This document shows, piece by piece, positions 1-41,915 of a stretch of DNA of 41,915 nt (position 1 is the first letter of the stretch; every line of letters begins with the position of its first letter). A program made the position numbers and the translations under genes. Location of the stretch: assembly GCA_017433725.1 (NCBI GenBank), contig JAFRGQ010000064.1, forward strand, positions 1-41,915, given 5' to 3'. The stretch comes from Lachnospiraceae bacterium. Its GTDB lineage: Bacteria > Bacillota > Clostridia > Lachnospirales > Lachnospiraceae. The notes beneath the pieces are model-generated. The model was not told where the DNA came from and searched no databases. It worked only from the letters and a program-made list of their open reading frames with translations.

Positions 1-59
1 AGAAAGAGAGACCGGAAGAGTTTACCCGAGTTATTACAACATTTCTAGGGAAAGAGTAA
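1..59 (+). CDS. 3' end of a probable alpha/beta hydrolase (partial)
   Basis: Only the last 18 codons are inside the window, read in frame from base 3 to the TAA at 57-59. The tail reads ERPEEFTRVITTFLGKE, which has the PEEF...V..FL pattern common at the C-terminus of alpha/beta hydrolases, where the last helix follows the catalytic histidine. No catalytic residue is visible, so the family call rests on this short tail. The product and true extent cannot be decided here. Confidence 0.4.
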   Translation, partial: KERPEEFTRVITTFLGKE

Positions 60-95
60 AGTAAAAATATGTACTTGAACAGGAGCTATAAAGAA

Positions 96-176
96 ATGAA
101 CATAGTAATTAAACAAGAACAGGTGAAAGACTATAAAATAACTGAAGAAGTGGTAAAGAATGCATACTGGAGGTGA
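96..176 (+). pseudogene. Truncated GNAT N-acetyltransferase, N-terminal stub
   Basis: The ATG at 96 follows an AGGAG at 80-84, and the stub reads MNIVIKQEQVKDYKITEEVV and then KNAYWR before a TGA at 174-176. The start resembles GNAT acetyltransferases (I.R.E...DY..I..VV..AF). Only 26 codons remain instead of about 150-170. The last codons run directly into the ribosome binding site of a mobilisation gene fragment, so the acetyltransferase was probably interrupted by a mobile element that later decayed. The family call is from memory of GNAT N-termini. Confidence 0.5.
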
Positions 177-382
177 TACCCATAGCCATTTACCATTGTA
201 ACATCAGCATAGTCAGCTGGGGCAAAGGCAAATCAGCCGTTGCCGCAGCCGAAGCCGGAATATCCGAAAGGACGGTACAGAACGCCAAGCGCAACATGGG
301 CGGCATTTTAGGCGCAAGGCGTGTCGGCGGTCAATGGTACAACTTCATCAAGAAGAAGCAGCCACCCGAACCCGCAAGCTGA
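173..382 (+). pseudogene. Mobile-element scar: MobA/MobL start fused to a replication-protein end
   Basis: The first part (AIYHCNISIVSWGKGKSAVA) is the characteristic N-terminus of MobA/MobL relaxases, normally followed by AAYRSG and the rest of a several-hundred-residue nickase. Here, after KSAVAAA, it switches to EAGISERTVQNAKRNMGGI, a winged-helix-like end seen in primase/RepA-type proteins of small mobilisable elements. The original relaxase ATG appears mutated to ATA at 182-184, leaving only a GTG at 173 inside the former ribosome binding site. The reading frame is open to 382 but a functional product is unlikely. It is best read as the fusion of the two ends of a deleted element. Confidence 0.6.
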
Positions 383-419
383 AAGTGCAAAACGCAGACC
401 CTTTGCGCTTTGCACTTTC
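381..419. terminator. Hairpin after the mobile-element scar
   Basis: An 11-bp perfect inverted repeat (GAAAGTGCAAA at 381-391 and TTTGCACTTTC at 409-419) starts at the stop codon of the Mob/Rep chimera. It has no clear U tract. It may be the 3' hairpin of the lost element's replication gene or a transcription stop. Confidence 0.4.
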
Positions 420-516
420 GCACTTTCACGATAATTTGCGTCAATAACTCAAAAAAGCACTTGACAAAATGCTTCATGGGCAGGTGAACACGCTACATCT
501 TGTCGTCCCGATAGGA

Positions 517-545
517 TTGAAATGTGGGTAAATTTGGTATATAAT
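517..545 (+). promoter_or_regulatory. Promoter of the Phd/RelE pair
   Basis: TTGAAA (517-522), a 17-bp spacer and a perfect TATAAT (540-545) stand 23 bp upstream of the antitoxin start. Shine-Dalgarno AAGGAGGTG lies between. Such pairs usually autoregulate at this promoter, but no clear palindrome is seen. Confidence 0.75.
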
Positions 546-568
546 TTAGCCACGAAGGAGGTGTTGGT

Positions 569-826
569 ATGCAGATTATTCCTATGCGTGATTTGAAAAA
601 CACTGTAGAAGTGGAAAGACTGTGCGCTGAAGAGAACGGTCCGGTCTTTGTTACGAAAAACGGATACGGACGCCTGGTTGTAATGGATATCGACTATTAC
701 GAAAGAACCATGCGCTCCATGGAAGAAGCCCGCATGGTCAACCGTGGAATTGAGGATTACGAGCAGGGGCTTGTTGCAGAAGGAAAAACATCACTGAAAA
801 ATCTGAGGGAAAAATATGGCATCTGA
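569..826 (+). CDS. Phd/YefM-family antitoxin
   Basis: The 85-residue protein begins QIIPMRDLKNTVEVERLC and contains VFVTKNGYGRLVVMD, the N-terminal beta-alpha DNA-binding fold of Phd/YefM antitoxins (normally I.p.sdl......ll......v.iTknG....vl..). The C-terminal half (MVNRGIEDYEQGLVAEGKTS and on) is the charged, flexible part that wraps the toxin in this family. It has a strong ribosome binding site (AAGGAGGTG) and overlaps the downstream toxin by 11 bp, as expected for a translationally coupled addiction pair. It likely neutralises the toxin and represses its own promoter at 517-545. Confidence 0.9.
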   Translation: MQIIPMRDLKNTVEVERLCAEENGPVFVTKNGYGRLVVMDIDYYERTMRSMEEARMVNRGIEDYEQGLVAEGKTSLKNLREKYGI

Positions 827-1145
827 ACAATATAGCTATGTCCTGACAGAAACAGCCCTGAATGATTTGGACGAGACATACGAATATATTGCAGTCGATC
901 TTGCCAACCCGGATGCCGCCGGCGATTTTGCAGATGAACTCGAAGAAAAACTGACGGAAATATGCAAGGCACCCAGAACCGGACGTCCTGTAATCAATCC
1001 TTATCTAAAACGAAAAGACATACGCAGGTTTCTGGTAAAGAATTACATTGGCTATTATCTGGTTGATGAAGACACCGGGACTATAGTTGTCCTCCGGATT
1101 GTCTACGGGAAACGCAATCAGGACAAAATCCTGAAAACCATATAA
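816..1145 (+). CDS. RelE/ParE-family toxin
   Basis: The 109-residue protein has the RelE/ParE arrangement: a first strand (YSYVLTETALNDLDETYEYI), two helices, a central strand region (TGRPVINPYLKRKDIRRFLV) and a final strand VVLRIVYGKRNQDKIL matching the usual hv.ri.h.rrd...l end. The length is typical. Whether it cleaves ribosome-bound mRNA (RelE) or poisons gyrase (ParE) cannot be told from sequence. The start ATG at 816 lies inside the 3' end of the antitoxin gene, giving coupled translation. It follows a mobile-element scar, consistent with an acquired module. Confidence 0.88.
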   Translation: MASEQYSYVLTETALNDLDETYEYIAVDLANPDAAGDFADELEEKLTEICKAPRTGRPVINPYLKRKDIRRFLVKNYIGYYLVDEDTGTIVVLRIVYGKRNQDKILKTI

Positions 1146-1175
1146 TAGTATTTCTGAATTATAGAAAATTGAAGC

Positions 1176-1228
1176 TCGGGGACGATTCCTGTCTCGCGGA
1201 AAAAACACGCGGCAGGAATCGTCCCCGA
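1176..1228. repeat. 16-bp perfect inverted repeat
   Basis: TCGGGGACGATTCCTG (1176-1191) pairs perfectly with CAGGAATCGTCCCCGA (1213-1228) around a 21-nt loop. It lies about 30 bp after the toxin stop codon. There is no U run, so it may be a mobile palindromic element rather than a simple terminator. A second small palindrome (GTTCCGGAA 1256-1264 / TTCCGGAAC 1275-1283) follows. Confidence 0.6.
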
Positions 1229-1307
1229 TTTGCGTAAGAAGCATTGTGGAGAATCGTTCCGGAAATGTGATTCCTTCCGGAACTGTCTTTTACTAGAATT
1301 CTTTTGA

Positions 1308-1336
1308 TTGACCGCAAGAGCATACTTTGATATGAT
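1308..1336 (+). promoter_or_regulatory. Promoter of the ArsR-family regulator
   Basis: TTGACC (1308-1313), a 17-bp spacer and TATGAT (1331-1336). The operator palindrome begins two bases after the -10, over the expected transcription start, which fits repression by the gene's own product. Confidence 0.7.
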
Positions 1337-1337
1337 A

Positions 1338-1359
1338 CATATGAATAGATGTTCATATG
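1338..1359. promoter_or_regulatory. ArsR/SmtB-type operator, copy 1
   Basis: A near-perfect palindrome, CATATGAA, then TAGATG, then TTCATATG, with arms typical of ArsR/SmtB-family sites. Twenty of its 22 bases match the site at 3914-3935 upstream of the HMA protein. The alternative ATG at 1357 lies within it, which argues against that start for the regulator. Confidence 0.75.
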
Positions 1360-1380
1360 AAAAAAGAACAGGAGACAACT

Positions 1381-1740
1381 ATGGCTATCAATGATGTAGA
1401 ACACTGTGACCTCACGGAAGTCCACGCGGAACGGGTGCAGCTCGTACGCGAACACATGCCGGCCGAAGACGAACTTTACGATCTGGCAGAGCTCTTCAAG
1501 GTGTTCGGAGATTCGACGCGCATCCGTATCCTTTTCGCGCTCTTCGAGGAGGAAATCTGCGTCTGCGACCTTGCGGAGTTACTCAATATGACGCAGTCGG
1601 CGATTTCTCACCAGCTCCGCATTCTTAAGAATGCAAAGCTCGTGAAGAGCCGGAGAGACGGCAAGCAGATTATGTATTCCCTTGCCGATGACCATGTCAA
1701 CACAATCATCAATCAGGGACTCGAGCATATTGAAGAGTGA
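1381..1740 (+). CDS. ArsR/SmtB-family metal-sensing repressor
   Basis: A 119-residue winged-helix repressor. I chose ATG 1381 because an AGGAG lies just upstream; an earlier in-frame ATG at 1357 falls inside the operator. The DNA-binding helix reads MTQSAISHQLRILKNAKLVK. Two candidate metal sites are visible: the ELCVCD-type box EICVCDL (Cys60, Cys62, plus Cys9 near the N-terminus, the alpha3N layout of CadC) and a DxH-X10-HxxE pattern (Asp103, His105, His116, Glu119), the alpha5 zinc site of SmtB/CzrA. Family knowledge predicts release from DNA on binding Zn, Cd or Pb. Matching operators at 1338 and 3914 imply control of its own gene and of the metal chaperone and ATPase region. Confidence 0.92.
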   Translation: MAINDVEHCDLTEVHAERVQLVREHMPAEDELYDLAELFKVFGDSTRIRILFALFEEEICVCDLAELLNMTQSAISHQLRILKNAKLVKSRRDGKQIMYSLADDHVNTIINQGLEHIEE

Positions 1741-1761
1741 CCGTCCCGGAAAGAGGTGAAT

Positions 1762-2790
1762 ATGGGAAAATATAAGATTCTCGGCTGTCCGTCTCTCCCC
1801 AACATCCCCTGGGAGGAGAAGCCGACAGAAGAATTCAAATGCGCTCCGATCTGGCGATGCACGCAGAACCCGATCATCGGAAGGAATCCGGTCAAAGGCG
1901 TCGCCAGAATATTCAACAGCGCAGTCATGCCTTATAAGGGAGAATTTATCGGCGTCTTCCGCGGCGAACAGCCAAACGGCATACCGGCAATCTATCTGGG
2001 CAGAAGCAGTGATGCGATCAGATGGACATTTGACGAAGAAAAAATCCGTTTTGTTGATGAGGACGGCAATGAGTTCATGCCGCGATACGCCTATGATCCG
2101 AGACTTGTCAAGGTGGAGGACACGTATTACCTGATTTGGTGTCAGGATATGTACGGCGCGGCGATCGGCATGGCGAGGACGAGGGATTTCGAGACATTTG
2201 TCAGGCTTGAGAATCCGTTCCTTCCGTTCAATCGGAATGCGGTGCTGTTTCCGAGAAAGATCAACGGAAAATACATGCTCCTCTCACGTCCGTCCGATAA
2301 CGGACATACGCCGTTCGGAGATATTTTCCTTTCTGAGAGCCCGGACCTTGTCTACTGGGGCAGACATCGCCATGTTATGGGGACATGCGATGAGTGGTGG
2401 GAAAATGTAAAAATCGGCGCCGGCTCTGCACCGATCGAGACTTCGGAAGGCTGGCTGCTGTTTTATCACGGTGTGATTCATACCTGCAGCGGGTTTGTAT
2501 ATTCGGTAGGAGGAGCAATTTTGGACATCGACGAACCTTCGCGAGTCAAATACAGGTGCTCGGAGTATCTGCTGACGCCTGAGGAGTGGTACGAGGAGAG
2601 AGGATTTGTTCCGAATGTGTGCTTCCCGTGCGCGACGCTGCATGATCCGGATACCGGCAGAATTGCGCTCTACTACGGAGCGGCGGACAGTTACGTTGCC
2701 TGTGCATTTACGACAGTCGATCTGATTATCGACTATATTAAGGAGCACAGTGTGACGAGAGAAGCGGACATTGAAATCGGAAGGCGCTGA
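1762..2790 (+). CDS. GH130 family beta-mannoside phosphorylase
   Basis: A 342-residue protein with the five-bladed propeller signature of glycoside hydrolase family 130: NPIIGRNP, FNSAVMPYKGEFIGVFRGE, YAYDPRLVKVEDTYYLIW, MLLSRPSDNGHTPFGDI and WLLFYHGV. Asp112 in the YDPR motif aligns with the catalytic acid of the family. Members cleave beta-1,4-mannosides (mannosyl-glucose or manno-oligosaccharides) by phosphorolysis to alpha-mannose-1-phosphate; the exact acceptor cannot be read from sequence. No signal peptide, so cytoplasmic. The start at ATG 1762 follows GAGGTG; an in-frame GTG lies at 1756. It starts 21 bp after the metal regulator and may be co-transcribed with it, although no functional link is evident. 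Confidence 0.93.
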   Translation: MGKYKILGCPSLPNIPWEEKPTEEFKCAPIWRCTQNPIIGRNPVKGVARIFNSAVMPYKGEFIGVFRGEQPNGIPAIYLGRSSDAIRWTFDEEKIRFVDEDGNEFMPRYAYDPRLVKVEDTYYLIWCQDMYGAAIGMARTRDFETFVRLENPFLPFNRNAVLFPRKINGKYMLLSRPSDNGHTPFGDIFLSESPDLVYWGRHRHVMGTCDEWWENVKIGAGSAPIETSEGWLLFYHGVIHTCSGFVYSVGGAILDIDEPSRVKYRCSEYLLTPEEWYEERGFVPNVCFPCATLHDPDTGRIALYYGAADSYVACAFTTVDLIIDYIKEHSVTREADIEIGRR

Positions 2791-2812
2791 GTCCATATAG
2801 GGCATAGTTGTG

Positions 2813-2841
2813 TTGAGAAGAGTATACTTGTATGGTATATT
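2813..2841 (+). promoter_or_regulatory. Promoter of the DUF3791/DUF3990 module
   Basis: TTGAGA (2813-2818), 17-bp spacer, TATATT (2836-2841). A small palindrome (TATAC TTGTATG GTATA, 2823-2839) covers the spacer and the -10, a good place for an autorepressor. The leader then runs about 80 bp to a GGGAGGTG ribosome binding site. Confidence 0.6.
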
Positions 2842-2922
2842 TTTCATGCGAACATATCACAGGTTCTTCTGTAGCTGAAAGAACTGACGCTTCAGCAAAG
2901 TCTTGAACGGGAGGTGTTTTGA

Positions 2923-3138
2923 ATGGACAGGGAATCGTTTTCATTTGTCATTTATATGATCCATGCCTGTGCGAATCGATGGAGAAAAGTTCCGTCCGAT
3001 GTTTATAAGATGTTACAGAAAACCGGATGCATAGATAATTACCTGGTTCCTCATTATGATATTCTTCATACTCAGGGAACAGATTATATTGTTGATGATA
3101 TTGAAGAATATCTTGGAATCAGAGGAGTGAGAGTATGA
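2923..3138 (+). CDS. DUF3791 protein (candidate antitoxin-like partner)
   Basis: A 71-residue protein with the DUF3791 pattern: an N-terminal helix (FVIYMIHACANRWRKVPSDV), a Y..L...G.i..yl..hYd.LHT core, and the ending DYIVDDIEEYLGIRG. Function is not established to my knowledge. Proteins of this family are commonly encoded immediately upstream of DUF3990 proteins, as here, where the stop overlaps the next start by 4 bp. That compact arrangement and the dedicated promoter resemble a toxin-antitoxin pair, in which this would be the likely antidote or DNA-binding partner; this is inference. The preferred start is GTG/ATG at 2923 after GGGAGGTG. Confidence 0.8.
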   Translation: MDRESFSFVIYMIHACANRWRKVPSDVYKMLQKTGCIDNYLVPHYDILHTQGTDYIVDDIEEYLGIRGVRV

Positions 3139-3614
3139 TTGTTTATCTTGGATCGATTATTACAGTAGATAGACCGGATGTTAATCACTCCTACCGTCCG
3201 CTGGATTTTGGTAAGGGCTTTTATGTGACATCGGTTCGAGAACAGGCTGAGCGTTGGGCCAGAAGAAAAGCAGCCCTGCTCGGAAAAGAAAAGGCAATTA
3301 TAAGTGTTTACGATATGAAGGAAAACACAGCTGGATTAAAAGTCAAATCATTTGCTCCGGATTTGTTGGATTGGATTGACTTTGTTTGTGAGTGCCGTGA
3401 CGGAAAGACCGAATATCAAAAATATGATCTGATTTGCGGCAAGGTCGCCAATGATCGTGTCTTTCGGGTTGTGGATATGTATCATACCGGTATTTGGGAT
3501 AAAGAGAGGGCATTAAAAGAAATTAAAGTTTATCCTACATATGATCAGATTGCTTTTATTACGCAGAAAGCCATCGAAAGGTTGTTGGAATTTAAGTCTT
3601 TTCAGGAGGTATAA
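3135..3614 (+). CDS. DUF3990 protein, ADP-ribosyltransferase-like fold suspected
   Basis: A 159-residue protein with the DUF3990 signature: a first strand MIVYLGS, then RPLDFGKGFYVTSVREQAER, and the C-terminal ending TYDQIAFITQKAIERLLEF. DUF3990 has been related to the ADP-ribosyltransferase superfamily. From memory most members start with YHGS, where the histidine holds NAD; here the residue is Leu (YLGS), so activity may be altered or lost. The gene overlaps the DUF3791 gene by 4 bp and is followed after 3 bp by another small gene, so the three form one operon. Possible toxin or NAD-dependent modifier; unproven. Confidence 0.8.
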   Translation: MIVYLGSIITVDRPDVNHSYRPLDFGKGFYVTSVREQAERWARRKAALLGKEKAIISVYDMKENTAGLKVKSFAPDLLDWIDFVCECRDGKTEYQKYDLICGKVANDRVFRVVDMYHTGIWDKERALKEIKVYPTYDQIAFITQKAIERLLEFKSFQEV

Positions 3615-3617
3615 TCG

Positions 3618-3848
3618 GTGAGCGAAGATGTATTGGAACGAATATATCAGGAGAGCCTTGAAGAACGAATTATCTTTTATCTGGCTGAAAAAGAAAAGAT
3701 TTCTCTTGAAAAGGCAATGAACATTTATTATAGCAGTAAGCTTGCGAATCGAATTCACCAGGGAGAGTATGGGATCCAATACCTGGATTATAAAGTGCTG
3801 GTTCAGATTTTGTGTGAAACAGAGCCGGATCTTGTCAGGATAGTGTAA
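3618..3848 (+). CDS. Small conserved protein of the DUF3791/DUF3990 module
   Basis: A 76-residue acidic helical protein starting at GTG 3618, with AGGAGG at 3604-3609 as ribosome binding site. It contains ISLEKAMNIYYSSKLANRIH followed by QGEYGIQYLDYKVLVQILCE, a pattern I associate with short proteins found beside DUF3990 genes, but I cannot name a characterised family. It is likely translated with its neighbours and may be the second small partner of the module. No catalytic motif, membrane segment or signal peptide is visible. Confidence 0.7.
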   Translation: MSEDVLERIYQESLEERIIFYLAEKEKISLEKAMNIYYSSKLANRIHQGEYGIQYLDYKVLVQILCETEPDLVRIV

Positions 3849-3872
3849 GGGTTAAAAAAATCACGAAAGTTC

Positions 3873-3900
3873 TTGACAGGTAAACTGGATATGATAGAAT
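3873..3900 (+). promoter_or_regulatory. Promoter of the HMA metallochaperone
   Basis: TTGACA (3873-3878), 16-bp spacer, TAGAAT (3895-3900), followed 13 bp later by the ArsR-type operator. The layout mirrors the promoter of the metal regulator. Confidence 0.7.
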
Positions 3901-3910
3901 GAGATTAAGC

Positions 3911-3938
3911 AAACATATGAACAGATGCTCATATGTTT
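3911..3938. promoter_or_regulatory. ArsR/SmtB-type operator, copy 2
   Basis: A palindrome of 28 bp (outer arms AAACATATGA and its complement TCATATGTTT) around ACAGATGC. Its central 22 bp (3914-3935) match the operator at 1338-1359 at 20 positions; the two changes are T to C. It is placed just downstream of the -10, so bound repressor would block transcription of the HMA gene. Confidence 0.75.
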
Positions 3939-3993
3939 AAAATATTCATTAGCACATTTTGAATATAAACATCCGTAGAGAGAGGAAAAAGCC

Positions 3994-4212
3994 ATGAAGA
4001 AAACTTACAAGATCGACGTTGATTGTGCCAACTGTGCCAACAAGATGGAAGAAGCCACAAAGAAGACACCCGGAGTCAAGGATGCCACAGTAAATTTTAT
4101 GGCACTCAAGATGAAGGTGGAGTTTGAGGACGGAGCAGATGTTGACAGCGTTATGCAGAATGTAATCAAGAACTGCAAGGTCGTCGAGGACGATTGCCAG
4201 ATATTCCTTTGA
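3994..4212 (+). CDS. HMA-domain heavy-metal binding protein
   Basis: A 72-residue single HMA (MerP/Atx1-like) domain. The metal loop is DCANCANKME with Cys11 and Cys14; the fold continues TPGVKDATVNFMALKMKVEF. A second cysteine pair near the end (NCKVVEDDC) is unusual and may add ligands. A GAGAGAGG sequence precedes the ATG. It lies upstream of a P1B ATPase that lacks its own N-terminal HMA domain, so it probably delivers Zn/Cd-class or soft metal ions to that pump, as a detached domain. The upstream operator places it under the ArsR-type repressor encoded at 1381. A hairpin terminator follows directly. Confidence 0.92.
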   Translation: MKKTYKIDVDCANCANKMEEATKKTPGVKDATVNFMALKMKVEFEDGADVDSVMQNVIKNCKVVEDDCQIFL

Positions 4213-4221
4213 TGTAAGAGT

Positions 4222-4256
4222 GAGTCGAAGAGATCAGTTCTTTTCGACTCTTTTTT
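4222..4256 (+). terminator. Rho-independent terminator between HMA gene and ATPase
   Basis: GAGTCGAA (4222-4229) pairs with TTCGACTC (4243-4250), followed by TTTTTT. It would set a high chaperone-to-pump ratio by letting only part of the transcripts continue. A second hairpin (CAAAGAGT 4309-4316 / ACTCTTTG 4326-4333 then ATTTT) lies further on. Confidence 0.8.
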
Positions 4257-4308
4257 GTGACTGGTACGCAGATACAGATGTAAGCTGACGCTTGCACGCA
4301 CCAGCGAG

Positions 4309-4338
4309 CAAAGAGTTGCAGAGCGACTCTTTGATTTT
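4309..4338 (+). terminator. Second weak terminator-like hairpin in the ATPase leader
   Basis: CAAAGAGT / ACTCTTTG with a 9-nt loop and a short ATTTT tail. It stands about 45 bp before the ATPase start, so it may attenuate read-through. Confidence 0.45.
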
Positions 4339-4384
4339 AACTGAGTAATTACCTGGTCAAGAAACTTAGAAAGGATACAGTATC

Positions 4385-6259
4385 ATGACCGATAAACAGA
4401 AAAACCTTCTGATCAGGGTCATCGTCGCCGGCGTTCTCATGGTCATCCTGACCCTACTGCCGCTCGACGATTACCCGATCCTGCGCTTTCTGTTGTTCCT
4501 CATCCCCTACCTGACTGTTGGGTATGACATACTTCGGAAAGCCTTCAAAGGTATAAAGAATAAACAGGTCTTCGACGAGCACTTCCTCATGGCCGTCGCT
4601 ACGATCGGTGCGATGGCGCTCGGCGAATACACCGAAGGCGTGGCCGTTATGTGGTTCTACCAAATCGGTGAGCTCTTCCAGAGCTACGCAGTCGGCAAGA
4701 GCCGCCGCAACATCGCGGAACTTATGGACATCAGACCCGACTATGCCAACATAGAGAATGAGGACGGCAGCATAGAAAAAGTTGACCCGGATGACATAGA
4801 AATCGGTACGATCATCGTGGTTCAGCCGGGTGAGAAAATCCCGATTGACGGCGTTATCCGTGAAGGAAATACTACGCTCAATACAGCCGCGCTTACCGGC
4901 GAGAGTGTGCCGCGCGATGTCAAATGCGGTGACGAAGTTATCTCAGGCTGCATCAACATGTCCGGTCTCATCAAAATTGAGACAACAAAAGAGTTTGATG
5001 AGTCAACTGCTTCTAAAATCCTTGACCTGGTTGAAAATGCAAGCTCCAGAAAGTCCAAATCCGAGCAGTTCATCACAAAGTTCGCGAGAGTCTATACACC
5101 TGCGGTCTGCTACAGTGCGCTGGCGCTTGCTGTTATACCGCCAATCATTCGATTCTTCATGGGTCTTGATCCGATCTGGTCTCAGTGGGTCTACCGCGCG
5201 CTCACGTTCCTTGTTATCAGCTGCCCATGCGCTATCGTTGTCAGCATTCCGCTGAGCTTCTTCGGCGGTATCGGCGGAGCGAGCAATCAGGGTATCCTGA
5301 TCAAGGGATCGAACTTTATGGAGACACTGGCGAGTGTCAAAACTATTGCATTTGACAAGACCGGAACAATTACGAAAGGTAATTTCGAGGTCAGCGACAT
5401 TCATCACAGCCCGCTGTCTGACAGCGAACTTCTTGAAATAGCAGCCCTTGCGGAGAGTCATTCCACGCATCCGATTTCGCGGAGCCTTATGCTTGCCCAC
5501 GGCAAAGAGCTTGACATGAGCCGCGTAACGGACATATCCGAAATTTCCGGAGCCGGCGTTCTCGCAAATGTCGACGGCCACAATGTAGCCGCCGGCAACC
5601 TGAATCTCATGCGGCATATAGGTATCACTGCGAAGGAATGCCATAGTACCGGTACTATTGTCCATATGGCAATCGACGGTAAATATGTCGGTCATATCGT
5701 CATATCTGATGAACTCAAAGAGAATTCAGAGGAAGCCATTGCCGAATTGAAGAAGGCCGGTATAAAACGGGCGGTCATGCTGACCGGTGATAAGGATAAA
5801 GTCGCGAAGAAGATTGCGGAGGATGTCGGAATCGACGAGTATTACGCGGAACTTCTTCCGGCGGACAAAGTCACTCATGTAGAGAAGCTGCTGAAGGAAT
5901 GCGGTGAGAAGGAGAAGCTTGCATTTGTCGGCGACGGTATCAACGACGCTCCGGTGCTCTCCCGTGCAGATATCGGTATTGCGATGGGCGCGCTCGGATC
6001 CGATGCTGCTATCGAGGCGGCGGACGTGGTCCTCATGGATGATGATCCGATGAAGATATCCAAGGCTATAAAGATCGCCAAGAAGTGCATCCGCATCGTC
6101 TACGAAAATATCTACTTTGCGATTCTGGTGAAGCTGGGCTGCCTGCTTCTGGGGGCGCTCGGTATTGCAAATATGTGGCTCGCGATCTTTGCAGACGTCG
6201 GCGTTATGGTTATCTGCGTGCTGAATGCGATCAGGTGCCTGGCGGTGAAGAACTTGTAG
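4385..6259 (+). CDS. P1B-type heavy-metal ATPase (Zn/Cd/Pb class)
   Basis: A 624-residue membrane pump that exports (or loads) divalent soft metals using ATP. The CPC motif SCPCA (Cys280, Cys282) in the sixth membrane helix, the phosphorylated Asp324 in DKTGT, ALTGES in the actuator domain, HP motif (ESHSTHPIS) and GDGINDAP are all present. The end (MWLAIFADVGVMVICVLNAI) with its Asp matches the ZntA/CadA (P1B-2) group. It has no N-terminal HMA domain; that domain is the separate protein at 3994. AAAGGA precedes the ATG. No separate operator was seen, so control is probably by read-through from the HMA promoter or by an unseen promoter. Confidence 0.94.
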   Translation: MTDKQKNLLIRVIVAGVLMVILTLLPLDDYPILRFLLFLIPYLTVGYDILRKAFKGIKNKQVFDEHFLMAVATIGAMALGEYTEGVAVMWFYQIGELFQSYAVGKSRRNIAELMDIRPDYANIENEDGSIEKVDPDDIEIGTIIVVQPGEKIPIDGVIREGNTTLNTAALTGESVPRDVKCGDEVISGCINMSGLIKIETTKEFDESTASKILDLVENASSRKSKSEQFITKFARVYTPAVCYSALALAVIPPIIRFFMGLDPIWSQWVYRALTFLVISCPCAIVVSIPLSFFGGIGGASNQGILIKGSNFMETLASVKTIAFDKTGTITKGNFEVSDIHHSPLSDSELLEIAALAESHSTHPISRSLMLAHGKELDMSRVTDISEISGAGVLANVDGHNVAAGNLNLMRHIGITAKECHSTGTIVHMAIDGKYVGHIVISDELKENSEEAIAELKKAGIKRAVMLTGDKDKVAKKIAEDVGIDEYYAELLPADKVTHVEKLLKECGEKEKLAFVGDGINDAPVLSRADIGIAMGALGSDAAIEAADVVLMDDDPMKISKAIKIAKKCIRIVYENIYFAILVKLGCLLLGALGIANMWLAIFADVGVMVICVLNAIRCLAVKNL

Positions 6260-6262
6260 AAG

Positions 6263-6303
6263 TTTACCGAAGTGAGAGCAAGAATGCCGTCTGCTTCGGT
6301 AAA
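6263..6303. repeat. 41-bp dispersed hairpin repeat, copy 1
   Basis: Arms TTTACCGAAG and CTTCGGTAAA enclose GAGCAAGAATGCCGTCT-type sequence. Two further 41-bp copies lie at 35019-35059 and 35093-35133, with the interior also conserved. It begins four bases after the ATPase stop codon. It lacks a U tract and coding capacity. Confidence 0.8.
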
Positions 6304-6348
6304 ATGAAGAATAGTGCTATAGAAAACAAAATACAACAGTAACAAAAA

Positions 6349-6396
6349 CAGCCGCACATGTCATGATATGCTATCAGACATGTACGGCTGCAATTG
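6349..6396. terminator. Bidirectional terminator between converging ATPase and MATE genes
   Basis: A 14-bp stem with one mismatch (CAGCCGCACATGTC 6349-6362 / GACATGTACGGCTG 6377-6390), flanked by an A-rich left side and TTGTTTT on the right, so it can stop both strands. Confidence 0.8.
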
Positions 6397-6398
6397 TT

Positions 6399-7880
6399 TT
6401 ACGCCCTCATCAGCGACACCACCGCGCCCATGGATCTTGTATCAATATCCACCACCGGCAGGAATGCCCGGAGCATTCCAAAAGAGGCACCGGCATGGCT
6501 CTTCGGCATCGCAACGCCGATATGGCTGTACAGCGGGGCCATACTCTCTACGTAACGGCGCTCGCCGTTGCGAATCTCGATGACACAGGCGACGAATACG
6601 AACACCGCTGCACAGACCCATGCTGTCTGGTCGGCAAAGCAGATAGCCGTGTAACCGAATCTCGGTACCAGGAACAGGCAGACTGCACATCTTGCTACCA
6701 TCTCGAGTACGCCGGCATTCATGGCGCGGGCTGTGAAACCGAGACTCTGGAGAGTCGGTCTGCACACGCCGAGTACGCCGAGCATCCAATAGAAGCATCC
6801 GCAAGCGACGAGCATCTGACTCGACGCCGCCAGAATCTCCACCTGGTCTGCAGAGACGAACATAAGGCTCAGCTCTCTTGCGAAGAAGATGAGCACCGCA
6901 CCGATCACAACGGAGTATACCGTGCTGAGCGTAAGGCCGATGACCAGGCCGTCACGGGTGCGCAGTCCTTTATTTGCACCGTCATTCTGTGATGCAAATG
7001 TCGACACCGATGTTCCGATCGCATCATACGGACACATGGCGAACTGTTTAATACGGCTTGAAGCCGTGAAAGCGGATACATATGTGCTGCCGAGTGCATT
7101 TGTCGAAGACTGCATCACCATACTGCCGATCGCAGTGATGGAGAACTGCAGTCCCATCGGGAACCCCATCAGGGCGAGTTCCTTCATGACGGCAGCGTCA
7201 ATCTTTCGCTCATTTTTCTCAAAATGAAGCTCCCGATACTTTCTGATAATAAAATATGTACAGGCGATACCGCTCACTGCCTGAGAGATGATCGTCGCGA
7301 TTGCTGCACCTGCGCAACCCCAATGGAGCGTTACGATGCAGAATACGTCGAGCAGGATATTCAGCACTGCAGAAATAGCAAGGAAGACAAACGGTGTACG
7401 GCTGTCACCGATGGACCTCAAGATACTTGCCATATAGTTGTAGAGCAGTGTGAACGGCATTCCCAGGAAGATTATGAGGATGTAGATCCTCGTGTCGCCG
7501 TAAATGTTGGCCGGTGTGTTCAGAATAGCCAGAATCTGCGGCGTGAGAAGCACACACAGAACTGTCATGATGGCTGCCATAGCACCGACCATCCAGATAC
7601 CGTTATAAATTCCGCGTCTCACGGCAGTCATGTTTCCCGAGCCGAAGTCTCGTGCCAGCGGGATGCATATTCCTGCGCAGCTGCCGGTGCAGAAACCGAG
7701 AACGAGAAACTGTACGGAAGCTGTAGCTCCTACCGCTGCGAGTGCGTCCGATCCAAGGAAACGCGCTACAATAGCGGTGTCTGCCAGACTGTAGGTCTGC
7801 TGCAGAAGATTGCCCAGAAGAAGCGGAAGTGTGAATGTGAGTATCAGCCACAGGGGGCTTCCTTTGGTCATGTTTTTCAT
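6399..7880 (-). CDS. MATE-family efflux transporter
   Basis: A 493-residue, twelve-helix protein of the MATE family. The start TKGSPLWLILTFTLPLLLGN, LLQQTYSLADTAIVARFLG and SDALAAVGA are the classical first repeat, and a second similar repeat begins near ALMGFPMGLQFSITAIGS. Such proteins export cationic drugs or metabolites in exchange for Na+ or H+; the substrate is not readable. The C-terminus (about 60 residues after VIEIRNGERRY) is longer than usual and soluble. The start is at 7880; a second ATG lies 9 bp further in and a GGAGG stands 13 bp upstream. Its promoter is probably in the 412-bp gap shared with hisB. Confidence 0.93.
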   Translation of the reverse strand: MKNMTKGSPLWLILTFTLPLLLGNLLQQTYSLADTAIVARFLGSDALAAVGATASVQFLVLGFCTGSCAGICIPLARDFGSGNMTAVRRGIYNGIWMVGAMAAIMTVLCVLLTPQILAILNTPANIYGDTRIYILIIFLGMPFTLLYNYMASILRSIGDSRTPFVFLAISAVLNILLDVFCIVTLHWGCAGAAIATIISQAVSGIACTYFIIRKYRELHFEKNERKIDAAVMKELALMGFPMGLQFSITAIGSMVMQSSTNALGSTYVSAFTASSRIKQFAMCPYDAIGTSVSTFASQNDGANKGLRTRDGLVIGLTLSTVYSVVIGAVLIFFARELSLMFVSADQVEILAASSQMLVACGCFYWMLGVLGVCRPTLQSLGFTARAMNAGVLEMVARCAVCLFLVPRFGYTAICFADQTAWVCAAVFVFVACVIEIRNGERRYVESMAPLYSHIGVAMPKSHAGASFGMLRAFLPVVDIDTRSMGAVVSLMRA

Positions 7881-8260
7881 CAGTTGTTAATTTTTCCTCC
7901 CTTTATCATAGTCTCGATAGCGAGACTTGGCGCGGAATCCGGGGCAGCGTATGCTGATATTTTCCAAACCGAATTCCTGCATATCTTCGCGATTCGTATC
8001 ATTTGATCGAATCGAAGGTCATTATAGCCCGTTATACGCAAAATGAAAGAGGGAAATTAAGGCATAAGATTGGTGTTTACAGTCAAATCTTGCAGGCTTA
8101 AATCTGCCGGCAGACAGATTTAGCCGTCTTGGAACCATTTCTGAGAAGGAATCAGCCATTTTGAAAATATACTTGCGTGCAGTCTCAGTCGTTTAAAAGT
8201 ATTTCGGCATATAGTTTCACCCGTTCTGCATATTTGACAGAAGACAGTCATGGCTCATTC
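7881..8260. other. Divergent intergenic region MATE-hisB
   Basis: No credible gene. It holds a stem TAAATCTG (8099-8106) / CAGATTTA (8115-8122), extended by GGC/GCC with one bulged T, and a short stem GTCTCGATAGCGAGAC near 7912. No known riboswitch was recognised. Confidence 0.5.
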
Positions 8261-8269
8261 TGCTATAAT
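8261..8269 (+). promoter_or_regulatory. Extended -10 promoter of hisB
   Basis: TGCTATAAT, an extended -10. A TTGACA at 8234-8239 is 24 bp away, too far for normal pairing, so the extended -10 probably carries the promoter. Confidence 0.55.
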
Positions 8270-8304
8270 GCTCGTATAAATCTATGTGAAGGATGGTGTA
8301 CCCT

Positions 8305-8895
8305 TTGAACAGAATCGCAACAGTTAAAAGAACAACGAAAGAGACAGATATTTCTGTAACAATTAATCTGGACGGCACGGGCGAATGCAATATCGACACA
8401 GGCATTCCGTTTTTTGACCACATGTTGAACGGATTTGCCCGCCACGGGCTCTTCGATCTGGAACTCATGTGTGACGGTGATCTTGATGTGGATTCGCACC
8501 ATACCATTGAGGACTGCGGCATCGTTCTCGGCGAGGCGATCCGGCAGGCGGTAGGAGATAAGAAAGCAATCCGCAGATTCGGAAGTTTTATCCTGCCTAT
8601 GGATGAGACGCTCGTAATGTGTGCAGTGGATCTTTCCGGGAGACCGTTCTTAAATTACAATGCGCAGTTCACGGTCCCGCGGCTCGGGACGATGGATACG
8701 GAGATGGTTCGTGAGTTCTTTTATGCGATTTCGTATTCCGCTGCCATGAATCTGCACATCAAGCAGTTGGATGGTCTGAATAATCACCACATAGCGGAGG
8801 CGTGCTTTAAGGCGTTCGGGAAGGCCCTGGATGAGGCGACTTCATATGATCCGCGACTTGGAGATGCGGTATGGTCGACTAAGGGCAGTCTCTGA
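8305..8895 (+). CDS. hisB: Imidazoleglycerol-phosphate dehydratase
   Basis: Converts imidazoleglycerol phosphate to imidazoleacetol phosphate in histidine synthesis (cytoplasmic, Mn-dependent). The family motifs are complete: RTTKETDISVTINLDGTG, FFDHMLNGFARHG, the first metal motif DSHHTIEDCGIVLGEAI, and the second NNHHIAEACFKAFGKAL. I place the start at TTG 8305 (NRIATVKR... as in relatives) because GAAGGATGG stands about 8 bp upstream; ATG 8293 would have almost no spacing from that site but cannot be excluded. The gene stands alone, with no other his gene beside it, unlike the usual operon arrangement. Confidence 0.96.
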   Translation: MNRIATVKRTTKETDISVTINLDGTGECNIDTGIPFFDHMLNGFARHGLFDLELMCDGDLDVDSHHTIEDCGIVLGEAIRQAVGDKKAIRRFGSFILPMDETLVMCAVDLSGRPFLNYNAQFTVPRLGTMDTEMVREFFYAISYSAAMNLHIKQLDGLNNHHIAEACFKAFGKALDEATSYDPRLGDAVWSTKGSL

Positions 8896-8978
8896 TGATT
8901 GTCCCCTTTCTTTCACATTTGTAAAACGATAATGACAGCATATGACGAGACAAAAATATAAAATGTGGAGGCTAAGAT

Positions 8979-9806
8979 ATGAAAGTATTTATCAATTTTT
9001 TGAAAAAGCAACCGTTTTTGTGTGCGGTTCTGGCAGTGATTCTTGCGATGGCGGGAATCAAGCTTCTGGATGGAACAGGATTGTTCGGAGAAGCAGTTCT
9101 TCGTATTATACTTGCGATGGCTATGGGATTCTTCCTATACCTGATTTCAGGCGAGAAAACACTGGACTGCTGTGGTGACTCGACAGGATATGCAATTAAA
9201 GTCCTTGCACCTTGTCTGATTTTGCCTGCAGTAATAGGGTTAACGGGATTTTTGGGATTTTTTACAGATACGCCGATTCGAAGTAACTGGCCGGTTCAGC
9301 TTCTGGCCGGAGCTTTAGAGATGCTGTCTGTAGGTCTTTTTGAGGAGGTATTATTCAGAGCTGTCATAAATGACGGTATCATGTATCAGTTCAGGAACTT
9401 CAAGGGGGTGTGGATCCTCTGTGCGCTGGTCAGCTCTCTCGTGTTCGGGTGGGTGCACGTAATAAGTGCCGATGTATCGCAGCCACTGCTTATGGCACAG
9501 GCTATTCTGAAGATCATTACTTGCGCTCAGTTCGGACTTTGCATGTTGTTCTTATACTGGAAAACCAGAAATATCTGGGCGTGTGCGCTCGTACATGCTC
9601 TGTTTGACTTCATGCCGGGTTGGGCAGAGTATATACTTGATGTCCAACGAGAAAAGAATCAATCGTATGTCGCCGCGGGCGAGTCGGGGATGTTCGTCAT
9701 GGTGTTCTATTTAGTTGAGGCAGCAGTATTACTTATTGCGATGATTCAGATTTACCGCAAGGTAGTAAAGACGATTGATTTCGAAGAATTAAGAAAAACC
9801 TGGTAA
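8979..9806 (+). CDS. CPBP-family intramembrane metalloprotease
   Basis: A 275-residue, roughly eight-helix membrane protein with the three motifs of the CAAX protease/bacteriocin-processing (CPBP, Abi) family: EEVLFRAVI (EExxxR), SSLVFGWVH (FxxxH) and LVHALFDF (HxxxD). The Glu and His residues are the predicted zinc or catalytic ligands. Members process prenylated proteins or peptides, or act in bacteriocin self-immunity; the substrate here is unknown. GGAGG precedes the ATG at 8979. It lies 83 bp after hisB and may share its transcript; the long palindrome at 9858 ends the unit. Confidence 0.92.
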   Translation: MKVFINFLKKQPFLCAVLAVILAMAGIKLLDGTGLFGEAVLRIILAMAMGFFLYLISGEKTLDCCGDSTGYAIKVLAPCLILPAVIGLTGFLGFFTDTPIRSNWPVQLLAGALEMLSVGLFEEVLFRAVINDGIMYQFRNFKGVWILCALVSSLVFGWVHVISADVSQPLLMAQAILKIITCAQFGLCMLFLYWKTRNIWACALVHALFDFMPGWAEYILDVQREKNQSYVAAGESGMFVMVFYLVEAAVLLIAMIQIYRKVVKTIDFEELRKTW

Positions 9807-9857
9807 ATTTAGAAAGGATATTTACAAGGATCCGGTGGAAATGTGTAGCTGAGAAAA

Positions 9858-9950
9858 GGGCTGCCGCACAAGACAAGGTCACTATACAGCAGGTATTTGC
9901 AAATGCCATCTGCTGTAAATAGTACCTCGCCTTTATGCGGCAGCCCTTTC
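9858..9950. terminator. Long palindrome acting as bidirectional terminator
   Basis: Outer arms GGGCTGCCGCA (9858-9868) and TGCGGCAGCCC (9936-9946) enclose an inner stem (AGGT...TACAGCAG / CTGCTGTA...ACCT). It has AAAA on the left and TTTC on the right and lies between converging genes, so it can terminate both. The layered shape resembles the element at 38079. Confidence 0.75.
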
Positions 9951-9952
9951 GT

Positions 9953-12097
9953 TTAGTCCTCTCTGATCTGACGTTTCTTTCTACGCCTCAGCCTGTCTGA
10001 TGCTTTGCCTGAAGTCTGTCTGTTATGAAGTGTCTCAGGTATGTAATCTGCGCCGGTTACAGTCTGTCTGCTGTGAAGCGGCTCAGGAATGTGATTTGCG
10101 CCGGTTGCAGCCCGTCTGCTATGAAGCGTCTCAGCCATATGGTCTGCGCTGACCGAAGCCCGTCTGTTGTGAAGCTGCTTGGGCATGTCATATGCACTGC
10201 CTGAAGTCGATCTGCCTGTATCTGCCGAATACGTTTCGAACGTTTGATAGTGCGCGGAGTGACTCGTTGAATAATCAACACTGTCAGTTTCATATTGATC
10301 AAGAGGCCGGTAGTGTGGCGTGGGCCGTAGGGAATCGGGACTTTGCTTATCCCGGTTCTTCCTGCGCCTGCTCCTTTTTTTGTCTGTAGCCTCCTCGGCA
10401 AGACGCCGCTGTTTCCGCTCTTCCCGGTGTTGCTGCCGTTTCATTTCACGCACACGGCGCACATGCATGCTGTAAAGAATCAGCAGAGCCAGACTCAGCA
10501 GCAGTAAAATGAGAAGTACGGTGGTGAACAGCAGTACTTTGCTTCTGGTCTGTGCCCGTCTTCGAACGTCAGATTCGTGATTGGAAGACTGCTCTCCCTG
10601 AGTGATCTGCGTTCCGTGCAGGGCTGCGGTATTGCCGGAGGCGTCCGATGCTGCAGCCGAAGAACCGGAACTGCCTGCGTCGCTGTTTTCTGCCTTTGTG
10701 CCGTCCGTAAGGACATGCCCGTTCTGCGCTGTCCCATTGGTCGAAACGGTCGGCGTTGGCGTAGGTTTAGCGGTCCGTTTGAAGTCTACTGTGATCCTGT
10801 GGTTCCCGTTGACATTTTCAATCGTGTAAGATGTTGTTCCCTCCGGGAGCTCCAAATCAGTCTTGTCCATCAGAACTCTGTAGACCGTGTAACCCGGATC
10901 AGGTTCAAATGTCAATGTATAGTTCGTTCCGCTCAGAACCTGCTGATTGGCGCCGATGATCTTTCCGCCGATTTCAGGGTCTTCGGATGTTTCACTATTA
11001 TTTCTGTTCGCATCATTTCCCGAAGAGCTACCGTCTATATTGCCGTCCGCGGCATTTGCATTCCCAACATATTCACTGCCGTCCATATTGTAGACAGTGA
11101 CGACCCCGTCTCCTGTATCCAGTGCATAGTGTGTGTGGTCTCCCTCGTAGGTCAAGCCGCGCGCACATGTCTCAATCGTGTAGAACCAGGGCAGTGTTGT
11201 CTCGAAAAAATACACATAACGGCTTCCGTCATCGCGTGTAACGGTGATCGGGCACACAAAAACTCCCTTGTGCGCCATGCACACGCCCTCCGCCTCGACC
11301 TGCGGAGACTCCAGCCCCATATCCATATTTATGGAAAGGAGCGTTTCCCGCCTGGAAATGGAGTAGACATTCATGAAATCCCCGATTCCCATACCGTAGG
11401 TGAGTGGAGAGAGGAAGATGTAATCCCCACAGACGCATATATCCTGAAAATTTGTACCCGGCGAAGGGTCGATCGGACCGAAATCCTCGATTAGATTAAA
11501 TGCTGCATCGCGCTTCTGGAGAGAGTAATCGGCCTCGCTGTTGGTCAAGGTATAATACACATCATTTTCGGAATCATAGTCGATTCCCAGGATGTTGTAC
11601 CCTTCCGCAATCTGGATTTTTCGCTTGAAGGAGAGAGTGTCCGGGTCCATGACGTAGATGCAACCCGCGTTGTCGCCGGCATCATTTGAATAGAGCGCAA
11701 CGTAAATCTCATGGGTATTGGAATTGTAGGTCATGCCGTTGCCGTGTTCCCAGTCGAAGTCGGTGTTGCGCATGGCCAGTGTATATTGCGGGACCGGATT
11801 CCCGTCCCTGTCGAACGGGTTCTTGTAATACGCCGAAACGGTGTCGGGCTGTGTCGTATCGTTTGAGGTATTTTCAATGGTGATCAGGTAGTCGGGAGTG
11901 GCACAGATGGACTGGACGACGCCGTTATTGACCATGCTGTCCTCGAAAAGATAGTTCCATACGCTGTCATACAGGGCATCTTCACTGGCAATCTGTGCAA
12001 ATGCGTCCGTCCTCAGACCTCCCATGCACAGCGCAAATGTGAGAAGGAGCGCAAACACCCGCTCAAATATACCTTTTTTGCCGCCTCGTACTACCAT
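9953..12097 (-). CDS. Large secreted, membrane-anchored propeller-like protein
   Basis: A 714-residue protein with a signal peptide (FERVFALLLTFALCMGGLRT, cleavage near DAFAQ). Residues about 40-350 contain repeated beta-propeller-like strands (TYNSNTHEIYVALYSND, IYVMDPDTLSFKRKIQI, ILGIDYDSENDVYYTLT). A linker and an InlB B-repeat-like beta domain (NYTLTFEPDPGYTVYRVLMD, YTIENVNGNHRITVDF) follow, then a PTPTPTV linker, a membrane helix (VLLFTTVLLILLLLSLALLI, about 530-550) and a Lys/Arg-rich cytoplasmic tail. The tail ends with four 16-residue tandem repeats. AGGAG precedes the start. Function is unknown; the layout suggests an extracellular ligand-binding or adhesion role. Confidence 0.85.
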   Translation of the reverse strand: MVVRGGKKGIFERVFALLLTFALCMGGLRTDAFAQIASEDALYDSVWNYLFEDSMVNNGVVQSICATPDYLITIENTSNDTTQPDTVSAYYKNPFDRDGNPVPQYTLAMRNTDFDWEHGNGMTYNSNTHEIYVALYSNDAGDNAGCIYVMDPDTLSFKRKIQIAEGYNILGIDYDSENDVYYTLTNSEADYSLQKRDAAFNLIEDFGPIDPSPGTNFQDICVCGDYIFLSPLTYGMGIGDFMNVYSISRRETLLSINMDMGLESPQVEAEGVCMAHKGVFVCPITVTRDDGSRYVYFFETTLPWFYTIETCARGLTYEGDHTHYALDTGDGVVTVYNMDGSEYVGNANAADGNIDGSSSGNDANRNNSETSEDPEIGGKIIGANQQVLSGTNYTLTFEPDPGYTVYRVLMDKTDLELPEGTTSYTIENVNGNHRITVDFKRTAKPTPTPTVSTNGTAQNGHVLTDGTKAENSDAGSSGSSAAASDASGNTAALHGTQITQGEQSSNHESDVRRRAQTRSKVLLFTTVLLILLLLSLALLILYSMHVRRVREMKRQQHREERKQRRLAEEATDKKRSRRRKNRDKQSPDSLRPTPHYRPLDQYETDSVDYSTSHSAHYQTFETYSADTGRSTSGSAYDMPKQLHNRRASVSADHMAETLHSRRAATGANHIPEPLHSRQTVTGADYIPETLHNRQTSGKASDRLRRRKKRQIRED
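10019..10210. repeat. 48-bp tandem repeat, four copies, in frame
   Basis: Four consecutive 48-bp units (each starting TCTG.T.TGAAG on the + strand) encode 16-residue units such as HMAETLHSRRAATGAN and HIPEPLHSRQTVTGAD in the tail of the 714-residue protein. The spacing keeps the frame. Confidence 0.85.
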
Positions 12098-12250
12098 AAA
12101 TCAATGCTCCTGTAAAATCTCCGCAACATTTTACACTAATGGGAAAGATTTTTCGATGGGTTTACTAAATTTTCGGGAGTTTTTTTATGTTGAGTGGTAT
12201 TATAACTGTGTATGTCAAAATATTAGTGGTTAAAACGGTACTTCAGGTAT

Positions 12251-12511
12251 GAAGACTTAGCAATCAAGAACGCCTCGGCGTTCTTGCCGCGCCGCGCATG
12301 GTGCGAAGCGCCTTCCTTAATGCGCGGCTGTGATCCGCCGTGCCTAAGCATGCGTAACAATGCTCCAGTGGAGCATTGTGTAGCTGAGGCTTTAATCTCT
12401 GACGCGGGTTTGTATCCCATATCTGAGACAAGTTTCATTTTGCGCATTCATCTCACGACTTAAGTCACGAGAATTCTGCGTCAGAGATTAAAACAATCAT
12501 ACTCAAGTCTT
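12251..12511. repeat. Structured intergenic element containing a 102-bp TIR repeat
   Basis: The gap between two divergent genes is filled by palindromes: outer arms GAAGACTT (12251-12258) / AAGTCTTC (12504-12511), AGAACGCC TC GGCGTTCT, GCCGCGCA / TGCGCGGC, CAATGCTCCA / TGGAGCATTG, and a 102-bp core (12391-12492) with perfect 15-bp terminal inverted repeats TTTAATCTCTGACGC / GCGTCAGAGATTAAA. The part from 12353 to 12492 recurs inverted at 41776-41915 and its right end recurs at 21857-21882. No open frame of note. Confidence 0.85.
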
Positions 12512-12562
12512 CGTCTGTGCCTAAGTATGGAATGGGAAGTATCGAGTTATACAGGAGGCCCT

Positions 12563-13930
12563 ATGAATATACAGAAACAGATTTCGAAATGGCTCTGCAT
12601 TGCCATGTGCGCGATCCTTCTGATCGGCTGCGCAGGAACAGAACCGCAGGATACATCCGTCGTTTCGGACCTATCGGGAACGGACGCGATGGAATCATCC
12701 GCTGCAAATCCGGACCATTTGCATTCCGAGTATTTTCGGGAGACGAATCAGGACATAGAGAGCTTACGGTCCGCCTCGGACGTTAAGTTGCATTTTCTCT
12801 GCGTTACCGATGACGATCAAGGCCGCGACCTGATTCTGATCGAGTCGGGCGGGGAATTCGGGTTCGTAGACTGCGGGACTTTTCAAGCGCGTGCACAGAC
12901 TCAGAGCATCATGGACGAACTTGGCGTCACGCCCGACAACCTGAAATTCATTATCGGGACCCATGCGCATGGGGATCATATCGGGCTCATGGATCATCTG
13001 ATTTACAGATACCGCCCCGAGCGCGTTTACCTCATGCCGTTTACGAAGGATGACATGGTGAATCCGGACGAGTGGAAGGATGTCTCATGGGAGAACGCGA
13101 TGAATCAGGCAGATGCCTGCGGGGTTCCGGTCATTGATACCTTTGAGGAGGGCGCTTCGGAGGAGCCGTGGACCAGGAAAAACAAGAGTAACCGCTACAC
13201 GGCCAGCCCACATTTTAAGTTCGGGGATGCGCAGATCGACATATACAATTATTCTCAGCAGTATCACGAGTCTAAGGTGGAAAATCCAAATGACACATCT
13301 CTCGTTGTAAAGCTCACTGCCGGCGGGCACACGGCACTTCTTACGGGAGACCTGTCAAATGCCCGGGGATTCGGGGATGATCCCGGATACGATGAGGCCG
13401 CAATAGCGGATGAAATAGGCCATGTCGACATCCTGAAGCTCCCGCATCACGGATCGGGTTTTTATAACACGATGAGACCGCTGGATCTGCAAAAGTTTTC
13501 GGCGTCCTATTTGATTCAGACGGGACCGACACATTTCATTTTCACGGGAAAGAACCGGTACGGAAAGGTGAAATGCTTTTCGGAGGTCCTTCGTGAAGTG
13601 AAGATGGGAGCGGTATATGTCTCGACATTCTGGTATGACAAGCGGATCATAGGTAACGCGGGGCTGGGGACGATTACATTTGACATGACAACGCTCAAAA
13701 ATAATATCCCTACGGACTACAGTATTATTGCGCTCGATCAGGACGGAAGAAGTTATATGTTCCGCGGAGGCAGGCTGGCGGCGTTCACGCTGGATGAAGG
13801 GGATGTATACATTTCCAACGGCAAGCGGAACAAGGCGGGATATTTCAATGCGGATGATGTCATCTATACAATAAATAACGATAGCAAGATCGTCGGAGCG
13901 AACGGGCAAAAGTGGGAGAGATTCCGCTGA
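12563..13930 (+). CDS. ComEC-like metallo-beta-lactamase lipoprotein
   Basis: A 455-residue lipoprotein. The start ATG 12563 follows AGGAGG, and the signal peptide ends in a lipobox (LLIGC, Cys23). The metal site is THAHGDHIGL (His134, His136, Asp138, His139), followed by ALLTGDLS and LPHHGSG, the pattern of the ComEC/Rec2-type MBL domain. The last about 110 residues (from about GTITFDMTTL) form a separate beta-rich region with a terminal IVGANGQKWERFR. It is probably tethered outside the membrane and acts as a hydrolase on a phosphodiester or similar substrate; the substrate is unknown. It stands immediately upstream of cbiD, and a similar protein lies at 28813. Confidence 0.88.
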   Translation: MNIQKQISKWLCIAMCAILLIGCAGTEPQDTSVVSDLSGTDAMESSAANPDHLHSEYFRETNQDIESLRSASDVKLHFLCVTDDDQGRDLILIESGGEFGFVDCGTFQARAQTQSIMDELGVTPDNLKFIIGTHAHGDHIGLMDHLIYRYRPERVYLMPFTKDDMVNPDEWKDVSWENAMNQADACGVPVIDTFEEGASEEPWTRKNKSNRYTASPHFKFGDAQIDIYNYSQQYHESKVENPNDTSLVVKLTAGGHTALLTGDLSNARGFGDDPGYDEAAIADEIGHVDILKLPHHGSGFYNTMRPLDLQKFSASYLIQTGPTHFIFTGKNRYGKVKCFSEVLREVKMGAVYVSTFWYDKRIIGNAGLGTITFDMTTLKNNIPTDYSIIALDQDGRSYMFRGGRLAAFTLDEGDVYISNGKRNKAGYFNADDVIYTINNDSKIVGANGQKWERFR

Positions 13931-13962
13931 ACGGAATACAGGAAAGCAGATCAAACGGTATT

Positions 13963-15294
13963 ATGGCACTCAATGAATACGTACAATCGGGCGGAAAATA
14001 TCTTAGATGCGGCTATACGACCGGCACTTGCGCGGCACTGGCAGTTTCCGCAGCCATGGAGCTCCTTTTGACGGGCAGACCGCCGAAGAGTGTAGCCCTG
14101 GTCACACCGAAAGGGATACGTGTTGAGGTGATTCCTGCGCTGTGCGAGTATGTGAACCGAACAGATGAAGAATCGTGTAAGGCAGATTTTTCAGATTGTT
14201 GCACAGGTTCGAATCTGACATACCCGTCATCTGTGAGGGAAAGTATCGAGCTCCGGGGTGCAGATCGGACAGCTTCGGGAAGTATGTCAGCAAGGGCAGC
14301 CGTCAGAAAGGATGCAGGGGACGACCGGGATGTTACGGACGGTATTCTGATTGTAGCAGAAGTGACTGTGTATCCTGAGACCGAGAATGAGAAGAGCCCG
14401 GAAATCCGGATCGAAGGTGGCGTCGGCGTCGGACGCGTCACAAAACCGGGGCTTGATCAGCCTGTCGGATCTGCCGCCATCAATCATGTTCCCCGTGAAA
14501 TGATTGAGCGCGCGGTCAGGGAAGCTTGCTGCGCAGCAGGCTTTCAGGGAAGAGTTGACATCGAAATTTCTGTTCCAGACGGGGAGAAAATCGCGAAGAA
14601 AACATTTAATGAACATCTAGGAATTGTGGGCGGCATTTCAATTCTGGGAACTTCCGGAATCGTGGAACCGATGAGCATGCAGGCGTTCAGCGACGCCGTC
14701 TGTGTCGAAATAAGGCAGGTCCGCAAGATGAGCCAATCCGGCAGACTCATTCTGACGCCGGGCAATTACGGGATGGATTTTTTGAAAGAGCAGGGAATTC
14801 TGACGGGGGAGAGCAGGACATCCGCTGATGGAGAAGCGAACGCTCCGGATTTCCCTATCGTTATGTGCTCCAACTTTATAGGGGATGCACTCGATGCCGC
14901 AGCGGCGGAAGGTTTTCGCGAGGTACTTCTGGTGGGCCATATCGGGAAGCTTGTGAAGGTGGCCGGCGGAATTATGAATACCCACAGCCGCTATGCGGAC
15001 TGCCGGATGGAGCTCTTTGCGGCACATGCGGCGCTCTGCGGGGCGGACAGTAATATATGCCGAAGGCTCATGCACTGTGTGTCGACGGATGCGTGTCTGG
15101 ACATTTTAAAGGAAACGGGCTTTTGTGATGAGGTCATGCGTGCCCTTTTGGAATCGATGGAGAAATACCTGTTGCGGCGGGTCAACGGGGCTTACGAAGT
15201 GGGTGCGGTGACATTTTCAAATGTGTACGGATTTCTCGGTGCAACGCCGGGCGCAAGGAAAATGCTTGAGCGATACCGTTTGGAGAACGCATAA
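13963..15294 (+). CDS. cbiD: Cobalt-precorrin-5B C1-methyltransferase
   Basis: CbiD methylates C1 of cobalt-precorrin-5B with S-adenosylmethionine in the anaerobic cobalamin pathway. The family signatures are LRCGYTTGTCAALAVSAAME, VTPKGIRVEV, GGVGVGRVTKPGLDQPVG, AAINHVPREMI, FNEHLGIVGGISILGTSGIV EPMS and GHIGKLVKVAGGIMNTHSR. I take ATG 13963; an in-frame GTG at 13912 overlaps the upstream gene and neither has an ideal ribosome binding site. At 444 residues it is longer than usual (about 360-390) because of an extra stretch after NRTDEESC (about residues 65-120), another case of an insert between conserved blocks. Its 3' end is duplicated downstream (15301-15363). Confidence 0.95.
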   Translation: MALNEYVQSGGKYLRCGYTTGTCAALAVSAAMELLLTGRPPKSVALVTPKGIRVEVIPALCEYVNRTDEESCKADFSDCCTGSNLTYPSSVRESIELRGADRTASGSMSARAAVRKDAGDDRDVTDGILIVAEVTVYPETENEKSPEIRIEGGVGVGRVTKPGLDQPVGSAAINHVPREMIERAVREACCAAGFQGRVDIEISVPDGEKIAKKTFNEHLGIVGGISILGTSGIVEPMSMQAFSDAVCVEIRQVRKMSQSGRLILTPGNYGMDFLKEQGILTGESRTSADGEANAPDFPIVMCSNFIGDALDAAAAEGFREVLLVGHIGKLVKVAGGIMNTHSRYADCRMELFAAHAALCGADSNICRRLMHCVSTDACLDILKETGFCDEVMRALLESMEKYLLRRVNGAYEVGAVTFSNVYGFLGATPGARKMLERYRLENA

Positions 15295-15363
15295 GCACAT
15301 GTATTTTTCGGTGCAACATCAGGCGCAGGAAAAATTGCCTGAGCGGTACTGTTTGGAGAACGT
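15229..15363. repeat. Tandem duplication of the cbiD 3' end, 72-bp offset
   Basis: The sequence from about 15229 to 15291 (CGGTGCAACGCCGGGCGCA..., ending TTTGGAGAACGCA) recurs with changes at 15301-15363 (CGGTGCAACATCAGGCGCA..., TTTGGAGAACGTA). The offset is 72 bp, a multiple of three. The second copy is outside the cbiD frame end and lies between cbiD and cbiF. Confidence 0.75.
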
Positions 15364-15432
15364 ATTGCAGTCAGAATGCCGGAGCGGGACTTCACTGCGG
15401 CAGTAGAAATAGAATGTAATGGGAGAATCAGA

Positions 15433-16215
15433 TTGGTACATTTTGTCGGAGCCGGTCCGGGAGCGCCGGATCTCATAACCGTAAGAGGTGCGGAGCTGCT
15501 TGAAAGAGCGGATATTGTCATATACGCGGGGAGTCTGGTCAATCCGGTTCTGCTCGGTCTGTGTCGGGAAGGTACAGAGATTTATAACAGCGCGGAGATG
15601 ACGCTGCCGGAGGTGAAGGCTGTCTGTGTTCGCGGACACGCTGAGGGCAGGGAGATCGTACGGCTGCATACGGGGGACGCCAGCATTTACGGAGCGATTC
15701 GCGAGCAGATGGATGAGCTTGCCGCGGAGGGAATTCCGTACGATAATGTTCCGGGGGTATCTTCGTTCTGCGGAGCGGCGGCAGCGTTGCAGGCAGAGTA
15801 CACGCTGCCCGGGGTCAGCCAGACCGTGATTATCACCCGGATGGCGGGTAAAACGCCGGTTCCCGAGAGGGAGGCTCTGGAGAGTCTTGCCGTGCACGGA
15901 GCGACGATGGTCATTTTCCTGTCTGCGGGGATGATGAAAGAGGTAGCGGAGGCACTGCTTAAGGGTGCCTATACCGAGAGCACGCCGGCGGCGATTGTAT
16001 ATAAGGCAACGTGGCCTGAGCAGAAGATTGTGCATTGCACGGTGGGGACGCTGGCTGCGGCGGGTGAAGCGAGCGGGATCAGTAAGACAGCGCTCATACT
16101 TGTCGGGGATTTTCTCGGGGACGGGTATGAGAGGAGTAGGTTGTATGATCCGGGGTTTGAGACGGGGTTTAGAAAGGGAGGTAACTATGGACAAGTGGCA
16201 ACAGAGAGCATATGA
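15433..16215 (+). CDS. cbiF: Cobalt-precorrin-4 C11-methyltransferase
   Basis: CbiF adds the C11 methyl group before ring contraction products are processed. It has the tetrapyrrole methylase motifs VHFVGAGPGAPDLITVRG, VRLHTGDASIYGAIREQMD, YDNVPGVSSFCGAAAAL and TRMAGKTPVPE; the last is typical of C11 enzymes. I start it at TTG 15433 (V-H-F-V follows as in relatives) with GGGAGA 7 bp upstream; an in-frame ATG at 15376 lies in the duplicated cbiD tail. The 261-residue length is normal. The 3' end overlaps the deacetylase gene by 29 bp, an unusual direct coupling to a cell-wall enzyme. Confidence 0.95.
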   Translation: MVHFVGAGPGAPDLITVRGAELLERADIVIYAGSLVNPVLLGLCREGTEIYNSAEMTLPEVKAVCVRGHAEGREIVRLHTGDASIYGAIREQMDELAAEGIPYDNVPGVSSFCGAAAALQAEYTLPGVSQTVIITRMAGKTPVPEREALESLAVHGATMVIFLSAGMMKEVAEALLKGAYTESTPAAIVYKATWPEQKIVHCTVGTLAAAGEASGISKTALILVGDFLGDGYERSRLYDPGFETGFRKGGNYGQVATESI

Positions 16216-17302
16216 AAAGAAAAAAGCGCGCGAGAAGCAGCTGAGACGCAGGCTCACGATAGCCGGAGGTGTCGCGGTAGCTCTCGTGGCATCGGTCATT
16301 TTTGCCGTGTTACCGCATGAGCCGAGCATGAGTAGCACTTCAGGTCAGGTGGCTGCCGGGGCATCCTCAACAGAGCATGCAGGAGCTGTGTATTATGCAG
16401 ACGGCACGGAAGGAAGTGTATCTGAAAACGGAGCGGCCACAGCAGATGTAAGTGATACCGCAAGCGGGGATACGTCTGTCGCTGCAGCGACCGATTCTGC
16501 CGCGCAGTCGGCAGCAGCTGCCACGGCGACTCCGGTTCCGACGGCAACACCTGCTCCGACAGCAACACCGGTCCCGACGGCAACGCCGGTTCCTACCGAA
16601 ACGCCGGCTCCGGCTGTACCGGATCGCTCAGATTTTGCGGTCGATCCCAATAATCAGAACTGGAATTTTGATCAGACAGCGGAGAAGACAGTCTATCTGA
16701 CATTTGACGACGGTCCGTCCTATCTGACGCAGCAGGTTTTGGACATTCTTGATTCTTACGGTATTAAGGCCACATTCTTTGTCACGGCCCAGAATCCCGA
16801 TTACTTCGGATTGATCAAGGAAGCCTATGATCGTGGAAACACAATTGCGCTTCACTCTTACACCCATGAGTACGATCAGATATACGCTTCTGTAGATGCG
16901 TTCTTTGAAGATCTCGACAAGATCGCTGCGATCGTTCAGGAGCAGATCGGGTATGTTCCCTGCTTCATCCGCTTCCCCGGCGGTGCTTCCAACGGAGTTT
17001 CCAGACACTACTGCGAAGGCATCATGACCGCCCTGTCCGAGGAGGTTCAGGCCCGCGGTTACCAGTACTGGGATTGGAACGCAGCGACCGGTGACGGGGA
17101 ATCCGTGACGACGGAAGAGTCGATCGCAAATGCCCTCAGCGCAGAATCTCAGACAATCGTTCTGCTTTGCCATGACGGTGAGCTGAAGGAAACGACGGTT
17201 GAGGCGCTGCCTGCTATTATCGAGGGATTCCAGGAACGTGGATATGTATTCAAACCGATCGATAGAACGAGTACGGTGGTGCATCACGAAATATTTAATT
17301 AA
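16187..17302 (+). CDS. Polysaccharide deacetylase (CE4/NodB), membrane-anchored
   Basis: The start is ATG 16187 after GGGAGG. A basic N-terminus and one membrane helix (TIAGGVAVALVASVIFAVLP) anchor it, followed by an Ala/Thr-rich stretch and a PVPTAT-type repeat linker (about residues 112-145). The NodB domain (about 165-360) has all five motifs: TFDDGP (172-177), HSYTH (His223, His227), RFPGG (262-266), DWNAATGD and LLCHD (His329). It probably removes acetyl groups from peptidoglycan or another N-acetylated glycan outside the cell. It overlaps cbiF by 29 bp and sits among cobalamin genes, with no evident biochemical link. Confidence 0.94.
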   Translation: MDKWQQRAYEKKKAREKQLRRRLTIAGGVAVALVASVIFAVLPHEPSMSSTSGQVAAGASSTEHAGAVYYADGTEGSVSENGAATADVSDTASGDTSVAAATDSAAQSAAAATATPVPTATPAPTATPVPTATPVPTETPAPAVPDRSDFAVDPNNQNWNFDQTAEKTVYLTFDDGPSYLTQQVLDILDSYGIKATFFVTAQNPDYFGLIKEAYDRGNTIALHSYTHEYDQIYASVDAFFEDLDKIAAIVQEQIGYVPCFIRFPGGASNGVSRHYCEGIMTALSEEVQARGYQYWDWNAATGDGESVTTEESIANALSAESQTIVLLCHDGELKETTVEALPAIIEGFQERGYVFKPIDRTSTVVHHEIFN

Positions 17303-17313
17303 AATCTTCAACC

Positions 17314-17367
17314 TGTACGGTTGCACATATATAGCTTGAAAAACCGATATTATACGGCAACCGTACA
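17314..17367 (+). terminator. Hairpin after the deacetylase gene
   Basis: TGTACGGTTGC (17314-17324) pairs perfectly with GCAACCGTACA (17357-17367) around a 32-nt loop. There is no U tract, so it may be an operator or mRNA stabiliser rather than a terminator. It separates cbiF/deacetylase from cbiG. Confidence 0.45.
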
Positions 17368-17424
17368 AGTAGAAATTACGGGTAATTAACGAAAACCTAC
17401 AGACCCTGAGGCGGAGGCATATAC

Positions 17425-18720
17425 ATGCAGGTAAGAATCATTTCTTTCACGGAGCGCGGACAGCAGCTCGCTGAATCGCTCGCGGACCGGCTCTGCGGAA
17501 CAGCCTCACGCTGCAGCAGAGATTGCTCACTAAGTGAGTGGGTGAGGGATGCCTTCAACAGTGCAGATGCACTCATTTATGTCGGAGCAGTCGGCATCTG
17601 TGTGCGTACGATCGCACCGTATATCAAGAGTAAGACGCATGACCCTGCTGTCGTCGTTATAGACGAGACCGGCAGATATGTGATTCCTGTTCTCAGCGGT
17701 CACCTTGGCGGTGCAAATGATCTTGCCCGCCGCATCGCCCGTCTTACCAGGGCGGTACCGGTCATCACGACAGCAACAGATCTTGCCCATGCTTTTTCAG
17801 TGGATGCGTGGGCGAGGATACAGGGATGTGTTGTGGAGAACCCCGGACGGATAAAATCTGTCTCATCGAAGATCCTTGCCGGAGATGATATTGTGATCGT
17901 GAGTGACTTCCCGATTTCCGGGGAAGTTCCGGAGCATGTGATCGTCAGAGTGTGTCGGGATGCGGAGAGCAGGAATGCGTGTATCCGCGGGAGAAACTGT
18001 TGTCCGGGTATGCACGGTAGCATAGATGAGCGCGACGAGAGAACTGTATATGAGAAAGAAGACACAGAAGCTTCCTCCGGGAAAGCCGATGATTCTGTTG
18101 TGCAGGGCAGCATACAAGAGCTTGACGAGATAACTGCATGTGAGAAAGAAGACTCGGACGCTGCTTCCGGGAAAGCCGATGATTCTGTTGTGCACTGCGG
18201 CATAGATGAGCGCGACGGGAAATCATTATGTGAGGCAGAAGACGCAGACGCTGTATTAACGATTCACCGCAGAGATTCCGGAAACGGGCAGATCCTGCGC
18301 ATCGTACCGCGCATCGTGTGCGCGGGTGTGGGATGCAGAAAAGGTATCCCTACGCGAAATATTGAAAATGCGATCCGAAGGGCATTTGAAGAAGCATGTA
18401 TATCTGAAAATGCTCTCTGCGGAGTTTTCAGTATCGACATTAAGGCGGATGAAAAAGGGCTGCAGGAATTCTGTGACAGCAGAAAGCTTCCGCTTGTAAC
18501 ATTTTCTGCTGAGGATCTCATGAGTGTGACGGGAAAATTCACACAGTCTGCATTTGTGAAGGAGATCACCGGCGCTGATAACGTGTGTGAGAGAAGTGCC
18601 GTGCTCGGAGCGGACTCAGACTCTGAAGAAAGTCTCATTTTCCGAAAGCATGCATACGATGGCGTCACGGTGGCACTTGCGGTGCGGACATTTTCACCTG
18701 ATTTTCGGTGGACGGAGTAG
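17425..18720 (+). CDS. cbiG: Cobalt-precorrin-5A hydrolase
   Basis: CbiG opens the delta-lactone of cobalt-precorrin-5A and releases acetaldehyde. The N-terminal domain contains ADALIYVGAVGICVRTIAPY and IPVLSGHLGGANDLARRIA; the central domain follows (VPVITTATDLAHAFSVDAWA); the C-terminal domain starts LRIVPRIVCAGVGCRKGIPT. Between central and C-terminal domains lies an extra acidic block (about residues 190-285) made of 30-residue tandem repeats with SSGKADDSVV. That makes it 431 residues, against about 340-360 usual. GGAGG precedes ATG 17425. It is followed by cbiH with 2 bp between. Confidence 0.94.
   Translation: MQVRIISFTERGQQLAESLADRLCGTASRCSRDCSLSEWVRDAFNSADALIYVGAVGICVRTIAPYIKSKTHDPAVVVIDETGRYVIPVLSGHLGGANDLARRIARLTRAVPVITTATDLAHAFSVDAWARIQGCVVENPGRIKSVSSKILAGDDIVIVSDFPISGEVPEHVIVRVCRDAESRNACIRGRNCCPGMHGSIDERDERTVYEKEDTEASSGKADDSVVQGSIQELDEITACEKEDSDAASGKADDSVVHCGIDERDGKSLCEAEDADAVLTIHRRDSGNGQILRIVPRIVCAGVGCRKGIPTRNIENAIRRAFEEACISENALCGVFSIDIKADEKGLQEFCDSRKLPLVTFSAEDLMSVTGKFTQSAFVKEITGADNVCERSAVLGADSDSEESLIFRKHAYDGVTVALAVRTFSPDFRWTE
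18019..18252. repeat. 90-bp tandem repeat in cbiG, 2.6 copies
   Basis: Units of 90 bp encode SIDERDERTVYEKED..., SIQELDEITACEKED..., GIDERDGKSLCEAED..., each followed (in the first two) by SSGKADDSVV or ASGKADDSVV. The repeat is in frame and lies between the central and C-terminal CbiG domains. Confidence 0.85.
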
Positions 18721-18722
18721 AT

Positions 18723-19460
18723 ATGAAGAAATTGTATATCGTGGGAATCGGTCCCGGATCAGAAAATATGATAACATCGGAGGCTCAGAGTGCGCTTCAG
18801 GACGCAGAGGTCATCTGCGGCTATACGGTCTATGTGGACCTTGTCAGGGAGCGCTATCCCGATAAAGATTTTTTGACCACCCCGATGCGGAAAGAAATAG
18901 AGCGCTGTAGGATGGCACTGGAGACAGCTGATCAGGGCAGAACAGTCGCCATGATTTGCAGCGGCGACGCCGGCGTATATGGCATGGCCGGTCCGATTCT
19001 GGAGATGCAGGAGGAGTTCGCGGAGGTTGAAACCGCAGTGATTCCCGGTCTCACTGCAGCCATCTCGGGTGCGGCGATTCTCGGGGCTCCGCTCATGAAT
19101 GACTTCTGCGTGATTTCCCTCTCGGACCTCATGACGCCGAAGGAAATGATAGAAAAAAGGCTACGCGCAGCCGCCGAGGGAGATTTTGCAATCTGCCTTT
19201 ACAACCCGATGTCGAGAAAACGTCCCGACCATCTCGCGTGGGCGTGCGGTATCCTTCTTGAGAAAATGTCTCCCATCACCGTCTGCGGCTGGGTTCGCAA
19301 CATCGGACGCGACGGTATGGAAAAAAGGCTTCTCACTCTCGGCGAACTAAAGGATGAGAAGGTCGATATGTTTACGACTGTGTTCATAGGTAATTCGCAA
19401 ACTATGAATGTATCCGGGAAAATGGTCACACAGAGAGGTTATTCGATGGGGAGGTGTTGA
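18723..19460 (+). CDS. cbiH: Cobalt-precorrin-3B C17-methyltransferase
   Basis: CbiH performs the C17 methylation with ring contraction. The motifs KLYIVGIGPGSENMITSEAQ, ADQGRTVAMICSGDAGVYGM, VIPGLTAAISGAAILGAPLM, NDFCVISLSDLMTP and AICLYNPMSRKRPDHL are characteristic. At 245 residues it is a plain single-domain enzyme without the insert seen in its neighbours. Start ATG 18723 follows GGAG and lies 2 bp after the cbiG stop. Its end runs into the ribosome binding site of the reductase gene (stop 4 bp before ATG 19465). Confidence 0.95.
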   Translation: MKKLYIVGIGPGSENMITSEAQSALQDAEVICGYTVYVDLVRERYPDKDFLTTPMRKEIERCRMALETADQGRTVAMICSGDAGVYGMAGPILEMQEEFAEVETAVIPGLTAAISGAAILGAPLMNDFCVISLSDLMTPKEMIEKRLRAAAEGDFAICLYNPMSRKRPDHLAWACGILLEKMSPITVCGWVRNIGRDGMEKRLLTLGELKDEKVDMFTTVFIGNSQTMNVSGKMVTQRGYSMGRC

Positions 19461-19464
19461 CCTC

Positions 19465-20367
19465 ATGAATCCATGCAAGGTAATCATATTCGGCGGCACA
19501 ACTGAAGGCCGTGAACTCGCCCGAACCCTGACGGACCGCGGTGCTCTCGTAACGGTCAGTGTTGCGACCGAATTGGGAGAGGAAATGCTCAGAGACATAT
19601 CCGCTGAGGAAGAACCGGGACATTTTCGCACGCTGGTCGGACGCATGAATGTGGGAGACATGCTGCGAACCTTAAAAGGATATGATATCTGCTACGACGC
19701 GACGCATCCGTATGCGGTGGAGGTGACGGCGAATCTCAGGGAAGCCTGCGGAAAGACGGGCACGGAATACATCAGGGTAATCCGAAAGGAAGAGGAGTGT
19801 TCAGAGCTTAATCAAGGACCGGGAGGCGTCCTGCAATCAGAAACTGCTCAGAGCTCAGAAACCGTCCCGGACTCGGAATCCGATCGTAAATCGAAAGCTG
19901 TTCAGAAATCAGAGGATGTCCAGAGATCAGATTCCATCATAATCGTGCGGAGTGCGGCAGATGCCGCCGCATATCTCCTCGAAACCGAAGGGAACATTCT
20001 CTTTACGACAGGCTCGAAAGAGCTGAGAGCATGTGCAGAAATTCCCCGAGAGAGAATGTATGTAAGAGTTCTGCCGACCCGGGATTCCATCGCTGCATGC
20101 GAGGAAGCGGACATCCCACATCGTAACATCATTGCGATGTTCGGGCCTTTCACACAACGCATGAACGAGGCTATGCTGGAACAATACCACATATCTTATC
20201 TTGTGACGAAGGAAGCCGGGAGGAACGGGGGCTTTGAAGAAAAAATGCAAGCTGCGAAGGCCTGCGGAGTCAAGGCTATCGTAATCCGGAGGCCGGAGGA
20301 TTCCGGTGTTACAGTAGAGGAGGCTGCTGCAATGTTTAAATATCAGCAATCAGGGAAAATACTATGA
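19465..20367 (+). CDS. cbiJ: Cobalt-precorrin-6A reductase
   Basis: CbiJ (CobK family) reduces the macrocycle of cobalt-precorrin-6A with NAD(P)H. It begins CKVIIFGGTTEGRELARTL, the family nucleotide-binding loop, and includes DICYDATHPYAVEVTANLRE and the C-terminal LVTKEAGRNGGFEEKMQAAK and AIVIRRPE. Residues about 112-157 form a Ser/Glu/Gln-rich low-complexity insert (ETAQSSETVPDSESDRKSKA) between the N- and C-terminal halves, so the protein is 300 residues instead of about 250. Start ATG 19465 follows GGGAGGTG. Its stop overlaps the cbiET start by 4 bp (ATGA). Confidence 0.94.
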   Translation: MNPCKVIIFGGTTEGRELARTLTDRGALVTVSVATELGEEMLRDISAEEEPGHFRTLVGRMNVGDMLRTLKGYDICYDATHPYAVEVTANLREACGKTGTEYIRVIRKEEECSELNQGPGGVLQSETAQSSETVPDSESDRKSKAVQKSEDVQRSDSIIIVRSAADAAAYLLETEGNILFTTGSKELRACAEIPRERMYVRVLPTRDSIAACEEADIPHRNIIAMFGPFTQRMNEAMLEQYHISYLVTKEAGRNGGFEEKMQAAKACGVKAIVIRRPEDSGVTVEEAAAMFKYQQSGKIL

Positions 20368-21824
20368 AAATAACTCTTATCGGAACCGGTTGCGGAACGC
20401 CGGCCACCCTGACAGAAGAAGGAAAGCACGCACTTGAGCGTGCTGATGTGATACTCGGTGCAGCGCGTGTGTTGAAAGGTTTGCCGGACGCTTGTACGCA
20501 GACGGGCGATTCCACGCGCGAAAAGACGGTGGAGGCAAAACCGAGGCAGATTTGTGATCTGCTGGCCTGCTATATTGAAGATCGTAATATCGAAAATGCA
20601 GCCATCGCTCTCAGCGGAGACTCCGGCTTTTATTCCGGTGCACGCATTTTGAAGGAAAGAATACTCGAGCGCTTTGGGGATGTTTGTCCGGTAGAAATCA
20701 TCCCAGGCATCTCATCTGTCCAGATGCTTGCAGCCCGGCTGGGTATTCCCTGGCAGGACTGGAATCTGGTATCTGCTCATGGCGTGGGTTGCGATCCTGT
20801 CTATGAGATCATGAAAGGCAAAGAGACATTTTTTCTGACAGGCGGAAAATACACAGCGGATGTCATCTGCCGCGAACTTGCCGAAGCAGGACTCGGCGAT
20901 CTCAGGGTGACGGTAGGAGAGAATCTTACTTATCTGCATGAAGATAAAAATGTCAGCACAGATACCGGGCATGTGGACAGCATCCCGGCATCTGATCCGG
21001 ACACGAGAGCTGAGCATATAGACAGTTTCTCAGCATCTGATCCGGATACGAGAACTAAGCATATAGACAGTTTCTCAGCATCTGATCCGAATACGAGAGC
21101 TGAGCGTATAGACAGTTTCTCAGTATCTGATTCGAATACGAAAACTGAGTACATAGTTACCGGCACCGCATCCGAGTGCGCCGAAAGAGCTTTTTCGGAT
21201 TTGACAGTTCTCCTCGTCGATACGAAGACACAGTACGGGAAGCGGCTGATCCAGCCCCGCAGGCCGGCAGGCATGCCGGACGACGTGTTCGTGCGCGGAA
21301 AAGTCCCCATGACGAGGATGGAGGTAAGGTGCGTTATTCTCGGCAAAATGGCAGTCTCGCAAAACGATGTCGTCTGGGACATCGGCGCAGGCACCGGAAG
21401 CGTCAGCGTGGAGCTTGCCATGCAGGCGCGTCAGGTATGGGCCTTAGAGCGCCGCGATGAGGCGGTAGAACTCATCCGGGAAAACAGGGAGAAGTTCGGA
21501 AGGTGGAATCTCCGTATTGTGCAGGGAGAGGCACCGATGGACCTCAAAGAGTTGCCGGATCCGGACGCTGTTTTTGTCGGGGGCAGCGGCGGGCACCTCG
21601 GGGAAATCCTGAGCAAGGTTTGGAGAAGGAACGGGAGAGCGCGCATTTGCATTAGTGCAACGCTTCTTGAGACGCTTCAGGAGAGCCTTGCGGCATTTGC
21701 AGATAGAAAAATCGAGCCGGATATAGTGCAGATTGCTGTTACACGTTCTGAGAAAGTCGGCGGACGGCATATGATGAGGGCGGGAAATCCGATCTATATT
21801 ATCACCGGTTCTTACGAACCGTAA
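20364..21824 (+). CDS. cbiET: Cobalt-precorrin-6B methylase/decarboxylase, CbiE-CbiT fusion
   Basis: A fusion of CbiE (C5 methylation; MKITLIGTGCGTPATLTEEG, ALSGDSGFYSGARIL, VEIIPGISSVQMLAARLGI) and CbiT (C15 methylation and acetate decarboxylation; RGKVPMTRMEVRCVILGKM, WDIGAGTGSVSVELAMQ, FVGGSGGHLGEIL). The CobL-type fusion is common. Between the halves lie four 15-residue repeats (HIDSFSASDPDTRTK-like, residues 203-262). At 486 residues it is long for the family (about 400). The start overlaps cbiJ by 4 bp. It is the last gene of this cob block; a 152-bp gap with part of a dispersed repeat follows. Confidence 0.95.
   Translation: MKITLIGTGCGTPATLTEEGKHALERADVILGAARVLKGLPDACTQTGDSTREKTVEAKPRQICDLLACYIEDRNIENAAIALSGDSGFYSGARILKERILERFGDVCPVEIIPGISSVQMLAARLGIPWQDWNLVSAHGVGCDPVYEIMKGKETFFLTGGKYTADVICRELAEAGLGDLRVTVGENLTYLHEDKNVSTDTGHVDSIPASDPDTRAEHIDSFSASDPDTRTKHIDSFSASDPNTRAERIDSFSVSDSNTKTEYIVTGTASECAERAFSDLTVLLVDTKTQYGKRLIQPRRPAGMPDDVFVRGKVPMTRMEVRCVILGKMAVSQNDVVWDIGAGTGSVSVELAMQARQVWALERRDEAVELIRENREKFGRWNLRIVQGEAPMDLKELPDPDAVFVGGSGGHLGEILSKVWRRNGRARICISATLLETLQESLAAFADRKIEPDIVQIAVTRSEKVGGRHMMRAGNPIYIITGSYEP
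20970..21149. repeat. 45-bp tandem repeat in cbiET, four copies
   Basis: Four exact-length 45-bp units encode HVDSIPASDPDTRAE, HIDSFSASDPDTRTK, HIDSFSASDPNTRAE and RIDSFSVSDSNTKTE. They sit in frame at the junction of the CbiE and CbiT domains. The two inner copies are almost identical in DNA, which suggests recent expansion. Confidence 0.9.
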
Positions 21825-21856
21825 TCGACTTTTGGCATCTGAATCATATACTTACA

Positions 21857-21882
21857 TCACGAGAATTCTGTTTCAGAGATTA
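21857..21882 (+). repeat. Partial copy of the TIR element right end
   Basis: TCACGAGAATTCTG, then TTTCAGAGATTA, matches the right end of the element at 12465-12490 except for two bases. The rest of the element is absent. It lies in the cbiET-kinase gap. Confidence 0.65.
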
Positions 21883-21976
21883 GACTTTGCTTAAAGACAG
21901 GAAGAATGGAGCCTGAGCGAGCCGGTATTGAGGATACGGAGAGTCAAGTTTGGGTGAGCCATAACGGGAGGTAAGA

Positions 21977-24547
21977 ATGGATAGTAAGTTTCAAAAACAG
22001 CTCCTGGACGCATTCATGTCCGACTATCAAAGAGTTTATCTGGTGGATCTCCTCGAAAACCAGATATTCATGCAGGTCAACAGCGACAAGTCAAATCAGG
22101 AGACTACTCCCTGGATGCAGGCTGCGATAGATCCGACAGTCTCATTTGAAAAATTTTTACATTACTACAGCGAGTATTTCGTGGAGGAGAAACATCGAGA
22201 ATGGTTCGAGAAGCAGATGTCTCCCGAAAACATTCGCACCACTCTGCACGGTCGCAACTCTTTCAACATTTCCTGTCCGCTGGTTTCAGGAGACTGGAGG
22301 CGAATCGAAGTGCGGCGTTTCGGGGAGGGCAGCGGTATTGCAACGACTGCCTTGATATGCATTCCGTTCAGCAGTGAGAGCGATGAAAAGGAACGGTTCA
22401 TGCCGGGCGATGAAGCTATATTCGTCGAATCCAATCATGACAGTGACTTAAATCAGAGTTTAACAAGAATTCTCGGTTCTATTTCCGCATGCAATGTCGA
22501 CGTCACGGATTATATGCTCCTGGATGGGAACTTTGACGCCATTGACCTATTCTATCCCGTAACGAACTTTTCGATGCCGGATGAATTCGGCATACATGTT
22601 GATAATTGGCTCGATAAGATCCTGCCGGAAAGCAGAGAACAGGTGAAGACGCTCATGTCCCGGGAATATATGCTGCAGAGTTATGAGCTTGGAAACCGGG
22701 AGCCGTGGATCGAGTACCGAACCAGGGACCGTTTCGGGAATGAAGTATGGCTTAATCAGAAGCTTCATCTGACCAGAAATGAGGCGAACGGACACATTAT
22801 GTGTCTGGTGGTCGTGCGTGATATCACGGATCAGGTGGCGACCCGCGTGGAGAATGAAAGGCGAATGAGCCTGATAGAGGGTCTCACTGCGGAATACTCA
22901 TCGGTGTATTTTGTAGATCTGATAAAAGACAGATACTATATTTATCGTCTTGCCGAGTATATTCGCAAGCGTCTGGAAGAAGGTTTTTTTGACAGCTTTG
23001 ACAGCACGATGGAGTATTTTGTTGAAAATGTCGTCTATACATTTGACGAGGAGACTGTCAGAGACAAGATTTTCATAGACGGGATTCGTAAGAATCTGGA
23101 AGGTCGGAGAGATTACAGCTTTATATTCCGTGCCAAGACCAAAAAAGGACTCTTTTATTACAGATGCATGGTCGTTCGAATCGATAAGAATGAGGGAGAA
23201 GCGACGGAGGTACTGGTCGGATTTGCGGATGTCAACGAAGAACAGGAATACTCGATGCGCCAGAAACAGTTGCTTGAAGATGCCCTCGAGCAGGCGAGGA
23301 ACGCAGGGAAAGCAAAGACGATGTTCTTATCGAACATGTCACACGATATCAGAACGCCTATGAATGCGATCATAGGTTTTGCCGAGATCGCACAGCTTCA
23401 CCATGACGATATCGAGATAGTACAGGACAGCCTGGGTAAAATACTGTCTTCGGGAGAACATCTGCTGCAGCTCATCGATAATATTCTGGATATAAGCCGC
23501 ATTGAGAGCGGTCGTCTGGTCCTGAAGGAGGAACCCTGTTCACTGAGAGGACAGATTGATGAGGTCATGGACATTTTCATGCCGCAGATCAGTGCACGAA
23601 ATATTGTATTCACCAAGATGATTGCAGATGATGTGGCGGAGTATATTTTCTGCGATGCGCTCAAGATGAAACAGCTGATTATCAATCTTATGAGCAATGC
23701 CGTAAAGTACACCCCGCCCGAAGGCAAAATCGAGCTCAGAATCGAGAGCGCTGAAGCGCCGGAAGGTTACGCGGGTGTTGAAATGCATCTCATTGACAAC
23801 GGTATCGGTATGAGTCCTGCATTCATTCGTAAGATGTTTGTCCCGTTCGAACGGGAAGAGAATTCAGCCATCAGTCAGGTTAGAGGCAGCGGACTCGGGA
23901 TGGCGATCTGCAAGGGTATTGTGGATGCGATGGGCGGAACGATTACTGCACTCAGCAAGCAGAATGAAGGAACCGAGATCATCGTTCATCTGGAGTTCAG
24001 GCTGCAGGACAGCACAATCAGGGGAGCAGCCGAAGTTATGTCGTACGGACCGTCAGAACATGTTCGTTACAGACTCTTCAGTCGCCCTCTCCTTGGTCAT
24101 ATATCGAAGGACAAATACAGAATACTGCTGGTCGAGGATAACCGAATGAACCGGGAAATCGCGAAGAAAATGCTCTCCCATCTGGGCTATGAGGTGAGCA
24201 TGGCGGAAAATGGCGATACGGCAGTGGAAATCATGCGTGACGCCGAGGAATCGACGTATGATCTGATTTTGATGGATGTCCATATGCCCGGTCTCAGCGG
24301 TTATCAGACGACAGAGAAGATCCGAAATCTCGGCGGAGATAATACATGGATTCCGATTGTTGCTATGACGGCAGACGCATTTGAGAGCGATGTGCATCAT
24401 GCGCTTCGGGCGGGCATGAATGCATTTATTTCAAAACCGGTGAATTTCAGGACGCTGCAGACGGTCCTCGACAGGTTCCTGGGGGAGCCGAAGGATAGTG
24501 AAGAGGAAGCCGGGGGCGAAGAGGGAGCCGGAAACGAAGGCATCTGA
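21977..24547 (+). CDS. Cytoplasmic PAS hybrid sensor histidine kinase
   Basis: An 856-residue protein: three PAS-like sensor modules (about 1-140, 160-290, 300-425; the first and third share a YRVYLVDL/YSSVYFVDL start), HisKA with phosphoacceptor His456 (MSHDIRTPMNAI), HATPase (NLMSNAVKYTPP, DNGIGMS, GSGLGMAI) and a receiver domain with phosphorylated Asp767 (LILMDVHMPG). No membrane segment, so the signal is intracellular. GGGAGG precedes the ATG. No output domain or partner regulator is encoded nearby, so the phosphoryl group probably goes to a protein elsewhere. It interrupts the cobalamin genes. Its stop codon lies in a 38-bp tandem repeat. Confidence 0.93.
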   Translation: MDSKFQKQLLDAFMSDYQRVYLVDLLENQIFMQVNSDKSNQETTPWMQAAIDPTVSFEKFLHYYSEYFVEEKHREWFEKQMSPENIRTTLHGRNSFNISCPLVSGDWRRIEVRRFGEGSGIATTALICIPFSSESDEKERFMPGDEAIFVESNHDSDLNQSLTRILGSISACNVDVTDYMLLDGNFDAIDLFYPVTNFSMPDEFGIHVDNWLDKILPESREQVKTLMSREYMLQSYELGNREPWIEYRTRDRFGNEVWLNQKLHLTRNEANGHIMCLVVVRDITDQVATRVENERRMSLIEGLTAEYSSVYFVDLIKDRYYIYRLAEYIRKRLEEGFFDSFDSTMEYFVENVVYTFDEETVRDKIFIDGIRKNLEGRRDYSFIFRAKTKKGLFYYRCMVVRIDKNEGEATEVLVGFADVNEEQEYSMRQKQLLEDALEQARNAGKAKTMFLSNMSHDIRTPMNAIIGFAEIAQLHHDDIEIVQDSLGKILSSGEHLLQLIDNILDISRIESGRLVLKEEPCSLRGQIDEVMDIFMPQISARNIVFTKMIADDVAEYIFCDALKMKQLIINLMSNAVKYTPPEGKIELRIESAEAPEGYAGVEMHLIDNGIGMSPAFIRKMFVPFEREENSAISQVRGSGLGMAICKGIVDAMGGTITALSKQNEGTEIIVHLEFRLQDSTIRGAAEVMSYGPSEHVRYRLFSRPLLGHISKDKYRILLVEDNRMNREIAKKMLSHLGYEVSMAENGDTAVEIMRDAEESTYDLILMDVHMPGLSGYQTTEKIRNLGGDNTWIPIVAMTADAFESDVHHALRAGMNAFISKPVNFRTLQTVLDRFLGEPKDSEEEAGGEEGAGNEGI

Positions 24548-24690
24548 AAGATAACGAAAAGAAAGCCGAGAACAAAGGCATCTGAAAGATAACGAAAAGA
24601 AAGCCGAGAACAAAGGCATCTGAAAGATAACGAAAAGAAAGCCGAGAACAAAGGCATCTGAAAGATAATAAAGAGAAAGTCGGAATCGAT
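24527..24690. repeat. 38-bp tandem repeat spanning the kinase stop codon
   Basis: Three near-perfect 38-bp units (starting CATCTGAAAG at 24541, 24579 and 24617) continue into a fourth at 24655 that decays, and a degenerate half-copy precedes them. The period is not a multiple of three and the first CATCTGA contains the stop codon of the kinase, so the copies are untranslated. There are no spacers, so it is not CRISPR. Confidence 0.9.
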
Positions 24691-24783
24691 AATATTTGAA
24701 ATGTAGCCGGCGCAGCGAATAGAAGAACAGATACAATAAATATCTATAGGTGGGAGAATAGTTCCCAAGACGGAGGAAAAAGC

Positions 24784-26361
24784 GTGAGAAGACTGATGAT
24801 ATCTGCGATGAGCAGCGGCAGCGGAAAAACCATAGTGACATGCGGTCTGCTCGCGCTGCTGAAAAAGCGCGGATATCATGTCCGAAGCGTAAAATGCGGA
24901 CCGGATTATATAGACCCCATGTTCCACAGCCGCGTTCTCGGAGTGGAAGGGGAGAATGCGGATCTCTTCCTGATGGGTGAAAAGAGAGTAAGAGAGATTC
25001 TCTGCGGTAACCCGGATCATACGGACGAGCGGATCGGGGAAGAGGAATCTTTCAGCGAAGCGCGCGTGTCTTCGGATTTTACAAATGAGAGGATCGAAGA
25101 GCGCAGCTATGTTCTCGCGGAGGGTGCGATGGGTTTTTATGATGGCATCGGCGGGACTACGGACAACAGTGCGTGGAATATTGCTGACAGGACCGACACG
25201 CCTGTGCTTTTGGTCATCCGGTCAAAAGGGCAGAGCCTGTCGCTGGCAGCGCAGGTCCGGGGCTTTCTGAATTTCAGAAAACCGAGTCATATAAGCAGCG
25301 TGATTCTCACGGATTGCCATCCTTCTCTGTATGCACATCTCAGGCCGATTCTTGAACATGAGACCGGGCTGACAGTTTTCGGGTATCTGCCTTCGATGGC
25401 GGAAGCGGAGATTCCGTCCAGACATCTGGGGCTTGTCACAGCAGATGAGATTTCTGATTTGAGAAACCGCTTTGAGAAGATTGCTGTGCAGATGGAGAAG
25501 ACGGTGGATGTTGAGGGGCTGTTGCGTATTTTTATAAGGGATGCCAGTGAGGAAGTTTTGTCAGGGTCGGGGACGCCTGACATTCCAGTGGGAGATTCCG
25601 TAAAAAAGAGTGATGTCTCGGTAGGATGTGCCGGGAATGAGGGTGCTATGCCGGAGAAAGTACTCGGGCAGGAGATCGTGCCGATACATGACCACACGGT
25701 ATCTGTATGTGCGCTTCCCTGTAGAGTTGCCGTCGCCCGCGATGAGGCCTTCTGTTTTTATTATGCGGAAAGCCTGCGGGCTCTAAGAGAAGCCGGTGCA
25801 GAACCGGTCTTCTTCAGTCCTGTTCATGACAAATGTTTACCTGACGATGTTTCAGGTCTCTATCTTGGTGGGGGTTATCCTGAACTGTATGCGGGAGAAC
25901 TCAGCGAAAACCGGGAGATGCTTGCGAAAATCAGAGAAGCCGTCAAAGCCAAAATGCCACTGATTGCCGAGTGCGGAGGATTCCTCTATCTGCAGAAATA
26001 TCTGGAAGATGAGTCGGGGACGGTGCATGAGATGGTGGGTGCATTTTCAGGAACGGGTCGTCCGACCGGACACTTGGTGCGTTTTGGCTATCTTTATATG
26101 ACAGCTCTTCAGGATTCCCTTCTCTTTAGGAAAGGAGAGGTCATTCCCGCCCATGAATTTCACCACTGGGATACGGATGACAACGGCAGGGACCTTGAGG
26201 CGGTCAGAGCCCGCGGAGGGCAGCCCTGGCAGTGTGCATATGTGTCGGATTCTATGTATGCAGGGTTTCCCCATATCTCGCTTGGAGGGGAGGTTCCGCT
26301 TGCGGAGAGATTTGTGGAGCGGATGAAAGAATTTCTTTCGAGTTCCGATAAGGCGTACTAA
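24784..26361 (+). CDS. cbiA: Cobyrinate a,c-diamide synthase
   Basis: CbiA amidates the a and c side chains of cobyrinate using glutamine and ATP. N-terminal ATPase: MISAMSSGSGKTIVTCGLLA (P-loop) and VRSVKCGPDYIDPMFH; EGAMGFYDG follows. C-terminal glutamine amidotransferase: GGGYPELYAGEL, PLIAECGGFLYLQ (nucleophile Cys) and HEFHHWD. At 525 residues it is longer than the usual 450-460; extra segments lie after ILCGNPDHTDERIGEEES and in the interdomain stretch ASEEVLSGSGTPDIPVGDS. Start GTG 24784 follows GGAGG. It begins a second cobalamin block (cbiA-cobU-cbiB). Confidence 0.95.
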   Translation: MRRLMISAMSSGSGKTIVTCGLLALLKKRGYHVRSVKCGPDYIDPMFHSRVLGVEGENADLFLMGEKRVREILCGNPDHTDERIGEEESFSEARVSSDFTNERIEERSYVLAEGAMGFYDGIGGTTDNSAWNIADRTDTPVLLVIRSKGQSLSLAAQVRGFLNFRKPSHISSVILTDCHPSLYAHLRPILEHETGLTVFGYLPSMAEAEIPSRHLGLVTADEISDLRNRFEKIAVQMEKTVDVEGLLRIFIRDASEEVLSGSGTPDIPVGDSVKKSDVSVGCAGNEGAMPEKVLGQEIVPIHDHTVSVCALPCRVAVARDEAFCFYYAESLRALREAGAEPVFFSPVHDKCLPDDVSGLYLGGGYPELYAGELSENREMLAKIREAVKAKMPLIAECGGFLYLQKYLEDESGTVHEMVGAFSGTGRPTGHLVRFGYLYMTALQDSLLFRKGEVIPAHEFHHWDTDDNGRDLEAVRARGGQPWQCAYVSDSMYAGFPHISLGGEVPLAERFVERMKEFLSSSDKAY

Positions 26362-26406
26362 AGCGCAAAGGTATTGGAAGTTTTAGTAAATGACAGGTCA
26401 AAATCC

Positions 26407-27378
26407 ATGCTCATTATAGTGACAGGCGGATCAGCCAGCGGAAAAAGTGAATATGCCGAGAACCTTGTTCCGAATGCAGGAAGCCGCGTGTACCTTGCCA
26501 CTATGGAACCTTTCGGGGCAGAGGCGGAGGCGAGGATCGCGAGACATCGGAAGCTTCGCGAGGGGAAGGGATTTGAAACAATCGAGTGCACCGTGAACAT
26601 CGGAGACTGTTTTGAAGCATGCCGCGGAAAGCAGGTGCTGCTCGAAGATCTTCCGAATCTTGTTGCAAATGAAATGTTCAGCTCTCATGCACACAGCACA
26701 GCCGGAATCGCTGAACAGATTTTGGAGTTGGCACGCATTTCAGAAAGTCTGATCTGCGTCACAGGAATCCTGACTGCGGACGGCAGGGTGTATGACGAGA
26801 GCACGATGGAATATCTGAAAGAACTCGCTGCAATTGAGAGAACACTGACTGCGCAAGCGGACAGAGTGATTGAAGTTGTGTGCGGGCAGGGCAGCGAACT
26901 GAAAAGACCGTTCCGCGTGAATGAGGATATGACAAAACAGGAGAGAGAAGAAAAGACGGAACAAGAGACGGGGCATGAGAAGAAACGAGAGAAGGAATAT
27001 CAAAAGGAACATGAGATGATATTTGTCACAGGTCCGATGTTTTCCGGAAAAAGAGCGTATATAAAATCTGTGCTGAATCTAAGTGACGAGGAGTTTGCGG
27101 AGCGAGCCGTGTGGAATGTCGAGGAACTGGTCAGTGAGAAAGCAGTTAAACTCGAATCTCTGGCGGATGAATTGGCTTTGAAAGATATAGTCATCGCGGT
27201 TGAGATCGGTTCAGGTCTTGTTCCGCTCGATGCTTCAGAGAGGGAGAAGCGGGAGAGAGCGGGAAGGCTGGCTTGTATGCTTGCTGAGCGGGCGGATACA
27301 GTTATTCGTGTTGTGTGCGGGTGTCCGCAGATTTTGAAGGGAGCAGGCATATCGGAGACGACGGAATTTGAGAAATAA
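26407..27378 (+). CDS. cobU: CobU adenosylcobinamide kinase fused to a second CobU-like domain
   Basis: The N-terminal half (1-175) is CobU, which phosphorylates adenosylcobinamide and transfers GMP: P-loop TGGSASGKSEYAE, guanylylated His47 in RIARHRKLR, LLEDLPNLVANEMF. A Glu/Lys-rich linker (about 175-203) leads to a second, shorter domain: MIFVTGPMFSGKRAYIKS, then IAVEIGSGLVPLDASEREKR and ADTVIRVVCGCPQILKG. This domain has the GxGxVP motif but no guanylylated His. I recall such a small paralogue as a separate neighbouring gene in related clostridia, so this looks like a gene fusion. ATG 26407 is preferred over TTG 26374. A weak ribosome binding site precedes it. Confidence 0.9.
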   Translation: MLIIVTGGSASGKSEYAENLVPNAGSRVYLATMEPFGAEAEARIARHRKLREGKGFETIECTVNIGDCFEACRGKQVLLEDLPNLVANEMFSSHAHSTAGIAEQILELARISESLICVTGILTADGRVYDESTMEYLKELAAIERTLTAQADRVIEVVCGQGSELKRPFRVNEDMTKQEREEKTEQETGHEKKREKEYQKEHEMIFVTGPMFSGKRAYIKSVLNLSDEEFAERAVWNVEELVSEKAVKLESLADELALKDIVIAVEIGSGLVPLDASEREKRERAGRLACMLAERADTVIRVVCGCPQILKGAGISETTEFEK

Positions 27379-27418
27379 GCGGCGTATTTAAGTGGCAGAC
27401 GAAATTCGAGAAATAGCG
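27354..27418. repeat. Tandem duplication of the cobU 3' end
   Basis: AGACGACGGAATTTGAGAAA followed by TAAGCG (with the cobU stop) recurs about 40 bp later as AGACGAAATTCGAGAAATAG. The second copy is non-coding. It is decayed but alignable with a 3-bp and a 1-bp gap. Confidence 0.5.
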
Positions 27419-27495
27419 ACAAATTTTCGTGGGTTCATTCATCTGAAGTTCACACATAGGCTGTATAAATATATATATAATTTGGGGATTAATTA

Positions 27496-28686
27496 ATGCG
27501 GTTCATAGAAAGTATATGTCTGGCATTTGTTCTGGACCTCCTGATCGGTGATCCGACCTGGATCCCGCATCCGGTCGTCCTGATGGGCAAATGCATCACC
27601 GCACTTGAGCATTTTCTCCGCCCGCGTTTCCCGCAAACTCCGAAAGGAGAGCAGGCGGCAGGGAGAGTGGTTGCTGTGGTGCTGCCTGTGGTGACATTTG
27701 CCTTGACGGCAGGGATTCTTTACGGGGCTTACAGAATGCATCCGGTGGCGGCATTTGTTTTACATACCTTCTGGTGCGCGCAGGCGCTCGCCGTGAAGGA
27801 CATGTTAAAGGAGAGCCGAAATGTGGCGCGCGAAGTTTCGCTCGCGGATACGCTCGCAAATGCCCGGAGCATGATGGGTGACAACCTCATCGGGAATGTT
27901 CCGATCGAGGAACAGGAGAAGCCTCAGCGATCAAAGTCGAAAAGGTCGAAGAGAAAATCGAAGAAAAAGGGCAGGAAGGCAGATAAAAAACATGCGGGCA
28001 GCGAGTCTGCAAATACCCGTGACGATCTCATCTGGAACAATGCCCGCAGTGCTGTCGGGCGAATCGTAGGCCGGGATACTGCAGTGCTTGATAAAGCCGG
28101 GATTATCCGTGCAACTGTGGAGACAGTGGCGGAGAATTTTTCCGATGGCGTTGTGGCTCCGCTTTTCTATATGGTCATCGGCGGTGCTCCTCTTGCGCTT
28201 GCCTATAAAGCCGTCAATACCATGGACAGCATGATCGGCTACAAGAATAAGAAGTATCTGCATTTCGGAAGTGCCGCGGCAAAACTGGATGACAGAGCGA
28301 ACTTTCTTCCGTCTCGTCTGGCAGCACTGTTTCTAATTCTCTCTGCCCGTATCTGTCAGGGCTCTGAGGTAGCGAAAAGAGCCTTCAAAATATGGAAAAG
28401 GGATCGCCTTAAACATCCGAGCCCGAATTCCGCACAGACGGAATCGGTCATGGCGGGTGCTTTGGGCGTGAGGCTGCTCGGACCGACCAGCTATTTCGGG
28501 AAGCTTCATAAAAAGGAGTGGATCGGGGATAGCTTAAGAGAAGTCGAGACGAAGGATATCGCGAAGGCTTGCCGTATGTTTTTGGTGGGAAGCTTTGTGG
28601 CCTTGATTTTTCTGCTTGGTGCGAGGGGTTTGTTCGTGGCGGTAGTCAGGTATACGCCGATACTGTTTCGAAGGATTGTTGGGTGA
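27496..28686 (+). CDS. cbiB: Adenosylcobinamide-phosphate synthase
   Basis: CbiB attaches aminopropanol phosphate to adenosylcobyrate in the membrane. The family blocks AFVLDLLIGDPTWIPHPVVLMG, NNARSAVGRIVGRDTAVLDK, ATVETVAENFSDGVVAPLFY, YKAVNTMDSMIGYKN, and SPNSAQTESVMAGALGVRLLG are all there, with four or five membrane helices. Between residues about 135-178 lies a highly basic Lys/Ser insert (SKSKRSKRKSKKKGRKADKK). The preceding ANARSMMGDNLIGN resembles the following NNARSAVGRIVGRD, as if the insert arose by local duplication. At 396 residues it is long (about 315-330 usual). The ribosome binding site is weak. Confidence 0.94.
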   Translation: MRFIESICLAFVLDLLIGDPTWIPHPVVLMGKCITALEHFLRPRFPQTPKGEQAAGRVVAVVLPVVTFALTAGILYGAYRMHPVAAFVLHTFWCAQALAVKDMLKESRNVAREVSLADTLANARSMMGDNLIGNVPIEEQEKPQRSKSKRSKRKSKKKGRKADKKHAGSESANTRDDLIWNNARSAVGRIVGRDTAVLDKAGIIRATVETVAENFSDGVVAPLFYMVIGGAPLALAYKAVNTMDSMIGYKNKKYLHFGSAAAKLDDRANFLPSRLAALFLILSARICQGSEVAKRAFKIWKRDRLKHPSPNSAQTESVMAGALGVRLLGPTSYFGKLHKKEWIGDSLREVETKDIAKACRMFLVGSFVALIFLLGARGLFVAVVRYTPILFRRIVG

Positions 28687-28812
28687 GTAAATTTCTTATA
28701 CTTCCCACATGGAATATGTGAACAGTCTTATCATAAAAAATGTATCGTCGACCGTGCGATAGGAATGGAGTGGGAAGTGCATGTTTAAATTGATATGAAT
28801 GGAGGTGGATGA

Positions 28813-29754
28813 ATGACCGAAAAAAACGGGAGTAAGGGATTGCCGATGAAGAGGCAACCTGTATGGTTCATTCGTTTCGTGGTATTGTGCATGATGATTT
28901 CCCTGATTACCGGTTGCGGAGCTAAAGGAAATCCCGGTGAAGGAACCGCAAGTACTGCTCAAAGTGACAGTTCGGATCAGAGCGGGGCGCAGACTCAAGC
29001 TGATACTTTGCATGTTCAGGTCTTTAAGATAGGTAAAGCGGATGCGATCCTGCTTATGTGTGGTGACAAGACAATGATCATAGATTGCGGGGAGGATGAG
29101 GATGGTGAAGAAATCCTTTCTTATCTGCTGGACCGGGGGATTGAAAAGGTCGATGTCCTCCTGATTACACATTTTGATAAGGATCATGTGGGCGGTGCTG
29201 ATTATGTTGTCAGGGAGATTCCGGTCGATCAGGTCATCCTGCCTGCGTATATCGGGACGAATTCGGAATACATGGATTTTGTAAAAGCTCTGGATCAAAA
29301 GAAAATCACACGGACAGATGCAACAGAGCTGATGGAGTTCAGTCTTGGGCAGGCTTCTGTCACGGTTGAGCCGCCGCTGTCTTACGAGATTCCGAATGAC
29401 AGAAAGGAATATGACAATGATCTTTCTCTGATTACAACAGTGGAATTTGCAGGCAAGCGGCTCGTCTTTGCAGGAGATATTGAGAAACAAAGAATCAGAG
29501 ACTGGCTCGCCGGCGGCACCGCAAAAAAGTGTGACGTCCTCAAGGTTCCGCATCACGGCGTTTACAACAAAGCTCTGGGTGACCTGCTTGAAGCGCTACA
29601 GCCTTCCTATGCTGTGATATGTGATTCGGATAAGAACCCGGCGGAAGAGAAGACTATGGAATTGATAAAGAATAGCGGCGCGGAATGTCTGGAGACGAGA
29701 GACGGGGATATAAGCATAATATGCTCGGACGCCGGGATTGATGTGTATCAATAG
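28813..29754 (+). CDS. ComEC-like metallo-beta-lactamase lipoprotein, second copy type
   Basis: A 313-residue lipoprotein (GGAGGTGGATGA before ATG) with membrane segment VLCMMISLITGC (lipobox Cys35) and a Gln/Ser-rich linker. The MBL domain reads MIIDCGEDEDGEEILSYLLD, LLITHFDKDHVGGADYV (metal site), LVFAGDIEKQRI and LKVPHHGVYN, as in the exonuclease-like C-terminal domain of ComEC. It resembles the lipoprotein at 12563 but is shorter, lacking the C-terminal beta domain. It probably acts extracellularly; substrate unknown. It stands between cbiB and a nitroreductase gene, 9 bp before the latter, which suggests co-transcription. Confidence 0.88.
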   Translation: MTEKNGSKGLPMKRQPVWFIRFVVLCMMISLITGCGAKGNPGEGTASTAQSDSSDQSGAQTQADTLHVQVFKIGKADAILLMCGDKTMIIDCGEDEDGEEILSYLLDRGIEKVDVLLITHFDKDHVGGADYVVREIPVDQVILPAYIGTNSEYMDFVKALDQKKITRTDATELMEFSLGQASVTVEPPLSYEIPNDRKEYDNDLSLITTVEFAGKRLVFAGDIEKQRIRDWLAGGTAKKCDVLKVPHHGVYNKALGDLLEALQPSYAVICDSDKNPAEEKTMELIKNSGAECLETRDGDISIICSDAGIDVYQ

Positions 29755-29763
29755 GGGGACGGA

Positions 29764-30279
29764 ATGGATGTCATAGAAGCCATCAAAGCAAGACACAGCT
29801 ACAGAGGGGAATATCTTCCGGACCCGGTGCCGAGAGAAGATCTGGTCACAATCATGGAAGCGGGTCTGGCTGCTCCTTCGGGATGCAATATGCAGACAAC
29901 GAGCCTTGTCGCAGTTGATGATCCGGAAATGCTTGTGAAGGTAAGCGATATTATCGGCAAGAAGGTAGGAACCAAAGCTCCTGCTATGATCTGTGTCCTG
30001 ACACAGCGCCTGCCCTCATATCATGGGAGGTGCTTCGCTGTTCAGGACTATTCAGCGGCTATCGAAAATATGTTGCTTGCTATCGTTGCTCTGGGATATG
30101 AGAGCTGCTGGGTGGAAGGATATGTTACGAATCCGGACGGCAAGGGGCGTCAGATTACGCGGCTATTGGGAGTTCCGGATGAGTATGAGCTGGTGTGTTG
30201 TCTGCCTGTAGGCGTAGCGAAGGCAAGACCGATTCCTCCCAAGAAGAAGGACTTTTATGAGCGGGCATGGTTTTATTAA
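29764..30279 (+). CDS. Nitroreductase-family flavoprotein
   Basis: A 171-residue FMN enzyme: IEAIKARHSYRGEYLPDPVP, AGLAAPSGCNMQTTSLVAVD and YSAAIENMLLAIVALGYESC are the nitroreductase FMN-binding motifs, and the ending PPKKKDFYERAWFY is common to short clostridial members. The substrate is unknown. It is not BluB, which is related and makes the cobalamin lower ligand in aerobes; the BluB-specific regions are missing. It follows the MBL lipoprotein by 9 bp. A GGGGG sequence supplies the ribosome binding site. Confidence 0.9.
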   Translation: MDVIEAIKARHSYRGEYLPDPVPREDLVTIMEAGLAAPSGCNMQTTSLVAVDDPEMLVKVSDIIGKKVGTKAPAMICVLTQRLPSYHGRCFAVQDYSAAIENMLLAIVALGYESCWVEGYVTNPDGKGRQITRLLGVPDEYELVCCLPVGVAKARPIPPKKKDFYERAWFY

Positions 30280-30421
30280 AAAGTATGCACTCGCGAAAGG
30301 CTTCAGGAAAGTGAGCAAATTGTTGCTCAGAAGTTGTCGCACATCATCATTTGTGATTGAGCCATTTAATCCCAACTTGCAAAGGCTGCGACTATTTAAT
30401 GTAAAATATAATGACAATGTG

Positions 30422-30450
30422 TTGACGATAGACGAGTATCTGCATATAAT
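30422..30450 (+). promoter_or_regulatory. Promoter of the DinJ/YafQ pair
   Basis: TTGACG (30422-30427), 17-bp spacer, TATAAT (30445-30450). The antitoxin GTG lies 25 bp downstream. Autoregulation by the antitoxin is expected from the family. Confidence 0.75.
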
Positions 30451-30474
30451 TTAGACAGGATGGAGGTGTGTTTT

Positions 30475-30747
30475 GTGGCTACTACAAATTTAAATATTAG
30501 AATAGATAAAGACATCAAGGAGCAGGCTGACAGGATCTTTTCGGAGCTGGGGCTGAACATGACCACTGCCATTAATATGTTCCTCCGGACCACGATCAGA
30601 GAGAATGGAATTCCTTTTGCACTTAAGTTGGATGTGCCTAATGAAGTGACAGCTGCGGCAATCGAAGAGGGCAGACGTATAGCTTCTGACAGCAGTGTGA
30701 AGGGCTATACCAATATTGAGGATCTCAAGGCGGCACTGGAAGTATGA
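30475..30747 (+). CDS. RelB/DinJ-family antitoxin
   Basis: A 90-residue ribbon-helix-helix antitoxin. TTNLNIRIDKDIKEQADRIF and SELGLNMTTAINMFLRTTIR are the DinJ DNA-binding fold; the C-terminal part (VPNEVTAAAIEEGRRIASD) binds toxin. I choose GTG 30475 because GGAGGTG stands about 8 bp upstream and the protein then starts ATTNLNIRID as in relatives; the ATG at 30460 would start within that site. It overlaps the toxin gene by 4 bp. Confidence 0.93.
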   Translation: MATTNLNIRIDKDIKEQADRIFSELGLNMTTAINMFLRTTIRENGIPFALKLDVPNEVTAAAIEEGRRIASDSSVKGYTNIEDLKAALEV

Positions 30748-31025
30748 AGTACGAGGTAAAGTTTACAAAACAGTTTAAGAAGGATCTGAAGCTGGCAAAG
30801 AAACAGAACAAGGATCTTGATAAGCTGTTTGAGGTTGTGAATATTCTTGCCGACGGGGGCACACTTGACGCAAGGTATCGTGACCATGATCTGTCCGGTA
30901 ATTACAAAGGGACAAGAGAATGTCACATTGAGCCAGACTGGCTTCTTGTTTATGAAATCCGGAATGAGGTGCTTGTGCTCATGCTTTATCGCCTTGGAAC
31001 GCACTCGGAGCTATTTAAGAAATAG
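30744..31025 (+). CDS. YafQ-family mRNA interferase toxin
   Basis: A 93-residue RelE-superfamily toxin of the YafQ type. KYEVKFTKQFKKDLKLAKKQ, the core DARYRDHDLSGNYKGTRECH, IEPDWLLVYEI and the C-terminal YRLGTHSELF with the catalytic-type histidine are all typical. It cleaves mRNA at the ribosome in characterised homologues. Its start overlaps the antitoxin stop by 4 bp (ATGA). The pair is separate from the Phd/RelE pair at 569. Confidence 0.93.
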   Translation: MKYEVKFTKQFKKDLKLAKKQNKDLDKLFEVVNILADGGTLDARYRDHDLSGNYKGTRECHIEPDWLLVYEIRNEVLVLMLYRLGTHSELFKK

Positions 31026-31069
31026 TCTGGGGATTGAGCTTCGAACAAATGAATTTGGAAGGTGTAGAT

Positions 31070-31591
31070 ATGAGAAAAATACTGGTTGTCATAGATATGC
31101 AAAATGATTTTATCGATGCGGCCCTTGGAACAAAGGAAGCAGTTGCCATAGTAGACGCAGTGAAAGAGAAGATTATGTCCTATCCGGCAGCTGATGTCAT
31201 CGCGACCATGGATACTCACGGTGAGAATTATATGGAAACGCAGGAGGGACAGAATTTACCTGTCATGCACTGTATAAAAGAAACGGACGGGTGGCAGATA
31301 CGACCGGATATCGCCGAATTGCTCAAGGAGGCAACAATATACGAGAAGCCCACTTTCGGCAGTGTAAAACTTGCTGAAGACCTGAAGGCTCTTGCAGAAA
31401 AAGAGGAAATCGAGCTGGAACTCATAGGACTCTGCACGGATATCTGTGTTGTGTCGAATGCGCTCCTTTTGAAAGCTGCTATGCCGGAGGTAAAGATTTC
31501 GGTCGATTCTTCCTGCTGTGCCGGCGTGACTCCGGAAAAGCATCTGGCTGCGCTGGAGACTATGAGATCATGTCAGATTTATGTGAGATAA
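31070..31591 (+). CDS. Isochorismatase-family cysteine hydrolase
   Basis: A 173-residue hydrolase of the isochorismatase/nicotinamidase superfamily. LVVIDMQNDFIDAALGTKEA holds the catalytic Asp, and GLCTDICVVSNALLLKAAMP holds the nucleophilic Cys of the CTDICV motif. The metal or substrate region (TMDTHGENYMETQEGQNLPV, HCIKETDGW) looks like nicotinamidase-type enzymes in small clostridial members, but substrate cannot be fixed. GGAAGGTG precedes ATG 31070. It follows the YafQ toxin by 44 bp and may share that promoter. Confidence 0.9.
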   Translation: MRKILVVIDMQNDFIDAALGTKEAVAIVDAVKEKIMSYPAADVIATMDTHGENYMETQEGQNLPVMHCIKETDGWQIRPDIAELLKEATIYEKPTFGSVKLAEDLKALAEKEEIELELIGLCTDICVVSNALLLKAAMPEVKISVDSSCCAGVTPEKHLAALETMRSCQIYVR

Positions 31592-31658
31592 GACCTCTTA
31601 ACGGGCTCAAAATGTGCTTCTGATGATTAATGTATAAAGGAATTAAGGAGAAAACCAC

Positions 31659-32273
31659 ATGAAGATTACTTATCTTGCACATTCATGTTTCGTAGTGGAG
31701 GAAAATGGCTACAAGGTCGTCTTTGACCCATATGAGCCGGGATCGGTACCGGGATGCAAAGATATCGATTTGACAGCCAACCTGGTGATTGCAAGTCATG
31801 GACACAGTGACCACAACGCGGTCAATCGCGTGAAGGTGGTTGATGGAGAGGAGTGCCCATTTGCCATCTCCACTATTGAGAGCTACCATGATGAAAGCAA
31901 GGGTTCCAAACGCGGACGTAACAACATTACGATTTTGCGTGGACAGGTTTCACTTGCACACATGGGAGACATCGGCTGCGAGCTGACGGATGAACAGTAC
32001 AAGGAGCTTGCGGGCGTTGATGTGCTTCTGATTCCGGTGGGCGGATTTTTCACGATCGATGCGAAGACGGCCAAAGCCATGGCGGACAGGATTGGGGCTC
32101 GCGTTGTGATTCCGATGCATTACCGCGGAAAAGGGTTTGGATACCCTGTGATCGGACCGGTTACGAAGTTCACAAAGCTGTGTGACGATGTGAAGTATTA
32201 CGGAGATGAGATAGAGGTGACATCGGAGACGGAGAAGCAGACGGCGGTTCTGGAGTGCAGGCTGCATAAATAA
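31659..32273 (+). CDS. UlaG-like metallo-beta-lactamase hydrolase
   Basis: A 204-residue cytoplasmic MBL-fold protein. ITYLAHSCFVVEENGYKVVF, DPYEPG, IASHGHSDHN (metal site HxHxDH), GDIGCELTDEQ, VLLIPVGGFFTID and VIPMHYRGKGFGYPVIGP follow the UlaG/YtkL-type pattern. Homologues are annotated as Zn-dependent hydrolases; their physiological substrate is mostly unknown. A AAGGAG sequence precedes the ATG. It is separated by 67 bp from the hydrolase above and may be part of the same unit. Confidence 0.9.
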   Translation: MKITYLAHSCFVVEENGYKVVFDPYEPGSVPGCKDIDLTANLVIASHGHSDHNAVNRVKVVDGEECPFAISTIESYHDESKGSKRGRNNITILRGQVSLAHMGDIGCELTDEQYKELAGVDVLLIPVGGFFTIDAKTAKAMADRIGARVVIPMHYRGKGFGYPVIGPVTKFTKLCDDVKYYGDEIEVTSETEKQTAVLECRLHK

Positions 32274-32380
32274 AGATGTTGGCGGCTATTCGAGCGATCG
32301 GGTGGCCGTTATTTTATTCTTCATCGCGCAATACTCGTCTTAATCAATGACAATACCATGATGATTCTGAATACTTTGTT

Positions 32381-32445
32381 TTGACATATATTTTGTGCAG
32401 TATTTCTTAAAAAATCATTCCACTATATGTTTTTTAGGCTATAAT
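32381..32445 (+). promoter_or_regulatory. Probable promoter region of the EDVIATSG protein
   Basis: A TATAAT (32440-32445) lies about 130 bp before the start; the only strong -35 (TTGACA 32381-32386) is too far for it. Either the -10 alone is used or two weak promoters exist. The long leader has no recognised riboswitch. Confidence 0.3.
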
Positions 32446-32573
32446 GAATAGCAGATTGTGGTTAATTAGAGGCAAACGAATTAAAGAATTATTATTCGTT
32501 CACCTTATCTGATTCCACTTGATAAAGGTCACAACAATGACTGTAGCCGGAATGTATAAGGAGAAGGAAGAAC

Positions 32574-32996
32574 ATGAAAATGACAAAGCCTGAGATGAAA
32601 GTACAGAGATTTCATAGTGAAGATGTGATAGCGACAAGCGGAGTGGTGCCGTTTGTGTATTCAACACGTTTGAAGCTTAGCGGAATTGGAAACGATCCCC
32701 TTGATGACAATCTTTTTACAGTTGTCGGAGGCACAAATGATGGAAAAACTATTGATCCGCACAACGGGAATATGGACGAGTTAGTTTCGTTCTTGAACAG
32801 CAGTTATGACGGTGATATTACCAGTGGTACAAAACTCTATAGGGAAATACATTCTAACTCAGGAGTTCATGCAATGGATTACCCGCTTGATTGGTTTTTT
32901 AGTAATAAGGGCGATTATAATTTCAATGCTACGTACGAATTTATGTTTAATACAGATTATGGCTACCATTTCTTTGCTTCAGATACAACAAACTAA
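32574..32996 (+). CDS. Orphan 140-residue protein with EDVIATSG N-terminal motif
   Basis: The N-terminus MKMTKPEMKVQRFHSEDVIA followed by TSG belongs to a type of short N-terminal motif I recall in many small clostridial proteins of unknown function. The rest is polar and aromatic (DPLDDNLFTVVGG, YPLDWFFSNKGDYNFNATYE, TDYGYHFFASDTTN), with no cysteine, membrane segment or known domain. GGAGAAGGAAG precedes the ATG. It stands alone between an MBL gene and a long non-coding stretch ending in a terminator. It could be a leader-carrying peptide or a secreted-by-unknown-route protein; unproven. Confidence 0.65.
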   Translation: MKMTKPEMKVQRFHSEDVIATSGVVPFVYSTRLKLSGIGNDPLDDNLFTVVGGTNDGKTIDPHNGNMDELVSFLNSSYDGDITSGTKLYREIHSNSGVHAMDYPLDWFFSNKGDYNFNATYEFMFNTDYGYHFFASDTTN

Positions 32997-33188
32997 GCTA
33001 CATTATATCACCGATACAGACTTTCAGAGCCACCAACTACACTATTAATACAGTGACCTCTTCTCTGAACTGGCAAAGTCTTTAAAACAATAAAGAAAAT
33101 ATAGACACCGATACGCTGCAGTCAACGGCCGGAAGGTATTCTTTCATGGTCAACTAAGCTTCGAAAGAGTGTTATAAGTGTATTAGGG

Positions 33189-33210
33189 ACGCCGCTTAAA
33201 AGCGGCGTTT
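33189..33210 (+). terminator. Rho-independent terminator
   Basis: ACGCCGCTT / AAGCGGCGT with a 2-nt loop and a TTT tail, about 190 bp after the orphan gene's stop. Confidence 0.75.
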
Positions 33211-33339
33211 CTGTATATATCAGAGTAATATTTGAACTTCACTTTTCTGTTTTTCCAATTATCTACATACCTCGCTTGCCATAGAAATTTGACGTCGGAT
33301 TACTTATGAAGTGGCTACATAACTACATTTTCATCTCAC

Positions 33340-33368
33340 TTGACATCTTTAAAAAGAAACTTCAAAAT
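33340..33368 (+). promoter_or_regulatory. Promoter of the small membrane protein and cobD
   Basis: TTGACA (33340-33345), 17-bp spacer, CAAAAT (33363-33368). The -10 is weak, but the spacing is right and the next gene is 85 bp away. Confidence 0.5.
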
Positions 33369-33452
33369 ATAGATATATCCGCAAGGATTGGTGTATGGCT
33401 CATGTTTCTCAGTACTGATGAGCCGGAAGAATTAATAAATCGAGGAGGCGCC

Positions 33453-33671
33453 ATGAAAAAACTGTTTAAAGCAGCAAACAGGTATATCGAGACCAGTGAC
33501 TGGAAGATCATTGCTGTACTGAAATTCTGCTTGATTTCGCTTGGAATGATGATCGGGATGTGCATTGGCGGAAAACACAAAAAGAAGGTTTATGCGGTTG
33601 CGGGACTGGTGTTCATTATTACGTATATCCCGCTTATGCTGAAGTTCTACAAGGTATTTAAGGAGTCGTGA
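33453..33671 (+). CDS. Small two-helix membrane protein (clostridial, often labelled phosphate-permease-like)
   Basis: A 72-residue protein starting at ATG 33453 after GAGGAGG. KKLFKAANRYIETSDWKIIA is a conserved start I recall in clostridia; it is followed by a membrane helix (LISLGMMIGMCIGG), a KHKKK loop and a second helix (VAGLVFIITYIPLMLKF). Database names such as permease of phosphate ABC transporter exist for it but are not evidence. Function is unknown. The stop overlaps the GTG start of the cobD-like gene by 4 bp. Confidence 0.85.
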   Translation: MKKLFKAANRYIETSDWKIIAVLKFCLISLGMMIGMCIGGKHKKKVYAVAGLVFIITYIPLMLKFYKVFKES

Positions 33672-34966
33672 CATCAAGGATGTACATGGAATTCGAACAT
33701 GGAGGAAACTGGGCAGATTATGAGGAGATTTGCGGTGAAGAAATCCTTGATTTTTCCGCAAATGTATCTCCATTCGGTCTGCCGGAGAATGTTAGGGAGG
33801 CGGCAAGTGCCTCCTTTAAAAATGCGTACAGATATCCCGATCCTGAGTGTCGGGATCTCAGAAATGCGATAGCCGACAAATATGATCTGTGTAGCGAGCA
33901 TGTTGTTTGTGGGAACGGCGCGGCTGATTTAATTTACAGGATTGCATATGCAGTGAGACCGCGAAAGGCTATAGTACCGGCACCGGATTTCAGCGAGTAT
34001 GAAAAAGCATTGAAACAGGTCGGATGTGAGATTGAGTATTGGGAGTGGATGCGAGGAGATTGCACTGTAGAGAAATGGCTCTACAAAGGCAGGCAGGTAC
34101 TGACCACTGAGTGTGAAAGGCAGGTACTGACCACTGAGTGTGATAAGATACAGAATGGCGTGGTTCCGGTGAATGACTTGAATTATGTACCGGAGTCTGA
34201 CAGCGTTGAGGGCGGAACAGCTGATTTGTCTGATGATGCATCGAAAGATGATAGACCGAGACTAATATCGGAGACCGACATCGGTGTAGGCAGAATACCT
34301 TACTTGTCTGATGATACTCTGACCGAAGATTTAGATATGATAATTCTCAGCAACCCTAATAATCCTTCGGGATGTCTTTATATGCCGACTTTTTTGAGAG
34401 CATTAGTAGCAGAGTGTGTGCAGAAACAGATACTTCTCGTCGTGGATGAATGCTTTATGGATTTTGTAGACAGTGCCTGTACATACAGCCTGCTTGAATT
34501 TGTTGCCGACTGCAGGAATCTGATAGTGATTCGTGCCTTCACGAAATTCTATGGAATGGCGGGGCTACGGCTCGGCTGGTGCGCCACTTCGAATGCAGAA
34601 CTCATCGCAGAAATGAAGAAGGCAGGTCCGCCCTGGTCAGTATCGATACCGGCGCAGGCGGCGGGAATGGCTACGTTGTCGGAAAACTCTTACGCTCATA
34701 AGCTTCGGGGGTATGTTTCAGCTGAACGCCAACGACTTCAATTCAATCTTCGAAGATTGGGACTTCAGGTCATTCCCGGAGCGGCGAATTATATCTTATT
34801 TTATTCGGAAAGGACAGATCTCGCCCGGCTTCTTTTAGAGAGAGGAATTGCGATACGAGACTGTTCGAACTATGTAGGGCTCGGTCCTGGCTGGTACCGG
34901 GTGGCGGTTAGACTGAGGGAGGAGAATCAGCGATTGCTTAGAGAGATGGCGTTCGTATTGAGGTGA
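33668..34966 (+). CDS. cobD: Threonine-phosphate decarboxylase-like aminotransferase
   Basis: A class I/II PLP enzyme of the HisC/CobD group that makes aminopropanol phosphate, the substrate for CbiB. EFEHGGNWADYEE, LDFSANVSPFGLPENV, YRYPDPECRDLRNAIA, VCGNGAADLIY, LSNPNNPSGC, LLVVDECFMDFVD and FTKFYGMAGLRLGW (PLP Lys about 293) are all typical. An insert of roughly 80 residues (about 135-218) contains a duplicated RQVLTTEC and acidic Ser/Asp stretches, between the AIVPAPDFSEYEKAL and DMIILSNP blocks, making it 432 residues (about 360 usual). GTG 33668 overlaps the upstream stop; ATG 33680 or 33686 are other possible starts. Confidence 0.88.
   Translation: MTSRMYMEFEHGGNWADYEEICGEEILDFSANVSPFGLPENVREAASASFKNAYRYPDPECRDLRNAIADKYDLCSEHVVCGNGAADLIYRIAYAVRPRKAIVPAPDFSEYEKALKQVGCEIEYWEWMRGDCTVEKWLYKGRQVLTTECERQVLTTECDKIQNGVVPVNDLNYVPESDSVEGGTADLSDDASKDDRPRLISETDIGVGRIPYLSDDTLTEDLDMIILSNPNNPSGCLYMPTFLRALVAECVQKQILLVVDECFMDFVDSACTYSLLEFVADCRNLIVIRAFTKFYGMAGLRLGWCATSNAELIAEMKKAGPPWSVSIPAQAAGMATLSENSYAHKLRGYVSAERQRLQFNLRRLGLQVIPGAANYILFYSERTDLARLLLERGIAIRDCSNYVGLGPGWYRVAVRLREENQRLLREMAFVLR
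34091..34144. repeat. 27-bp in-frame duplication inside cobD
   Basis: AGGCAGGTACTGACCACTGA plus GTGTGA occurs at 34091 and again at 34118. It encodes RQVLTTECE / RQVLTTECD and lies in the insert of the aminotransferase. The copies are identical over about 26 bp, so the event looks recent. Confidence 0.85.
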
Positions 34967-35018
34967 ATGTCGCCTACTCCGGTAACTGCAAGGAAACAGT
35001 CGTCAAGCCTATGAAGGG

Positions 35019-35059
35019 ATTATCGAAGCACGAGCAAGAATGCCGTCTACTTCGGTAAA
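35019..35059. repeat. 41-bp dispersed hairpin repeat, copy 2
   Basis: ATTATCGAAG... GAGCAAGAATGCCGTCTACT ...TTCGGTAAA. It has the same length and interior as copies at 6263 and 35093; the left arm is slightly degenerate. Confidence 0.75.
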
Positions 35060-35092
35060 CCGAAAGGCCTGAGCCGGTCAAGCTCATAAAGA

Positions 35093-35133
35093 ATTACCGA
35101 AGTACGGGCAAGAATGTCGTCTACTTCGGTAAA
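35093..35133. repeat. 41-bp dispersed hairpin repeat, copy 3
   Basis: ATTACCGAAG (35093-35102) and CTTCGGTAAA (35124-35133) enclose GGGCAAGAATGTCGTCTA. It is 74 bp from copy 2. Confidence 0.75.
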
Positions 35134-35225
35134 CTGGGGGCTCGAGCCAGAGAAACCCAAGCAGAGAATACCGAATTACGCCCCACACCCCACGATTTAT
35201 TTATGCTGAAATTTGTCTGAAAATA

Positions 35226-35234
35226 TGATACAAT
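35226..35234 (+). promoter_or_regulatory. Extended -10 promoter of the GH13 gene
   Basis: TGATACAAT, an extended -10 about 58 bp before the start. No good -35 at the usual distance. Confidence 0.5.
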
Positions 35235-35291
35235 ATATGTCTCGTGTGCTCCATTCACACGACAAATCACACAACAAAGGAGACTTTTACT

Positions 35292-36941
35292 ATGGCCTGG
35301 TATGACAGCGCAGTATTTTATCATATTTATCCCCTCGGACTTTGCGGCTGCCCGCACGAAAACAACGGCGAAGCCGGACACCACTTCGACAAGATCACGG
35401 AGTGGAGCGAGCACGCAAAGCGCATGGGCTGCAACGCAATTTATATCGGACCACTTTTTGAATCAGGCAGTCATGGCTATGATACAACAGATTACCGCAT
35501 GGTGGACCGTCGCCTCGGCACGAACTATGAGTTCAAAGCTTACGTGCAGCACTGCCACGACATCGGCCTGAAGGTCATTGTCGACGGCGTTTTCAATCAC
35601 ACAGGGCGCGGCTTCTTTGCCTTCCAGGATCTCAAGCAGTATCGCGAAGGCTCTCGCTATCGGGACTGGTATTGTAATGTCAATTTCTGGGGAAACAACG
35701 AATACAATGACGGCTTCTCCTACGATAACTGGGGTGGGCATAACCTTCTCGTCAAGCTCAATATGTGGAACTGGGACGTCAAGAACTACCTCTTTGACAC
35801 AGTCCGGTTCTGGGTCAGCGAGTTCGACATTGACGGTATCCGCCTCGATGCAGCAGATGTCCTCGACTTTGGCTTCATGCGCGATCTGCGCGGTGTGTGC
35901 GACAGCATAAAACCGGAATTCTGGCTGATGGGTGAGGTCATCCACGGGGATTATTCCCGCTGGGCAAATGCCGGCATGCTCAACTCCGTCACCAACTACG
36001 AGCTCCACAAAGGTCTTTTTTCCGGTCACAACGACCACAACTATTTTGAGATTGCTCACTCCGTCAAGAGACTCCTGGGAATAGTAGGAGACAAGATTCG
36101 TCTGTATACATTTGTAGATAACCATGACGTTGCGAGAATTTATTCCAAGCTGAGCAATAAAGCGCATATGGCAAATGTCATCATGCTTCTGTACACTCTC
36201 CCCGGCATTCCGTCTGTCTACTACGGCTCTGAGTTCGGTATTGAAGGCGGCAAGGAGTACGGGTCCGACTGGAATCTTCGTCCGGACCTCAATCTGGCGG
36301 ACTATGATGAAAATGCTGACATTCCGATGCTCCACAAAGCCCTCGGCAAGATTAAAGCGCGCTTCCCGGAAGTCACATGGGGCGATTACAAGGAACTCAA
36401 TCTGACTACAAGACAGTATGCATATGCCAGAATTCTCGACGGCAAGGCAGTCATTACAGCTCTGAACAATGATGACAACCCGGCTCACATGGAGATCAGT
36501 ATGCCTGTCTACGCTAACCGTGCCCTGAATCTCCTGACGCTTCAAGACGAGACGGAAGAGGACAAAGAGGCAATCGCTGCGAAAGAGGCGGAGCTTCTTC
36601 TTGCTGCAAAGGAAGATCTGAAGGAAGAGGCGGAGGTTCTCTGGGATGCATCCGGTCAGGTCCGTGACGGTGCCAAAGAGCTGAAGAAAGCTGTGAAGAA
36701 GATCAAGGTCGGGAACGGGTCCCTCAAAGATCAGATGAGCGAGTCACTCGGGCAGCTTCGTGCGGCGATCGATGAGATGAGCAGAGTCTATGAGGATTTT
36801 GCAGGCAAATGCGGTCTCGAATCTCAAGTTCAGACACCCGGAAGTATGGAAGGCTGCCAGACGATGGAAATCCGCGACGGTAAGCTTATTGTTGATTTAG
36901 CTCCGAACAGCGGGGCTGTTGCTTATGTGTATAACGAATAA
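35292..36941 (+). CDS. GH13 alpha-amylase-like enzyme with helical insertion
   Basis: A 549-residue cytoplasmic GH13 enzyme. The barrel motifs are IVDGVFNHTG, GIRLDAADV (nucleophile Asp186), MGEVIHGD (acid/base Glu215) and FVDNHDVARI (Asp279). The C-terminal beta domain starts at ITALNNDDNPAHMEI and ends with KLIVDLAPNSGAVAYVYNE, but residues about 419-515 between them are a Glu/Lys-rich predicted coiled coil (TEEDKEAIAAKEAELLLAAK onward). Such insertions are not usual in domain C. Start ATG 35292 follows AAAGGAG. It probably acts on maltodextrin-type glucans; specificity is not readable. Confidence 0.94.
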   Translation: MAWYDSAVFYHIYPLGLCGCPHENNGEAGHHFDKITEWSEHAKRMGCNAIYIGPLFESGSHGYDTTDYRMVDRRLGTNYEFKAYVQHCHDIGLKVIVDGVFNHTGRGFFAFQDLKQYREGSRYRDWYCNVNFWGNNEYNDGFSYDNWGGHNLLVKLNMWNWDVKNYLFDTVRFWVSEFDIDGIRLDAADVLDFGFMRDLRGVCDSIKPEFWLMGEVIHGDYSRWANAGMLNSVTNYELHKGLFSGHNDHNYFEIAHSVKRLLGIVGDKIRLYTFVDNHDVARIYSKLSNKAHMANVIMLLYTLPGIPSVYYGSEFGIEGGKEYGSDWNLRPDLNLADYDENADIPMLHKALGKIKARFPEVTWGDYKELNLTTRQYAYARILDGKAVITALNNDDNPAHMEISMPVYANRALNLLTLQDETEEDKEAIAAKEAELLLAAKEDLKEEAEVLWDASGQVRDGAKELKKAVKKIKVGNGSLKDQMSESLGQLRAAIDEMSRVYEDFAGKCGLESQVQTPGSMEGCQTMEIRDGKLIVDLAPNSGAVAYVYNE

Positions 36942-36944
36942 AAT

Positions 36945-36998
36945 GAAACAGAGTCACTGCATAACAGGGAAAGCTGCTATGTGGTGATTCTGTTTTTT
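36945..36998 (+). terminator. Terminator of the GH13 gene
   Basis: An imperfect 18-bp stem (GAAACAGAGTCACTGCAT 36945-36962 / ATGTGGTGATTCTGTTTT 36979-36996) running into a T-rich tail just after the stop codon. Confidence 0.75.
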
Positions 36999-37128
36999 AT
37001 TCGGAACCGCTGTGCGAACCTAATAATCATAATTCGGCGCATAAATGCGTCTTTTTCTCAAAAGTTGCAGCGCAATTTTGAGAATATACACTATTAAGTA
37101 ACTATACAGGATTGCACATTGAACTGCT

Positions 37129-37158
37129 TTGAGTAGAGAGTTTCTCATAAGGTATGCT
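37129..37158 (+). promoter_or_regulatory. Probable promoter of the HAD phosphatase
   Basis: TTGAGT (37129-37134), 18-bp spacer, TATGCT (37153-37158), about 29 bp upstream of the start codon. Confidence 0.45.
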
Positions 37159-37186
37159 AATAAGAAAGATAAAGAAAGGAGTACAC

Positions 37187-37996
37187 ATGTATAAGCTGAT
37201 AGCTGTCGACCTCGACGAGACCCTCCTGAACAACGACGGTACGATCTGTAAACGCAATCTGGATGCGGTGCAGAAACTCATAGAAGCCGGAAAATGGTTC
37301 GTCCCATGCTCCGGCCGCGGCTACGCCACCATTCAGGGTACGCTCAAAGATCTCGGTCTCTACCAGAAAGAGAACCAGTACATTGTCGGTTTCAACGGCG
37401 GTATGATCACCGAGAACAAGGGCAACCGTGAACTCTACTATCAGGGAATCACATATGATGAGACGAATATGTTCTTTCAGAAAGGAATGAGCTTTGATGT
37501 CTGCATGCATATCTATACGAAAGATGTCGTATACATCTGGAATTTTAATCCGGGTGAGAGATCTTTTCTTTCCGGAAGACAGCAGACCGTAGAGCTTCAG
37601 GAACCTAGCATCGAGTTCCTTAAAGATGAGCCGTTAGTAAAAATATTATATCAGAACACAGATGTCGACTATCTGCACAGAATCGCAAAAGAACTGGAGG
37701 ATATTACCGGTCCGTTCGACGTCAGCTACTCCTCCAATCGCTATCTTGAATTCAACCGTGCCGGCATCAACAAAGGTGCAGGGCTCAGGAAGCTTGCGGA
37801 AATCCTCGGCATCGATATCTCGGAGATCATCGCGGTCGGAGATAATAACAATGATATGGCAATGATCCGCGCAGCCGGACTCGGAGCGGGCGTTGCAAAC
37901 TGCACGGATGAAGTTCGCAGAATTTGCGACTATGTGAGTGAAGCTGATAACGAGGGCGGCGGGGTAGCTGAAATCATTGAGAAGTTTATGTTGTAA
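37187..37996 (+). CDS. Cof-type HAD-superfamily phosphatase
   Basis: A 269-residue HAD hydrolase of the Cof (class IIB) type. Motif I KLIAVDLDETLLNNDGTICK, motif II (IVGFNGGMI), and motif IV/III IIAVGDNNNDMAMIRAAGLG with the family's GVANCTDEV are all seen; the cap domain lies between. It dephosphorylates sugar phosphates, nucleotides or cofactors in known homologues. AAAGGAG precedes ATG 37187. It stands alone behind the GH13 terminator. Length is normal. Confidence 0.94.
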   Translation: MYKLIAVDLDETLLNNDGTICKRNLDAVQKLIEAGKWFVPCSGRGYATIQGTLKDLGLYQKENQYIVGFNGGMITENKGNRELYYQGITYDETNMFFQKGMSFDVCMHIYTKDVVYIWNFNPGERSFLSGRQQTVELQEPSIEFLKDEPLVKILYQNTDVDYLHRIAKELEDITGPFDVSYSSNRYLEFNRAGINKGAGLRKLAEILGIDISEIIAVGDNNNDMAMIRAAGLGAGVANCTDEVRRICDYVSEADNEGGGVAEIIEKFML

Positions 37997-38078
37997 GAAT
38001 TGCGCGATGAAGTCGTATTTCACTTTGCGCGCGTATTATAGACTCATGTCACGAGTAATCGCGCGATGATGAAAATAA

Positions 38079-38181
38079 GAGGGGCTGTCGCATTAGACGT
38101 TATCACCACTACATATAGCCGACATCTTCAAATAATGTCTGCCATATGCAGTGGTGTTTTGTCTTAATACGACAACCCCTC
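38079..38181. terminator. Long palindrome between converging genes
   Basis: Outer arms GAGGGGCTGTCGCATTAGAC (38079-38098) and the near-complement at 38161-38181, inner arms CACCACT / AGTGGTG (38104 and 38150), with a small loop. Ends resemble GGGGCTGTCGCA-type termini. It would stop both strands, and may also be a miniature mobile element. Confidence 0.7.
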
Positions 38182-38231
38182 AGCTTCAGTAATAATATCA
38201 TGACCGCTTCGAGATTTATGATATATAAGTT

Positions 38232-40577
38232 TTAATTCAAATCATGGACCTTATATAAACGATACAACCCGTCTTCGGACGCAAAGACCAGATCACAGAC
38301 CTCTTTTATCGGTTCCTCATCTGCAGGAACATCATCGTAATACATATCATTTTGGAAGAGTACGTACGTGATTCCCTCCGCCTTGATTGTCTCAAGGAGA
38401 GTATCAGCAGACATGGAAGTGTACATCTGCTTTGCAAGCTCGAACCGTGCATCTGTGTCATAACCGGCAGACCACGCATAATATGGCCATCCGCAATAGA
38501 GACGGCATCCGCTGACGGTGAACTCTGAGACGGAGTCGGGACCGGAGAGGATGAGATCGTCATTTGTAAAATTTTCCTTTATATAAGCAGTCAGGCCGCT
38601 TGTTGTGTCGACCGTGACACAGTGCTTATCGTCATTGTCTCTTATAATGATAGTATAATCATATAAACCTGTCGCTGTGAGCAGCAGTGCAACGACCACG
38701 GCGAGCGCTTTGCCGGGCACTTTGCTATATCCCGACGTATGCCCTTTCTTGGCAGGCTCACCTCCGTCTTCCGGTGCATACTCTTTCTTGGCGGGCATAC
38801 CTCCGTCTTCCGGTGTATGCTCTTTCTTGGAGGACTCATCGCCGTCTTCTGGTGCATATCCTTTCTTGCCGGATACACCGCCTTTTTCAGGGGCATGCCC
38901 CCTGCTGTCTGTAAAGAGAGATACCACAATATCCGCCCATATAATCGAGAGATATGCCATGGCCATCATGATATACTTGTGGTTCACTGTGACATCCGGT
39001 GTCAGGGAAACCGTGAAGGAGAAGACGACCGGAAGCAGGAAAGACGTTATGAGGGCTCTCTGCTTTCTGTCCGCTATGAACAGGGCAAATACGCTTCCGA
39101 GGATTGTAACTCCCGCTACTTCGGCGATATACCCGATAACGCCCAGAAAAGATTTATCTTCACTGATGAATCCCCAGAAGAAAGTCGGGGAAACGGCAGA
39201 GCCGTAGATAAAGGCTTTGGTCTGCAGTTCGGCAATCAGTACGCTGACCACCGCAAGAATCAGGTAGTCGAGCTTGTTCTTTGAGAAAATCGCAAATCCC
39301 GCCAGTATCAATAAACTGCCGATTACGCATGCGCCGTTCCAAAAGGATGTGAGCCCAAGGATTATACCGGTCACGAGAGCAAGATCCGGGGCTTTGGGAA
39401 TCCAGGCTTCTTTTGTGAGGAAGAAGGTCTTTACCCAGGATGTGAAGGCGGCGGTCATAGTGTATGCACCGTCTGCTTTTTTGCCTTCGCAAGCCTCTTC
39501 CAGATATCCGTAGAAATACCAGATGACGGCTGTCGCGATAATCATACCGAATCCGAGATGCCTCTGGTTCAGATAAACGTTATAGTTCCAGAGACCCCAG
39601 TTCTCATTGGTCGTGTAACCGATAAAGTTCTCGTTTGTCAGAAATGCCTGCACAAGGTCGCCTGCCTTCAGGTGTTCACTTATGAACAGAAAGACCGCCA
39701 TACCGCTTCGGAATGTGAAGAAAATGGCCGTTAGAACCGCCGAAGCGAAACGACCCGTGATTCGCAGAGCGAGCTGCGAGAGCATGATGAAGAAGCTGAA
39801 GAGCGACAGCGTACTCGTCAGGTTGTATGCAAATGTAAGCGGCAGCCCCAGAAACTCCATATTTCCCGTAAAGAACATGAACATAAAGTGGTATTTGATG
39901 TCCTCTCCGGCGTAGAACGGGTACTCGGTCGGGTAATTCGCGAACCATGAAAATGAACGGATGAGCGCTACATTCGGCGCGTAATCGCTGAATACGGTAA
40001 AGCCCATCTGGATATTGTTCCCGTTCATGTGGAGAACATAGTGGAAGCTGAACCAGACAAATGCCAGAACAATCAGATAGAATATCGCCTCTTTTTTAAA
40101 GAGAGCATCATCTTTAATCAGGCCGGATGCATGCAGGACCTGCATCAATCCCTTACGAGCGGGTTTTGGTACAGTCTTTGAGACGGCTCCAGAAGCATCC
40201 ATGGAACATGATTCCACCGGATTCTCCCGATTGTCGAAGAATTCTGCCCCGTCTTCGACAGGAGATGATTTGTTTTCTGAATCAGATTCCTTCGAATTCT
40301 TCCTACTGCCGAAAAATGATAGACCAAGAATGATGAGGGAGAAGCCGAGGACGATGGCATTTGCATATCCGAGCGGCCTTTCGATTCCACCGGCGACCCG
40401 GAGCGTGTAAGCTATCAGGTAGAGAGGCCACGTGATCAAGAGGACGCCTACTCCGAAAGATGAAGCCAGACGGACCCAGATGAGATTATGGTGTGAACCT
40501 GCCCTGTCCGTTATGAACAGGTCGGTGATTTGCCAGCCGATGGCGGTTGCGATAATAAGATATAAAAATGAGAGCAT
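38232..40577 (-). CDS. Polytopic membrane protein, GT-C glycosyltransferase-like
   Basis: A 781-residue protein with about 13 membrane helices. The first large loop has GFTVFSDYAPNVALIRSFSW and YPFYAGEDIKYHFMFMFF, where GT-C enzymes keep acidic catalytic residues. The C-terminal soluble part contains YCGWPYYAWSAGYDTDARFE, resembling the WP..... motif of DUF2298/YYY-type proteins, and ends ITYVLFQNDMYYDD. A Lys/Pro/Gly-rich cytoplasmic loop (about residues 570-640) holds 13-residue tandem repeats. It may transfer sugars to lipid or cell-surface glycans; not proven. No clear Shine-Dalgarno precedes the start (GAAACT only). Confidence 0.75.
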   Translation of the reverse strand: MLSFLYLIIATAIGWQITDLFITDRAGSHHNLIWVRLASSFGVGVLLITWPLYLIAYTLRVAGGIERPLGYANAIVLGFSLIILGLSFFGSRKNSKESDSENKSSPVEDGAEFFDNRENPVESCSMDASGAVSKTVPKPARKGLMQVLHASGLIKDDALFKKEAIFYLIVLAFVWFSFHYVLHMNGNNIQMGFTVFSDYAPNVALIRSFSWFANYPTEYPFYAGEDIKYHFMFMFFTGNMEFLGLPLTFAYNLTSTLSLFSFFIMLSQLALRITGRFASAVLTAIFFTFRSGMAVFLFISEHLKAGDLVQAFLTNENFIGYTTNENWGLWNYNVYLNQRHLGFGMIIATAVIWYFYGYLEEACEGKKADGAYTMTAAFTSWVKTFFLTKEAWIPKAPDLALVTGIILGLTSFWNGACVIGSLLILAGFAIFSKNKLDYLILAVVSVLIAELQTKAFIYGSAVSPTFFWGFISEDKSFLGVIGYIAEVAGVTILGSVFALFIADRKQRALITSFLLPVVFSFTVSLTPDVTVNHKYIMMAMAYLSIIWADIVVSLFTDSRGHAPEKGGVSGKKGYAPEDGDESSKKEHTPEDGGMPAKKEYAPEDGGEPAKKGHTSGYSKVPGKALAVVVALLLTATGLYDYTIIIRDNDDKHCVTVDTTSGLTAYIKENFTNDDLILSGPDSVSEFTVSGCRLYCGWPYYAWSAGYDTDARFELAKQMYTSMSADTLLETIKAEGITYVLFQNDMYYDDVPADEEPIKEVCDLVFASEDGLYRLYKVHDLN
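38743..38898. repeat. 39-bp tandem repeat, four copies, in frame
   Basis: Four 39-bp units (CCTTTCTTGGCAGGCTCACC onwards, + strand) encode 13-residue units such as EYAPEDGGEPAKK and EHTPEDGGMPAKK in the large membrane protein. They lie in a soluble loop. Confidence 0.88.
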
Positions 40578-40897
40578 AGTTTCTATATTGAATAAATGTG
40601 TATTTGAATATATGTGTGCCTGGCAGAAACTGCCGAAAATGGTTTACTGCCTGCAAAACCCGTGTTTTGAACCGGTTTAACAGACTTCTCCATTTTGAGG
40701 TTTTCTTTCAGAGATGTCAAGTGGCAGCATCTCTACTTATAATATATGGTATTAGATGGGAGTTATGACCGGTTATAGGAAAAAAGGTATGGTCAATTTG
40801 AAAAATTTGCTATAGAATATCATTCATATTTTATAGGCGTTCGCTAAGAACGTTTTCAGTCGGATCGGAAAAAAGGCCTTATTACCGGGGATAAAAT
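40578..40897. other. Divergent gap between membrane protein and pyridoxamine kinase genes
   Basis: No gene. It contains a small hairpin CGTTC GCTAA GAACG with a TTTTC tail (40838-40856) and an extended -10-like TGCTATAGA (40808-40816). A GACATCTCTG / CTTGACA-like motif lies near 40717 on the minus strand. Confidence 0.4.
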
Positions 40898-41740
40898 ATG
40901 GTTGATCATAATCGTCAGAAAAAAATAGCAGTTATAAACGATTTTTCCGGGTTCGGAAGATGTTCCATCGCGGTTTCACTGCCGATCATCTCCGCTATGG
41001 GGATACAGTGCTGCCCGCTCCCGACTGCCATGTTTTCAAATCACACCGGATTTGAGAGCTTTTATCGTGTTGACTTTACCGGACATATGAGGCAGTATAT
41101 GAGCGAATGGGACAAGCTCGGCCTCCAGTTTTCCGGCATTGCCACCGGATTTCTCGGTTCGGAGGAACAGATCGAGATCGTGGCGGATTTCCTGCAGGAA
41201 TTTGCAACGGATGATACGATCGTACTGATCGATCCGGTCATGGGTGACTACGGAAAGCTCTATCCGAGTTACAGTGAGAAGCTGGCAATGAAAATGCACC
41301 GGCTCATCCCCTACGCGGACATTCTGACGCCGAATCTGACAGAGGCCTGCATTCTGACGAAGACAGAGTATCGGGAAGATATAACGACGAAAGAGCTCAG
41401 AGTGCTTTGTGACGAGTTGGCACGGCAGTGTGATACCGATAAGAATATTAAAATTGTTATTTCCGGGTTGAACAGAGACCGCTATCTCGAGAATTTTGTC
41501 TATGAGCGGGACACGGAGCCGCAGCTTGTCATGACGCCTAAAATAGGAAGCAACCGGTCCGGCACCGGGGATGTCTTTTCATCGATCATCGCCGGGTGTG
41601 CGGTCCGCGGGATGGAGTTTCGGGAGTCCGTGTGGATGGCCTCGGAGTTTATCGGCAGGTGCATGAAGACAACCATGGAGATGGGACTGCCGGGGACGGA
41701 CGGGATAGCGTTCGAGGAGCATTTATTTGAACTTCGGTGA
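40898..41740 (+). CDS. pdxK: Pyridoxamine kinase (PdxK/PdxY type)
   Basis: A 280-residue ribokinase-fold kinase that phosphorylates pyridoxamine/pyridoxal for PLP salvage. IAVINDFSGFGRCSIAVSLP, IISAMGIQCCPLPTAMFSNH, IDPVMGDYGKLYPSYS, DILTPNLTEACILT and NRSGTGDVFSSIIAGCAVRG (anion hole GTGD with catalytic Asp) are typical of the COG2240 group. It makes PLP, the cofactor of the CobD-like enzyme, among others. The ATG 40898 is preceded by an ACCGGGGAT sequence, a modest ribosome binding site. Confidence 0.95.
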   Translation: MVDHNRQKKIAVINDFSGFGRCSIAVSLPIISAMGIQCCPLPTAMFSNHTGFESFYRVDFTGHMRQYMSEWDKLGLQFSGIATGFLGSEEQIEIVADFLQEFATDDTIVLIDPVMGDYGKLYPSYSEKLAMKMHRLIPYADILTPNLTEACILTKTEYREDITTKELRVLCDELARQCDTDKNIKIVISGLNRDRYLENFVYERDTEPQLVMTPKIGSNRSGTGDVFSSIIAGCAVRGMEFRESVWMASEFIGRCMKTTMEMGLPGTDGIAFEEHLFELR

Positions 41741-41775
41741 TTCTGAAGAACAAAAGCGCTCCACATGATAGTGCT

Positions 41776-41915
41776 TTAATCTCTGACGCAGAATTCTCGT
41801 GACTTAAGTCGTGAGATGAATGCGCAAAATGATACTTGTCTCTGACATGGGATACAAACCCGCGTCAGAGATTAAAAGCCTCAGCTACACAATGCTCCAC
41901 TGGAGCATTGTTACG
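41776..41915 (-). repeat. Second copy of the 102-bp TIR element (inverted), cut by window end
   Basis: The sequence is the inverse complement of 12353-12492 with few changes: TTTAATCTCTGACGC (41776-41790), GACTTAAGTCGTGAGATGAA, GCGTCAGAGATTAAA (right TIR), then a copy of the CAATGCTCCA palindrome. The window ends inside it. It follows the kinase gene by about 35 bp. Confidence 0.9.

Follow-up and report, generated by a model that had tools for sequence, protein, structure and literature searches.

Variable inserts in cobalamin-biosynthesis enzymes of a Lachnospiraceae bacterium probably arise by recurrent in-frame tandem duplication in permissive loops

Our analysis of a 41,915-nt stretch of DNA from a Lachnospiraceae bacterium (contig JAFRGQ010000064.1; hereafter "the window") directly revealed coding tandem arrays with periods biased towards multiples of three, turnover of these arrays relative to one sibling species, sites shared across the genus that hold differing contents, disorder predicted for two proteins, and near-neutral divergence between repeat copies. 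We consider it probable that the arrays, and the inserts that contain them, reflect recurrent in-frame tandem duplication tolerated in weakly constrained loops, rather than a conserved device. Short gene segments (~27-105 bp) would be duplicated in tandem, in place, over and over, presumably through slippage during replication or through unequal recombination. Copies with a length that is not a multiple of three would be purged because they break the reading frame, while duplications falling in loops, or in linkers between domains, would persist as disordered inserts where the enzyme is moderately constrained; surviving copies would diverge near-neutrally, and their loss or renewed amplification could occur on the timescale of divergence between sibling species. 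Cobalamin enzymes may be over-represented because several have very permissive loops and are under weak constraint.

Arrays were identified with TRF (score of at least 50, overlapping calls merged). The period is divisible by three in all six coding arrays of the window, as an earlier note on this DNA had claimed for coding repeats, and the individual repeats it described were recovered: 90 bp x2.7 in cbiG (18011-18253, + strand), 45 bp x3.8 in cbiET (20988-21156, +), 27 bp x2.0 in cobD (34091-34143, +), a 48-bp array at 10013-10175 in the gene for a 714-residue protein (9953-12097, -), and 39 bp x3.3 at 38744-38872 in the gene for a membrane protein (38232-40577, -). Units in the window arrays are 76-94% identical, except for the cobD pair, which is 100% identical. 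TRF also detected three previously unlisted arrays: an 18/36-bp array at 16523-16612 in a polysaccharide deacetylase gene (16187-17302, +; assigned with Pfam), and two non-coding arrays, one of 38 bp x4.1 (24526-24679, +) that begins in the last bases of a histidine kinase gene and extends into the intergenic stretch preceding cbiA, and one of 74 bp x2.1 (35024-35180, no strand assigned) with CTTCGGTAAA-type units. Units related to the latter occur in the sibling species, at 6264-6306 of the window and in locus L075. Neither non-coding period is a multiple of three. A 795-kb sample of the rest of the genome (~30% of the genome) has the same bias: 59 of the 61 arrays wholly inside called ORFs have a period divisible by three, compared with only 10 of the 38 that are not inside an ORF; pooled with the window, the counts are 65/67 and 10/40. 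Phase-variable contingency repeats, which switch frame through units not divisible by three, were rejected as an explanation because all coding periods in the window are divisible by three; there were no Rfam matches in the window at the gathering score, and an RNA explanation was dropped. The overall frequency of arrays is not exceptional in this genome, with 6.4 array-bearing ORFs per 100, as against 6.5 in genome G030 and 5.6 across distant loci, a set with some redundancy. No coding arrays occur in the 41 ORFs of two E. cellulosolvens-type loci (42 kb).

The low-complexity inserts previously described in CbiJ, CbiA, CobU, CbiB and CbiD are all present. That such inserts lie at domain boundaries proved correct for CbiG, CobU and one of two sites in CbiA. 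The CbiG insert (residues ~178-273; gene at 17425-18720, +) is between the N/mid and C domains in Pfam (CbiG_mid at 124-174, CbiG_C at 299-419), and 60 of its residues are absent from the sibling. The cobU gene, which includes a second CobU-like stretch (26374-27378, +; two CobU stretches in total), has a Lys/Glu-rich insert at 26932-27003, between these two stretches, and differs from its sibling counterpart by a 24-residue indel. In CbiA (24784-26361, +), residues ~245-310 separate the Pfam CbiA (5-215) and GATase_3 (314-476) matches, whereas the other insert (residues ~75-106) is inside the P-loop domain match; sibling CbiA has 18 additional residues and a 54-bp x1.9 array. Besides this second CbiA site, the domain-boundary description did not hold for CbiD, CbiJ, CobD or CbiB, with inserts inside domain matches, or for CbiET, where the insert interrupts CbiE. 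In CbiD (13960-15294, +), the variable insert (residues ~77-128; 14188-14343) lies within a PF01888 match that spans residues 15-337 for 254 profile positions; the domain span differs among genomes of the genus, and the sibling differs by indels of 17 and one residues and has its own 27-bp x2.2 array there. The Ser/Glu-rich insert of CbiJ (residues ~110-146; 19792-19902) is within the CbiJ domain (gene at 19465-20367, +), and sibling CbiJ is 60 residues longer, with a 36-bp x6.0 array. The CbiET insert (residues ~193-261; gene at 20364-21824, +) falls within CbiE, where the TIGR02467 match reaches position 181 of 204 at residue 193, before the CbiT match, which starts at residue 302-304; in the sibling, cbiET differs by a 5-residue indel and this site is occupied by a 30-bp x2.0 array. 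For CobD (33668-34966, +; TIGR01140 over cut-off), with an insert at residues ~138-215, residues 131 and 141 of structure 1lc5 align with residues 131 and 216; indels of nine and 42 residues distinguish the sibling, and the 27-bp array is not among the sibling's arrays, there being a 9-residue indel at this position. The Lys-rich region of CbiB (residues ~134-180; 27496-28686, +) is nearly fixed relative to the sibling, with a 1-residue indel. CbiF (15376-16215, +; TIGR01465 over cut-off) and CbiH (18708-19460, +; TIGR01466 over cut-off) are insert-free, with CbiF (278 aa) aligning to its sibling gap-free at 94% identity and CbiH likewise free of sibling indels. Beyond the cobalamin genes, sibling indels of 16, 13 and seven residues occur in the 714-residue protein, the membrane protein and the polysaccharide deacetylase, respectively; the first two have no Pfam match at E 0.001.

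Relative to the one sibling species compared, internal indels of at least five residues occur in seven of 11 cobalamin enzymes, as opposed to seven of 85 gene pairs sampled elsewhere in the genome and three of 20 other window genes. CbiF, CbiH and CbiB have no such indel. The inserts of CbiP and CbiB are almost constant in length between siblings, and AroA, a targeted check outside the counts, is free of indels in this pair; both observations count against rapid turnover. We called 631 ORFs, and 114 gave usable sibling pairs (29 in the window, 85 elsewhere); a usable pair required that the sampled sibling DNA contain a match of 70% identity covering 60% of the ORF. CbiF, overlooked in ORF calling, was added separately, CbiP is a targeted addition, and the 85 pairs may include spurious ORFs (C10:18581-19714 looks spurious by sequence). 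TRF arrays are found in 3 of 10 window cobalamin genes and 39 of 614 ORFs elsewhere (p=0.02); the indel comparison is the stronger evidence of concentration. The claimed concentration in cobalamin enzymes therefore stands within this sample, without being exclusive to them: HemC and AroA-like proteins also vary in length across 42 genomes of the genus (HisD hardly does), and similar arrays occur elsewhere in the genome in a transporter ATPase and a methyltransferase-like protein, both named by sequence only. Pfam matches for six of the seven indel-bearing genes elsewhere point to a periplasmic binding protein, a GntR/aminotransferase, an SH3 protein, a surface Ig-like protein, a small protein with sub-threshold membrane-family matches, and shikimate dehydrogenase (five residues near the C-terminus). 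Among genes at 85-90% identity, indels occur in six of six cobalamin genes, two of six elsewhere and two of three other window genes; although these numbers are small, the cobalamin genes are more indel-rich at this identity, suggesting that the bias may have causes beyond relaxed constraint.

Across the genus, the same sites have changing contents. The CbiG site holds 0-123 residues (33 aligned proteins), and is insert-free in some genus members; the CbiJ and CbiET sites hold 0-97 (36 aligned rows) and 0-81 residues, respectively. Genus-wide spans omit partial matches and join split matches within one ORF by their outer ends. For AICARFT, eight rows with other starts, or with stops, were left out (standard deviation 0.6; 2.1 with them), and EPSP-family rows were sorted by score into two groups, the second putatively MurA, excluding G000:C90, G023:C5, G003:C148 and partial rows. 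We collected 41 distinct inserts of at least 20 residues from CbiG, CbiJ and CbiET, excluding distant loci L054 and L063 and fusion row L030; 13 contain a TRF array, and all 13 periods are multiples of three. BLASTP at E 1e-3, which has low power on short low-complexity peptides, linked inserts of this length only between the window and G030/RUG12161, and between G020 and G041 and/or G034. Comparison with relatives, as the earlier note proposed, thus indicates that the inserts are lineage-specific: sites are shared, similarity is detected only between close siblings, and contents have turned over relative to one sibling.

Repeat copies appear to be under little constraint. Unit-to-unit dN/dS, based on few substitutions, is 0.99 for CbiG, 1.28 for CbiET, 0.69 for the 714-residue protein and 0.53 for the membrane protein, compared with 0.17 for the cores of nine cobalamin genes. 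The contrast with the cores is evident for these copies, but alignable parts of the inserts have a dN/dS of 0.42, not 1, which points to residual constraint or to bias in the alignment. Structure prediction for two proteins is consistent with disorder: the models have no secondary structure and a pLDDT well below 50 over residues 190-271 of CbiG (~27-33) and 190-260 of CbiET (21-29). Selection for hydrophilic inserts was considered and rejected, since translating the same DNA in the +2 frame gives a product at least as hydrophilic (-1.06, against -0.90 in frame). Together, sibling turnover, dissimilar inserts at shared sites, copy dN/dS of 0.5-1.3 against 0.17, and predicted disorder support near-neutral slippage, one of the two readings originally offered. 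Window arrays are outside catalytic cores, as suggested; this does not extend to CbiP, located elsewhere, which has a decayed duplication of its own sequence that starts in the GVCGGYQMLG segment, a segment that we take to have a catalytic role. Consistent with the claim that the cobalamin enzymes are longer than their relatives, eight of nine proteins exceed their counterparts in [Eubacterium] cellulosolvens LD2006, with starts set at the first start codon; CbiJ is shorter.

Local duplication also has to be weighed against the arrival of sequence from elsewhere. The inserts could derive from the in-frame insertion of palindromic, selfish mobile elements, for which PMC10969869 provides a precedent in Rickettsia. 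Indeed, two sequences of congener G039, its CbiG insert and the linker between CbiH and CbiJ, have palindromic segments by eye and fold more stably than single-base shuffles (z -3.2 and -2.9, respectively). We nonetheless judge this origin unlikely. For the window we reject it on the lack of dispersed copies: in the 795-kb sample, none of the eight insert regions, from seven cobalamin genes, has a match outside the window, which argues for local origin. Units are gene-specific, differing from one gene to the next. Folding is unremarkable in the inserts of CbiG, CbiJ, CobU and CobD, and reaches z -2.7 in that of CbiET. Local origin is further indicated by sibling CbiA, which repeats adjacent core sequence, and by the CbiP duplication.

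The other reading in the earlier note, that inserts are linkers or sticky arms holding cobalamin-pathway enzymes together in an assembly, would fit the concentration in one pathway, and a review (PMC7689651) suggests that membrane-associated components could encourage a metabolon at the membrane. Gene fusions in congeners make physical association plausible. CbiJ lies within an ORF of at least 478 residues in 19 of the 29 genus genomes with a match, and we verified fusions of the types H-J-E-T, J-E-T, J-E-A, J-T, E-A, F-G and H-J in eight ORFs from seven genomes (10 ORFs scanned). These seven arrangements are a better hint of association than the inserts. A broader version, in which CbiF to CbiA form an evolving physical assembly, with CbiH, J, E, T and A fused in changing orders in some species and, in others that keep them separate, large disordered arms on these proteins making loose, sequence-independent contacts (spacer- or condensate-like), so that disorder but not sequence would be retained, strikes us as improbable. 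Unfused CbiJ has larger inserts than fused CbiJ (p=0.0005, with phylogenetically non-independent proteins; the second rows of G000, G011 and G030 and four other named loci were dropped, and the G018 row is partial), which could be read as inserts substituting for fusion, but fusion status tracks clades in the tree. Tethering by the inserts themselves is likewise improbable: these sites show no conserved motif or conserved length, insert sequence, length and presence vary even between siblings, and unrelated proteins have the same kind of arrays. We therefore reject tethering, since no insert feature is conserved. Lastly, errors in draft assemblies (98 contigs for the window genome, and a metagenome-assembled genome for the sibling) are a most improbable source of the copy numbers, given that units other than the cobD pair have diverged, indels preserve the frame, gene order matches that of the sibling over the window except for a relE-like ORF (816-1145) unmatched in the sibling stretch, and many genomes hold inserts of other kinds.

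The changing insert lengths at fixed sites of otherwise conserved enzymes amount to a natural series that could help to map insertion-tolerant loops of cobalamin enzymes, and make protein length a poor guide to annotation in this genus. The shifting fusions in congeners are natural constructs for asking about channelling of cobalamin intermediates. In the portions of the literature available, we found no account of repeat arrays or inserted segments in the cobalamin enzymes of this bacterial group, which is not proof of absence. The window arrays resemble protein tandem repeats in disordered regions, which have a duplication origin and a disorder-promoting composition (PMC7230257), and share predicted disorder with them; they differ in their location, within soluble enzymes of cofactor biosynthesis that belong largely to a single pathway, and in turning over between sibling species. 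Prokaryotic low-complexity regions (PMC6821194) are similar stretches, but the abstract of that work stresses regions that are conserved and functional, whereas the window inserts are restricted to their lineage and lack conservation. Rickettsia palindromic elements are likewise inserted in frame in metabolic genes; according to PMC10969869, however, they form repeated families of ~150 bp, whereas the units in the window are, within the sample searched, local and specific to each gene. Fusion of cobalamin enzymes is itself a known arrangement, as in CbiE-CbiT (NCBIfam models CbiE, CbiT, CbiH, CbiJ, CobB), and the window has CbiET; CbiJ, CbiH and CbiA are separate here, and congeners fuse them in several arrangements.

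TRF recovered all of the tandem arrays that the earlier note had named in the window, and its observation that coding repeats are multiples of three holds for all six coding arrays (overlapping calls merged). Two further arrays absent from its list are non-coding (38 and 74 bp), with periods not divisible by three. The window genome is a 2.66 Mb assembly of 98 contigs, 77% complete; in a 795 kb sample of it outside the window, the period is divisible by three in 59 of 61 arrays inside ORFs, versus 10 of 38 others. It looks as though the duplication process is indifferent to reading frame, with selection preserving the frame. Outside the window, 6.4 of every 100 ORFs in this genome bear an array; the figure is 6.5 in the nearest relative found (RUG12161, here "the sibling") and 5.6 across distant loci that are partly redundant, and two E. 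cellulosolvens-type loci have none in their 41 ORFs. The number of arrays is unexceptional; what is distinctive is the type of gene affected. A putative transporter-type ATPase, named by its sequence, in stretch L076 (12890-13831) has a low-complexity insert with a 15-bp repeat ahead of its LSGGQ motif, of the same sort as the inserts in cobalamin genes, yet outside those genes.

Pfam and NCBIfam profiles identified CbiD, CbiF, CbiG, CbiH, CbiJ, CbiE-CbiT, CbiA, CobU, CbiB and CobD in the window, which is collinear in gene order with sibling contig C4, the main blocks sharing 84-96% DNA identity. Nothing in the corresponding sibling stretch matches a relE-like ORF (816-1145). At 26374-27378, CobU and a shorter second CobU-like stretch share one ORF; in many congeners the two matches fall in different ORFs. 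Relative to the sibling, the window CbiG has 60 additional residues; CbiJ is longer in the sibling, by 60 residues, and has a 36 bp x6.0 array there. Further differences affect CobD (9 and 42 residues), CobU (24), CbiA (18; the sibling gene holds a 54-bp x1.9 array) and CbiD (17 and 1); CbiET differs by only 5 residues, but its array differs. No difference of at least 5 residues was found in CbiF, CbiH, CbiB or CbiP. Thus, counting CbiP, which is encoded outside the window, seven of 11 cobalamin enzymes have an indel of at least 5 residues; a scripted pipeline found indels of this class in 7 of the 85 pairs compared from the rest of the genome and in 3 of the 20 remaining window genes. Fisher tests gave p = 7e-5 for 7/11 versus 7/85, and p = 1e-5 with the 7/9 cobalamin genes processed by the script, for cobalamin genes that are mostly adjacent and were picked for their odd appearance, and comparison pairs that came from sampled stretches that chanced to overlap. 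At matched identity (85-90%), the comparison shrinks to indels in 6/6 cobalamin genes, versus 2/6 elsewhere and 2/3 other window genes.

Across the 42 genomes of the genus, we measured by how much near-full domain matches exceed the profile in span. The standard deviation of this excess, in residues, is 37 for CbiD (28 genomes; 18 in 25 single-stretch genomes), 23 for CbiJ (28; 16 in 26 single-stretch) and 10 for CbiG_C (26), and 0.5 for HisD (34), 2.1 for AICARFT (35), 3.5 for CTP synthase (28; one outlier of 19) and 0.6 for a second EPSP-family group, presumably MurA (35 score-sorted rows). AroA-like proteins (20 in 30 rows; 8 in 27 single-stretch rows) and HemC (18; nine genomes) are also variable. 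The proposed concentration in cobalamin enzymes therefore holds in the pairs sampled between the window genome and the sibling, and exclusivity does not: this is a trait of an enzyme class in which cobalamin enzymes are prominent, rather than one private to the pathway. We infer that the class is weakly constrained. HemC (porphobilinogen deaminase) itself matched in 9 of 42 genomes and in neither the window genome (77% complete) nor the sibling, searched whole; one might speculate that some members of the genus import tetrapyrrole precursors.

Alignment of orthologs from the genus shows that one loop per protein receives most inserts in CbiG (after residue 177; 0-123 residues inserted), CbiJ (after 109; 0-97) and CbiET (after 192; 0-81). 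Among inserts of at least 20 residues at these sites, BLASTP joins only the window with the sibling, and genome G020 with G041 and G034. Several consist of their own units (e.g., 36 bp x4.3 in genome G011), and 13 of 41 distinct inserts of this size contain a TRF array (score at least 40), all 13 in frame. In the two proteins modelled, the inserts are predicted to be disordered: CbiG 190-271 and CbiET 190-260 both fall below pLDDT 50 and lack secondary structure, in models of moderate overall confidence (mean pLDDT 72.5 and 68.4) built on shallow alignments of 9 and 8 sequences, respectively, with pLDDT also below 50 outside the inserts (CbiG 116-123; CbiET 290-302 and 460-474).

The cores of nine cobalamin genes have a pooled dN/dS of 0.17, and the alignable insert parts of eight genes 0.42. 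Comparing one repeat unit with another gives 0.99 in CbiG, 1.28 in CbiET, and 0.69 and 0.53 in two non-cobalamin proteins, each from few substitutions. The inserts are hydrophilic, though not above the +2 frame of the identical DNA, and the hydrophilicity test therefore reveals no selection on composition. Near-neutral duplication, the first option of the earlier note, is the best-supported reading and probably the correct one, given the unit-to-unit dN/dS of 0.53-1.28, the in-frame arrays and the turnover against the sibling. The mechanism is an ordinary one, seen here in unusually clear and concentrated form.

The second option, that the inserts tether enzymes of the pathway together, is very unlikely. 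Fusions provide independent evidence for the possible joining of these enzymes and offer a better starting point than the inserts for an assembly hypothesis. CbiJ ORFs of at least 478 residues occur in 19 of the 29 genomes with a CbiJ match, and eight of ten ORFs scanned, from seven genomes, have fusions beyond CbiET. The arrangements within this one genus are CbiH-J-E-T, J-E-T, J-E-A (in two ORFs, each continuing up to the limit of the fetched DNA), J-T (occurring with E-A), E-A, F-G and H-J, at congener loci L211, L225, L221, L205, L030, L209, L184 and L230. Unfused CbiJ proteins carry larger inserts than fused ones (p = 0.0005), which is not independent evidence because fusion status seems to track clades of the CbiG tree.

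Near-neutral duplication may have occurred in place, through slippage or unequal recombination. For eight insert regions, from seven window genes other than CbiB, the 795 kb sample yielded no match beyond the window; the sibling CbiA contains a duplicate of neighbouring core sequence, and CbiP of the window genome (contig C74, L265) a decayed tandem duplication starting in its GVCGGYQMLG region. These observations fit in-place duplication. Between genes, arrays with a 74-bp period and inverted units of CTTCGGTAAA type, which we take to be a REP/BIME-like family, recur in the window genome and the sibling (window 35024-35180 and 6264-6306; sibling C4 50980-51287 and 79723-80325; L075 17580-17700); the 73-bp-period arrays of L078 do not match them. 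In one congener (G039; L230 and L181), strongly folding, palindrome-like in-frame inserts lie in the CbiH-CbiJ linker, which has a 60 bp x3.1 array, and in CbiG. These palindromic-looking coding inserts resemble the Rickettsia palindromic elements described in PMC10969869.
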